A stretch of DNA of 64,000 nucleotides from Citrus sinensis. Its lineage: Eukaryota; Streptophyta; Magnoliopsida; Sapindales; Rutaceae. Below the pieces are notes generated by a model. The model was not told the origin of the DNA. It did not search any database and saw only the letters and a program-made list of their open reading frames with translations. Both the position numbers and the translations under genes were made by a program. This document shows positions 1 through 64,000 of the stretch, in pieces. Location: contig NC_068562.1 in the NCBI RefSeq assembly GCF_022201045.2, positions 8,910,001 through 8,974,000 of the forward strand. Direction: 5' to 3'. Positions within the stretch are counted from its first letter, which is position 1, and each line of letters opens with the position of its first letter.

Positions 1-175
1 GTGTACAAGCTCTGATTTAGAGTAATCGATTTCCATCTTTTTCAAAGGTTATTTAGTTACATATCTGGGTAGGAACACAAAGTGAAACAGAGTTAAGGAA
101 TAGAAATTGAGGGCTGGAAATGCTACAAATGCAGCACCGGTATTCTTCTTCTTCTTTTTGTTTTTTTTGGGGGTT

Positions 176-201
176 GGGGGGGGGGGGGGGGGGGGGGGGG
201 G
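176..201. repeat. Poly-G tract (26 G)
   Basis: An uninterrupted run of G follows a T/G-rich stretch. Such a long homopolymer is rare in plant intergenic DNA and its length is prone to assembly error. No gene is seen around it. Confidence 0.9.
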
Positions 202-964
202 TCAATTCCATCATTTTTTTTTAAGTTGTAGTCTCTTCATTATATAAAAACTTTCTCAGGCGGTTCTGGAGAAAGGTAATGTAGTTGGTGGTGCATGCAT
301 TGTCGTGTCGCATGCAACCGAAGAATTCCTAAGATTGATATATATAACCTTGATTGGAGTTTTTGTGAAATATGACTGAGGATTGGGGTATATATGACTT
401 AATCTTCTCAAATCAAACGGCTGCTACTGCTGCAACCCTCAGGTAACTTCTTCTCTTACTCCTTTTCCTGAAAAATTATGAATCAAATTGTATTCCAGTT
501 CTAAGTCCTGCTTTCTAAATTTGTTTAATCAGTTTCCAAATTTTCCAAAGCTTGTCTTCTCAAGCAGGCCTGACGTGTTGTGTTGATACGTGAAGTTAGG
601 ACTTAGGAGACTGCATGCTATATAGTCTTCTGTGCCCACAAAAATTATATTGCTTATTATTTAAAGTTACGGGTTTTGGGAAGAAAATGGCATCTTATTT
701 GACTGCCACATCTTTTGTTGCATCTCTGGCATCTTGTTTGCCGACACTCAATGGCTAATAGATTTCATGTTCTTCAGTGCCGTCCTCACTGGCAGTTAGT
801 CTAACAACTTGTCTCAGCTTCTTTTTAACTTCTCTGCCTCTTGTTCTGCTGTAAATATTTCTGTACAATTAGTTTCAGGTTGGATATCATCTTCTTCACG
901 ATTTTTCTATGTAATCTCTCGTTAAGTTGATTAATCAACCGTTTTTGGTTTTGCATGTAATAAG

Positions 965-1153
965 GTTATGGATGCGCTCCATGCGGAGCTTGTTGAGGCA
1001 AACGTCAACATGAAGACTATTTACAGCAACCCGTATGGCCAGGCCACATCATCTTATGGGACAGGAAGAAGCGAAGGACAAAACTCCTATCCTGCTCCTC
1101 TTTCCAATCATGGGGTGGTGGGATTGAATTTTTGGCTCCAGGAAAGCTGCTGA
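965..1153 (+). other. Possible terminal exon or gene relic, unrecognised
   Basis: An open stretch follows an AG at 963-964 and encodes about 62 residues (MDALHAELVEANVNMKTIYS at its start), ending at a TGA in 1151-1153. The composition looks protein-like, with a short helical start and a Ser/Tyr/Gly-rich middle. Another short open stretch at 372-442, followed by a GT, could be an upstream exon, but its phase (2) does not fit this one. I do not recognise the product. It may be the 3' end of a gene whose body lies outside the window, or a decayed gene. The rest of 1-1652 shows nothing else I can support. Confidence 0.2.
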
Positions 1154-1617
1154 AGCCCAGGTCTTGTGTATCAGCAAAGTTATTGCACATCAGAAAAACT
1201 GCTCTATCCCGGTGAAGTTCGTTAGATATCATATAAAACACTTCATGCTGCATTGCAGATATACACTGCTTGCTAGAGTTCTCTTGCTCATTCAGTGTTT
1301 GGGCAGAATCAAATGTTTGATGAAACGAACAAAGAGTGTGATAAAATTCCCCAATGAACTGGAAGCATTGTTGACTTGCTCTGAAGAGTGAGCATTGATC
1401 CTGCAAATTAACAGCAGTAGCCCATAATCTTAGGATGAAGTTATTAACAGCCGTACGTAGGATCATTTACTACAGCTGTATTTGTACTTAATTTACTTGT
1501 AAAGGAAGACACAAAGTTTTATAATGCGATGCGAGTAAAGAGTTGCATCATTCTCTATTATTCGGTCTTAGCTTCTACTCTTTTCCAATAGTCCATTGTT
1601 TAACTTTGAAAGCTCAT

Positions 1618-2135
1618 AGCATCGCCAAAAAACTCTTCAAATAATATTTTATGGCAAATGCTATGTTACAATTAATGTAATATACACACTCAACAACAAC
1701 CACACAAATTGTGTGGGCCCATTATTTGTGTGGTTGTTGTTGAGTGTGTATGTTACATTAATTGTAACATAGGGGCTCCCATATTTTATTACTTATTTGA
1801 AAAGTCACATCAATATTTAAAATTCTAAAAGACATTCCAATTAAAATTTTTTAAATAAAAAACGATTCTCCCTCTTTAAATTTAGAGAGTTGTTTTCTTC
1901 CTCTTCAATTTATATTTTATTACTTTTCACTTAAAAAAGAGAGAGAAGTGTTTTAATTGTTTTTGACTTTTCCTTTAAAAAAATAATTATTTGATTAAAA
2001 TAATATTAACTTATTTCTATTTGAATAGTTTTTTAGAGAATACTATATTTTTTCATTCTTCTATTTGCCACATAGGTAAGCAAATAGATATTTGAATAGT
2101 AAAATTTATAGAAACTTTTGGATATGCTCTTAGAA
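1618..2135. mobile_element. Possible older TIR element hosting the 1653-1780 insertion
   Basis: The left edge (agcatcgccaaaaa, near 1618-1632) and the right edge (tttttggatatgctctta, near 2119-2135) are roughly inverted to each other. They resemble the GAGCATCTCCAA-type ends common in plant MITEs. The interior is AT-rich without an ORF. No clear target duplication was found, so the limits are uncertain. Confidence 0.3.
1653..1780. mobile_element. 128-bp foldback MITE with exact 9-bp target duplication
   Basis: Two nearly perfect inverted arms (about 1661-1709 and 1724-1772) surround a spacer of about 14 bp. The arms carry the core ctatgttacaattaatgtaa. The outermost bases are GGC at the left and CCC at the right. 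The 9 bp atattttat occur on both sides (1644-1652 and 1781-1789). A 9-bp duplication is the hallmark of Mutator-like transposition. There is no coding capacity. Confidence 0.88.
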
Positions 2136-3941
2136 TGTATCGGAAGCTTTAACGCATGCTAATTTATTTTGTTATTTAATTTACTTCTCCGAAGTACCCG
2201 TATCTTGAAAACATGAGATGGTTATTTTTTAATGTTGTTTCATAGAACGGTTTTCCAAAAACACAAAGTTTACAAGTCACTATCAATCGGATCCTTACAG
2301 CTTTCATCGTTGTTTTACAGCGACAGCTTTCTTCTGGGAGGGAAAAAGAAAAAAAAAAAAAGAGAGAGAGGCAATTCTACATACAGAAGAATCATTATCA
2401 AACGGATCGATGTGTTCATGTGGACATGTCTTCGTGCGTGCATTCTAGCAGGCACCACACATCATTTATGCTTGAACTAACTGGAGAAGCAAACACTTCC
2501 AATTATAATCTTGTCTTGTGAAAACATAAACACTTCAATTCATTTGATCTGATCCTTGTTATCCAACATTTATAACAACTAACAAGCAATATATCCAATA
2601 AAATTGGGTTGTGTGACACGTTTGTAGCTTACTTGCTACTACTTAACTTTCAAAAGCACGACACCCAAATATTTGATAAACATTTTTTTTTTTTGTTCCT
2701 TAACTTGACATTGATTTTGAGATGCTATTTAAAATCAATTTTGCTTGTATATTATTTATTGTCTGCCTCATTGTGACATCTTTCTATAATGATAATTATC
2801 TAAATAAATTTAATAAATAAATAAATAAATAAAAAGGATTGTGTGGTGTGGTACAATCATCAGAAGAACCCACCGCTTTCAATCACAATCTATTTTTAAG
2901 ATTACAATTGAATCCCAAAAGAGCTTGTAACTTTTTCATGATATCTCTTTAATCTTTTTTGTAAAAGATAGATATATGGCCAACATGCATGTTGCAAATT
3001 TTGTTCTTATTATTTGATATATTTCAATGCTTTTTCTACTATCATCTTTTTATTATAAAATGGGAAAAAAATAATAAGAACTCAATCATTAACCAATTGA
3101 AGTTCTCAAGAATTAAACCAAAAAAATATATAGTGTGTCTTTTCACACACAGACACACGCGCATATGATGGTGGTTTCAATTCGAATGATTGCTAAACAA
3201 ATTAAAACAATAATTTATCAAATAATAAATAAGATTATCATGGTGGTGGCTTGTAGCAAAAATGGGTCATTTTCAATAAATCATTTTAGGTGAAGTATCA
3301 TTATGACAATCGCAAATATCTTGTTACAGACCCAATTTTATAATAAAGTCTCATCATATATGCATAGACAAGAAAACCACACAAATTCATTCTTCTTGGA
3401 GGCATATATGTACAATTAACACAAAATTAACAACTTGAAGGAAAAGGAACTCAATCATGATATTACACCTTACCAACTACTTAATTAATTAGCTAGTTTA
3501 GCTGATTAAGCCAATAATATGCATGCATGCAAAAATAGATATTTGTTATAGGTCCTTTAATTTGTTTCAATTCCATATATACAGCTGTGCTTGCATATTT
3601 GACAAGATGAAATTTAGAAGTTTAAGATTTGATTGTATGTATAATTGCGTCAATTTGTCTAATATGTGTTGGTGGCAAGATGCATGTAACTGATCAAGAA
3701 AAGCATAGTTTTTTTTTTTTTTGGGGGATACCTAAAGGAAATTCTTCTACTAAACATTCATGCTTTCATATATTTAAAAAAAATTAATTTTATTAAATAT
3801 TGGCATTTCGTTTTACTATTTGAAAAAAATTAAAATAAAACTCCCAAGTAAAGTACTGTTACAAATAATGAGGAAAGTAATAAATTTAGATAGAAAGCAA
3901 CTTAAAACAAACTAAATTTGATCCTTGAGTATTTGATTTGA
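2136..3941. other. Gene-poor AT-rich intergenic DNA
   Basis: I see only homopolymer and short tandem AT-rich stretches, such as an aaat repeat near 2810-2833 and a tgcatgca run near 3521-3530. No exon series, RNA gene or clear transposon end was found. Confidence 0.7.
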
Positions 3942-4081
3942 GGAGAAAATTATGGTGCAACGGTGGTATTGTGCCACCGTTGCACCCAGCCGTTGGATCC
4001 CAATAGATTCATCAATTCAAATGGATCCAACGGTTGGATGCAACGGTGGCACGGTACTACCGTTACACCGTAGCCGGACCC
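3942..4081. mobile_element. 140-bp MITE, copy 1 of the ATGGTG family
   Basis: The left arm (ggtgcaacggtgg, then gtgccaccgttgcaccc) is repeated inverted at the right, around a centre near 4012. Terminal bases are GGAGAAAATTATGGTG at the left and, read inward from the right, GGGTCCGGCTACGGTG. The flanks ttgatttga (3933-3941) and tcgatttga (4082-4090) agree at 8 of 9 positions, again a Mutator-like 9-bp duplication. The two different ends match those of the element at 15762-15902, but swapped, so the two copies lie in opposite orientation. Confidence 0.8.
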
Positions 4082-4655
4082 TCGATTTGATAATCTGCTA
4101 CCACTAATTTTTCTTTTGCTTCTAGTAAATCAAAAGATAATCAGCCGCACAATTTTAAAGAAACCCCTAATTAATAATTAATTGTTCGGAGAGTCTATTT
4201 AGTTGTATATGCGACCTTGATAGAGGAAACCAAAAGAAAAATTAAAAAAAATGCAAAAGCCTTCATTAGTTAAAATGTCTAAATCCACGTGTTGAAAAGA
4301 AATTAAGTTAAAAAGGCACCCACGTACAAAAGATTGTTTATATCAAAGTCATAGGCGGCCCTTCTCCTCGCATTAGCAAAAGCTGCATCTTCAAAAAGAA
4401 TACACGTAATATTGTTGACAGAACGGCAGTCTATCAAAAGCACAATTGTTCTCTTTCTTCTTTTTCTAGATTGGGTGGTCACACTAAAAAGGAAAATCAA
4501 AAAAAAAAAAAAAAAGAAAAGGTTACCTCACCATGAAAAGCAATATCAAGAAATCTCTAATTGAAGATTTTTGTTTTTGAAACATAATTAAAGATTTTTA
4601 TTATTAATATAAAATATTTTTAAAAAAAAATCGTTTCACATTATAAAACCATGTG

Positions 4656-4728
4656 CACGCCCAGTGGGACTCGAACCCACAATCGCTTGATTAGAAGTCA
4701 AGCGCCTTATCCATTAGGCCATGGGCGC
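4656..4728 (-). tRNA. tRNA-Arg (UCU)
   Basis: On the minus strand a 73-nt cloverleaf can be drawn. The acceptor stem is GCGCCCA with TGGGCGT (first pair G-U) and the discriminator base is G. The D arm contains GGCCTAATGGATAAGGC. The anticodon stem-loop CTTGACTTCTAATCAAG has anticodon TCT, and the T loop is GGTTCGAGTCC. There is no intron and no encoded CCA. A run of T follows the 3' side on the minus strand, as expected for RNA polymerase III termination. Anticodon UCU reads Arg AGA/AGG codons. Confidence 0.96.
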
Positions 4729-6412
4729 TACTGCTTTCTTTATTGCTTATTTATATTTAATAATGGTTTTGATTCAAAGCTGCCTCTGGTATCGCGCATA
4801 ATGCATGTTTGCATCTCTTTGACTTTGATTGTTTGATCACCAGATAAAGTCTTGTGTAGGATACGCGTATCATGTCATTTATGGGATTATCGAATAAAAC
4901 ATTATAGAAAAATCTTAAAATATGTGACATAATTTTATTGATATATATAAAATTTATTTTAAGTTATTAAGGCATATGGTTAATAGTTTTCTGACTTTTC
5001 TCGGACTATAAAAAAGTCTAAACCTTGAATTGGAACACATATGTGTGTTTATGTATAGCCAAAAATTTTTAAAAATTATATATTGTGTTGTAAATTAAAA
5101 AAAGATTGTATTATTAAGAGTGTTGTTGTAATTTGTGTACATAATTCTCATATTATTTGTTACTCGTCTGGAGGTAGATACATTTATCCTCTAAAATGAA
5201 TCATATGCAAAAATTGACCCTCGTTTTTGTTAGAAAACCAAAAATAATTATACAAAATGTCATATCACAACTTCCAAAATCCTAGTAAGCCTAAAATGGA
5301 AGTCACCAATAGTCTAATTCTAGCTAATCAATTATAGTAGCTTTAGAATCACAGGCCAAGGATTAAACCATCTTAACAACCAAAACTCAGATTATATATT
5401 TTATTAATTAATAAGAATAATTTTGGATCAATTATAACATTTAATAATTAAGAGTGTCCCCATTGCAATGAAACAGCTAACTGTAAGACTTTTTATGAGA
5501 ATGATTAGAGTAATTATTCCATCATCGAACTCATAAAGGCAAGAGTATGAAGTGTAAAAGAAATTCTCAATTGCTACATTGCTACTGGTGAATAATTTGG
5601 ATTTTTGTATACAGTGAAAATTCAAAGTTTTTTTTTGTTATTTTATGGTTGGGAGTGGGATTTTTTCATTTTTTATTATTTTTTTTAAAGAATTTAAGAA
5701 TAGATGGTCAATTAAACATAACTACTTAAAAACCACTCCAATAAATCATTAATGTGAATATTTTAGATTTGCAATCCTCGAAGCTCAAAGCAGCCAAAGG
5801 CAAATTCAACAAATGGGGTCGAGTCGATTTGATTTATTCATTTGAGTCCAGATGATTTCAAATCATTACGAAGAAACTAGATTATGAATCTCACAATTTT
5901 TAATCATTAATACTCGATTGCTTCTGATTGAACATTAATGAAAGTATGCAACTCACAGGAAGCGATGAACGCATAAAGCTAAACTTGCTTTGCTCGCCGT
6001 AATCGAGAGCTGCTTTCAATTAAATCACGATTTAGCTGCGGATGGAAAAGACAAATCATTAGTTGGTAAATGATTTTTTTTATTAATAGCTATTTGAATA
6101 CATTTTGATCGTTTCCCAATGGTTTTATTGAATTTGACCGAAAAATTCAATTAATATTTAGCTAACAGATTTGATCGGCTCGGTTGGTGCATGGATTAAA
6201 TTTTTATTTGTTACCTCCCAACAAAACCAAGCACCCCGCATAATCCCCATACACTTGGATTCGGTCCATTCGGACTAGGAGAACTACACTATATAATAAA
6301 AGCTCGCCCTTTTGAATTGAATAATTAACATTTATTGATTTCACCAATATATATATAGTCATAGCTAGTGCCTAGTGGGTCATAGAAGTTATTGTGGTTG
6401 TTATTATTATTA
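4729..6412. other. AT-rich intergenic DNA
   Basis: No gene or clear repeat boundary was recognised here. Short ORFs in this stretch have no protein-like composition and no splice partners. Confidence 0.6.
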
Positions 6413-7649
6413 GGCAAATTATCAGTTATATATCATTAAATGACACTCGTATCAAACGTGTGTGAACACTTTTCAAGTGTATCACTCGTATACCTTAAGT
6501 TGACAAAACACTTATGCCGTCCACTAATCCGTTAAATTCCGTTAGAAAGTTAACATAATTGTAGCAAATTGACTATTTTGCCCTTGAAACTCAAAATGAG
6601 GTAAAAAGAAAAATTTACCCAAAAAATTAACGTAAATTTTCAATACATAATTTTTTTATTTTTTTATTAACAAATACATTTTTTATTAAAAAATAAATTA
6701 TTAATGGTACATATTATTAACAATTATCCATTAAAAATATTCATATTATACCATAAAAAATTATTAACAACATATTATTTACAAGGGATAATTTTGTCCT
6801 GCACCCAACTGTTTCAACATATTTCACCACACACCCATATGTTTCGAAAATACTCACTCCACACCCAATTCCGTTAATTTGACCGTTTATTCTAACGGTC
6901 AAAGGGCAAATTTGGAAATTCATATCCTAAATATTATTTGATGATGATAAATTAAATTTATTTGATAATTTAATTGATGAAATTATTATTAATTACCTTT
7001 AAATAAATTTTTTTAATGTAAACATTAATTATTAAATTAATATTTTATCTCATTTTATTTTTCTCTAATTCAAGATAAGGGGTATTTTGGACATTTACTT
7101 AAATTTCAAATAGCTCCGTTAAACATAACGGTCAAATTAACGGAATTGGGTGTGGAGTGAGTATTTTCGAAACATATGGGTGTGTGGCGAAAAATGTTGA
7201 AACAGTTGGGGGCAGGACAAAATTAACCCTATTTACAATTATATCTATTATACCGTAAAAATTTCCAGTTGGAGCTTGGAGGAGTAGATCTTCAAAAATT
7301 TAAGTTAAATTTTAGAGGAGTAGATTCGGTTGTAAAGTAGTTTTTTTAGCAATTATTAATAATTATTTGCTAAATAGGATGACATGTCATTTCTATCAAT
7401 ATATATCATATGACATGTCATGTTTTACTAGGTAAATAGGATGACATGTCGTTTTTTTAAAATCAAAGTTTCGTCAATCTTAAAAGACTAAATTACCCTT
7501 ATGATGCCAGCGCTTGCAAATGAAAGTTAACGAATTGGTGGACGGCATAAATGTTTTGTCAACTTAGGATATACAAGTGATACACTTAAAAAGTATTCAC
7601 ACACGTTTGATACGAGTGTCATTTAAGGGTATATAGCTGATAATTTCCC
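6413..7649. mobile_element. Mutator-like non-autonomous element, long TIRs, 1237 bp
   Basis: Terminal inverted repeats of roughly 120 bp run inward from GGCAAATTATCAG at the left (6413 to about 6536) and GGGAAATTATCAG at the right (7649 back to about 7527). They share landmarks such as aaatgacactcgtatcaaac and cttatgccgtccac. The flanks ttattatta and tcgttatta agree at 7 of 9 positions but lie in a TTA microsatellite, so the target duplication is ambiguous. There is no transposase coding region. Long TIRs without a transposase fit a MULE-type non-autonomous element. A second element (6785-7229) sits inside it. Confidence 0.82.
6785..7229. mobile_element. Nested Mutator-like element, 445 bp, exact 9-bp TSD
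   Basis: TIRs of about 115 bp begin GGGATAATTTTGTCCTGC at the left and, read from the right end inward, GGGTTAATTTTGTCCTGC. The two arms are almost identical over landmarks such as ccatatgtttcgaaaatac and ccaattccgttaatttgacc. Flanking 9-mers tatttacaa (6776-6784 and 7230-7238) are identical. The AT-rich centre has no ORF. It lies wholly within the larger element, so it inserted later. Confidence 0.9.
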
Positions 7650-9134
7650 TCGTTATTATTATTATTATTATTATTATGTAAAGTTATAAACAAAGACTAC
7701 AATTGTAAACGTCTATATATAACAAATGTAAACAAAGACTAGTATTCTTGTTATGATTATTTTATGGAAGGTGAAAACAATTAAACAAAACCAACCTCAA
7801 GTTAATTAGCAACTTGATAGATTACAAAAGAATTGACTGCGTAACTGCGGGCTATGCGGCAGAATTTTCGAACAACAGTGAGGCGGGCGATCGACACAAG
7901 GAGAAATTATGTTCAATTCAGAGCGGAACACGCAAGGGCAAGGGCGAGAGCGTCACAAATTCTACATCACATGGCTAGAAATGTTGATTACGTTTGTATG
8001 GTTAATCAGTTCATGTTTCAAACAGTAGAGACTTTTTTAGTGGATTCAAAAAACAAAATCATACAAACTCAGACCCCAAAACGATAATATTATACCGTGT
8101 AGGAGCCGATATTTTGTAATTATAAATTAGTGTGTCATTTTCGACCCACCTACAGGAGAAGTCACGTCCATAAATGTCAATTACTCAATAATGGCTCACT
8201 GTCTCCATAAAAGTAAACCCAAATTTTAGGGCTATGCTTCGTGACGGTGACTCGTGATCAACAAATTTAAGCTCAGTGGTGTGTGGTCGAGACTTAAGAG
8301 ATGATGTAGTAACAGTAACCTTCAAATCAGACGTTTTGAGTTCAAATTATGTATTAAAATGTAATAGATATGATTGATTATGGCTGATCATATGAAATGT
8401 CGAAGGTAAATACAATTTTCGTCAACTTTATTGATTTTGTTTAGGTTCCGTGCAATATGATTGGCTTTTTTTTTTCTTTTTGAAACATGATATGATTAAC
8501 AAATTGGGAAAAGAAAGGAAAAAAAAAGGCTCATTTGGGAAAAAATAATGAGCCTCCATTAAATGCTGTGGACACTCCAAAGGTTGATTGGTGGCCACAG
8601 TTCACTTCCCACATGGATCACGATGAACACAGAGCTTATGTCACTTTTGTGACGAGGTGACCTAAGGTTTGATTGATTCAAAATTTAAAATCTTCTTGTA
8701 CATTCAATCAAACAATACATTTTTTTTTTTTTGACTAAATTTGTGAAAGAATATTTTAAAATTCAACTTAATAACCCTTAAGTAAGATATCGTTTGGATA
8801 TTAGAGCTACTGAGACAGTGTTTGCCAAAAGGGTTTTGTTTTCCATGTCCTTAATTAGGAAGATGTTTTGAAGGTCATTTTCCCAATTACTTTTGTTTAT
8901 ATTTTTCTGTATAAAGTATATTTTCTCCCTAAAAAAATATAATACAATGGATTAGCCAATAGTTAACGGATACTTTTAATACAATAATCAGAAATAGTAT
9001 TGATCTCGTTATTATATGGGAAAAGAATCCTTCTTTGATTCTTTTTTTTTTTTCAATTTTTTTTCTATGAGAACGTTTTTGGAAATTACCAACTGGGGCT
9101 TATGGTCTTCAGAGGTGGAAAAGGTAACTATGTG

Positions 9135-9169
<35 letters not shown>

Positions 9170-10027
9170 GGGAATCTTCTAAGAAATCTCCTCTCCGTTG
9201 GTTATGAAAAAAAAAAAAAATTTCAAATTTCTCGGGAAAAGTAGTTTGCTTTTATTGCCATCTAAGTGTTTGCATTTTATTTAAATTTGTCGCGTTTGAT
9301 GTGCTTTTTTCTTCCTTCGTGTCGCTCTCCAGTTCAAAAACTTTGCAACGGTTCATTTTGCACATGTCATATATTTTTCATCAGCAACGTCCCAAGCTTC
9401 AGCGTATTCAGCAATTTTGTTCTCATCAATGATCGCTACAAAGGAATAATAATAATAATAATAATAATAGCAATAGTACAAAAATGATAAAGATTCTGAT
9501 ACATTAACAAAAATTACGGTAATAGCCGAGGGTTAATATGTTTTTTCCCAACTTTTTTTTTCAATCAATCAATCAATAACAGTCTCGGTCCGGTTTAACT
9601 TTTTTTTTTCAATAATTAACGGTAACCCCAATTAAGTATAACATTAATTTTGATCGGATATAGAGTATTTCTATTTGGAAGTTCTACTGAATCAGTAATT
9701 ATAAGAATAACATACAACTATAAAACAATGGTTGCAGTAATAGGTAGAGGCTGTGCTCTCTCAATATTATTATAATAATTATTACAATAATAATATTCAA
9801 CAGTTTTTTTCTTTTTTCAATCAGCAGGTTGTACAATCTGCTATCTGGCTAGTGGTTTGTACATTTTAAAAAAAAAAAAAAAAAGAGAGACTATGTATAT
9901 AATATACTAGCACTAAAGTAAAGTGTGTGAATTATATATATTACAGAGTAGCAAACAACTAATTAATTTATTAAATAAACCCAAAAAAAATTGAAAAATC
10001 ACACCTGCATTTTAATTAATTAAGCAA
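7650..10027. other. Intergenic DNA with microsatellites and a tRNA-like stretch
   Basis: A TTA repeat (about 7653-7677), a TA repeat (9137-9167) and an AAT repeat (about 9446-9468) are present. Around 8268-8350 the sequence aagctcagtggtg followed, some 70 bp on, by gagttcaaatta resembles degenerate A and B boxes of a tRNA-derived SINE; this is weak. A 77-codon ORF at 7854-8087 looks random (Arg/Ala-rich) and is not called. The last part includes the 3' flank of the ERF gene. Confidence 0.5.
9137..9167. repeat. (TA)n microsatellite
   Basis: About 15 uninterrupted TA units in intergenic DNA. Confidence 0.9.
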
Positions 10028-10759
10028 TTAATCCCACACTGAGGAAGCTTCAAAGTCGCCTGGAATCAAAGACTCGGCAGCCAAAATATGCTCTGGAAAT
10101 TCTGCAACAAAATCCTGTACGACTGGTGGGTAAATCCACCCATCGAACAAATCATCATGGATAGGAATATTCAACTCGTTGTGTGACTCTGCCGAGTCAA
10201 AATCAAAGCTTCCTTCGATGTTAGGCAACTGAACAATCTCCCCCAACTCGGCCTGCTCGTCCTGTTGAGGCTGCGCGGAAACTTCGTCGGATGTCGATGA
10301 GGAAGGATCAATGATCATGGAAGCTGCCTTGGTGGCCGCAGTTTGAATGTCCCGCGGCAGCAAAGAGACCGGCCTCGGCAGTACTTCAACAAGCTCGGGA
10401 AAGTTGAGCACGGCCGAGTCGCCTTTGATGCTGAGAGCCGCTACATCATGAGCACGTGCTGCCATTTCCGGAGTACGGAAGGTACCGAGCCAAATCCGAG
10501 ATTTTTTCCTCGGCTCGCGAATTTCGGACACCCATTTGCCCCAGCTTCTCATTCTTACTCCTCTGTAGACCGGGTGCTTGGTCCCGGACTCGCTCTCTCT
10601 TTTTCTTTTAGGCCTGGAACTTCCAGGATGGTTTTCAGAACGACATCCGGTATCACTACTGCTGCGCTGCTGCGACAGTGAGTCATTAGTGGATGAGTTA
10701 GTGCTGGCACTTTCAGCTTCTTCTGATGAAATGTTTGATAATTCTGATGATGAGGCCAT
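10028..10759 (-). CDS. DREB-type AP2/ERF transcription factor (ERF034/ERF036/TINY-like)
   Basis: Single-exon gene of 243 residues. A Ser-rich N-terminus is followed by a basic stretch PKRKRE (50-55), a likely nuclear signal, then one AP2/ERF DNA-binding domain at about 64-121 ([19 protein letters not shown]... [14 protein letters not shown]). The residues at the domain positions known as V14 and E19 are Val and Glu, typical of DREB proteins that bind DRE/CRT elements. The segment after the domain ([12 protein letters not shown], about 133-144) and the later LGEIVQLP match the A-4 (TINY/ERF034) group. The acidic C-terminus, ending in a Trp-Asp, could activate transcription. Absence of introns is normal for the family. 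In Arabidopsis the DREB gene ERF036 (At3g16280) sits next to MTV1, so position supports orthology. The exact family member cannot be fixed by eye. Confidence 0.95.
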
Positions 10760-10989
10760 TTAAATTTGTTTAAGAGAAGGAGAGAGAGGAGAGAGAGAGA
10801 GTTATGTAGAGGAAGAAGAGTAATGGGAGGGTTTTTGTAGGGAAGAGTGAAGGAGAATACGCTCCTTTAATTTCTTGTCACAGTGACGCCTAACCTACCA
10901 TTCGTTTCGTTTGTTTTCACTGTTGACAAATACTCACTAACAGAGAGTTTTAATTAAAATAAATAAATAAATAGAAAAAAAAAACCAAA

Positions 10990-11029
10990 GTGTGTGTGTG
11001 TGCGCGTGTGTGTGTGTGTGTGTGTGTGT
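10990..11029. repeat. (GT)n microsatellite
   Basis: A GT dinucleotide run interrupted by one GC-rich patch (gcgc), about 230 bp upstream of the ERF start codon. Confidence 0.9.
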
Positions 11030-11360
11030 TTAATCGTAGAAGTACAACTGTGTTTGCGGAAAAAGAACAAAAGCATAAAGCGAGATGGTACGAGTACGTG
11101 TATGTTTTAGAATGAATAATGCTGAAATTGCTTTTACATGTTTATTTAGTTCTTTTTTGCATTTAAGTGAAAGTCAAAAACACTGCTTTTTCGTTTCATA
11201 AGGAAGAAGGAAAAAGAAAAAAAAAATCCACCGATGAGTCATATCCTTATTTCAGTTCTTTTCTTTAACAAAAAAAAAAAAAAAAGGCAACCTCGTCCTT
11301 AGGAATAGAATATCTGTGGTTTGATTTTAAATATTTTTCACATTATTAACAACTTCTTTC

Positions 11361-11400
11361 GATAATGATACAACCACAAACAATATTCTTATACAAACTT
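11361..11400. mobile_element. Possible end fragment of the GAGTAATGATAC MITE family
   Basis: The stretch gataatgatacaaccacaaa followed by cttatacaaactt closely resembles the terminal 45 bp of the element at 47102-47303. No matching inverted end was found nearby, so this would be a solitary terminal relic. Confidence 0.35.
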
Positions 11401-14400
11401 AATTGACCGTTTACTTGACGTAAAAGAATTAACTAAAAAGTAAAAATAATTAATGAAAATATTACGCGTCGCTCCCTAATGATGCTTTATTCAACCGAAG
11501 CCCGCTCTCGTCACGTCAGCTCTTATTTTTCTCTACTTTTTTCTTGATTTCTCACTTACGAGTCACCTATTACATCAAACAATTAGGTGTTTTAAACTTG
11601 ATTAGTATTGAGAATTCATCTCATTGTTCAATGTAACCCACGCCTTTGTTTTATTTGTTTTGGGAAGCTCGTGATCTTCCCATGCAAAGGAAAAACAATA
11701 CCAGGTCGCCTTCTTTTTTTTTTTTGATAGGTCGTTTACTTGTTTTGTGCATATACTTGCTGTGTGTGATGTAAAGTTTTGGCGATCGGATGAAGGACGA
11801 TTAATTTTGCCCAAATGCCACTCGTGAATTGTGGTTCGAACCGGATTAATAATTAAAGGGGATTTGACGTTTGAGTAGTTGAGACTTGAAATTGAAAATG
11901 AAAATTAAAATTTTTTTTGTGGATAAAGAGCCAAAGGGCTCCACGTGGAATTTTCAGCAATAAATTGTTGCTTTCAATGTTTGTAGACACAAATATATCT
12001 AATTTCATAACATAATTTAGTTACACTCAATGAGACGAATTCTGCTCCAAATGAAACAAATCTAAAAACTGTATTGTCATAGTGGGTGTTTGGCAAGTGA
12101 GAAAACGAAGGAAAGTGAAAGAAAATAAGAGAGAGAAGAAAAATATTGAAAATTGTAATCAACTAAATTCTGGATATACTTATGTTTTTATATGGATAAA
12201 TAAATCAATTGCTAATTTAACAAAAAAAAACCTATCTGATGAAACTTTTTAGATTAGTTTAACTATTACCCTAGTTTTTAAGATTAAAAAAATCAGACAC
12301 TATTCTAAGATGCTTCTACAGTATACAGCATACCCCATATAGCAAAGTTAATAAAAAAAATAGTAATAATAATAATAATTAAGAAAAAAATAAAGCAAAA
12401 AAGACAATAGAAGGTTGGATACTTTGATTAATGGGACATTTTTCTTTGGGACCATGGTCTCCACAAGATATAAATTATATCGAACAAACGTTCAACTAAA
12501 ATTTAAAAACCATTCTCTTTCTCGTGTCCACACCATGTATATGTCTTTGTTATTATATTTGTCCGTTGAGGATTGTTCATTTGTCTGTTTTTTATGAAAG
12601 ATAATCCTATTTACTTTATCTTGATCAATGCCATCTTTATTATAGCAATTATTGCTTAATTTTAGTGGGAGTTCCATTCCAAAGTCCATACCGGCAAACA
12701 CATTTTATAATTGAAACTTTTTTTTGTTTTTCCTGCTTTTAGCTTGGAAATTTTAGGGCCATCATTCAAAATGAGATATATATAAGATAAGTTGATTTTG
12801 AATTGCTTAATTAGCCAATGCACGTAACGGTTGTGTTGAATTTTATGATAGCCTCTGATTGGACAAATGTTAGCCTTCTCCCATCCTTTAATCTTTTATC
12901 ATCATCATCATCATCATCATCATCTTCTTCTTCTTCTTTTTGTACGAGAGTCAAAAAGGTTACTAAATGAAAAAAAAAAAAATGAATACAATTTAAAGAT
13001 CAATTGCTTTCAAAGCAAAGCTTTCCGAATTCTATTTCGGGGACCATCCTATGCCCCAAATACAATTAGCATCAGTTAGCTCTTAGTTTTAGACCGCCAT
13101 CCACTGAATTGCCTTCTTTTATATATGCGTGAATCATGAAAATTAAGCTCTTCAATTAAAAGATTAAACAATTTTAAAAAGGAAATTTATTAACCAAGAG
13201 GCATCACAAAACATGCTTTAAATATATATATATTTTTGACAACTTTGTACATAGATTTAGAAGCAGAAAAATTCAAAATCCCTTTCAATAAAGTGTATAT
13301 ATATATTACCCTTACCGAGTAGTGCTATATATTCCAATTTTTTTTTTCTAAAAAGTTGTCATAAATGACGTAACATTCATTAATTGTTTGAGAGAACATG
13401 TGCCTCTCGGTTCGAGCGAGGACTTTTAGTCTGGATTGTGGTACGGGGTTAAAGGTGTCTCCCACAGTTAGGACCCTCCCCAAAATACCTCGTGGTCACA
13501 AAAAAAATATATATATACTTAGATCTCGTAAAGAATTACTAACTAATTAATGAATTACATATTATTTTGTGATGAAATTTAAGATAGAAAGTTTGAGATG
13601 CCTAATCTACTCAAAATATGTATGGGGCTTATTTATTAAATTTACCCACAAAACTAGAGTTCTATTTTCTTGTTTTTTCACAATAAGAAAATAAAAAGAT
13701 AGAGAGTGAGAAATTTAAAAGAGATTTAAAATAAATAAGAGTATGGGCACATTGTAAATGACTGTATCTGGCCCAGAGCACAAGAATAGCATTGATTTCA
13801 ACACAACACAATCTTTTCATATCGTAAGACCAGTCCAGAGCACAATGTAGGATCTTGTTTTCATTCACCTCAATGAAATAATTAAAGTGCAATGTTGTTT
13901 TGTATTGTGTATGTTACAGTTCCACAACATTATCATATCTTAATTTTTTAATTTTGTGGGATCAGAAAAAATATTTTATGATCTCTCGAAGTTTCATTCT
14001 CTCTTCTCATTTTAAAATATCTGTGATATTTTTAGACCTTATAATTGACTAGAATCACCAATTGACCAAACAATACCCTAGAGGGGGAATTAAAAAAACA
14101 AAAGAGAAATGAAAAAAAAAAAACTATGTTTCCTCAATCAATTACGTCGGAAGGTCGGATTATATATTCGGAAAGAAATTTATCTATATATTCATTTGTT
14201 TTCTAAATTTGGACCAAGTTAGCTACATTTTTTTTAAAAAAAAATGAGAGAAAATTGAATGAACAAACATACAATTGACAAAAACAATATCAAGAGATAT
14301 TTTGTAAATTCATTATTTTTCAAACACGCTTTAATATATATATTTTTTTAGGACCCATATTTCAAATGCGGCTCAATATCAAGTCACGTCTCACTAACTC

Positions 14401-15761
14401 CAAAGCTAAAAAAGTTGAAGCTATCAAATATGAACACCCTCACGTACATATATTTTTCAGAGTCTTCGCACGCAGTATGTGAAAACAAAAGGGTGTTAAT
14501 TAAGTGATGTTAAAAGTACAACAATTTGCTTGTAATTTTTCTCAGAAATGGACTGTTCTTACGCTATAAATTATTGGTCACCCTTACACGGCTATCAAAA
14601 TAATTGGGGGGGTGTAACTTTTGGAAAAATCAAAAGGTGAAAATATCCTTTGGATTTTTTCTTTTAACTTTTTTAATTTCTTTTCCAACATCCCATTGTG
14701 AGATTATTAAAATATGGTGATGTGAATTTACTCATGATTGAACTGGCCGCTAATTGAAGTAATTTGCTTTTTAAAAGTTTTATATTTGCATCTTTTTGCA
14801 GTATACGCCACTTCCTAGTTGCCGTTAGTTGTGACAATGGAGTCAAAACTAAGAAGAAAATTTAAATAAAGATAGTAGCATTAAAAAAAAAAAAAAAACC
14901 CAAAAGATAATCAATCTAGAAAGTAGAAAAGAGGGATTTTTTTTTTTTTTTTTGGTTCAAAAGCAAAAAGTGAATATTCACATTCAGGATTTCTGAGCCG
15001 TTTGCCATGTAAAATATAAAAGTCTGATGTTGCAACTCAAGTTTGTAGCAGCAGTCTCATTACAAGTTTTAAGTTTTAGGTTACAAATTTGATGTATATC
15101 ATTAAATATTACGTCAGGCATAACTTTTCAAAGGGACACCACAGTCATTCCCTCTTATTAATATGATCTTTTTTTTTAAAGGAGATTATAAAAGACGTGT
15201 AAGTAATAAATAAATAAATAAAACTCTATTCTATTTTTTTTTTAAAAAAATAGTTTTATAAATGCATGCACCAACTTTAATTTAAAGAGCACAGCCAAAA
15301 TATTGATAATTAGAAATTTGACTCCATAAGTGGCTTTTTGTTACAATGCATTCGGTAACCTTTTGTGACTTTTTGAGTTGAAAATGAAGTTGAGGGAACT
15401 CAAAAGAGTTCATGCACTTCAAAATTATGAACTTTGATCACTTGATGCATGTGGGTGTCTCTGTTTCATTTTCCACAAGCACATGAATTTGTAAAACGCC
15501 GGTCCATTCAGCCCAATTTTATTGGGATATGCCAGATGAAACTTACTTTTGTCATCCCACAACAATAGCCCAAATTACAGCTTTTTAGAATTTGAAAATC
15601 CTGGAATTTGGACAAATGACTTTCCAGTTCAACTGAGATTTTCTTCTCAAAAAAAAAGTTCTCAACTCCTGTGACCGTTGTCACTTGTCACAAGTAGGGT
15701 GCAACTAGCTAGCATGAAAAAAATGGCAAAAAACAAAAACAAAAATCACAATTAATTAATT

Positions 15762-15902
15762 GGGTCCAGCTATGGTGCCACAGTTGTGTGGTACCACAGT
15801 TGGATTCAGCCATTGGATCTAACTCTGGTGACAACTGTTGACTAGATCTAATAGTTGGATCTAGCTATGGTACCATACAACTGTGGTACCATAAGTTTGT
15901 CC
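15762..15902. mobile_element. 141-bp MITE, copy 2 of the ATGGTG family
   Basis: The inverted arms have ends GGGTCCAGCTATGGTG at the left and, read inward from the right, GGACAAACTTATGGTACC. These two distinct ends correspond to the right and left ends of the element at 3942-4081, so the copies are the same family in opposite orientation. The arms have diverged in their inner repeats (ccacagttg here, ccaccgttg in copy 1). The flanks taattaatt and taattataa share the first 6 of 9 bases. Confidence 0.75.
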
Positions 15903-17805
15903 TAATTATAAATATTCCAGAAAAGGAAAAAAGATGATCTTGATCTTACTTTAATTGATCTCTCAGTTACACTGACACACAGAAATATAAAGACTCAAAC
16001 TGGGCTTGAACGAGACAGGTCACTGTGGTCCAACAGAAAAATTTTATCATCTGGTAGCAAGTCGTGATTGTCATCAATGGAGTTGATTCGAAACAAAAAG
16101 ATAGGAAGGTTTGATCCCAACTTGATTAGTTTTTAGAAACACAAAAGCGTGCTTGAATCTTGACCTGAATGGGACGGATCAGCCTGGCCTGGAGTAACCC
16201 CAAGCAAAATTTTGTCATCTTTAGTCGTCGGTTACATTTTGCGTTGTCTCATTCTCGCAACAAATATCCATAAATGAATGGTCGATATATTGCATGCATG
16301 CATAATCGCATAAGAGGAAAATAAACCCCAGTTTCCAGTCAATTACTAGCAAAACATGTACCGATTATGATCAATTGATCATCGATCTATATCGTCTTGT
16401 TTCCCAAATGGAGTGGGATAGAAGGAATCTAGCTCTGTTAGTGAGTTTGTTCACCTAAACGTTACATGTTGTGATGACTCTATATGTATAACTTAATCTA
16501 ACATGCCACATAAAATCCTAGCTGCCCAAATATTCCTTTCTTAATGAGGCTTTAATGTGTTAAGCCTTTAAGAATGTCAAAGCCAGTTGCCTAAACTAGC
16601 TTGGTTGTTGGTCATATGCATACCAAATTTTAAAACCACATCCTTTCCCAGGTATTGTCATTTACTCATTTTATTCAAATTGATAACCAACCCACCCAAT
16701 TTTGAAAGAAATTTGCAAGGTATGGGGAAAAGTTGATGGTTTATATCAATTGTTTTTTATGAAATCAATGGCAATCCCATTGAAAGGCTCCCAAAGAGTC
16801 ATGTAAATCACATATATTAATGAAAACTATAAAAAAAAAAAAAAAAAAAACTCCTCACAATGGTGTGTGTGTGTGGATTCCACGTTGTGCCCCGAATGTG
16901 GTTGGCGTTTAAACAACTAATACTTCCATGAAACGCAGGCCAAATGAAATTACAATAAACAAAGACTCGTAGCAAATTCAACGAGCTTTTGATGATTTGA
17001 GTTAATCCACCCGAATTGAGGCCTAATTATGAGGACCTTGAAAAGTGGTTTTGTTGTGTGATAGCGTCATGCATTTTTATCCACTAACTTCATTTCCTCC
17101 AAACATGGCCCATCTTCTTTACATTCAATTTTCATTTTCTGATCCAAAAATATCATAAATATTAAATAGGCACCAATAGTTAGGAAATTTTTTCATTATA
17201 TTCGTAATACTTTCAATATTTAAATGAACATATTAAATCCATATTTTTTAGTATTCATCTCATTGTATTAACATTTTAATAATCTTTACCCGTGTGTATT
17301 TTATTATAACGGTATACTATCACACTTTTTTTTTAAAAAATAAATAATATTGGTGTAGCATTCATCTACTGAATGATATAATAGAATGATAAATAATTTT
17401 ATATTTATCATATAATAAATAAGTGATAAGTAATATTGAAATTAAAGTTGGCACTCAAATGTTAGAATTTCAAACATTATTTGTAGAATACACATAAAAA
17501 TAAGGTAAGTAATAATCCTTACCCTTATAATAATTCCTGATAACTTTATTGTAATTTTTGTTTTAAATATGAAACTCATTGACCAAATATACATTTATTA
17601 ATTATTCGAACAGTTGTTGAATAAATTAACCAAAAAAAAAAATTCAATTTTTGAAAAATAAAATAAAATAAAAATAAAGAGAAACCCCACGCTCAGAGCT
17701 TCCCTCGTATATAAAGAACAGAAACTGCAACTGCTTGAAAAACTGAAACTAACGCTTGTTTAAATTCATTAAAATTTACGAAGCTTGAGCTTCTTAAGCG
17801 TCGAA
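15903..17805. other. Intergenic DNA and 5' flank of the GOST-like gene
   Basis: No gene was found. A GT/TG repeat lies near 16863-16875. The last 100 bp before 17806 contain a TATA-like tatataaag (about 17708-17716) followed by less AT-rich sequence, consistent with a promoter and short 5' leader for the downstream gene. Confidence 0.5.
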
Positions 17806-20800
17806 ATGGAACCAAAAACTGTTCATGTCGGGCTTGATGAGTCGTTTCGACCGCTCCCTTCGCTGTACTTGGCTTTCTTGTCGATCTGGTTCCTCTCTGC
17901 TTGTTCTTGGACCATTAACACATACAAAAACCGCCATTTTCGGGTGATTATATTTGATTTTATCTGAAAAGTAATTTTTTTTCGTAATTTAGAGTGATTT
18001 GATTAGATGGGTTGGTATTGGTTTCTTTGTTCAGTGTTTAATTTGTTAGCTTTTTGGCTTGTGATCTTACTGTGAGAGTTAAAAATGATTTTTTTTTTTT
18101 TAATTTATGGGTTTGTTTTCCTTTATTGTGATTATGCGTATTATGGGATCGTTGAGTTTTGTGAACTTGTGTTATTCTTTTAGATGATGATTTGACTGGT
18201 TTGGCTTTTGCATTGGTTGATACGTCTTGAATGGTTTGGCTTTTGCATTTGTTGATACGTCTTGAATTGTGTTATTGTTATACTAGAGCAGGCAAATAAT
18301 TTGCAGTGGACGCTGGCGTCTGTTCCGTTGATTAAAGCATTGCAGCTTACTCTATCCTTCCTGTTCTGGTATGTTCTGTAACCTAAGCAAATAATAACTA
18401 TAGACAACTGAAGTGTATAATAATAATGTCTATTGTCCAAACAAAAAGAAACTGCAATTGGCTATAGCATTTTGGGCAATCTTATGGCTTGCGCTTACTC
18501 ATCACAGACGTTGCGTGAATTCTTAGACAGTTGTGCGTTTATATTGTTTGTCTTCTTCAGCTGTTTTGATTTCTTCACTGTGGTCTGCCTTTTTAGTAGA
18601 GTTAAGATCAAATGTGTTGCATTTCTTTTAGAGGAGGGTGATATGTATAACCAGAAGAGGACTGTAATTTCTTAGGGTTCAAAGAATACTATATTTGGGG
18701 TATGATGTTCAATTGTCTAATTGAATTGCGAGGTCCCTATGGGAATCATAAAATATGTAGATGTATTTTGAGCATACATAGTTTATCAAATGGAGGAGGT
18801 TAAATATTTTGGAACCTGTTTAATTATACATAGTCATGACTTGTCATGTTAAATGGGTAACTAATGGTAAACTCCTATGCTTTTAATGAGATTATGTGTG
18901 GTTGTATTCCATACAACATCTTGAAAGTATCTATTGAACCATATATTAACAAAGTGGGTATAATAATCCAACATTTTTTGTATATGTGATGTGATTGGGG
19001 AAAAAAAATGAGTGTTTTATAAAACAGAAGGTGGAGAGTTGTGAAGTTAACAGTTTTGAGAGAATGAGTGCTTTTGTTTCTATCTTCTCCAAATTCTAGC
19101 TATCTAAACTTTTTTTTTTCTTTTCTTGGAAAACGATTGTTTAAATTTGAGCCATCGTTCTTGCAGGTATTCATGTTTTCATCTTCAGATATGCTCTCTG
19201 TGGATGTCCTTTGGTGTGTATGTTACTGGAATACTCTTTCAGACAGCTTCTTTTGTGTCATTCTTGTTAATCTCTCATGGTTACTGCATTATGTGTGAGC
19301 GTCTATCAGTAACCGAGCGCCGCTCTACAGCTGCACTTGGGTGTGTCTTTTACTTGACTCTTGTTGGGTACAGAGCTTCTGTACCTTACTTCACAGTGAG
19401 TTTCTTATTTACTTAATACATTAGGCTGTCAAAATGGCATCAATCTCCGACATTTTTCTGATTTTATGAACTTCTCAGTAGCATTAAACTATCTCCTTAA
19501 GACAGCGTACCGATTCCTTAAATTTTCTGCTGTGCAGGTTCTGCTTCTGCTTAATTATTTCATTTCTTTCTATGTGATTTTCCACCATATTTCTCAAAAT
19601 CTCGCTGTGTTGCGAGAACAATTGGCTTTCATAGAGGATGAGGATGTTCAGGCAATGCATGATGCTGTATATACAAAGTATATTATGTTCAAGTATGTGT
19701 TCTGAAATGTTTGAATATGTTGACAACATAAATTCTTATCTGTAAATAGTCCACTCTCTACCAAAGAAATGCAAGGAGAATAATTTGTTGAACTTGATGT
19801 GCTTGTTTCTCTTGAATTGTGCAGAAAATTTCAGGGAGCAATGCAGATAGTAGCTATGGCAGAAACTGTGGTAGGAATTTATTGGTTTCACCCTCTTTTC
19901 TAAAGTTATAGGTTTGGATGCAACAAATGGGGACATGAATTTTGAGATTTTTTAATTATTTGAATGCCAGATATACCTTAATGTGGATGACTCTTCTGAA
20001 AATTACTGGCTTCGCCTGTTAGTTCGAGAATGGGCGCAATTCTGCATTTTTCTGTACATTGGGTATGTTTCTGTAACTCAATTACGTGAGTTTTTGTTCC
20101 TAAGGCACATGTAGTTTTTAAAATTATGTGGATTCTTGGACTAGTTCAAAATTACAAGAAATCATTACATATTCCTTGATTTGCCATTCTTCTTTCAATG
20201 CGGTAACTGCTTTTTTGGTGGCTTCTGTCAGGTGGACATTTAGGTCACAAGACCTGGCACCCCGTTTCTCTGTTATGCCAACTACAAAGTCTAAAGGGGA
20301 TACAATGGTGCCTCCCATCTATAGTATTGTAAGTTTCATGTTCACATTTGACCTCTTCAAAAAGATATTCTATCAAACCCTTTAGGAGCTTTACTTGGGC
20401 TATTATTCTCTGCTCCGAGTTTGATTTTATTTACATGGCATAAACATACATGCAAGACACTTTAACCTGCAGGAGATTAGAAAAGGAAAAAAAAAAGGGG
20501 ACTGTGGCATTCAGTTTTATAATGCTGATTCTTCTAACTGCAGGAAATGGACGCAGCAGCGTTCAAAGATTTTAGTCGTCACGAGTGGCACATTGGTGTG
20601 GTAAGCATTTTAAACTCAAGCTTGTTTCAGTGAATTGATTAATGTAGCTGTTTTCAAGTTCCATCAACTTTTATTAACCTCCAAAACCAGTACATCAGTC
20701 AACACGTCTATTTACTCGCTTTTTTGTGCTGATGTAGCCGACATCTCGTTCTCATGACAAAAGCTCAAAAGAGTCTGTCTTAGTAATAATTCAGCATCCA

Positions 20801-20857
20801 AATGCACATCGGCTAAGTTCAACCACTTCTTCGTCTCCGAGCACATCGCCAGTGTAG
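17806..20857 (+). CDS. Multi-pass membrane protein of the GOST / lung 7-TM receptor-like type
   Basis: Nine exons: 17806-17943, 18292-18368, 19167-19395, 19538-19692, 19825-19870, 19971-20062, 20232-20328, 20544-20600, 20738-20857, giving about 336 residues. All introns are GT-AG with matching phases. The N-terminus (MEPKTVHVGL) is followed by a series of about seven hydrophobic segments, including LYLAFLSIWFLSACSW, ICSLWMSFGVYVTGI, ALGCVFYLTLVGY, VLLLLNYFISFYVIF and EWAQFCIFLYIGWTF. The motif ISHGYCIMCERLS after the third segment resembles the loop of GOST proteins (GPR107/TMEM87 relatives), which act in Golgi and endosomal trafficking. The C-terminal tail is Ser-rich and probably cytosolic. 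I infer the family from topology and a few motifs; the large luminal domain of typical members is missing, so the function is open. A TTG 21 bp upstream extends the frame, but the ATG at 17806 is the natural start. Confidence 0.85.
18197..18266. repeat. Tandem duplication, two 35-bp units
   Basis: The unit tggtttggcttttgcatt...cgtcttgaa occurs at 18197-18231 and 18232-18266 with a single G/T difference. It lies in intron 1 of the GOST-like gene and points to a recent local duplication. Confidence 0.92.
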
Positions 20858-22113
20858 CTTCCTATTTATGCTTTGAACTCCAAGTACAGATTTTATGTTA
20901 ATAGAAGAGTTATACAAGTACGGCAATGGACAGAATAGGTTTCTGCAATTTCGTTGCCTGCATCCATCTGTGGATGCAAGAGGCCGGCAACAAATTTTAT
21001 CTTATATACACAGATTTTTTCTTTTTCTTTTTGGCTTAAAGAATACAAAAGGGTGAAGATTCATTCACTTAGGCTAGAGTCGACAGCCAGCCAATCTTCA
21101 TATGTATTAAAAATATTCAATCGATCCATCGAAACTGTATATTCTTCCCTTTTTATGGAATGCGTTCACTCATTAACATTTGTATTATAACTATTCTTTA
21201 TGGTTTATAACTTCTAGGATAGGACTTTTGGCAGAAGATCAAGCATCTATTCCTCTTGCCCCTCGTGTGCGGTCTTGAATTTGATAGGCATTTGATCCAC
21301 TTTTTATGTTGGTACTTTTTGACTCTTTGCAACCAGTCCTTGTTCTTAAACATTCTTGTTGCAAGAAAAAAAAAATCTCTATTTTGATTTTTACAATTTT
21401 GAAGTTGATCAGTTCTCGAAATTCTTTAGTAAGGGAAGCTTTTCATACTAGATTATCATTTTCAAGAATCATCAAGCAAAGGTTTATTGTTTAGGCCAAC
21501 TCAGTCATTAGTCGAGTGGTAAAGACTCTTTTATCCGTTATAGAAGAAAACGAGTCTTATTCATAAACTTGGTGTAGAGATTATAATTTTTATTTCTTGA
21601 GTCTTTTATGGTTATATATCTGTCGATTTTTGAGTTATGTTCTAATTTCCATACACCTTTGATAGATCATCATCATAACTTAAATTTTTAAAACAAAGAA
21701 AAGAAAATTCTTGTTTTGAGATGGTCACAAAGAAATTCCGCAGAAAATTTTGCATTTTAGGTTAAATTACAAATTTAACCTTTAATAAACTTGAAATTAC
21801 AATGACCCCCTTGAAATCTGCCCTTCCCCTGTCACGGTCTCCCACTCGCACCTCAAAAACCACTCGGGAAGGAGGAGAAGAGAAAAAAAAAAAAGGGACT
21901 CCAATTGCAAAGGAAATCCCGAAAGCTGCGGCCACCGCCGTCGCTCCCGCCAACAAACAAACATCTCTCTTGTCCCCAATCTCTCTGCCGGGCACGCGCT
22001 ATCTCTAGCTTCTAGTCTTCACTTACTGGAAAACAGCTCCGATAATTGCGAGAATTTTAAAGCAGATCAGCAAAGCCAACTCAGTAAGCGAAAGCAACTA
22101 AAACCCTTATCAA
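20858..22113. other. 3' flank of GOST-like gene and 5' region of COX19
   Basis: Transcript end signals of the upstream gene are likely in the first few hundred bases. At about 21495-21600, ccaactcagtcattagtcg followed by agtggtaaagactc looks like a tRNA A-box-like sequence, perhaps a SINE remnant; weak. The 21790-22110 part is richer in C and G and lies just upstream of the COX19 start, so it probably holds that promoter and leader. Short ORFs here are not called. Confidence 0.5.
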
Positions 22114-23476
22114 ATGAGCGCAGGTAACTCCACCCATGATTTATTTTTTTCCATTTTCTGTTATTGCTTCACATGTTTCCTTATGGGACTGCACTTGAAC
22201 CAACAATAAAAAATGCAGTCTTGATTTTAGTAGATAACTTATTTAGTAAAAAAAATAAAAATAAAAATTTAGCGAGCTTTAGCAGTAAATTAAATAAAAG
22301 ACCAAATATTTTTGGCAGGTGGAGCATTTGGTGGTAACAGGGGAGCGAGACCCGTTCCTCCTGAGAAAGGAGTCTTCCCTTTAGATCATATGCATCAATG
22401 TGATCTGGTATTTTCCTTCCTTTTTGGTTTTCTCGGATGAATAAAGTAATGAATTTTAGCTTAGGTTTGCTTAGTTACTTAGTCTTAACATTGTTATTCT
22501 GTATTTTAGGAGAAGAAAGATTACATCGGTTGCCTTAAATCTTCTGGGCACCAATCTGAAAACTGTCGGATCTTCTCGAAGAAGTATCTTGAATGCCGTA
22601 TGGCGAAGTGAGTTTTATTTAATCTTATTCAGATTTTGCAAATCAGCTTGTGGTTGCTAATTGGATTAAAGTTCAATTTTAGCTTGTTATGTTATAGAAC
22701 ATGCTGCTAGTAGGAGAACAATATAGTGCTTCGCTAAAGGTTGTACTTTTTTTATCGTAATTATTGTTATGAAATCATGTCTTGTTTGTTTTCGCAACTC
22801 ACGGCTGTCTTTGCTAAGTTCTAGAGCTGAAATAGATTAGTTTCATAAGCAGTTTAGAGATGATTTATAGATCTTGTTGGAGTTAATTTTATTTGCCAAC
22901 GGCTTGTGTGGCTGTTTAAGGAGATTAATTACCTTAGGATCAAACATTGTTCATGTATTTGTTAATTGTTTTGATAGCAATTTGAGAGGTTGAGATAAAT
23001 GCAAGGATGGCTTAAATTGTCTTTTTGTGTGCAAAACAAATTACGATTCACCTTAGATGATATATTTGGTAGTTGACAGTATCTTCTCAAAACTTTGAAT
23101 CTTTCTTCCAGAAATTAGTGATTTCTGTGGTTTTCCCTACTACTGTGCCATTCACAACATCGTCCAATATAACCTTAATCCCTTAAAAGTTGTTTGGACG
23201 GGAATGCCCAATCAATGCATAGTTTGGTTCACTGGGAAAGAAACAACAAAGGCACTATTTGGGCACTGCTGAATTAGAGAATGTTTGATGAATTGCTTAC
23301 TTATATGCATCAAGCTCAAAAGAATTTCTATATATCTTAATCCCAATAATCTTTCATTGGTCTTCTGCAGAAACTTAATGGCAAAACAAGACTTGAGTGA
23401 ACTTGGATTTAGAAATGAAAGGGACTTGGAAAATCTGAGAGAAGAGAACAATGGGAGGATTGAAAATGGAAGCTGA
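22114..23476 (+). CDS. COX19: COX19, cytochrome c oxidase assembly protein
   Basis: Four exons: 22114-22123, 22319-22407, 22510-22607, 23371-23476, encoding 100 residues. The first exon gives only three complete codons plus one base (MSA, then G). The protein has the twin CX9C arrangement C31/C41 and C52/C62, a CHCH coiled-coil-helix fold held by two disulphides and imported into the mitochondrial intermembrane space by the Mia40 pathway. The block GGAFGGNRGARPVPPEKG and the helix KNLMAKQDLSELGF are typical of COX19. The family helps deliver copper to cytochrome c oxidase. The last exon adds an Asn/Glu-rich tail after the conserved part. The 763-bp intron 3 holds only shadow ORFs. Confidence 0.96.
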
Positions 23477-24106
23477 TCGACATTATGTTATGGGATCGAA
23501 GACAGAAGAATTTTGAAGTTAGAAGAGCTTTTTTAACACAGATGATTATTGGGGTATGGTCCTTTTCATGAATGGTAGATACTTATATTAAAAATAATTG
23601 TAAAAGAATGATGGGACTGGAAGATGATGGACATTGGTAGGAGGACAGTCTGTTCAATTTTGGATAAGTACAGAAAACAAAGACCTTTTCAATTCTAATG
23701 TATTTACCTGCATTTGGATTGATCTAGCTACTTTCATTGGAAATTTGGAAGCTGTGCAGATGTATTGAATTGTGTGTATGCTGATACAACTATCCTTAAA
23801 CTTATCCTGAAACTTCCTTGAACCTTCCATTAAACTATGGTTTCCCAGCCAGCACAGTACTAAGTATTCCCCTTGTCTTTCAAGTTTGAAATCAATGGTC
23901 AAATTTTTGTCTTCCAGTTTATATTCTCATTTTTGCCATATATACTTGTTGCTATGCTTCATTTTACTAGTTATTTTCAAGCTTTAATTGCAATCAGTAC
24001 TGCAGGTCTTCTTCTAAACATTGGTATAAGATGATCTCTCACCGTCGCAGTACTAAGATTTCAAACAACTGTTAATGATTTACAATTAATAACTCACAAT
24101 AAATTG
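23477..24106. other. Convergent 3' region between COX19 and PnsB3
   Basis: COX19 and PnsB3 end tail to tail about 630 bp apart. AT-rich 3' UTR-like sequence fills the gap and no separate gene is visible. Confidence 0.6.
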
Positions 24107-25661
24107 TCATTGTGGCAACTCTGAAGTCGGTATTTTTTCGTATTTCCATTCATGTCCTTTCCACTCAGGCAATTGCTGGATGACAACCTGCATCAAATAT
24201 CAAACATTTCAATTTAGTTTCGTTGAAACAAAAAATTGCTGTATGATAGAATATATAGATATACACACAGACACACGGACCAGCCCTGTCGAATCAGGTG
24301 TTCCAACAGTGGTTTGGCAAGCCAATCTCCAATTTTTTGGTTTCTGCATACGACAAATGAGCTTCAGCATTCAACTATTTGATACATTATGCACAAAATA
24401 CATTAGCAATTACACTGTAAAAACATATTGCACAGAGCAAATCTCCAAAAGAAGAATTTCTTTTGAATATGGAGAAGCTATCTCATCTTTGAAGGTGATC
24501 TCATTGCATCCAAATCAATATCATAATCAATTTATCTTCAAGAAGTATGTTACATATCCTCTCGGTATCTGACAGCCGATAACTAAGAATAGAGTCATCG
24601 ATTTGAGTCTGGGAAACATTAATATATGATTAAATCTCGGGTTCAGCATCAGCACTTATGCTCTCATATTGAGAGTACCATATACTGCCTTTAATTATAC
24701 ACGTACCCTCTTAAGCTTTTCCTTCTCTTTGTCTGTTCGACTGCCTAGCAGCTCATTTCCTTCGATAACCTTACAGTAGATGAAAGATTAATCACTAATG
24801 AGCGATCAGATCAGAGAACACAGCTTTAGACTGTGTCACTGACAATTAAGGGCCCTGGAAATGGCCAAAAAAACCTGAAACCTAACACTTGGAAATAGCA
24901 GTACTGCTGACTACTGATCTAGAATATATGAAAAAAGCAAATCACCATTAAAATCATGCGCGCACACACGTCTCATGAAACTATATAATGTCTCACCTCC
25001 ACCATACAAGTACCACAGGTTCCTCCTCCTGCACAGTTTGACAGAGGTCTAGCCTGCAAATGAAAGGTATGAATAATCTTGTAATATGCATTAATATTCA
25101 ATTCTACTATGCTAAGAACATAGTTTATCCATTAATGAGAGTTTAAAGGGGGGGGGGGGGGGGAAACACTTACATACGGGCCATACAAATCAATATTAGA
25201 ATTCAACATTATATCCCTAAGTTTCTGCCCTCCACATGCCGTCCGAAAATGTATATCTGGAGTTCCATCCGGGAGTAAAACTGACTAAAACGATCAAAAC
25301 AATGTGCCATTAAATTACAATAAACATATCACTCACCAAGGATCACCCAAATTTTCTCGAATAAATCAGGGACGTTTATATTAAGGTAAAATTAATTCTG
25401 TCCTTGAGTAATTAATTGTAAAGTTGATATTTAGTATATTTCACTTACATGAACAAAAGCAAAATTGACTACAGGTGGTTCTTCAGCTGCATTTGCTTGG
25501 GAATCACTTTTTGGGATTGTGGCAGTGGCTCTGATTCTGCTTCTAGAGAAGCTAACACGGTTATAGAATTTAAGGCTCTTGTGAGAGTTGGTAGTGCAGT
25601 TGAAGTTGTAAGGTAGTGAGTGAGAAGCCAATCTGTAAGAGTTTAGTTGGAGACTGCCCAT
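24107..25661 (-). CDS. PNSB3: PnsB3 (NDF4), chloroplast NDH subcomplex B ferredoxin-like subunit
   Basis: Six exons, read 5' to 3' on the minus strand: 25449-25661, 25174-25284, 24997-25053, 24707-24769, 24281-24343, 24107-24187, coding for 195 residues. The N-terminal 50 or so residues (MGSLQLNSYRLASHSLPYNF) are Ser-rich and basic, as in a chloroplast transit peptide. The core carries a 2Fe-2S-type cluster site C115-X5-C121-X2-C124 in NCAGGGTCGTCMVEV with a fourth Cys at 157 (RLACQTT). The conserved ends VNFAFVHSVLLPDGTPD and VVIQQLPEWKGHEWKY match NDF4/PnsB3. PnsB3 belongs to subcomplex B of the NDH-1 complex that drives cyclic electron flow around photosystem I. Intron 5 begins with the weak donor gtccgt. 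An in-frame ATG exists 78 bp upstream, but MGSLQ is the family-like start. A 16-base poly-G run lies in intron 2. Confidence 0.95.
25148..25163. repeat. Poly-G tract in PnsB3 intron 2
   Basis: Sixteen G in a row on the plus strand, about 10 bases from the donor of intron 2 (poly-C in the transcript). The site could be unstable in sequencing. Confidence 0.9.
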
Positions 25662-25940
25662 TTTCTGATATTTGATGATTGAAAAGTTTCGTACAACTAT
25701 TAGACTGTTTGTAGAAGAAATTGGATATTTTGCATACAAACAAATAAAAACACTTGCATGGGTTTTTTAATTGTTGCTATGTGTGGTGGCTTTTTTTCAT
25801 CTTATCTAATAATATTTTGGGCTGCGCTAAGGCTCGTCATGGCCCGAAATGGAGGCCCATTGAAGCCCATTTAAAATCCGGGAAAACCTAACCGGGCCCA
25901 TGTAAAAAAGTTAAGCCGCTAGAGGAAGGGGTTGAACCTT

Positions 25941-25973
<33 letters not shown>

Positions 25974-26626
25974 GACTGAGCTACTCCAGCAGGCTCGTTG
26001 AGTGTTGTAAAATCACTTGTCATTAATGGATATTATTTTCAGTCAATAGCAACCTCGGAATCAATGAATTATGACATTAACGATTTTCCTATTTTAGTGG
26101 ATGAAATTCTTTTTTAAACTATATAATAATAATAATAATAATAAAAGATTCATAGTTTAGAATCATAAAATGTTCATGAATTTTAATATTCTTAATATAT
26201 AAAGAAATAGGAAGTCATAAATTAAAATAAAAGGTAAATTAATTTATAAAATATGAGATGATAGATCAAGATCAATCCGCTTTCCAACAATCTTAACTGA
26301 ATATTTCTAATTTAGGGCAAAGTAAAAATGAATAAGTAAATAATTAATAAACAACATCCACGGTTGCATAATATTTTATTAAAAAATAATATATTTACAA
26401 TCTTATAATGTAAAATCATCTTTTATAAAGATATTATTAGATAAATAAAAAAGCATTTTTAAGAATTCAAAAGTGCTTTGGGCCACTTTGGATTTGGCCC
26501 CCTAAGAGGAAGAGAGAAAAGAGAGTACCATTATCTTTCTCCTTTCTATTCATTCTAAACTCTCCCCTGCTAAAACCCTCAACTGACGAATAGTACAAAT
26601 ACAACAAATAGAAACTAAAACGGAAA
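25662..26626. promoter_or_regulatory. Head-to-head promoter region of PnsB3 and tRNase Z
   Basis: PnsB3 (-) and tRNase Z (+) start 965 bp apart and transcribe outward. Between them lies a tRNA-Asn gene. The stretch 25815-25900 has several ggcccat/gcccat copies resembling site II (TCP-binding) elements frequent upstream of organelle-related nuclear genes. These motif calls are inference from pattern only. Confidence 0.5.
25917..25990 (-). tRNA. tRNA-Asn (GUU)
   Basis: A 74-nt cloverleaf on the minus strand. The acceptor stem is GCTGGAG with CTCTAGC (one G-U pair) and the discriminator base is G. The D arm is AGCTCAGTCGGTTAGAGC. The anticodon loop CTGTTAA has anticodon GTT, and the T arm contains GGTTCAACCCC. 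There is no intron and no encoded CCA. The gene lies 256 bp upstream of the PnsB3 start, on the same strand. Confidence 0.97.
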
Positions 26627-29600
26627 ATGCCTTTTATTACACCAAATTTGCGCCTCCTTTTCTCCTCCTCCTCTTCTTCTCTCTTTCCACTTAAACTCTC
26701 AGTTCCGCTACTATCCACTAAGCCCACAAACCGCCACCGCTCCCTCTTTACAATTCTCTCTTACTCAAAACGACAGCGTTCCACTCCGTTCCCCCAACAG
26801 AACCAGAGGCGAAACAGAAGCACATTCAAGAAAGAGAAAGATAAAGAGGATCATTCAATGGAAGAAAGCGCTAAGGAATCATCTTTCGGGTTTAATAAAA
26901 GAAGGGCCGAGGGCAGAGACAAGGACGTTCACGATAAGAAGAAACTTCAGCTGAAAGTTCGCAAGCTTAATCCCATCAATACACTATCTTATGTTCAGGT
27001 AAGTTTTTTAGCATTCTGGGGTATTTCTAATTGTATTTTTGTGAACTGGGTTTGTTTTAGTTTTTGAGATTAACGTGTCTGATCGCGGGACTGATAAAAC
27101 TTTAAGGCTATATTGTTTGTTCGTGGATTTCAAATCATTGGTCTTGGTTGTTGCAGTTTGTTTAATAATGGAATTTTTTGAAGTGGGGTTATTTTATTTT
27201 TTGGTTTTATGGTGTGCAATTGGACTATGAGTTGAAAATTTCGTGTTGGTATTACAAATAAATGTTCTCAGTTGGCTTATTGGTTTGTGATATCTTTTCC
27301 AATTTTATTTATCACAGATTTTGGGGACCGGGATGGATACTCAGGATACTTCACCTTCGGTCCTGCTGTTCTTTGACAACCAAAGGTTTATTTTCAATGC
27401 TGGAGAGGTAAGCATCATTGAGTGCGAATGAGAAATTCATTATTCTCTGTTGTTTGTTACCAAGGTTTTCATTTAGCCTTTATATGTTGTATTTTTTTTT
27501 TCAGGGACTGCAACGGTTCTGCACAGAGCATAAGATTAAATTGTCAAAGGTAGGGAATATTCAGAAGCAACCTTTAATTTCTGTCTTCTGATGATATATG
27601 CTTCCTAGTTTCTTCATCTTGAATTTACGAAAATGATCTAGTAGAAGATAATGTACTTATATTATGGAGCTTTTTTTAGGTAGACCACATATTTCTTTCT
27701 CGTGTCTGCTCAGAGACTGCGGGTGGACTGCCAGGTCAGTACCTTCATGGAGAACTATGATGTTGTATTTATGAATTTTCTCTTTCATTTTGTATTTTCT
27801 AAAGAAATGCTTGTAAACTTGTTTTAAAACACTTAGAATTATTGTATTTATGAATTTTCTCATTCGGTTAGTATTTTCTATAAGCAAAAGAAATGCTTAT
27901 AGACTTGGTTTGAAACACCTAGGATTAGGGAGGGTAAATCAGATCATTGTTTCCAAACCAAGAGGTTAGAAATTGAAAACCCTTTAGAGCATCAACTTGG
28001 GATGCTATTTCCCAGAAATTTCTTTAATCTGTAGGTTGTGGATTGGCAGTGGTTTCCTGTTTTGAACTCGGTGAATTCATAAGAAAGATAGGGTGCTTTT
28101 AGCATTAGTATCATGCACTAATATTATAACTGGTCTGCTCAGGCAAAGAGATGGTTGTTAAAACACCTTGGGTTATTACTTTACATTGCAGGTCTGCTTT
28201 TGACTTTGGCTGGCATAGGAGATGAAGGATTGTCTGTGAGTGTCAGCTCGACTTCATATGCGATTGGTTTCCTTCCCGCAATTTTTATTTACATTTTATT
28301 TGCTTGTCTATGAATTCTATCTAAAATTGTAGTCTCTTCCATTTGAAGGTCAATGTATGGGGTCCCTCAGATCTTAAGTATTTAGTTGATGCAATGAAGT
28401 CTTTCATTCCACATGCTGCCATGGTTCATACACACTGTTTTGGACCAGCTCCATCCTCTGATGCTTCTCTGCCTGATTCAGCAAAGTCAGCCAACCACAT
28501 TATTCTTGTTGATAATGAGTTGGCCAAAATATCAGCCATTCTCCTGAAACCGAGTTGCTCAGATGGGTCTCCTGTGAAGCCCGGCGAGACATCGGTGATA
28601 TATGTTTGTGAATTGCCAGAAATTACAGGAAAATTTGACCCAAAAAAAGCTGTTGCTCTTGGACTAAAACCTGGGCCAAAATATAGAGAACTGCAATCTG
28701 GGAAATCAGTGAAGTCAGATACCCTAGATATTATGGTTAGTTTAAAGTTATTTTATGAAGGGGAATTTATTCTTATATGCTCATGGCAATATATGCCACT
28801 TTCAATATGGTCTAACATCTAGGTTTAATTGTCTTAATTTTAGGTTCATCCAAGTGATGTTTTGGGGCCTTCTCTTCCTGGCCCGATTGTACTCCTTGTT
28901 GACTGCCCAACAGAATCTCATGTATTGGAGTTGTTGTCTGCAGAATCTCTCAATAGTTACTATGCAGATTTCTCGGGTGACCCACAATGTGCGAAGACAG
29001 TGAATTGTATCATTCATTTAAGTCCTGTTTCTGTCACAGGCACTTCCAACTACCAGAAGTGGATGAAGAGATTTGGTTCTGCCCAACATATTATGGCTGG
29101 ACATGAAATGTGAGAGTTTTCTTGACATTGCTTTTTCTTTGTTAGCAATAGCTGTTCCTGCATTTCCTTTTGCTGACCAGTCCTGTATTTTGCGTTTTGT
29201 AGGAAGAATGTGGAAATCCCAATTCTGAAATCAAGCGCAAGAATAACAACACGACTTAATTACTTGTGTCCGCAGTTGTTTCCAGCTTCAGGTTTTTGGT
29301 CTCTTCCGCACTTTAATACTTCAGCAGCAGAGTCTAGTGCAAGCGAGGTTTGTCTAAATGTCATAAGTTCTCTATTGTCAGAGGTCAAAAGTTATTGTTT
29401 GAAATATTAGGGGTAACTGAGTTGTTGATTTTGTTCATCGTACCAGGGTCCTGTTCCAAGCATTTGTGCTGAGAATCTCCTCAAGGTAAGAAAGATCTCC
29501 ATTTCTTCAAGCTTAGTATTCCAGGTTTTGAGTGTGAAAATCCCCCTTAATTCAGTGCTCTGTTTTACCTTGATGAAAACTTTTATCATTTTCTCTGGCT

Positions 29601-31688
29601 GAATGATGACTTATGTCCTTGATTTCAGTTTAGTAATCTCAGAAGTGGAAGAAAAAAAAAATTAAAGAAATCAGACTTTGTTATCCTAATGTAGCATCCA
29701 TGTGCAATGACTTCTTTCATCATTGGCATGATCAATGTTTGTTTCTGGAAATAGTAATTTCCTTTTTGATCTTTTTTTTTCAGCAACTGCTCATTTGGTT
29801 AAATAACAAGGAACTTTTGTTTCTATTGATCAGTTCACTCTGCGACCTCTTGCTAATCTTGGAATCGACAGAACTAATATCCCAAGTCTAGAGGCTCCCT
29901 CAGAAATAACGAATGAGTTACTTTCAGAAGTTCCAGAAGTTGTAGATGCAGCACATCAGATCAGCCAGTTCTGGCAAGGGCCTAGGGAGTTAAAGGATGA
30001 CTGTCCCATGCTAGACAATGAAGTCATGATTGAAGAGTCATGGTTGGACGAGAATAGACTTCCCAATTGTTTGGACAATGTAAGAAGAGATGACTTGGAG
30101 ATTGTTCTACTGGGAACTGGTTCATCCCAGCCTTCTAAATACCGGAATGTTAGTTCTATATATGTTAATCTTTTCTCCAAAGGAAGTTTGCTCCTAGATT
30201 GTGGTGAAGGAACCCTGGGTCAACTGAAAAGAAGGTAACACTTTTTTTACTTCGAATTATATCTTACTTTTTCTATATCAACCGATTTAGTTAGTACAGT
30301 CTCTTGTAAGTATCTAAGTGTACAAGAGATCTTAGAATTGAATCCCACTCAATTTGGGGTTAGGAGGTTTTTGGGTTAAATTTGAGGGTGGGTTAACTGC
30401 ATGAGAAAACAAAATTATTTTGCAACATTTTCCCATCCTCTTCCTTTTATTTTCTTTTTTCAGTGAGGAATCTTATTCATTCTTTCTAATACACAATGAT
30501 TTGTGCCTCTTGAGAACAGATATGGTGTAGAGGGCGCTGACAGTGCAGTTGGAAAGCTAAGGTGTATTTGGATATCTCACATTCACGCTGATCACCATGC
30601 GGGTTTGGCAAGAATACTCGCTCTTAGACGTGATTTGTTGAAGGGTGTGCCACATGAGCCATTGCTTGTTGTAGGCCCTGGGCCTCTTAAGAGGTACCTA
30701 GATGCATATGAAAGACTTGAAGATCTAGACATGCAGTTCCTTCACTGTAGGTACACTAGAGAAGCTTCATGGAATGATTTTGAGGGCAATGGTGAACCAG
30801 TTAAGAATCTATCAACTCCTGGAAGTCCATTTAGTACTGAGGGGCTGATCAATAAAACTGAGGCGAATTTGTTTGCTAAAGGAAGCTGTATGCAGAGTGT
30901 TTGGAAGGGACCTGGCATTCCAGTTGACAACAATGCGGCTTTCCCATTGCTAAAGAACCTTAAGAATGTGCTAAATGAAGCAGGGTTGGAGACGTTGATT
31001 AGTTTTCCTGTTGTCCACTGTCCACAGGCATTTGGTTTCGCTTTGAAGGCAGCAGAAAGAATCAATAGTGTTGGAAAAGTGATACCTGGGTGGAAGATTG
31101 TGTATTCAGGTGACACTAGGCCCTGCCCAGAACTAGTAGAAGCATCTCGAGGAGCAACTGTTCTTATACACGAGGTAATTTGTGTAATCAAATTCAAGTT
31201 TCTAGTTGGTAATGTAATGTCGCAAAATAAGAAATGTTTCTACAATGATGATATTATTTGGTGATTCAGAAATTGAAACTTAATATAGTTCTAAGGCTCT
31301 TAAAATAAGGAGGAATTTGGAGAACAGAGTGCCACTAAAATATGACTACTGTTTCTCTGACTTAGTGCAGGCGACGTTCGAGGATGGCATGATGGAAGAG
31401 GCTATAGCGAAAAACCACAGCACAACCAAGGAAGCCATAGACGTGGGTTCCTCTGCGGGTGTTTATCGCATCATTCTCACTCACTTCAGCCAAAGATACC
31501 CTAAAATTCCTGTAGTTGATGAGACACACATGCATAAAACATGCATTGCATTTGACTTGATGAGCATTAACCTAGCAGATTTGCCAATACTTCCTAAAGT
31601 TCTTCCCTACTTTAAATTGCTGTTTAAAGATGAGATGCCAGTTGATGAGTCGGATGATGTCGTTGATGCTGTAAGTGCAGCTTCTTAG
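26627..31688 (+). CDS. TRZ4: tRNase Z, long form (ELAC2/TRZ4-like)
   Basis: Twelve exons: 26627-26998, 27318-27407, 27505-27549, 27680-27734, 28192-28235, 28349-28735, 28844-29109, 29203-29347, 29447-29485, 29834-30234, 30520-31174, 31371-31688, about 938 residues. tRNase Z removes the 3' trailer of precursor tRNAs so CCA can be added. The N-terminus is Ser/Arg-rich and lacks acidic residues, as in an organelle targeting peptide. The N-terminal half is a degenerate metallo-beta-lactamase fold ([35 protein letters not shown]). The C-terminal half is catalytic: PSKYRN at 581-586 and the zinc-binding HIHADH at 635-640, then [18 protein letters not shown] and LTHFSQRY. Length fits the long form (TRZ3/TRZ4 in Arabidopsis). 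TRZ4 (At3g16260) is the neighbour of PnsB3 and MTV1 there, as here, which favours TRZ4; TRZ3 cannot be excluded. Confidence 0.96.
27763..27928. repeat. Diverged tandem duplication in tRNase Z intron 4
   Basis: Two units of about 80 bp, both beginning ttgtatttatgaattttct and containing aaagaaatgctt and acacttag / acacctag, lie side by side (about 27763-27841 and 27842-27928). They differ at several positions and by a short insertion, so this duplication is older than the one in the GOST-like gene. Confidence 0.75.
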
Positions 31689-32426
31689 TAAATGATAATT
31701 GATTTTATATCGATGTGTCTAATTGTACATATCCCATTAAAAAAGTGTTATGATTCTCTTTAACCGTATTCAATCTCCACGTATAAAAAATGCATTTCCA
31801 TCATGTAGGCCTCTGAAAAATCTAACTGTTCTTGGAGCGCCCCGTATTTCCAGTGATATTGATGTCAGTAATTCTCTCGGCATACATAATAACAAAGACC
31901 TCAATGGTTAGGGAAAAGGACATTAACATCACCTTCTTCCCAGATAGATATATCAACTAAGTATGCCTCACATGACTTTAAAAAAAAAAAACACTATTTC
32001 ACAAGATTATATTACTCCACTTCTGTCGAATGTTAACTAAAACGACAATATATTGACTATTATTGACTACTGTCCAACAAAGAAGCATTTCTCATGGTGT
32101 GCATTTTATGCAGTCACGGGAATTAACAATAGAAAAGACTTGACAAATTCATCGTAAAGGAACCAACAGGATAACTGGCAAAGTGTACAAATTAGAAAAA
32201 AAAAAAAAAGAATATAAAAAGCTAACTGCATGGCCATTTCTTGTCCTCCATGTCATATACCAACAATGCTATGAACCAATGAGCTGTTTCACTCTACTCT
32301 TCAACCACACCTCCCTTCCATTTGTGTGATGAAAAGAGATAACCATCTCAGTACTAAGACTAACATCTTGCTCTCGACCTACTTGCCTCGTATAAATAAA
32401 GCCTCAGCAAGAATAAACACCAAAAT
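31689..32426. other. Convergent 3' region between tRNase Z and MTV1
   Basis: The two genes end tail to tail 738 bp apart. The interval is AT-rich and carries short poly-A runs on both strands; no additional gene was seen. Confidence 0.6.
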
Positions 32427-35400
32427 TTAAGCAACCCTCTTCGAATCACGAGCTGATGCAAGATGGTCCTACATGATAGACAGATGCACAACATGATCAA
32501 GAATTATCATCTCAAATCAAAAGAAATAACTAGAGGATGTTAACTTCTTCAAACTGGGTTCATTTTCACAAGAAAATATGTCAAAACCATGGAGACAGTC
32601 GTCACAGGACAAGAAAATTGTAACAAGAAAAGTTTAGCAAAAAATTACATTACAAGTGTTAGTGCTGTAACTCCCTCCAGGTACAAATGTCCACAATATA
32701 GATGCAAGTAATGAAAGGTAATATAGAAATGCACCATAAGTATGATATAAAGCAAAAACTTTAATTAAGAAGCTTTTAATTTTTTTTTTAAAAAAGGTTT
32801 CACTTTCCAGGCACAAGGGTACATGTTCAATCCCATGCAACTGTAAAAGTAACCTTCAAAAAATAAGAATTAGATTAGCAGCCAGGACGCAAACTTACTG
32901 AGATAAAATCGAATGCTCTTGTGTCCTCTTTCTTTGAATTGTTCAGGGCAGGCATGGAAGCTTGAGTTGGAAAGTTTGGTTGGAATATATCTGGAAGTGG
33001 TGAGCCTCCATTTCCTCCAACCAAATTGGCGGCACCAGAATTATGAACATTCAGGTTACCAATATGTTGAAGGTTAGACATTGCAGCAAGGAATTGTTGC
33101 TGGGCAAATAAATTCCCCATGGCACTATAATTCATTGGCTGAGATGCAATAGATGGATTTAATGTCATGCCAGCTGGAATATTATATGGCATAGTACCGA
33201 ATGGAAATGGGTTGGCATTCATCCCTGCTGATTGAGAACCAAGTAGGCTGCTCAAAGCATCACTAGACAGCTGCTGGCTAGGGTTACTGCTTGAATCCGA
33301 AAAGATACTTTCAGATGGCACCCCAGCAGAGGAACCTTCTGGCTTCAACTGGTCTTCATTAATGGAAAAACCGGCCATTAAATCATTAAAATTGTTTTTC
33401 TGGTTTTCTTGCTTTGGCAGAATTTCAGTGTGTGACCCAAAAATATCATCAAATGGTTCAGATCCACTTTTATCTGCTGCCAGAAGATTTCCACTTGCCA
33501 CTGGCTTACTGTCAACAGTCATCCCAGAAAAGAGATCTTCAACATGCTCTTTACCCTCACTGGTGTGAAACAAGACATCTGCAAAGGGGTCATCAGCATT
33601 TTTTTGTTCACTGTTGTTGGCACCAGTGCCCAGACTGTCTGTGAATAAATCATCAATTAGAGGGGTTGAGGATGTTGACAGATTACTTATGTTTTGATCA
33701 CTTGGATTCGTTGCGTAATTATTTGTTTCACTGTGATCTTCTGGATCAGCAGTGTCTATTAAGTCAGGCATCTGAACAACAGTAGTTGTCTCAGCTTTAA
33801 CTGACCTCTCTGAGCCACTTACCAAGCCTCCTGCCTGCTCTTCACCAAGAAGGCTCAAAACCTGTTCAGCAGAGACCAATAATTATGATGACTGAAAAAT
33901 AAAATGTGCTCAAATGATAACCTCAGTAGCTTATAATACACACCCACCCACCCACCCACACACACACACTAAGACATTGATATACATCTGCTTATCTATT
34001 CCCAGGCCACAAACCTTCTCAGGATTTGAGAAACTACTCAGCCAGCCACCCCTCTATGGGTTTATAGACCCTACAACCAGGATATTCCTGCTACTGGAAA
34101 ACAACTCCCTCCGCCCTTGTTCTGGTTCTATACCAGACAAGACCCCTTTCTTAATCTTTTTTTAAGCCTGAAATCCCTTTCTGTTACTAAAAACAGGACA
34201 TCAAACTAAATTCATCGGTAAAAAGAAAAAAAACACATACCTTGTTAGCCTTTTCCCTCAGAGAAGATTGAGGAGACTCTGAACATTTAACAACGACATC
34301 ATTATTCTCACAAAAGTAAGACAAAATAATTGAGAATTTTTCGTCATCCTTTTTCCTTAAAATTGACTCAAGGACACAGATAGCTTTCATTCGAACCTGA
34401 AAAAAAGGTGCCAGAAAAATCTAAGAACTTGTAGATAGAAACATTAGCTTTTTTATTTTTTAAAAAAAAAATTAGAGAAAGTGTCAGTGGGTGCATGAAT
34501 TTATTTAGTGAGCTGGGATGAGCCGGTGGTTCATATCATAACACCAATGAGTCAGAGGAAAGTGCATGCCTGCCACAATGGAGATTGAAGTTTTGCTTCA
34601 AGGGCCCGACTCATAGCCAATGCATCCAACTTAGCAGCCTCGACAAGGAAAACCTGAATGGCATCTCGAGTTGGTTGGAGACGTACACCACCATATGTCA
34701 CAATGGTCTCCAACAACTTTTCTTCACGTGTCTTACTCCCAGTATAACTTGCACTAGAGTCCCCATTTAACCTGTCTTCTTTTAAAACCCTTGAATCCTG
34801 GTTCCAAGATCCACCTGCCACATTTTTTGAAATATCATAACCACCCTGAGTTTCATTGCGTAATTCAACCGGCTCATATCTATCTGAATAATCATTCTCT
34901 ATTGTCAACGACCTTCGAAGATTTGGACTTCTATAACTTCCATTTTCATTCTTTCTCATTGAATTGCCTTGAGCAAAACTACTGAGTCCCTGCTTGATAG
35001 ATGCACTGCCCAGGCCAACCACCTCACTAAGAAATGATTTCTTGTCTTCTGATGGCATTTCAAAGTTTGTATTCCCGAATCCTTGTATTCGTTTGTTAAG
35101 ACTAAGGTCTTCTACAGGTGCTGGCTTATTTTCCTCAGAAAAGATAGCAGATATAGCTTCATGAGCCATGTCCCGCACAGCCTTGTTCAGTGCATCCCCC
35201 TTTAATGGATCCAACTGCCCCTTGTAATGAAACAACTGACGCACAACTGCTGAATGTCTTTGCATTTCCCTCCTGAAATCGGTACCAGACTTCCCCACTG
35301 AATATTTTATCAGTCTCAGTGCCTGCAAATATGTTGGTAAATATGGATACCTATTAGAAGATCTTCCCACTTCCAAAAATATAAATCTCCAATCCAAGCC

Positions 35401-35933
35401 AACAAAGATAAATAAACATGCAATTGGAAACTACCAGTCTATCACTCCAAAAGAACTCATTAATGATAATGGATGGCAATATTTAAAGAAATTGGGGATG
35501 ACACAAAGTTCAATTAGTTGACACATCTAGTGAAGCATAAGCATACACTTCACATTTGCACAAACTTTCATGTTTCCAGCCACTTGAAAAAAAAGGTTTA
35601 TCAACCAAACAGAGAATTCACAATAATTATAACTTTAATTCACCAAAAAATTCAATGCATTTAACAACTTGAATATTTCTTCAATCTTATTTGAATTCAC
35701 ATTAAAATACAACATAAAATATATACCTTCTGCTTGACAACGGGGCTCTTGTGCTCGAGCCGCTTCAAGATAAAATCAGAGACCTCCTTGACGATACTCA
35801 CATGAGATGATCTCAAAAGCTCACAAATTTCTTCCAATTTATACACAGGCGTCACCTTGTCTTCATCAGACGTGGCACCATCGATCATCCTCGATCTCCA
35901 ATACGACTCCACAGCTCTTCGACTCGAATCCAT
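32427..35933 (-). CDS. MTV1: MTV1, ENTH/VHS-domain trafficking protein
   Basis: Five exons on the minus strand: 35727-35933, 34570-35322, 34241-34396, 32899-33861, 32427-32468, about 706 residues. An ENTH-like helical domain fills residues 1 to about 135 (YKLEEICELLRSSHVSIVKE, LRLIKYSVGKSGTDFRREMQ). A second helical VHS-like region at about 275-370 (VRMKAICVLESILRKKDDEK) is followed by a long Ser/Asn/Asp-rich disordered tail with DPF and LF motifs and DLFSGMTVD, which matches the tepsin-type AP-4 binding consensus. The final exon is only 14 codons (DHLASARDSKRVA); reading past the donor would instead give a false end VSLRPGC. MTV1 acts with clathrin at the trans-Golgi network in transport to the vacuole. 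The intron between exons 2 and 3 has a GC donor. Confidence 0.95.
33514..33534 (-). other. Tepsin-like AP-4 binding motif within MTV1
   Basis: These seven codons encode LFSGMTV (residues 482-488), fitting the LFxG[M/L]x[L/V] motif by which animal tepsin, another ENTH protein, binds the AP-4 appendage. The match is by eye; binding is inferred. Confidence 0.6.
34397..34569 (-). other. GC-AG intron in MTV1
   Basis: The exon end ...CTGTGGCAG is followed by GCATGC rather than GT. The acceptor ttcag before GTTCGAATG is normal. Joining here keeps SPLWQ-VRMKAICVLE in frame, and no nearby GT preserves both the frame and the protein. Confidence 0.75.
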
Positions 35934-36299
35934 TTTTTAAAAAACCCCAATTTCACAAACCCACTTGACAACTGACCTGGATTTGGAAACCCGCTTGGCT
36001 AAACTATTGATCAAACCCACTTCAATCCAGATAACAAAATCCAATTAGCCCCAATTCAATCAAACCCACAATAAAAGAACAAAAAAAAAAAAAAGCCTGA
36101 ATCTGGGAATCCCACTTGACTTCAAATCAATCAAAATAAAGCTTGAATTCCCCCTTTTTTCACTCTTTATCGTCAAGGGAATTAATCAGTATGACAGATT
36201 CAATAATTATTATCCCAAACAGAACCAAAACGACAGCGCTTTGATGAATTGATACAACTTTCTTCAACCGATTGGTTATAGAGCAAATTCGATGGATTG

Positions 36300-36351
36300 A
36301 GTATTAATTGAAAGGGGATTTCTTCAGTATTAATTGAAAGGGGATTTCTTC
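36300..36351. repeat. Tandem duplication, two exact 26-bp units
   Basis: agtattaattgaaaggggat plus ttcttc is present at 36300-36325 and again at 36326-36351 without mismatch, about 370 bp upstream of the MTV1 start codon, so possibly within its promoter or 5' leader. Confidence 0.93.
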
Positions 36352-37707
36352 TCTTAAATTGATTGAAAAGAAATTCGAGCGAGAGAAATTGTGGGTTACT
36401 GATAAATGCCGAGAAGAAAGAAACAGTACAGCCAGTTTCGGGGAATCAAAGACATGTAGCCGCCTAATGAGGAGATGACTTGCTGGATGACTCACCGACG
36501 TGTCATTTCTGGCCTCGGTTCGAGTGTTTGGTTAGTTCTGCCCTTGCGCACGTTAGCATTTTTCTTTTATTTTATAGAAAATTATTATTAGTCATCATTT
36601 TGCTTTATTATTTTAATAATCATTTAAATTAAAAAAAAGCTTCATAGTTTATAGTCACTCAGGGTGTGTGTGTGTATATATTACGTAATTTAAGCATGGT
36701 ATGTGTAAAAATGAAGTGATTTAGTAAAAAGGATACGGTTAGGAAAATTATCAAATGATGTGGTGTTTATTTATTTATTGGTAGAATAGTAATTTATGTT
36801 CATTATATAATAAATAAATGATCTATAACATTAGGATTTAAGTTTAACACAAATGTTCAGATCCGTAAAATTATTAATACTAAAATATGTATAAAGTAGG
36901 TTTTACTAAGTTACATAATAATGTAACATACATCAATATAAGAATTGTTCTAAACAAAGCAAATGCGGCAGTGCAGTTGCTTAAACAAACTCTTAGTTTA
37001 GTTGTCAAATACTTTTTAGTTATTAACCATAATTTTTAGGTTGATGTAAGATACAATATTTTGTAACTTAGCCACATGTATATAATATATTATAATTTTG
37101 CAAACTTCAAACAAAATAGTAATGAACCACCTTATTATTTTTGTTTCTTACCAAAATCTTAACAAAATATATTATGATTTTACGAAATTCAAACAAAAAT
37201 AGTAACGAACCCCTTTATTGTTTTCGTAACAAGGAATTTTCCATTCTTAAGACTTCTTAAAATTATTCCCAAAAAGAATCAAAATTATTATAGAGTTTCA
37301 ATAATTATCCAATTTCATTTATACATTGAAAGATTAATTCACATATAACATATAATTACAAACGTTGATCCTTCACCGGTCTTCGAAATGGGCTTTGCCT
37401 CGATTTCCTATGGCCAGGCCCAATAGTTGGTACTACAAATATTAAATTAATTAAATAAACTTGTGAGCGGGAATTAACACGTCACCTTTTTCATTACACA
37501 AAGTGTACTCACTTTTGTCTTTTGCTGTCAAACAGAATCTTTGTCCGAATCGAAAAAAGAAGGAACTTTTCACCCTTCACTTGGAAGATTCACTTCCCAA
37601 AATTAAACTCCATTTATGTTGCGTTAACTTTTTGAATTGAAGTGGGAATCTTGAAAAATATGAATTTTTAGATTAGGAGTGTGGAATGGGAGTGAAAATA
37701 GGGTGTT

Positions 37708-38443
37708 TACTTAGACTAAATAAAAATATAAATTGTCAATTAGAATCCCAATTATTTATTTACTTTGTTTTGGATTGAGGGTAAATTATTTTAAATTACA
37801 ATTTTATCCTTATGTACAGAATTATAATTTGTAATTAAAAAATTAATAAAAAATATATTTGGAAAATAAAATAAATATTTTATTATATTTATAAATTAAT
37901 AATAATTACTAATATTCTTAATTATGTAAATCATAATTTTTTATTAATTTTAATTTAAATTATGTGAATAAAAATTATTAATAATAGCAACACAAATGAA
38001 ATATTATTATTGATAATATAGTACAAAATTAATATTTTTTTAGAATAAAATATTTATTATTATTAATTAAATAAATAATTAATATTTATTAAAATTAATG
38101 TTTAATATTATTAATTTAAATATAATATTTATTTATTTTATTTTATTAAATTTAATAAAATAAATATGATATAATTATTATTTTTAATAAATATGATATT
38201 ATTTATTTTATTAAATATTATTTATTTATTTTAATTTTAATTATAAGAATAAAATGAGAAGAGGGGGGAGTGGATTCCCACTCCCACCTCCCCCCATGGG
38301 AGTGAGAATCCCACTCTCCACTCTAAAATTGAGTGGGACTCACGGATTCCCACTCCTATTCTCTTTTTTTTAAGGTAAGTAAACACTGGAGTGGGAGGAA
38401 TCCACACTCCACACTCCCACTCCAGCAAGTAAACACTACCTTA
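37708..38443. mobile_element. Probable TIR element with GTGTTTACTT ends
   Basis: The left side has ggtgtttactta (about 37707-37718) and the right side aagtaaacac (38428-38437), with another inverted copy at about 38377-38386. Between them lies a very AT-rich core and a block of repeated gtgggagt/actcccac units at 38265-38425. Ends of the type TAGTGTTTAC occur in plant TIR transposons. No target duplication was recognised, so the family and limits are uncertain. Confidence 0.4.
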
Positions 38444-38819
38444 ACCTATATATACATCTCTCGGAATTTTCAAAGAAATTTTCTATTCAGTCCTCAGTGC
38501 ATGCTCTGACCATAAAAGGCTTTTACGGAAAGGTTCTGTTTACTTTCTTTTATCATCCTCTGTATCTTTTATTTATTTTACAAGCCTTGGAATGAATCAG
38601 AAATTGAGTTTGCATCCAGAAAATTCTAATTAGAGTAAAGTGCAAAATTTGAACCCTTTTTTTTTTAAATTTTCTAGCAATATCTGTTTTTCTTTGTTTG
38701 TTTTAGCATTCTTTCACATTAACGGGAAATTGTATGATCAGAGGCATATGTTTTATACTCCATTGTGTGCCTTAAATTTGATGATAATTTATAATATGTT
38801 ACGGATTTGAAGAAGAATA

Positions 38820-39622
38820 TGGATGGATGAGAAAACTGATGGTGCGGATCGAATCTCGGAGTTGCCTACTAATATTATTCACGACATCATGATTATGTCC
38901 CGCATGCGCACTAAAGAGGTAGCTGAAACCTGTACACTATCGAAGAGATGGAATTTAGTGCAGAAATCATACGCAATCTTGGATTTTGACATAACCGACT
39001 TCATAGGAACAGCTTTGGATCCTAAATATTAATTGTTCATACATGGACAAAGAAAAGATGTTTCGGAAATGTATGGAGGAATTTGTAAGATATGTTGATT
39101 GGTCGCTTCAAAAGTTTAGGCTATCAATATGTCCGCTTGATGTTGAAAAATCAGCTTATCTTGTTGTGGACACTTTCTGGTACCTTAAAGTGAATAAACT
39201 TCTTGCACAATCCAATCGAATTGAAGATCTCAAGCATCTATCTCAAGTCTGGCAAAGTTTGTCTACAAATCCCTTATAATTGATTATTAACATTTAACCA
39301 CTGTTAATAAATTTTTTATTGTTCTCAACAATTTGTCCCCTCTGATGATTTTTTTGTGAATTATCAAGATTTCATTTAGATTGGAGGGGTTCGGAGAAAC
39401 TTTGCCCCCCATTCCCTTGTGAAGTTGAGAATTTATCTCTCTATATAGAAACTCCTCCATCAAATTATAAGGCTTCGGTCAATAGCAATCTCTCAGTTTG
39501 TAGTCCTAAGGTTTTTTCTGCCGATGAATCTTGGACAGAGAAAAAGATCATTGAAGTATGTTCATCTTATTACAGGCAAGAACTTATAATAATCTACTAC
39601 AGCACTATCGAATTTGAATAGC
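38820..39622 (+). pseudogene. F-box/LRR gene remnant
   Basis: The segment from 38823 encodes an F-box-like start (DRISELPTNIIHDIMIMSRM, then TCTLSKRWNLVQ), stopped by a TAA at 39030-39032. A second open segment at 39043-39279 (EMFRKCMEEFVRYVDWSLQ pattern) continues with sequence typical of plant F-box/LRR proteins and also ends in a stop. A third at about 39368-39622 (PCEVENLSLYIETPPSNYK, ending STIEFE) lies in another frame. The normal leucine-rich middle is missing. Stops, frame changes and length point to a pseudogene; an intact gene would encode an SCF ubiquitin-ligase adaptor. Neighbouring genes are intact. Confidence 0.75.
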
Positions 39623-39815
39623 TTGGAGCATCTTCAAATGGATTTAACAAACTGTATATACAAGTTGCATTTCCATTTCCCGGCATTTATGCATGCATCC
39701 ACATATTTACAATATTTTGAAAGCGGGAACTTATAATAATTCCGTGCAAATTGCAAAGAATAAGCAGCAATTGCACGAAATTTATTAGGCAACAGGATTT
39801 TGTACAAACCATGAC

Positions 39816-42800
39816 TCATGGCATTGTAGGTGGATCTTCCAGGTTGCCCCATGACTTAACTTCCATCTTCTTAGTTCTCTCTAGTTGTTTCACAACATCC
39901 AGCCGCTCTGTAGAATATGGAGAAGGGATCTAATAACAGACAGTGGAAACAGAATTAGGAGGATAGAAAGAGAGCCAAAGAGAGTTCCATAATTGGAAGA
40001 GAACAAGACTCACCATAGATGGCATATACCTCTTGATAGCTGCTAGTATTGCAGCATGGCCTACGGCAGATACCTAGTCATGAAAAAGGAGAGAAGATGC
40101 AGTCAGATCTTCAATAATTGTTTTCTTGATGCTGTGATAAACTCTGCTTCTTAATATAACCTCATAATAGAAGCTGTCACATATTTAAGGATTGAAAAGA
40201 AGAACACAAAATGTGCCTTTGAGGTGAGGCACAAATATATATATATTTTTTTAAAAAGGTTCAAGTAAATGAGACAACAAGATGATGCAACAATAAAAGT
40301 GAGCTTCTAGACATGCAATCTATCACAATTTAATAATCTAGCTTTGTGTCTATCATTGAAAGAAGTCACAGCCAAATGAAAAGTAGGGCCTTAATTCGGG
40401 TTTTAAATTCACTGAAGGCTGCAGTTCCTTGTTAATGATTGCAATACTTTCACTGCCATTGTGGTCAATTGCAACTTAGCCAGAAAATTAGAAAGGAAAA
40501 GGAAAACAGGGACCAATGACAGCTCTTATGACATACGAGGATTATTATCTTTAAAGGGAAAGAAAAAATAAGGAAAAACTAAAATAGAATAAAAAATTTA
40601 GTTAATTTAACATCATTTCCTTGGGGACAAATTATCCTTGCTCTTTGTGCCTCAATGGATCCTTTAATTATTTCAAGGCAAAAAAGAGATGTGATAACTA
40701 GCGAGATGATGATTCTGCAGAATGAGGCAAATAGGTATGAGTACGAGTCTCTTGTAAAGCTTCCTAACACACATCTCCGTTTATACATATCATCAAATTT
40801 GACAATGTTGAGCCTTTTATAAATATACTAAGACATGATACATTCCCAGCAAAGGCAGCTTGATTGTGAAAAATTCTTACATGAACGGTCAGATATTAGT
40901 TCACTTTGCAATTCATTAGGGCAAAACAAAGGGAAAAATGTTTGTTTAGCTCCTTTTGTCTTTGTCGTTGGTGATTAACTACGGTGATTATGATAAAGAG
41001 AAAATAAAACAAGCACTTACAGGAAGTAGCATTAGAATTGTGATTGGGATGAGTGTAGTGATATCATTTACGGTTCTTTTTATCTTCCTTCTTTCCCTCT
41101 CTGTAATCTTGTGACCTTCCAACTGCCTTAGAAGTAATTCCAGACACGTCATGATATCTATAAAGAGCAATTGGGTCCCCATCCATACATCCTATTAAAC
41201 AATTCGGATTGCAAAACTGATCATTGAATCTATGAACTTTCAAAAAAAAAAAAATCAGATGACTGTAAGCAAGGAAACAGAGTCTTTACCATGCTAGTAG
41301 ACATCAATTTGATGCTGTATTTCTTAATTAAACCTTCTTGCTGGGCATTTGATTTGGCAGCGTTGGTCCCCTCCACAAAGGTTATTGCATCTCCCCCTGC
41401 TGAGCTGCTGTCCTGCCATTACAAATCTGAGCATGAGGGAAACACAAGACCAACACAAATTGGTTTGCCTATCTCTCACAATGCAGTGATTCAAGAAGAC
41501 ATCCTTGTATGCCAAATTTCTTTATCATCCCAATACAACTGACCATGGTACATGTTTTTCTAATTCTTCCCTCATTCTTATATCTCACGGCATCCGTTGA
41601 TTGTCCCCATTTTCAATTAAAATTATTTCTAGCTCCACAAGAAACATCTAATTTATGTTGGCTCGAAAACACACCTCCACATGGATGCTTGGGTTAGCAA
41701 AAGTAATATATACCAACCTGACATGAACTATCATTACCAGTTAGCCGTACCTTTCTCAAATTAAATGGATGTTGAGGTTTATTGTTTGTATTTCCCCGCG
41801 TCACCAACTCAGTTGGCTTTTCTTTTGCTTCAAGAGCTGCAGAGAACCTGCTTGTGCTTTTAGTTCCTAAAGATGGTATGCGATCAGAAGACCCTGTTTC
41901 TGAATTCTTTAGCAGTCCGCTACTAGAGAACATCAACAGAAAGGCAATCACTACCCATCTTCAGTCATTGAACAATTAGACAAAACATCACTCCAGGCAC
42001 CAACATACCTTGATATATCATAAGCAGCCCAGTAGTCATCTAGGCAAACAGTTAGCAGGCTTTGGCTGGGAAAAAAAAGAGAGAGAGAGAGAGAGAGACA
42101 GCACCATATCTTAGAAAATAATGGGGCCACTGGAATGCAAAATTTAGAACACGTAAAGCTTCAAAGTGAACAAGATATTTTTGGCTACCTCCGGAGCAAG
42201 AAAGCCAGCAATTCAGCCTCCAAGGGCTGTTGGGCAGAACGAGTGAAGTGAGCAAACCCAGAGAACACATCATAGCAAACAGTAAAAACGTTTGATAGAA
42301 TAATTTCTTTCTCTGCTTGAATAGCATGATGTTTGGACCTTCTCTCTTGATTGCAGAAGGAAGGAAATGCGGCATAAAAGTCAAGCCACCCGATTTCATC
42401 AGTTACTACCTGTAAAAATGAATTTTTAACACATTCAAATAATTTACACTTTGCAGTTCCAATAAAATTGGTGGAAGCTTACCTCCATGAAGAGTTGATA
42501 CATTGATATTGAAGAAAACTCTGGGTAAATGAAAAGACTGCCACACTCCAAATAGCTGTAGGCAAAGCATTTTTTGATCTTCATGCTCCTTAGTTTTAGA
42601 GATATACCAAAATATCTAGAATCCAACAAACTTATAAATTATTTTACCTGAGGAAATCCTTGAGCATCTCATCAAGATCATTTATGCCCTTACTTGACAA
42701 GAATTTTCTAGTCTTTCTTCCCAAATATGCAAAAAGTCCTAAAGTAACCAAACTATCCGCTTGAACCTGTCACAATTTAAAGTTCAAGTCAAATGATCAA

Positions 42801-45374
42801 ATATAGAATATACAAATTCATATCCATAACATCCTGTTTGACAAGTGAGTATGAGGGAAGGCAATTCCAATTGAATGAAAGACATGGACCAAATTGAACA
42901 CTTAGCAAAGTCCTTAAAAGCAGTGACATGAGTGAAAAATAGAACCAACCTTTTCATGCAAAGTTTTGGTCTCTAAAAGTACACTCTCTCTGTGGAATGC
43001 GACCAAGAGTTTCTTTTGAGCCAACCCAATCCAAAATTCTAGCTCCTCAACGTTATTGCAGGGCAGGACCTTTTTGCCAAAATGAGAGAGAAAGTCTGGT
43101 TCAAATCCTGCCTCGGTCGCTAATTGATGCAGCTTGTCCACGGATACGAAACTATACGAAATATTCATTAGCTCTATTGATGCATCCTCAATTGACATTT
43201 TAAACATGGGACAGGAAATACGCCCAGGACCCAGTTTCCCTATTGCAACACAGCAGCTGATCGCTACTATTATCCCTGCAACACCACTGAATGTTTTTCT
43301 GTTTAGCTTAAATTCCTGATTGTTGAATAATAAATAAATAGAATCTGAAAAAACATGAACTCACATGCACAGGCACAAATATTGGAATATCATCAGCAGA
43401 TGTAAAGATATGTTATTGATTGGAAAGGAGGTTATCATCTGATAGACCAAAAAGTTTATGCTAAAGGCTGAAGTTTTTGAGCAAACCTTCCTGCGTATTC
43501 TATAGACCACTTCTTTAATAAAGAACTGAAAAATCCTGCAATACGAGGTAATTCCACAATTCTAAACCATTGTAACAATTCCGAATGCCTCATGCTCAAT
43601 TGATTTTCAATGAACTCTCCTGCCGCCATCATCTTAGGGAACAAGCTGAAGCAAACAAATAGGAAAAATAGTTACTAATAGTCAGCATTTAAATGATAAC
43701 TGCACAAAAATACTAAGACATTATAGTCAAATGTTAAGGCAGACTTATATTCTCAATTTATATTAACTCCATGAAGCTGCTCATCGAAATAATATTCCAT
43801 AAAAATGAAATATCAACAAAAAATAATAATTAATTCAATTTTTCTCCAGTTCTTGAGCACTCACATCTCTTTAACTGGAGCATGAATGTTGTGACGATCT
43901 TGAGAGAGCAAATTCTCCACTTCAATTGCCATTTTTAATAAAGCATAAACCGCTACCTGAAGAGCCATACGAGTCAATGATTCTTGTTCCATTTTCTCAT
44001 GTCTTCTAATAATTGATAAAGAATGCTCCACCTCGACTCAACTTAGAGAACACTGTAATGGTTGTTCAAAACAAATTACGGGAGGTATGCACAGAAACAT
44101 GTAAATGTTTAGATTACCAAAATGAGTATGGATCACCAACCAGATGATATCAAGACTCTTCTATATAAAATAGACACAATTATTTGGACTCTTCTTTTGC
44201 AAGTTACAAAAACAGTGTTAGTGTTGCAACATGGTATGTGCATACTCTATAAGCTATACGTCTATGCCATTCATGGACATCCTTCCCATTCCAAGCCATT
44301 GCAAGCTCTGCACCGCTTCCAGGCAATTCAAGTGACTCAATTGCATGGGAAAAGCTCCCGGCGGATTCATGCAGTACCCATACAAGACAATTCACCCGAT
44401 TAAATTCCATTTCATCACCTTCAGCTTCAGTTATAGGAGAATCACTTTCATTACTGGCTTGGTCAGAAGCAGAAGTAGTTGTAGATGAGAACGCCTTCAA
44501 CGATACATGACTAGAAGTGGTATAATATTTAAACAAAAATTTAAATGAAGACTTATTCTTTGAAAAGAGATATTTGTCTTGTTCCTTTGCATTAAACCCA
44601 GATGAGTTGAGTACATTTGTATTTATATTGCGTCTGATTTCTGATCCAAAAGATTGACTGTAAGAAAAACAAGGACAGCAATTAAATCACAAGCTTCACA
44701 AATCTGGAATTCTAAGAAAAATGGAACAGTCGAATAGAAAAGAGTAATAAAGATAAAACATTAGGATGATCAGCTTTAGTGAATATTGCTTATCAATCAT
44801 GTTCGTATGAATGTAAAATAAAGTCAAGTCTACTTAGTAAGAGATTTTCTTTATTTGACCAAACATTATATACAACAAAAGCCATTGAGCGGCGTTTGAA
44901 CCCCAAATCTCTTCTATATTAAAGTAACTGGCACCCACAACCAAATATGACGTTTGTATCTTTAAAGATCCTCATTGAAAACCTTATTTTCAAAACGAAA
45001 AAAATAATGGACTTGAGACCCACGAGCTCACTTGTTCTTACAAAAACAATGGAATGATATGTAGATGAAAAACTGAAAAACTATAAATTAAAAGAAATAA
45101 AAAAGCAAACCCACATAAGTTTTTGCTCTAAATTATAATATATCCCACAAAAAAGAAAAAAAAAAGAATCTAATCAAGAATGACAATCACTGATACATCT
45201 AACATTAACAAAGTGCCCACTGTGGGACCTTAAAATCAAATATTGCAGAAATAAAAAACTAAAATCTTAACAAACCCACATCCAATAACGCAATATGTAT
45301 ATATATATATATAGACTGGGAGGGAGAGCTTACGTGTGGAGGAGGGGCAGGCGGAGAGACAAATGGGAAACCAT
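39816..45374 (-). CDS. LETM1-like protein (organelle membrane)
   Basis: Fourteen exons on the minus strand: 45334-45374, 44246-44657, 43865-43956, 43487-43645, 42950-43286, 42648-42766, 42483-42555, 42189-42409, 42009-42065, 41751-41922, 41290-41412, 41021-41191, 40014-40073, 39816-39929, about 716 residues. The N-terminus MVSHLSLRLPLLHTQ and the Ser/Lys/Asn-rich stretch after it look like a mitochondrial or plastid targeting peptide. A hydrophobic segment SGVAGIIVAISCCVAIG at about 235-252 and another, TTLIPITILMLLPVSAVGHAA, near the C-terminus flank a conserved domain with AIQAEKEIILSNVFTVCYD and SGFAHFTRSAQQPL. The last part (PSPYSTERLDVVKQLERTKK) is LETM1-like. True LETM1 proteins are inner-membrane factors in mitochondrial cation balance and ribosome binding; for this plant subfamily the exact role is not established to my knowledge. 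There are no EF-hands. Confidence 0.88.
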
Positions 45375-45781
45375 GAATGGGGCAAAGGGAATGGAAAGAG
45401 TAAAAGAAGAAGATCTGAGGATGAGTTGTTGAAAGTATAAATAATACTGATTAGTACAGAACCAGATAATGAGTAAAGCGTAGTCATCGAGGCACAGAGA
45501 GAGAGAGAGAGAGTAAAAAATAATATTGAATTGGCGAGCTGGTGCTGGCTGTTTGCAGTTGCCGCCTAGGGTTTATCTCCCGCCAGCAAGTCAGCAACCG
45601 TTGTATTTTTTTGAAGTTTTGCTGATTCCTGTTTTGTTTTCGACAACTTGTTTCTTGTAAGTAACTAATTATATATTTTTTATGGTCTTTTTTTTTTTTT
45701 CTGTTTGGAAATATTCAACTTATATAATTAGTTTATCAACATATTTTCTTCATAAAATTAAGCAAATGATCATTAATTCTT

Positions 45782-46593
45782 GAGTAATGACACATGTTTC
45801 CTCTATTTATCTCAGTAGCCTCCAATTTCACTTCACATTATTTATTTCTAAAGTCACTTTAAAAAAATAGAAAAAGTTAATTCTATTTTATTTTCTTTCT
45901 CTCACAAGAATCACCATCAATCCTCCTGTCCCCTATATATTTTCACCAACCAAATTCACCATTAAGATCACTACCACCATTTTATGTTTATTATGTTTAT
46001 CAACACATCGCCGATTACGGTATACAGTGAGTTTTTGTTGTTGGGTTTCATTAAATTTCATAATAAATTGTGAGTTTTGTTGTTATTAATTTTATTGCTT
46101 TGAATTTGTGTGATAAATAAATCAAATAAACCCATTATATTTCCATGTCAACAAAGAAAAAAATTAAAAAAAAATAATCGATTTCAATAACAACTTAAAT
46201 CACTTCAAATAGTAGAGGGTGATTTTTTTTTTAATTCTTTTTTGTTTCCTTTGTTTTATATTTGTACATATCGTTCCATTTTTACTTTCTTTTTTTTTTG
46301 TTTTAAATGGTTCGTATCCAACAATATCAAATTGATTCATTTGCAAGTTTGATATAAACCTCTTTATCTACTAGAATATTACAGGCTTTTTTTTTTTAAT
46401 CAACGTACTTTCATTTTCATAATTTGATAATCTAAGAAATTGAGAGAGAGAGAGCATGAGAGAGGGATGAAAAAAAACTTTACATCATTTTTTAATTTTT
46501 AATAAGAGTAATTTAAAAAATAGATGAGCTACTTAAAAAGTGAGGGCTGCTGAGAATAAGATAAATAGAGAAGTTTAATAAATATCACTACTC
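45782..46593. mobile_element. Mutator-like non-autonomous element, 812 bp, exact 9-bp TSD
   Basis: Left end GAGTAATGACAC and, read inward from the right, GAGTAGTGATA. The arms share further landmarks in the same order (ctctatttatct, cagtagcc / cagcagcc, then acttc / acttt), so the inverted repeat is long but degenerate. The target copies ttaattctt at 45773-45781 and 46594-46602 are identical. The interior is AT-rich and has no ORF. The ends match those of the 47102-47303 element. Confidence 0.82.
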
Positions 46594-47101
46594 TTAATTC
46601 TTATTTCAAAGGATGAAAGGGTCATCTTATGTTTCAAATTAATGGAATTTTCTACTCATTTAAATGTACCATTATTAAGGCCGATAGGTAAAATTAATAT
46701 TTATTTATTGTCTTTTACAACAAAGTCTACCTTGTGCTTGTATTTGGAAATTCTAAAATCCTCAGCAGCTACCTCAAAGTCTACCTTGTCCTCGAAATTT
46801 ATCCATTTATTTCAACTAGCTCACTTATTATGTTCATGACTGTATTTTTGTTGGAAAATAAAACATAAATAGAACTGTTAAGTCATCAAAATTATGTCCT
46901 GAGAAAAAAAAAAAAGAAATCATCACAATTTTTACGCTTGTTGCTTCTATCTTTGGGTTATTTTCCACAACGGCGCGATCTCATCATGATAATAAAAAGG
47001 AAAGAAAAAATAATGATAGATTTCATTTTAACAATCCAGAGACAAGAAAAGAGAAGTGAAAAATGTCCTGATTTTGAGTTGAGAAATTTCATTTATTTTA
47101 A

Positions 47102-47303
47102 GAGTAATGATACAGCCACAAACTCTTGTACAAACTTATTTTGTACAAACTGATGTGGCATTAATTCATTGGTTGAATTAAATATCACTTGGCCCACATA
47201 ATTTGTTTTTATTAATTTATATTTTAATTCAACCAATGAATTAATATCACATCAGTTTGTACAAAATAAGTTTGTACAAGAGTTTGTGGTTGTATCATTA
47301 CTC
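47102..47303. mobile_element. 202-bp Mutator-like MITE, exact 9-bp TSD
   Basis: TIRs of about 82 bp start GAGTAATGATAC on both sides and are nearly identical (for example ccacaaactcttgtacaaac and atgaattaat). A centre of roughly 40 bp separates them. Flanking copies ttattttaa at 47093-47101 and 47304-47312 are identical. The high arm identity suggests a relatively recent insertion. Confidence 0.92.
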
Positions 47304-48990
47304 TTATTTTAAACTTTTTCTACAAAAACGGGATTTGAAGCCCCAGTCTTGTAGAAGTGGGCCTTCGGCCCATTTGTCTGCTTTCAATTCTTTGGGCTTC
47401 AAGATTCTTCACCCTTATATTTTTTTCAAGATCTGGAGGCTACTAGTTAATCGATGCGTCATTGGGTATGATGTCTTTTTATGTTTAAAATAAAAATGCA
47501 GATCATTAAATCGCATAATAATAGCTTCCCTTCATTAATTCATTTCATTTGATTGGATGAGAATACTTTACTTATATCGTATGCATATTTTATGTTAAAT
47601 TGTGACAAACTGCTTTTACATAATCACTTATTTAGTTCTAAATATATAGTATCGAAAATTTTAAAATATTTTAATTTATCATTTATCCATACACCCCCAC
47701 CATAGTTTTTTTTAAATCTATTTAAAAAGAAAATAAACTATAATAATCTTTCTCTTTCTCTTTGTATCATTGGTGGCTTTTGAAAAAACAAAAAAAAAAA
47801 AACCATTACTATATAAATGGTATTTTTAGATATTCATAATAGATGATTTGTAGTTTATAGTTTTGGTAGAGAACGACATATTGTTTCTTAAAAAATGTAT
47901 AAATGACAGATCGTCATTCGTCTGATTCATTCATGTAATCGACCTGCGTAAGTAGTATGCACCGGCACATATATTAGATGACTGGTTGTTTATGTTATAA
48001 TTACTAACGACATGTTGTTATTTATGTATAAAGAATGCAGATGATATAACATCTATCACATTTCTTGATAAATGATGCATTATCTATCATGTTGAATTCC
48101 GTGTGATTTTAATAAATAGATTTTTTTTTACAATTACATGGAATTATAATCATTACAATTGTAATTGTAAAAGAATAAAAAAAATAGTGAATCCAACTTT
48201 AAGTTTCAATTTTAGTCCCAACTCTTGCGGGTTACTTAATCTATTTAATTATGAGTTTTATAATGCATAAAATTACTTATTTGCCATCTCGCAGATATGT
48301 TTCTCAATTTTAATAGTAATTACAATACAAAATTAGGTTTTCTTATTTTTAGAAAGTTAAGGTTCTTTTTTTTAGCAAATTAAATATATAGGTGACACGT
48401 AGCATTTTTTAAAAGTAAATAAAAAAAATAATTGATTGGATTTAAACCATAAATCTATAATATAAACCAATCCATTAACATTGGATTTTCTATTTTTCAA
48501 TAATGGTAATATTTATGTTTGACCCCCTCATTTTATCTGACGAAGCCCCATTACGTTAAACCCGTAGAAAATTTTATAATAATCTAATCTATCATTTTTT
48601 CATACACCCCACCACATGAAAAAAATGTATGGAAGAATATCCGTCGAACTTATTTTGTTAAATATGATATCCTCTCCAAAACAAAATAAAATAAAAATCC
48701 TCAGAAAAAGCAAACCATATATAGACAAGAAGATAAAGACTAAAGAGTGTCATTCAAGCATGTCTCCCAATCCATCCATTATCGTCAGAAAAGCCGCAAT
48801 GGACCACCACAACAAAGACTTTTTACAACCTCCAAAAGAAATGATTTAAAAAGAAGGATACCAAGAAACTAAAGAAGAAAAGAAGAAAGAGCCAAAGCTG
48901 CTTTTCCTTCTTTTATTACAAAAAAGAAAGAGCCAAAAGCAGGTGATCAAATGATTTAACTAAACTTTTAAACAAAGTTTAACTAATTAA

Positions 48991-50371
48991 TTAATAGTCA
49001 TTAGATAGGGGTGCATGTTCAGAGTGCATGAACACATTGCCATAGATGAGCCCGGCAAGGCCACCGCCAATGAGAGGGCCAACCCAGTAGATCCAGTTGT
49101 CCTGAAAGTTGCCGCTGGCAACGGCAGGCCCGAAGGAACGGGCCGGGTTCATGGAACCACCGGAGAATGGGCCGGCGGCCAGGATGTTGGCACCGACAAT
49201 GAAACCGATGGCAATGGGTGCAATGGTGCCCAATGATCCCTTCTTGGGGTCAGCTGCCGTGGCATAGACCGTGTAGACCAAACCAAATGTGATGATGATC
49301 TCCATCACAACTCCTTCAATGGCTCCAACTCCAGCAGCAACATTGTGGGTAGGAACTGCCTGTATAATCCACGTAACAAAAACCAAGTTATAATAGTTTA
49401 CGTTTTGCCCCCCCTCAAGTTTATTTACTCTTATGTCATCACCCTTTCAAGATTATGGTTCCTTTAATTGCCTTAATAAAGTAGCATTATTTTAAAAAGA
49501 ATCATGGGAACAGAAGAAAAACGTTGGGGGACCGAAAGAAAAAGTTGTGACCCTTTGCGTTTTGCCTCGGCAAGTTTTAATTTTTATGATACGACCGATC
49601 TAAATTTGTTATTTCGCCGTAATGATCCCATTCAAGTTAAATTCTGGTTCTGTCAATATGAAGACATCGCCCATTTTTAGTATGGCTCTCACCCAAGCAT
49701 TGCGCGCTTAACGATGGAATTCTGATGGGATCCGGTGACTTTACGATAAATGGGAATATTACTCTAATCAATAAAATAGTGCATTGTTTTAAAAGGAATA
49801 ACGCAACCAAAAAGATAAACGTGGAATAAATTTTGAAGCATACCAAGCCTCCAGTGACAACTTTGAGGAGGAAGCTGGCAACAATAGAGCCAAGAAGTTG
49901 GGCAATCCAGTAGAAGATGCCAGTGAGGATGGTGATTTGGCCACCAAGAGCCAATCCAAAGGTGACGGCTGGGTTGACGTGGCCACCTGAGATGTTAGCA
50001 CCAATTGCAACTGCGACAAATAGAGCAAATCCATGGCAAATAGCGATGGCTACTAGCCCTGATGGATCAAGTGCTGCATCTGCTGTCATCTTGTCTGTCA
50101 AAAACCAAAAATATATAAAAAAAAAAAATCAAATCACAGTCAATGTGTTTGCATGGCCATCTATTAGTTATCATAATTAGGGTTGGTTTATGTTACAACA
50201 AAGTTTTTTAATTATGTGCTTAAGAGCAAATGAAGATGGAAGATTACTGAAAGCAATGGCCGAGCCAACGCCGGCGAAAACAAAGAGCAAAGTTGAGATA
50301 AACTCAGCAAGATAGGCCTTGAAGGAGCCTAAGCTGAAAGAATCATCGAAGCGGCCGAAGGCAATAGCCAT
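48991..50371 (-). CDS. TIP2-1: Delta-type tonoplast intrinsic protein, aquaporin TIP2
   Basis: Three exons on the minus strand: 50248-50371, 49844-50094, 48991-49359, encoding 247 residues. Six hydrophobic segments and both NPA boxes are present: [12 protein letters not shown] (NPA at 82-84) and [13 protein letters not shown] (196-198, followed by Arg199 of the selectivity filter). The start [20 protein letters not shown] and the loop [20 protein letters not shown] are typical of the delta/TIP2 group. These channels move water, and in some members ammonia, across the vacuolar membrane. The end HAPLSNDY is family-like. At3g16240 (TIP2;1) is the Arabidopsis counterpart in the syntenic block; TIP2;2 or TIP2;3 cannot be separated by eye. 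Confidence 0.97.
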
Positions 50372-50488
50372 TGTTGATCAAGAAAGAGCTAGAGAATAGG
50401 GAAAAAAAAACTCTCTCGAGTCTTTCTTAAGAAGAAGAAGATAAGGTTTTATCTCGATCGAGCACAAAACCCTTTTCAAGGTCACATG

Positions 50489-50496
50489 TATATATA
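50489..50496 (-). promoter_or_regulatory. Candidate TATA box of TIP2
   Basis: The sequence gtatatatac about 120 bp upstream of the TIP2 start codon fits a plant TATA box given a typical 5' leader. Motif match only. Confidence 0.4.
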
Positions 50497-51600
50497 CTAC
50501 CATAAAGCCTATACAACATGACATGAATTTTATAAGATTGTTATTTAGATAGATAAGGTGCTTATTAAATACGTTCATAAGTTTCATACTGTATTATTAT
50601 TGTAGAATTGTATGTATGTTGTTGTTGTAATATAATACTGTTTACATGATCATGTAATGGGCATCAAAGGAGAATAATTATGGAAAGAGGTCAAGTATAT
50701 CCATACATGCATGTCCAATCAAAATTTCTCCCTGAAGTCCTAGCTGTCAATAACGTGCTTTAATGGAAATGTCTAGACGCAAATCAATTATAATTCCATG
50801 TGAGCCAAAGAGAGAGTGGTGAAATGAAAAAAAGGGTGATGGGGTCGTGTGAGCAATTAACCAGATATAAAAAACGGAGGTGCGGGAAATCATGACTAGC
50901 TCCATTTAATTTGGGCCACATATATGCACCGACCACGAGCAAAATTGGTCTTTCAGATTGAAAATGACTAATGAGTGGATAGGATTGTTTGGTGATCAAA
51001 ATTAGTGAGGTTAACGAATTAAGATACAATTATTTGTGTTTTGGGTTTGAATTATGAGGGAGGTGGCCGGCTAAAATGGAGATGATAGCAAGGAATCTTA
51101 AGAACCTTTTTTGTATTTTGGCTGTTGGTTTACTAAGCAAAACTTTGCAAAAGAGGTGGTTTTGATGAACTGTATCATCATTAATGATTTTAAAAATATG
51201 GGTTGTTTGATTTAATTCTTTATTGGAATTTTTCTTCCTTGTAAAGAGGTTTTGTATATCAACTATGTGATTCTATTGTCCTTTTGGGACAGGCCGAAAG
51301 GTGGGTGGCTATGAAAGGTGAATTGGCTATAATTGATACTTCAAACGGTCGATAAAATTTGGACACTTAGCCAAAAGTTTCACTGCTGGATTCTCATTTT
51401 TTGTCTTTCGAGGTTGTCATATGCCAATTTTAGTCCCAGCATCTCAACATAGACCGATATGGCAATATCTACCGAGATGAATGAGAATTTTAGTCTAAAC
51501 ACTTTGCACTCTTTATGCATTTCATACCTAATTTTGCCTCCTCTATTTACATTGATAAAATCTCCAAAATTAGGTAAGAATTTCCATTTGATGCTACTTC

Positions 51601-51626
<26 letters not shown>
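51601..51626. repeat. (AG)13 microsatellite
   Basis: A pure AG run between TIP2 and the ASCC1-like gene. Confidence 0.9.
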
Positions 51627-51631
<5 letters not shown>

Positions 51632-52477
51632 CAATGATGTTGCTTGGGAATGTTGATATGATTCAACACTATTATCTGATTTGGATGCTGCAGCAGATAA
51701 TTCTCATTTCTTTTTACCGCCCATGTTCTGTTGCCTGCTTCGTGCATTGACCATGTCCAAAATTTTCTACATAAATAAACTATAAAAGTCATAGCTGGGG
51801 TCCAATATCTTCAATTATCAAGGGACAACAAAATCATAGCAATTCCATTTTGAGGGTGACTGATAATAACTTTTCCTTAAGTTGTGGTGGGCTCACTTAG
51901 TGAAAAAGGTGTGGATTTTTTTTTTATTTCCCACTTTGCTTTTGGTTAATTAACTGGAACATGATGATGCAAGTATTTGCATCACTTCTCACTTCACTCT
52001 AATTAGGTAAAATTAAGATACATGGGTTATTTAAAAGAGTAATTGATAAAACAGAAGAGATAACAGAGAGGAGTAAAGAAAGTCTAAAAGTGCCAACCCA
52101 AGCGTCCTCATTTTCCGACAAAAGTGATTTTATTGAACTGCTTTCCTCCTTGATTTAATGTTAAGAGAGACTATTTCTCCTTAATCACTTGACGGAAGAA
52201 CATTTCAAGAAACAAATTGATTAAGAGTGCACATTGATTACAAATTTCACTTTTGAATGAGTAACACATCTTGTTTATTACTCATAATGAGCATCAAGGG
52301 TAAATATTATTCTCTCTAAACAAGTTCGAAGCCCGTTTTATTCAGTAATATCTAAGGTGCAAAGGACAAGATTTATAAATTCAGAAGCTAAAACTCAAAT
52401 TTTAAATACATCGGCTTCATTACCCTAAGAGAGTATCTACTGACTGATTCCCACTGGGAAGCTTCAACTTAAATGAG

Positions 52478-55400
52478 TCAGTCTACTTGCATGTTTTCAG
52501 GAAAAGGAATTGAAGCACAACAATGATAAAAACCACTTTCATCGTACACAAATCTTTGTGAAAGATGAGCTTCCTTAATGAGATACTCTCCCCATTCCTT
52601 GGATCCGAACTGCTTGAAAATGTCTCGTGCATCAAAGTAATCAACCCTTCTTGTTCCTTTTCTCCTGCAAAATCCAGTTAAGAATCACTTATCAGCCCAA
52701 CCAGATATAAAGAGAAACCAAATGGTTAATAACTAATAAAAGGAGGGGCAGAGTGGGGGTGGGGGAGAGGAGAGAAAAATGGAACTTGCCTTTTCTTATG
52801 CCTTATATTCATCAGAGTGGCATGCAGCTGCTATTTGGGAAACAACCAACTGTTAGCGATAATTTTCTTCAAACCAAACTGCAATCTAACAATTAAAATG
52901 AAAAGACCCAAAAGCAATGCGAAGCCACTTTGGGGGACTAAATATGGTAAGAAATAAATTTAAAATATAATCCCCTCGCAGCATATGGATAATTAAAACT
53001 GGCTTACTGTTTTGGTACAGAAAGAAGTTTAATTATCACTCTTAGAAACCGTAATTTAAATTGATTAGGTCACAGTACCCATACAAAATGAAGGCAAATT
53101 GAAGCAACATTTTTGTATTTCAGATATAATCAATATAATATTCAGATAAGGCTGAATAATAAACTATAGTCCTTCATGCAGATAAGCTAGAATGCAATCA
53201 TTCAGAAAATATTTTCATCAACCTCTATGCAATAACTCAACTCAATAGGTAGTAGAAACTAGAAAGATATAGTATCAAAATATTATTAATTCAAAATTAA
53301 GAATACATAATAACATACCAAAATCCAGAATAACACGAGATAAACATATTGGAGGCCAAAAGTGAGTATTTTAGAAGGTCATATACTGTACCTTCAACTT
53401 TTTGTTATAATCTCTGTGGAACACAAGTCCAGCTTCGTTAAATGCGTCAATGATGACTTCTACGATGGTTCAAGAAATTTCAAAAGATTCCATTGAATAA
53501 AATTAACAATTAAATTTAATGAAATGATGTAATATTGTTTCATTTTAATTATAAGTGAAGTGCACAGTGGAGCAAAAATTGATGAAACAAAGGCAATCAG
53601 GATACGACATGCATGGAGAAGTCGATCACCATCGCCAATTTCTTCCACAGGCGCATAGAGTATACGAGCTTTATCCTTGGAACCTCTCATTAAATCCTGA
53701 AAACACATAAGGTCAATCATAAACAAGTAACATTATAAGAAACATAAGTGGCTTCCTCCCTTAACCCTCTTGAAGAAAGCAGCTAAGATGCACAATGTAG
53801 ATAAAAGACAGTTCCACACACTGATCCTAGTCTCTCTCTTGACAGAAGATCATACAATCCCATGCCATCATTAAAATGCTCAAAGCAAATTATGCATAGT
53901 GATTAGAAACTTTGAAGATTAAGGACTCATAGATTAATACAGTCAGATAGCACCTCTAACACCTCATACTCAATAAGCATTAAGCACTTAAAAAATTCTA
54001 CAAGCTGCATCCAAAATGGAATACAATCTTACCAGTCCCTTCAGTCTTATAAAGAGAGGACGGTTGTCCAAGGCATCCATCACCTTTGAGGAAATACTCT
54101 GGAGAAAACACAGGAAATTAGACTATCAAGAATCCCACTATTGACTAATAAATATATAATTTAATAGAATTTACCTTCAAGACATTGGTAGCTGCATTAA
54201 CTCGGTCTTTGTTCCACAACTTCAACATCAATACAGTTAAGTGAAATGTTTTTGGTTTAATAAATATGGATTTGTCAATTCCCAAGTCTGTTTGAAATCA
54301 CAAACAGTGAGATTTTTTGTCAGTCGAAGAAAGAGAAAGAACTGATGTCATTGACAAGTACTAATGCAAATGATCTTCAATGAATTTGAAGGAAGACAAT
54401 ATTTACATATGTGAATAAATCCCATCACAAACATGCAACATTTGCACCTGCAAATCACATCGTGTGTGCCTTTGATTCAATGAAAAGAGAAGCTACCAAT
54501 AAACTGAAAATTCTACCTTATTACTCTCTCAGTATAACCATTCTATTTGGGCATATATGAATATCTATATCCACTTCCACAGATTAACTGTAGATTCTAC
54601 ATACCACAAAAAGGATTGTGCAGATTTAAAGCATTAATGCATCACAAAATACAATGGTTCTCACCAGATGAAGTAGAAGGCCTGGATGCTTTAGCTTCAT
54701 AGCCAACAATAGGTATGCTTGTTCTATCCACTTTAACACGTTCACTGTTGTCACCTATGTTAAGTTCAACTGCAACTTTATGTTCTTGGTCTACCTGTTG
54801 CTCCTTTTCTTCACTGTCAGAAGCATCTTCATTTGATTTGCTACCCACATTCTCATCTAGGCATACATCAGTAATTCCCAATATGGTGTTTTGAAAATTA
54901 ACAAGCTTGTCAACCAATTCCGGATGTACAGCCAATGGAAGAGATACAAAGTGAGAGTAGTCAAGACTTGGACTTTCGACTGCCTGTGATACAAGAGAAG
55001 TGTTAAGATATCGTTGATAGCAAGATATCAAAGAGGAAGAAACAATAATAAGTAGGACTTACATAGGAAAGCAAAATAAGTAAAATAATCACAGGCTCTA
55101 TATATTATGAAATAGTTCTTAATAAGTTTATGTTAAACAATGGGAAAAAATTCCTAACAAGAAGTTCAGAGAACCTTTGGAATAATTGAGTAGCTGACAA
55201 AAGTAATAACGGGATTCTTCTATTACCAGTATAATTTTTATTTTTTTTTGCATGATAAACAACAGCTAAGGCATTACTGACCCTAGCTACCCATCCCTCT
55301 CCATTATATAATTTTTCACAGGCATGGCCCAGTTCAATACTGACAAAAAGTGTGCGAAAGAAAAGGTTGACCAGTAAACTAGTACTTGAGTTTTTTCAGC

Positions 55401-58015
55401 AACAAATAATATACACCACACCGTTACAATTTTAATAAACCATAAAGATGTGTCACTAACCTCAGCAATTATAGCTTGTATCTTTTCTGAAGCTTTAGCT
55501 ACACTATCTGTTGAATTGCCTTCAATGACTGCAACAAAAGTAAAAAATACAATACAATAGCATACAGATAACAATCAGATTCCCTAGAAACAGAGTGAAA
55601 ATTTTTCAAATTAGAATACCTGAAACTCAAAATGTTGTAATATATTGTGAAAAATTGTTTAAATAACATCATATTAACCAGATTTAAATTAATTATCAAA
55701 GACCAAGACAACTTACTGATAGAGTCCTCCTTTTTGGATGATGGCAATATAATCTTAACTCCCATCTCCTTTTCAAATTTTTTCTGCGTAGATCCTCTGG
55801 AAGAGGAAGATTGAAGGAATAAGGAACCTACATGTTATTTGAGTCTTAAAAGAGGTTTAGATGCAGAATTTCTTACTCTTTTCCTTTAATAAAACGAATT
55901 ACAGAAGCACCGACCTGCATATCAAGCACAGACAGTGAGATCAAATCTATGAACTTTGGTTTTAACATTACCCTATACATGGTCTTCACAATAACCTTTT
56001 CTATTATGCTAATTGTTTAAAGACATGCTGAATTAAGCAAAGACAACATCTAGCAGATTCAGCAGCCATTTTAACCAAGCAAGCATGTCTTGGTAAAAAC
56101 ATCTTATAGATAAATAGTAAATACATGGAAATGGTTTCCTAGAAGATCTCTAAAAGCATCTGGTTCATCTGTACTAAGCCAGTTAAGCCCAACAAAAATA
56201 GTATAACAGCAGGGAAAGGGCCAACTGAATTATACTCAAGAGGAATAATGAGAAAATCCAGCCATTGAGCAAATGGGTCTCATTTTGAGGCTTATTACTG
56301 ACAGACCAATTTTTTTGCCCCTTTTTTCCAAAACCTAATAATTAAAGTAATACCTCAACTGAAAGTGAATGCCTTTCTGCTGAAGGCACTGGCTCTCCTT
56401 CCAAAGTTTCATCCTTGATGTCATCCAGCGAGGCACTAGAACTCAGAGTCAAGTCAGTTCCTTCATTCACTGCTTCAGCAACCTCCACACCCAGTTGAGC
56501 ATCTGAAACATTGCTTGATATACTGCAGTGCATTTCTTGAATTTGACTTCCATCTTCCGAAACATCCTTTACCAAGCTTTCTAAAAATTGACATCAAAGG
56601 TCCCATCAGCAACATCAAATGTTACTAAACCAACAAAAATCGCATTATTTCTGTTTGAGAGTGAAATACAAAATTCAGTTTCAATCTCTACAAAAAATTA
56701 AAACAAAAAATCAACTGTTAGAAATAAAATATGATATCTACAATGTGACCAGTGTACATTAATATAAAAGGCCAATCCACAATCAGCAGAACACCATCCA
56801 ATGTTGCCAAAGGAGATAAATATTGTATAGTGATAATCAGAAACTATTAAAATGACAGGGTATTTATAGCAATTATCGATTATGAGTTAAGAGTCAATGC
56901 TTTGAACTTAGGTCATATCTGAAAATCTGAAAACTGTTTTTCCGGACAAAAAGCGAGGAGAAAAAAAAGACTGACAAGCAAAGGAAGAATGAAATATGAG
57001 AGGAAAAAGAAACCGTTTCCAGTTTAAGAATCAAGAAATGTGTCACCAGCTTATAGGTATTTTATCATTTAAGGTCCACAATCAAGCTAGTTTGTTTGCA
57101 TCTGCACCGTGTAGCATTTCTATGACCATTAGACAAGGATTAGCAAACAAAAGAATCCAACAAATGATCCATCTGTGATAGCAAACAGTATCATAGGTCA
57201 TGTTGATAAAGACGAAAAAAGAAAGAATAAAACCAAAGACCTTCATTGACACTGGCTTGAGTAGACACAGGTCTCCACACAGGGTTAATTATTTTCTGCT
57301 TCTTGTCCCCGTACACAGCTCCCTGATTATCTCTTGCTCCACCCATTTTCCAGTCACGGCTTAAACTATAATAAGAACAGCCTCCCTGTCATGAGAGCAG
57401 AACAACAAGCAAATGGTTCTAAATCTCCAATTCAGATGCTTACAAGCAATAGTAATAAGACTGTACAAATTAAAACAATTATCTAGGAGAACTGAAAAGA
57501 TTTTTTTTTTTGGTCATTTTTGAAAAAAAAAAAGGATTCTAGAAATTAAAGTACTAAAAAAGAGCAAATATAATCAAATAGTCTCTTTTCTGTCAAGCTT
57601 TCAACAAATCAAAGAGCAAACATGGCCAAACAGCAAAAAACTAGAAAAGGGTACTCAATAATCTATATAAATGATAGTATCATTTTTCACAAAATAAGGT
57701 AATATAACTTCATAAAGTATCATATAAGCAATACATCCATTAACAATTAGCAAAAAGAAATAAGCATATTTGAAACCTGAGAGTGATCAAGCGGCCTCGA
57801 GTTCACATAAGTACTCGTAAACTTCAGCAAACGGTCAACCCGGTCAAGTCTGCATAGTGCAAGCATAGTAAGCTTAAATTCAATAACCAGTAATACCCAG
57901 AAAAGAAAAATACAGATATATAATAGTTTACTTTTGGTTTATTAGATGCGTTTAAAGAAACTGGACAGAACTGATGAGTGTACCTGAAGTGAGCCCTGCA
58001 ACTGCAAGTTAACAT
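52478..58015 (-). CDS. ASCC1-like protein: KH domain plus AKAP7/LigT 2H phosphoesterase domain
   Basis: Fourteen exons on the minus strand: 57984-58015, 57777-57849, 57241-57385, 56354-56580, 55877-55914, 55717-55796, 55461-55528, 54665-54983, 54175-54287, 54033-54098, 53606-53696, 53392-53459, 52790-52827, 52478-52664, about 514 residues. After an acidic N-terminal region comes a KH RNA-binding domain at about 160-221 (VIRFIKGKEGSTQKKFEKEM, with GKEG as the GXXG loop). From about 225 onward is the 2H/LigT fold, with the HxT pair HLT (343-345, FHLTVLML) and HAT (442-444, LHATLMNIRH) that forms the active site of 2'-5' RNA ligase-like phosphoesterases. This order is that of human ASCC1, a subunit of the ASC-1 complex linked to transcription and alkylation repair. 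The Arabidopsis neighbour of TIP2;1 (At3g16230) is of this type. The penultimate intron uses a GC donor. Confidence 0.93.
52665..52789 (-). other. GC-AG intron in the ASCC1-like gene
   Basis: The donor is AAAAG followed by GCAAGT, the classic strong GC-donor consensus, and the acceptor is tttgcag. The join gives HKK-R-RKGTRRVDYFD in frame. Retaining the intron would bring in unrelated sequence. Confidence 0.85.
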
Positions 58016-59178
58016 TCGAGCCCCCTCCCCTGCACGCTGTCAGAAAGTGTGAGAAGGATAATTGTTTCACACGTGTGCAAGTGATGACTCATTACAGGAG
58101 AATGACTAATTTATTATTTTATTTACTTACTTGCGGCCATTTAAGTGGGCTTCTGTTTAATTTGGGCAGCCCATTTATTAACATTTTAATCAAACACTCA
58201 TTATTGAGAGAACAACTCTTTGATGAATATAAGTTATATTATTACATAATTTAACCATGTCCTTATTTTAAATCGTGAGTTAACATAATATAACTAATTG
58301 AATAATTAATCGTGTTAGAAATAGGTTGAGTGTCAAGCACTTCAATAAATCTCAAAACTAAATAAAATTAATAAATAGATTATACAAATCCAATATGTTT
58401 TTGTTGTAATATCATTTCGTGTCACTAATTTGTGTTGCAGTGGTGAGTTTTGTGACGAAATATCAATCATAATTTTTAATAAAAAAATTCTTTTCAGTTT
58501 TTCATTTTATCATTCGATACAGTGCTAATTTACTTTCTATGATTCTTATGTACCTTTCTTAATTCTTTCAATCTAATATTATTGGACAAAAACAGAAATT
58601 TAAAGCAGTAACAAAATGACTTTTCATCAATAAAAAGCCTTTAATTTATTGGTTAATTAGATAACAATATTTTAGCCAAGTAATCTATGCGTTAATTAAA
58701 TTAAAAAATCGAAACCCCTTTACATATTTTATATATCACTATTTGGTCTTATAATTTGTCTCCCGCTTACTCAATTTTCATTATACATCAAATAATGTGT
58801 TACAATTTATGTAAAATTAATTTAATGAAAATTTAAGATCGATTCAAGGAATTTGAAAAACAAAAAAAAAAAGAAAAGAATGAAACTCTTGCCTTTTCTT
58901 TTTTTTTAAAAAAAAAAATTAATTTTCCATATAGGAATTAATGCAGAACCCGGAAGCCCTCGGGATTATCTTATACCATACTTGACAAAGAAGTGAACAG
59001 AAAAAGACTCATTCAAAGACAAAGAAATGAAGCCATGTAGCCTCTATTGAAGAGTACCCAAAGAAACTTGAACAATAAACAAAGAACACCTTAAGAGACA
59101 AAATTCTTCTCGTACGTTAATTATATATCTCCCTCAACATGCAAGACGCCTTGTTGCGGCACTGCAACTTGATCAGCC
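58016..59178. other. Intergenic interval upstream of the ASCC1-like gene
   Basis: AT-rich with poly-A/T runs near 58862-58920. The first 100 bp hold a C-rich patch (ccccctcccctg) that may belong to the ASCC1-like 5' leader. No other gene was recognised. Confidence 0.55.
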
Positions 59179-59415
59179 ATGGTGTGCCTTGGAGTTTTCT
59201 TCGGGTGCAGACGTGCCCATCGTTCAATCAACGACTACGTTGTATCAGCTTTGGCGATCATTGCCATTCTTTCCGGTTTGCGTTTACTTTATTACTCCAT
59301 TTGTCGTTTGTCGAAGAAGGAGAATTCTGATCGTAATGAAGATTCAAATGATGGATTGGAATTTGGAAATGCGCCAGCGCTAGCCAGTGGCTCAAGCCGT
59401 GAAATGCAAAAGTAA
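59179..59415 (+). CDS. Possible small single-pass membrane protein, unrecognised
   Basis: An ORF of 78 residues starts in a good plant context (gccATGgtg). A short basic N-terminus with Cys (CRRAHRS) is followed by a hydrophobic segment YVVSALAIIAILSGLRLLYY at about 20-39, then a basic CRLSKK and an acidic, Ser/Asn-rich tail ending EMQK. This order (hydrophobic helix, positive flank, polar tail) is credible for a small membrane or membrane-anchored protein, but I know no family for it. The only support is composition, so it may be a chance ORF. It lies between the divergent ASCC1-like gene and a MITE at 59902. Confidence 0.4.
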   Translation: MVCLGVFFGCRRAHRSINDYVVSALAIIAILSGLRLLYYSICRLSKKENSDRNEDSNDGLEFGNAPALASGSSREMQK

Positions 59416-59901
59416 TTGTGTTTAATTCCTATATGGGCGTATGAAATTGTATGCTTGGTAACAACAGCATGTGTTTCTCTTTCATTTGAGGCAAAATTAT
59501 TTAGAAAAAAGTGAATTAATTCTCCTGGTCAGTACTTGAGCATATGTAGATACCTGTATTCTCAACTGTGTGAGATGGATTATAATTATTATTCTGTTAA
59601 TTTATTATTTTTCAGGTTTTGCGGGTTCAGGATAAAGATCCAGTACAATTCCAGAATATGCATACAATTTCTAATTAGGTAGTATGAGTGAAGGATTAAA
59701 AATATTGATTATTAGTCTTAAAAATACACGGTTCAGTCAGTATGTGACTTTCACTCATCCAAGAAGCAATTTTGCTGCTTCATTTTATAACACTGCAGAG
59801 AACAAACTTGAAGAAGAAAAGCTCTCTCAAATCTACCTCACAAAGTCCACTGTCGATCAGTTAAACTTTATGAAGCTCCGTTGACAAAACCATAATAATA
59901 A

Positions 59902-60023
59902 GGATCCCGTTATTTTACGTTTAACGTAACGTACATCCACACACAGCAACAATTTTCGTGATAGAGTCCACAATTGTTGTTGTGTGTGGCGTACGTTACG
60001 TTAAACGTAAAGTAGCACCAGCC
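59902..60023. mobile_element. 122-bp foldback MITE, exact 9-bp TSD
   Basis: Inverted arms at about 59913-59954 and 59972-60012 share tttacgtttaacgtaacgta and ccacacac. Ends begin GG and close in CC (GGATCCCG... and ...CACCAGCC). Target copies taataataa at 59893-59901 and 60024-60032 are identical. This gives the third terminal type with a 9-bp duplication. No coding capacity. Confidence 0.87.
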
Positions 60024-60442
60024 TAATAATAACAAACTGCGGCTGCCTTTTCCGGTACTATTTTTTATTATCAAAAGGAGTGACGCACGTGCCAAGCACA
60101 TGGGACTTATTTGACGAGTCCGAGGAACATCAATAACGAAAACGACCGCGTTCGGGACCTTGATATTGATTTTCACCCAACTGTCGCTTTTGCTACTTAT
60201 TTAGCACGTGCTGTTTGATTCTTTCACATATGTATCGAGATATTGTATGCTGGCTACAGCCTTCATGGTTTTACTTTAAGACAATATAATAAATTTTTAC
60301 ATGGTAAATTGGCAAATTAAAATAATTACGTGCAAAGTGTGGCAATCAGTCCAAGAATCGAATTCAATTTACAATTTTTCAAATTACGAAGCACCAAACT
60401 CATGAAATGAGAAACTTTTAATTGGTTCAAATGTGATGTGTT

Positions 60443-60628
60443 GAGTAATGATAGATATTTTAAATTTTTTATCCTAATTTTATAGATGTGTTATTTATTT
60501 AGTGGTTGATAATTTTTTATAAGATTTAACTGAATTAATTATACTTCTCACCAATCAATTGATGAATACCATATTATTTGAGTTAGTTTTTTTAGATAAA
60601 AAATTTAAGATGTATAGCATTATCGTTA
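60443..60628. mobile_element. Decayed MITE related to the GAGTAATG family
   Basis: The left side reads gagtaatgatagatattttaa and, inverted at the right, taatgctatacatcttaa, followed on both sides by attttttatc. The start resembles the GAGTAATGATAC end seen at 47102. No target duplication is preserved, so this is probably an old copy with degraded ends. Confidence 0.5.
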
Positions 60629-60888
60629 TATTCTACTGATAAATTAAAGAGACCGCAAAGAATAATTAATTCAATACTTAAATATTCATCTAAAATATGC
60701 TAGCTAGCTAGCCAGCTAGTTTACGAGAAAATTAAGAAAAATCAACTTTAATTCTTCCTAGCATAATTAATTACATATAAACCATATTATTAATGGTCCA
60801 CATTATCCCTAATTAAACAATTAAACTAAACTGAAGCTAACTAATATACACTAATTTCTTTGCACCAACACGCATTTAGTTACTTAAA

Positions 60889-63283
60889 CTAACCTTCTTG
60901 TAGCTCAAAATACTCATGCCCATTAGTCTTGTTCAAATGCCCACAAGAACTTTTTGGTCGTGTCACACGCCACATCTTAAGGACACCATCAAGGCTGCCA
61001 GTGCAAATTGTGCAATATTCATCCTCAGTCTCTTCCCCGAAACGCCCTAAAAATGCAATGGCACATCGAATTGGCCCTCTGTGTCCCACCAAAACTGCTA
61101 GCATTGTATGTCTTCCATCTTGTTCTCTAGCCCAAACCCTACTAGTTGAGTCAGCAGAGCCACTGATCACATAATTAGCCACGCTAGCAAGGCACATCAC
61201 GGCGTGAGTGTGACCCTGAAGTGCACCACCGTATTGCAATTGGCTCGAGAACCAGCCCTTATGCCAGTAGTGTATGTAGCCATCGGTGCAGCCACCGTAC
61301 AATAACCCATCATCCAGGGTTAGGGTTAGGGTTTTCACTGGTGAATACTTTGCTGTTAGGGTTAAAATGAGCGTGTGGAGCTGGTTTTCACTGTAGAAAT
61401 AACGACGCCAAACTCTGACAGTGGCATCATCAGAGGCGGAGTAAAGAACTCCGTCGTCAGCCACAACTAGAGCATTGATTGGCTCTGAATGTGCTTGGAT
61501 GGTCTCAATGCATTTGGAGTCTCTTATGCGCCATACTTTAATTGTTTTATCAAGGGAAGCTGAGTATAGGGTATCATCAGAAACGTTGATTGCTATTGAA
61601 GTTATTGGCCCCATATGCTTCATCTGCTAAACATACATTAATACAAAACACAATATAATCCAATTCTTTGTCACTTAAATTTATATAATGCTGGAACAAT
61701 ATTAAATACTTATAAACTGATTATTAAAATGTTATATACCATCAATAAAACAAAGAGAATTAATGCAACGAGAGCATCTATTCCCATTACTAAGTCCACC
61801 AAGAAACTGAAAAATTAGTTTCTTGTTTCAGCCAAGCCTTACAAAAAGCCACAATAACCCCGACTTCAATCAATTTCTGTCTAAACATATTAATTATGAA
61901 GAAAGATTGTAATTTTTTTTTCTTTTCTGTCGCATAACAAGTTGGTGTGTGTCCCCCATTATTGAAATTATGAACTGTTTCTCTCACAACACAAATAAAT
62001 TTTTGTCCTGCAGGCCACTGAATCATTTATGGGAACAAAAGCCAATAGAAGCTTAAGCCTTTATATCTCCATATATACTCATTTTCTATTTTAATTAGTT
62101 GCTAGAAGCATTTAATTAAAATTATGCCACGTCAACTAAATTTTACTATTTTTCCACTCTACTGTTATTATTTCACTAAAAATTTTGTCTTCTGGGAAGT
62201 TAACATTAATAGGTCACAACAGAACTTACCAATATCCCTCGATATTCAATAAATTACGTTTGAAAGTCGGTGCCTCTCCCTGTCGCAACATTCATGAATT
62301 AATAATATCCCCAGCTAGTTTCGCTTTTCTTGTCAAAGTACTTTAGTTTCTTTTCTTGTGAAAATACTCTGTTTCATATTCAAAATTTGGTTCAAATATA
62401 TAATCTAATTCAAGGCTGAAAAGTATTTAGAATCACTAATATCAGTAAGGAAATACTTAAATTAATATTTTATTATTATTATTATTTTTAATTGTTATAT
62501 CACAGTAAGGAAATCCATATATATAGGCTATAGCAAGAAGTAATTATTAAATCCTAAACCATGTGTTATAATTTCACAAAACTGTTTAGTACTCGGGTTC
62601 TCATCATCATCATTTTTCAAACACACAAATGAATGTATTTCAACGACAAAACAAATAATGCCATTAATGCAAAACAGTTAAAAAGTTTCATATAGTAGCT
62701 AACATCACATTACCATCTTGTCTTTGCCGACGATGAGGTTCCGAACAGCGCCACCAGTCTTCGGAATCGTTGCCAGCTTAACATGTTTCACCCCACTATC
62801 CCAAGTGCTACGCCAAACCCTAATCTTGCCATCCCCATAAGCAGCATAAACCCTATCATGGCTCACCTCCATTGCAACTACCATACTTGTCTTCGCCTTC
62901 AGCCGCCCACATTCAGTGAACTCCGGCTGCTTCCATATCCTTATCACATTTGAGTCAGAGCCCGTGTAGATAAACCCATTTCCTACAGCTATGCACAGTA
63001 TCTGGCCGTCTTTCTTGAGAACAGAAGATATGCAACGGTATGATGATGAGGTTTCTGGGCTGCTGCTGCCCGCCGCTGCGGTGGGGTTGAAAGGGTGGCG
63101 AGGAGAGGAAAGAGGAGAAGTGTGGAGGCTTATCGGAGAGGAAAAGCGAGGTGGTGAGTATGGAAATGTGGAGAATGAAGGTTCCTTTGTTGATATGCTT
63201 CTCAAGAACGTGCTTGGCGCTGTTCCAGTTGGTGTTGTCTCTCTTATAGCAAAAGATGGATTTGGAGAGTCTAGAGAAGACAT
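60889..63283 (-). CDS. WD40 repeat protein, JINGUBANG-like
   Basis: Two exons on the minus strand, 62714-63283 and 60889-61623, encode about 434 residues. The N-terminal 80 or so residues are Ser/Pro-rich (STFPYSPPRFSSPISLHTSP). The rest forms about seven WD40 blades, with units such as FIYTGSDSNVIRIWKQ, TLYSASLDKTIKVWRI, VLYSASDDATVRVWRR, LLYGGCTDGYIHYWH, VISGSADSTSRVWAR and CTGSLDGVLKMWRV, ending FELQEG. The intron join ...GKDKM-MKHMGPITSIAI continues the repeat without a gap. This architecture matches the plant JINGUBANG family, one member of which restrains pollen germination. Which family member this is cannot be settled here. A longer in-frame start upstream (63415) exists, but MSSLDSPNPSF is the family-like start. 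Confidence 0.9.
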
Positions 63284-64000
63284 TGTTTTCTCTCTCTGCT
63301 GCTTCTCTTGTCTCTCTCCCAAATTCAACAGGACAAGGATATTGGTTGAATATATACGGTGGAGTTTAATAATATATGGTGTAATGAGTTTCATAGTTTG
63401 GTGGGTTCGTAACATAAATGCTAGCTGATATGTGCATGTTACTCAGCTGCCAGAAGTGCTTTTGATTCTGCAATTTTAAAGTTTCATAAGTTATCATTAT
63501 TATTCTTTTACAATTTTCATAATACCCTCTTAACCTCCTGATGTTAAAGTTTCAATGAAAAATATTTGTTTGGTGATCGAAATGATTTTGTCAATGAAAC
63601 TTGCAATTAAGGGGTAATGGAATATTATTATAAAAACTATAGAGGGTAACTAGTAAATCCTTGAATATGGTAATATACATATACAGCCGGCTCCATATAC
63701 ATAATATATTTTACTCCATAATTAATTTCTAAATCCTTCGGAGTGGGATATCCTAATTAGGAATTAATGCTACTGAAAATTAACCAAGTAGAATCCGTAC
63801 ATATTACAAGAATCAAGCATTCGAATATATTTTTTCTGTTAAGACGCCCTTAGCTATCAAATAGTGCCAAAAGTCGTAAGCAACATGAAAGATATTATTT
63901 AGTGAATATTTAATTGTTTGTAAACGCTAATAATTTCTTTGAAAATTAAGTATACTATAAGAACATTTTTGGGCCGTCTATCTGGATCGCGGGTTCATTC
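63284..64000. other. JINGUBANG-like 5' flank and intergenic end
   Basis: A CT/GA-rich stretch adjoins the start codon and a TATA-like tatatac lies near 63349-63356, about 66 bp upstream of the start. The remaining AT-rich DNA shows no gene. Confidence 0.5.

Follow-up and report, generated by a model that had tools for sequence, protein, structure and literature searches.

The window analysed here, 64,000 nucleotides of Citrus sinensis DNA, contains seven inverted-repeat elements flanked by direct repeats of about 9 bp (Table 1), and it raises the question of what kind of transposon these elements are and whether a single class of transposase was responsible for them. The most probable answer, to which we would assign a probability of about 92%, is that the seven elements represent at least six lineages of terminal inverted repeats (TIR) of non-autonomous Mutator-superfamily transposons. 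This kind of element is already known, and ordinary, in Citrus.

Table 1. Transposable elements in the window, with their positions, sizes and flanking target duplications (TSD).
Element	Position (strand)	Size and structure	TSD
Family A MITE	1653..1780 (+)	128 bp	atattttat at 1644-1652 and 1781-1789
Family B MITE	3942..4081 (+)	140 bp	8/9
Family C element	6413..7649 (+)	783 bp own + nested D	7/9, TTA microsatellite
Family D MITE	6785..7229 (+)	445 bp, nested in C	tatttacaa
Family E element	45782..46593 (+)	812 bp, arms diverged	ttaattctt
Family F MITE	47102..47303 (+)	202 bp, GAGTAATGATAC tips	ttattttaa
Family G MITE	59902..60023 (+)	122 bp, TIR homologous to A	taataataa

The exact 9-mers that the initial annotation had placed on both sides of A, D, E, F and G are present as claimed, and the looser flanks it had reported for B and C were likewise borne out. 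A scan of the window for inverted arms (12-bp exact seed, at least 22 of the outer 40 bp matching ungapped) that have G...C tips and are flanked by an exact direct repeat of 9 bp returned four places, all of them among these elements (four of the five with perfect 9-mers), and no others; the same scan returned no place in 40 dinucleotide-preserving shuffles. The scan did not pick up element E, whose diverged and offset arms are the probable reason. With duplication lengths from 4 to 13 (at length 4, eight of the nine matches were listed), a scan of the same type recovered the same four at 9 bp and otherwise, among the matches listed, matches within stems, along with a microsatellite echo of element G at length 6 (n = 1) and one 4-bp match at 8006-8495.

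The two arms are 86-93% complementary in A, B, C, D and F and 80% in G, while those of E are diverged. The elements therefore have the terminal inverted repeats of the Mutator superfamily, with the exception of the outermost 8-9 bases of A, B and G, which are not inverted copies of each other. The ends of A (GGCAAATG / GGGAGCCC) are unlike each other, and its TIR proper starts about 9 nt inward; the ends of B (GGAGAAAA / GGGTCCGG) and of G (GGATCCCG / GGCTGGTG) are similarly unlike. Outer ends that are not inverted are atypical of classical TIR-MULEs. Element E ends in GAGTAATGA / GAGTAGTGA, and the arms of C extend over 6413-6549 and 7513-7649. The position and the 7/9 flank previously given for C were right, but its left tip, described as GGR, is GGC in the window. 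The left arm of F contains two repeats with TTGTACAA and folds into a hairpin. When the left arms of A, B, C, D, F and G were folded, B gave a strong hairpin (z -6.6) and F a hairpin as well (z -5.3), but A, G, D and C had z values of -0.5 to -1.1; a hairpin in every arm was therefore rejected as a general rule.

Comparison of the arms showed that A and G have TIR sequence in common (four of four arm comparisons were better than all 300 shuffles), and that B does not group with this pair. Elements E and F share a 9-nt tip and have no significant arm similarity. The terminal grouping proposed in the initial annotation has to be revised: the "GG..CC foldbacks" do not hold as one family, since B lies outside it and A and G provide the only clear TIR match.

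Element D is inserted within C, whose span is composed of its own 783 bp, the nested 445-bp element and the duplicated 9-mer of the latter. In all five C paralogues that were fetched, the 9-mer of D is present once only, and the empty-site check of duplication length, as run for D, gave exactly 9 bp.

Copies of the families of all seven elements are dispersed in the genome. For every family but E, about 40 places were scored out of 90 to 1322 candidates; many of the G places were partial. When these six families were pooled, an exact 9-bp duplication was found in 95 of 129 inspected copies, compared with 11 of 2942 in a control in which the flanks of different copies were paired. By family, the duplication was exact in 26 of 30 copies of A, 12 of 21 of B, three of 10 of C, 15 of 17 fetched copies of D, 24 of 30 of F (one tandem array accounts for three of the 30, two of them exact) and 15 of 21 of G (one in a microsatellite). 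The other 34 copies have no exact 9-bp match, and six of them show exactly 10 bp. Length 9 is a clear peak in each of the six families. As for E, a 9-bp duplication flanks the window copy and one other element among eight further loci scanned, a 737-bp relative at C7:11140291-11141027. Among the copies inspected, 9-bp duplications are therefore the norm for A, B, D, F and G, and C and E are consistent with this. To our knowledge, no other plant superfamily has duplications of 9-11 bp. Those counted here (95 copies at 9 bp and six at 10 bp, together with the empty site of D) lie within the 9-11 bp that are general for MULEs (PMC4334395).

The target sites also have features in common. In 88 pooled sites, the target footprint is an A/T-rich stretch of 11 bp, with 85-93% A/T at positions 0 to 10 and values near background outside them. 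T at position 1 or A at position 9 was found in 131 of 192 ends, versus 45% of A/T-rich control 9-mers. The A+T content of the targets in A, B, D, F and G is 81-97% (97% in F, 81% in B), versus 68% in the control. Of the 24 ends of family B taken alone, 12 carry the T at position 1 or the A at position 9, a share indistinguishable from that of the A/T-rich control.

Because of the 9-bp rule, the D empty site at 9 bp and one A/T-rich target signature, the assignment of the elements to the Mutator class stands. A MULE transposase acting in trans would pair both ends of an element and excise it; a staggered cut would then be made, 9 bp apart, within the 11-bp A/T-rich footprint, where the pooled preference is W|T....A|W, and the filling of the gaps would generate the target duplication. 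Duplication length and target preference suggest that all the families may have been mobilised by one transposase class, and the footprint offers a simple test of whether separate families used the same enzyme.

A search for the autonomous partner was based on the PF10551 profile, for which all 150 scored matches, of 899 candidate MULE domains, were above the cut-off; MULE transposase domains are thus numerous in the genome, in keeping with the Mutator assignment. When 174 sampled places of A, C, D, E and F were compared with these 150 located domains, two lay within 15 kb, one of F and one of D. The F copy is 6.2 kb from the domain, which for the 174 sampled places is about chance level by estimate. 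The D copy lies 2.2 kb from a MULE domain contained in a 749-aa open frame; this copy is a complete MITE and has a 9-bp duplication of its own. Tips of D with up to three mismatches occur at 204 places; among the 100 listed, which were read by eye, there was no inverted pair at autonomous spacing, except where full D copies lie close together (three pairs, with outer ends 1.8-3.9 kb apart). The distance from the 31 tips examined to any located MULE is about 63 kb or more, and no autonomous MULE bearing the ends of any of the seven elements was found among the matches listed.

It is conceivable, though unlikely, that a single MULE transposase, tolerating diverse ends or reading structure and not sequence, cross-mobilises families with unrelated TIR and the same 11-bp footprint (A/G, B, D and F), and that D is a second presently mobile citrus Mutator MITE, with a tendency to land again near itself. 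We consider it very improbable that different families were moved by different transposase classes and that several systems arrived at the 9-bp rule by coincidence. The TIR of most families are indeed unrelated, no partner emerged among the matches listed, and the targets vary in A+T by family, B alone having no T/A edge preference above control; however, duplication length is the same, and targets are A/T-enriched, in A, B, D, F and G.

Derivation of the seven elements from CitMule, a known active citrus MULE, is just as improbable. Of four MULE copies with equal scores (126.6 bits), two were compared by means of 20-30 bp probes; the ends found in this way lie next to 9-bp duplications, TAAAATTAT and AATATATAT. 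The left end is also present at C3:6790111, and because that copy is near the published position of CitMule_1 (chr 3, 6785326, in clementine; PMC4334395 Table 1), the walked MULE was taken as CitMule-type. Elements of this type do occur, some of their copies being recent, and they have A/T-rich duplications of 9 bp and non-mirror tips; the seven elements resemble CitMule (PMC4334395) in duplications of this kind, in the degeneracy of their terminal inverted repeats and in recent movement. However, CitMule encodes a transposase, and is 6.9 kb long as published and 5.06 kb in two related walked copies. Moreover, the walked ends match none of the seven families (in the best case, 12 of 300 shuffles were as good), and the genome contains only 18 matches to the left end, fewer than the 90 to 1322 candidates of the MITE families.

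The target duplication of hAT elements is 8 bp. That the elements are hAT-type or other MITEs, with 8-bp duplications appearing as 9 through A/T-rich sequence, is the least probable explanation: the targets are A/T-rich, where an extra matching base is common, and a length-8 match does occur in five of the 129 copies (partly homopolymers or simple repeats), but length 9 is found in 95 and is the peak in all six tabulated families, the empty site of D is 9 bp, and the extra base cannot be slid because the element ends were fixed by alignment to other copies.

As non-autonomous Mutator-superfamily elements, the seven have several known counterparts. A citrus MITE survey (PMC6466647) assigns 82 of 110 families to the Mutator kind and judges one of them, DTM63, to be active, with no autonomous partner found for it. 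The citrus DTM families are likewise short, with TIR, a high copy number and, in the family described, 9-10 bp duplications; however, the ends of DTM63 (GGACTTG...CAGGTCC), compared by eye, are found in none of the seven, neither in the window tips nor in the family tips. Muta1 of Aedes aegypti (PMC5225508) is similar in its 8-9 bp duplications, structured TIR with subterminal repeats and identical recent copies, but it is autonomous and yeast-tested, has another TIR structure, and has no apparent target sequence preference reported. The pineapple Ac-mMITEs (PMC8449440) and the SaTar elements of guayule, rice and citrus (PMC5907723) are also non-autonomous and Mutator-type, with 9/10-bp duplications outside microsatellites, and the Ac-mMITEs have GA...TC tips, as in families E and F. 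These elements are associated with microsatellites, whereas none of the 10 other inspected copies of C lies in a dinucleotide or trinucleotide microsatellite; therefore, the location of the window copy of C in TTA repeats is probably incidental.

In family D, 12 of the 40 scored copies are identical, and D therefore appears to have moved recently. The part of the citrus survey (PMC6466647) considered here does not tie a transposase to the Mutator MITE families; the 12 identical 445-bp copies of D, together with its clean duplications and its empty site, make this family a good starting point in the search for that transposase and for marking recent variation. If the identity of the best-scoring copies alone is taken as a guide, D and A would have amplified recently, F earlier, and B, C and G earlier still. 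The ORF list of the window has no ORF of 150 aa in the elements. Families A, B, D, F and G (122-445 bp) are short, have no coding capacity as judged from this list, and are high in copy number and homogeneous in size, as MITEs are; element C, with 783 bp, is at the upper MITE size limit, and E, with 812 bp, is low in copy number.

The small inverted-repeat elements of the window, which we read as non-autonomous transposons of the Mutator superfamily, insert into A/T-rich DNA with a duplication of 9 bp, sometimes 10 bp; their copies are widely dispersed and in places nested. When the window sequence, which spans C7:8910001-8974000, was re-read, all seven elements (A to G) and their flanking repeats were present as the initial annotation had described them. 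The genome (299.7 Mb, 11 contigs) was searched with each whole element, or with the left arm alone for C. Flanks were inspected in 30 copies each of F and A (window copies counted in; three F copies belong to one tandem array), in 21 copies each of B and G (the window copy with, for B, the 20 best of the others and, for G, 20 others that were mostly full-length), in 17 other copies of D, and in 10 other copies of C picked for matches at both ends. The resulting counts of exact 9-bp duplications (see the table) compare with an exact 9-bp match in 11/2942 control pairings in which the left and right flanks came from different copies. Among the 22 copies of B, C and G that missed, 12 showed a 9-mer with one mismatch; exactly 10 bp were duplicated in six copies (F and A, two each; C and D, one each). 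In family E, the 9-bp rule held for the window copy and for one further element (737 bp, CCAAATAAA), while the other six E loci scanned gave no convincing end pair. For the samples inspected, the genome-wide copies therefore favour the rule that had been drawn from the window alone.

Direct evidence that the 9-bp duplication arose on insertion is provided by D, which interrupts C. The 9-mer tatttacaa stands on both sides of D in the window, and occurs once at the corresponding place in all five D-less C paralogues fetched (39 other C copies were scored), so that the empty-site check on duplication length, run for D, also gave 9 bp.

Features of the window and related loci (Candidates, candidate matches in the genome search, of which about the best 40 per family, and all 29 for E, were scored; Exact 9 bp, exact duplications among inspected copies; A+T, composition of duplicated sites, 68% in control 9-mers)
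Feature	Position	Candidates	Exact 9 bp	A+T	Remark
A	window 1653-1780	288	26/30	88%	
B	window 3942-4081	283	12/21	81%	
C	window 6413-7649	442	3/10		
D	window 6785-7229	185	15/17	92%	nested in C
E	window 45782-46593	29			
F	window 47102-47303	1322	24/30	97%	
G	window 59902-60023	90	15/21	88%	
Further E element	C7:11140291-11141027				
D pair (starts)	C5:31499363/31501033				identical
D pair (starts)	C3:51456191/51457549				identical
D pair (starts)	C2:2759451/2762885				98% and 100% to query
F tandem array	C7:17198239-17198979				three full and one partial copies, head to tail
F within a diverged F	C5:23786975-23787348				9-bp duplication attttatta
Two F in tandem	C8:5040347-5040751				2 bp between; no evident outer duplication
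CitMule-type MULE	C1:21231878-21236938				
CitMule-type MULE	C5:26649740-26654800				
MULE end	C3:6790111				
Overlapping inverted repeats	window 37864-38245				many, in A/T-rich DNA
AP2-domain frame	window 10031-10759				adjoins another element
Aquaporin-type (MIP) exons	window 48994-50128				minus strand
WD40 frame	window 60892-61626				adjoins another element

When the window was scanned for inverted arms that have G...C tips and are bounded by a perfect 9-bp repeat, A, D, F and G were the only hits; 40 dinucleotide shuffles scanned in the same way gave none. In a related scan for duplications of 4-13 bp, the rows listed held, besides the known elements, matches internal to stems, an echo in a microsatellite and a single weak match of 4 bp; a palindrome within a stem produces such false direct repeats.

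The target preference was examined in 88 pooled sites with exact duplications from families A, B, D, F and G. A block of low G+C (7-15%) covers the duplicated 9 bp and one base on each side; beyond it the composition is close to the local level of 31%. An edge preference, T in the first or A in the last position of the duplication, was seen at 131/192 ends from 96 sites (A/T-rich control 9-mers, 45%); family counts were 31/46 for F, 33/52 for A, 22/28 for G and 25/32 for D. At 12/24 ends, B alone showed no edge preference above this control.

The terminal inverted repeats (TIRs) are more diverse than the initial annotation supposed: comparison of the arms with 300 shuffles, in which C, D and F were represented by their left arms, raised its at least three terminal families to at least six TIR lineages. 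Only A and G are clearly homologous, all four arm pairs exceeding every shuffle. No other pair had 3/300 or fewer shuffles as good except D-G, at 3/300 in a stretch apart from the D tip, a match that we took as chance. Among the left arms, only B and F gave hairpins far beyond those of shuffles, out of A, B, C, D, F and G folded. The outermost 8-9 bases are unlike at the two ends of A, B and G. The A tips are constant across the family, with one change allowed (GGCAAATGC at one end and GGGAG(C/T)CCC at the other, each 30/30); B and G repeat the same two types less uniformly, and the right tip of G also occurs in a second form.

These features could be accounted for if a MULE transposase, acting in trans, bound the inner TIR, a mode of recognition that would allow the outer tips to diverge; a staggered cut followed by repair would then yield the target duplication. 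No MULE with the ends of any of the seven families was found among 150 of 899 MULE candidates and 100 of 204 D tips. For the active citrus family DTM63, whose ends are unlike all seven, Liu et al. likewise report no partner (PMC6466647). One recently mobile MULE could be walked to its ends: it measures 5061 bp, has 9-bp duplications, and its two compared copies are identical in all probes inside the element. A MULE end on C3 lies within 5 kb of the position published for CitMule_1 on clementine chromosome 3 (PMC4334395), and by map position we regard the element as a shorter form of the CitMule type (published length 6.9 kb). Its ends are unrelated to those of the seven. Like A, B and G, it carries unlike tips, CAGCACCGATATTCAGC and GGAAAATGAGATTCTTC, outside a common inner repeat. 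CitMule is reported to have short, degenerate terminal repeats, and its target sites, 9 bp, A/T-rich and with favoured A/T triplets at both edges, are close to the 11-bp footprint of the window families (PMC4334395).

Judged by the sequence identities of the best-scored copies, D appears to be the youngest of the families compared (A, F, C, B). Twelve of its 40 scored copies, with the window copy among them and all at equal top score, are identical over 445 bp; identity to the query is 97-100% for A and mostly 94-97% for F, and, besides the query itself, 90-94% for C and 81-91% for B. Three D pairs lie in opposite orientation with starts 1.4-3.4 kb apart. Since the paired copies have unlike flanks and each a duplication of its own, in one case 10 bp long and mismatched at a single base, they are separate insertions. 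By estimate, 40 random places would yield about 0.02 pairs closer than 4 kb, a figure that regional insertion bias would raise; the pairs suggest local re-insertion or a common hot spot. Neither A nor C had a pair within 10 kb (40 places each), and the close pairs of F are tandem or nested copies. The F array on C7 has a period of 211 bp, that is, the 202-bp element plus a single 9-bp duplication (TATCTAAAA; TGTCTAAAA in one case), which looks like amplification of the two together as one unit.

The kind of element is already known, since 82 Mutator MITE families are reported for citrus (PMC6466647). The recent D burst, the close inverted D pairs and the 11-bp footprint common to families with unrelated TIRs may be new; no earlier account of them was found in the accessible portions of the open-licence literature. 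Past the 3' end of the aquaporin-type exons come E and F, at a distance of 1.7-3.2 kb.
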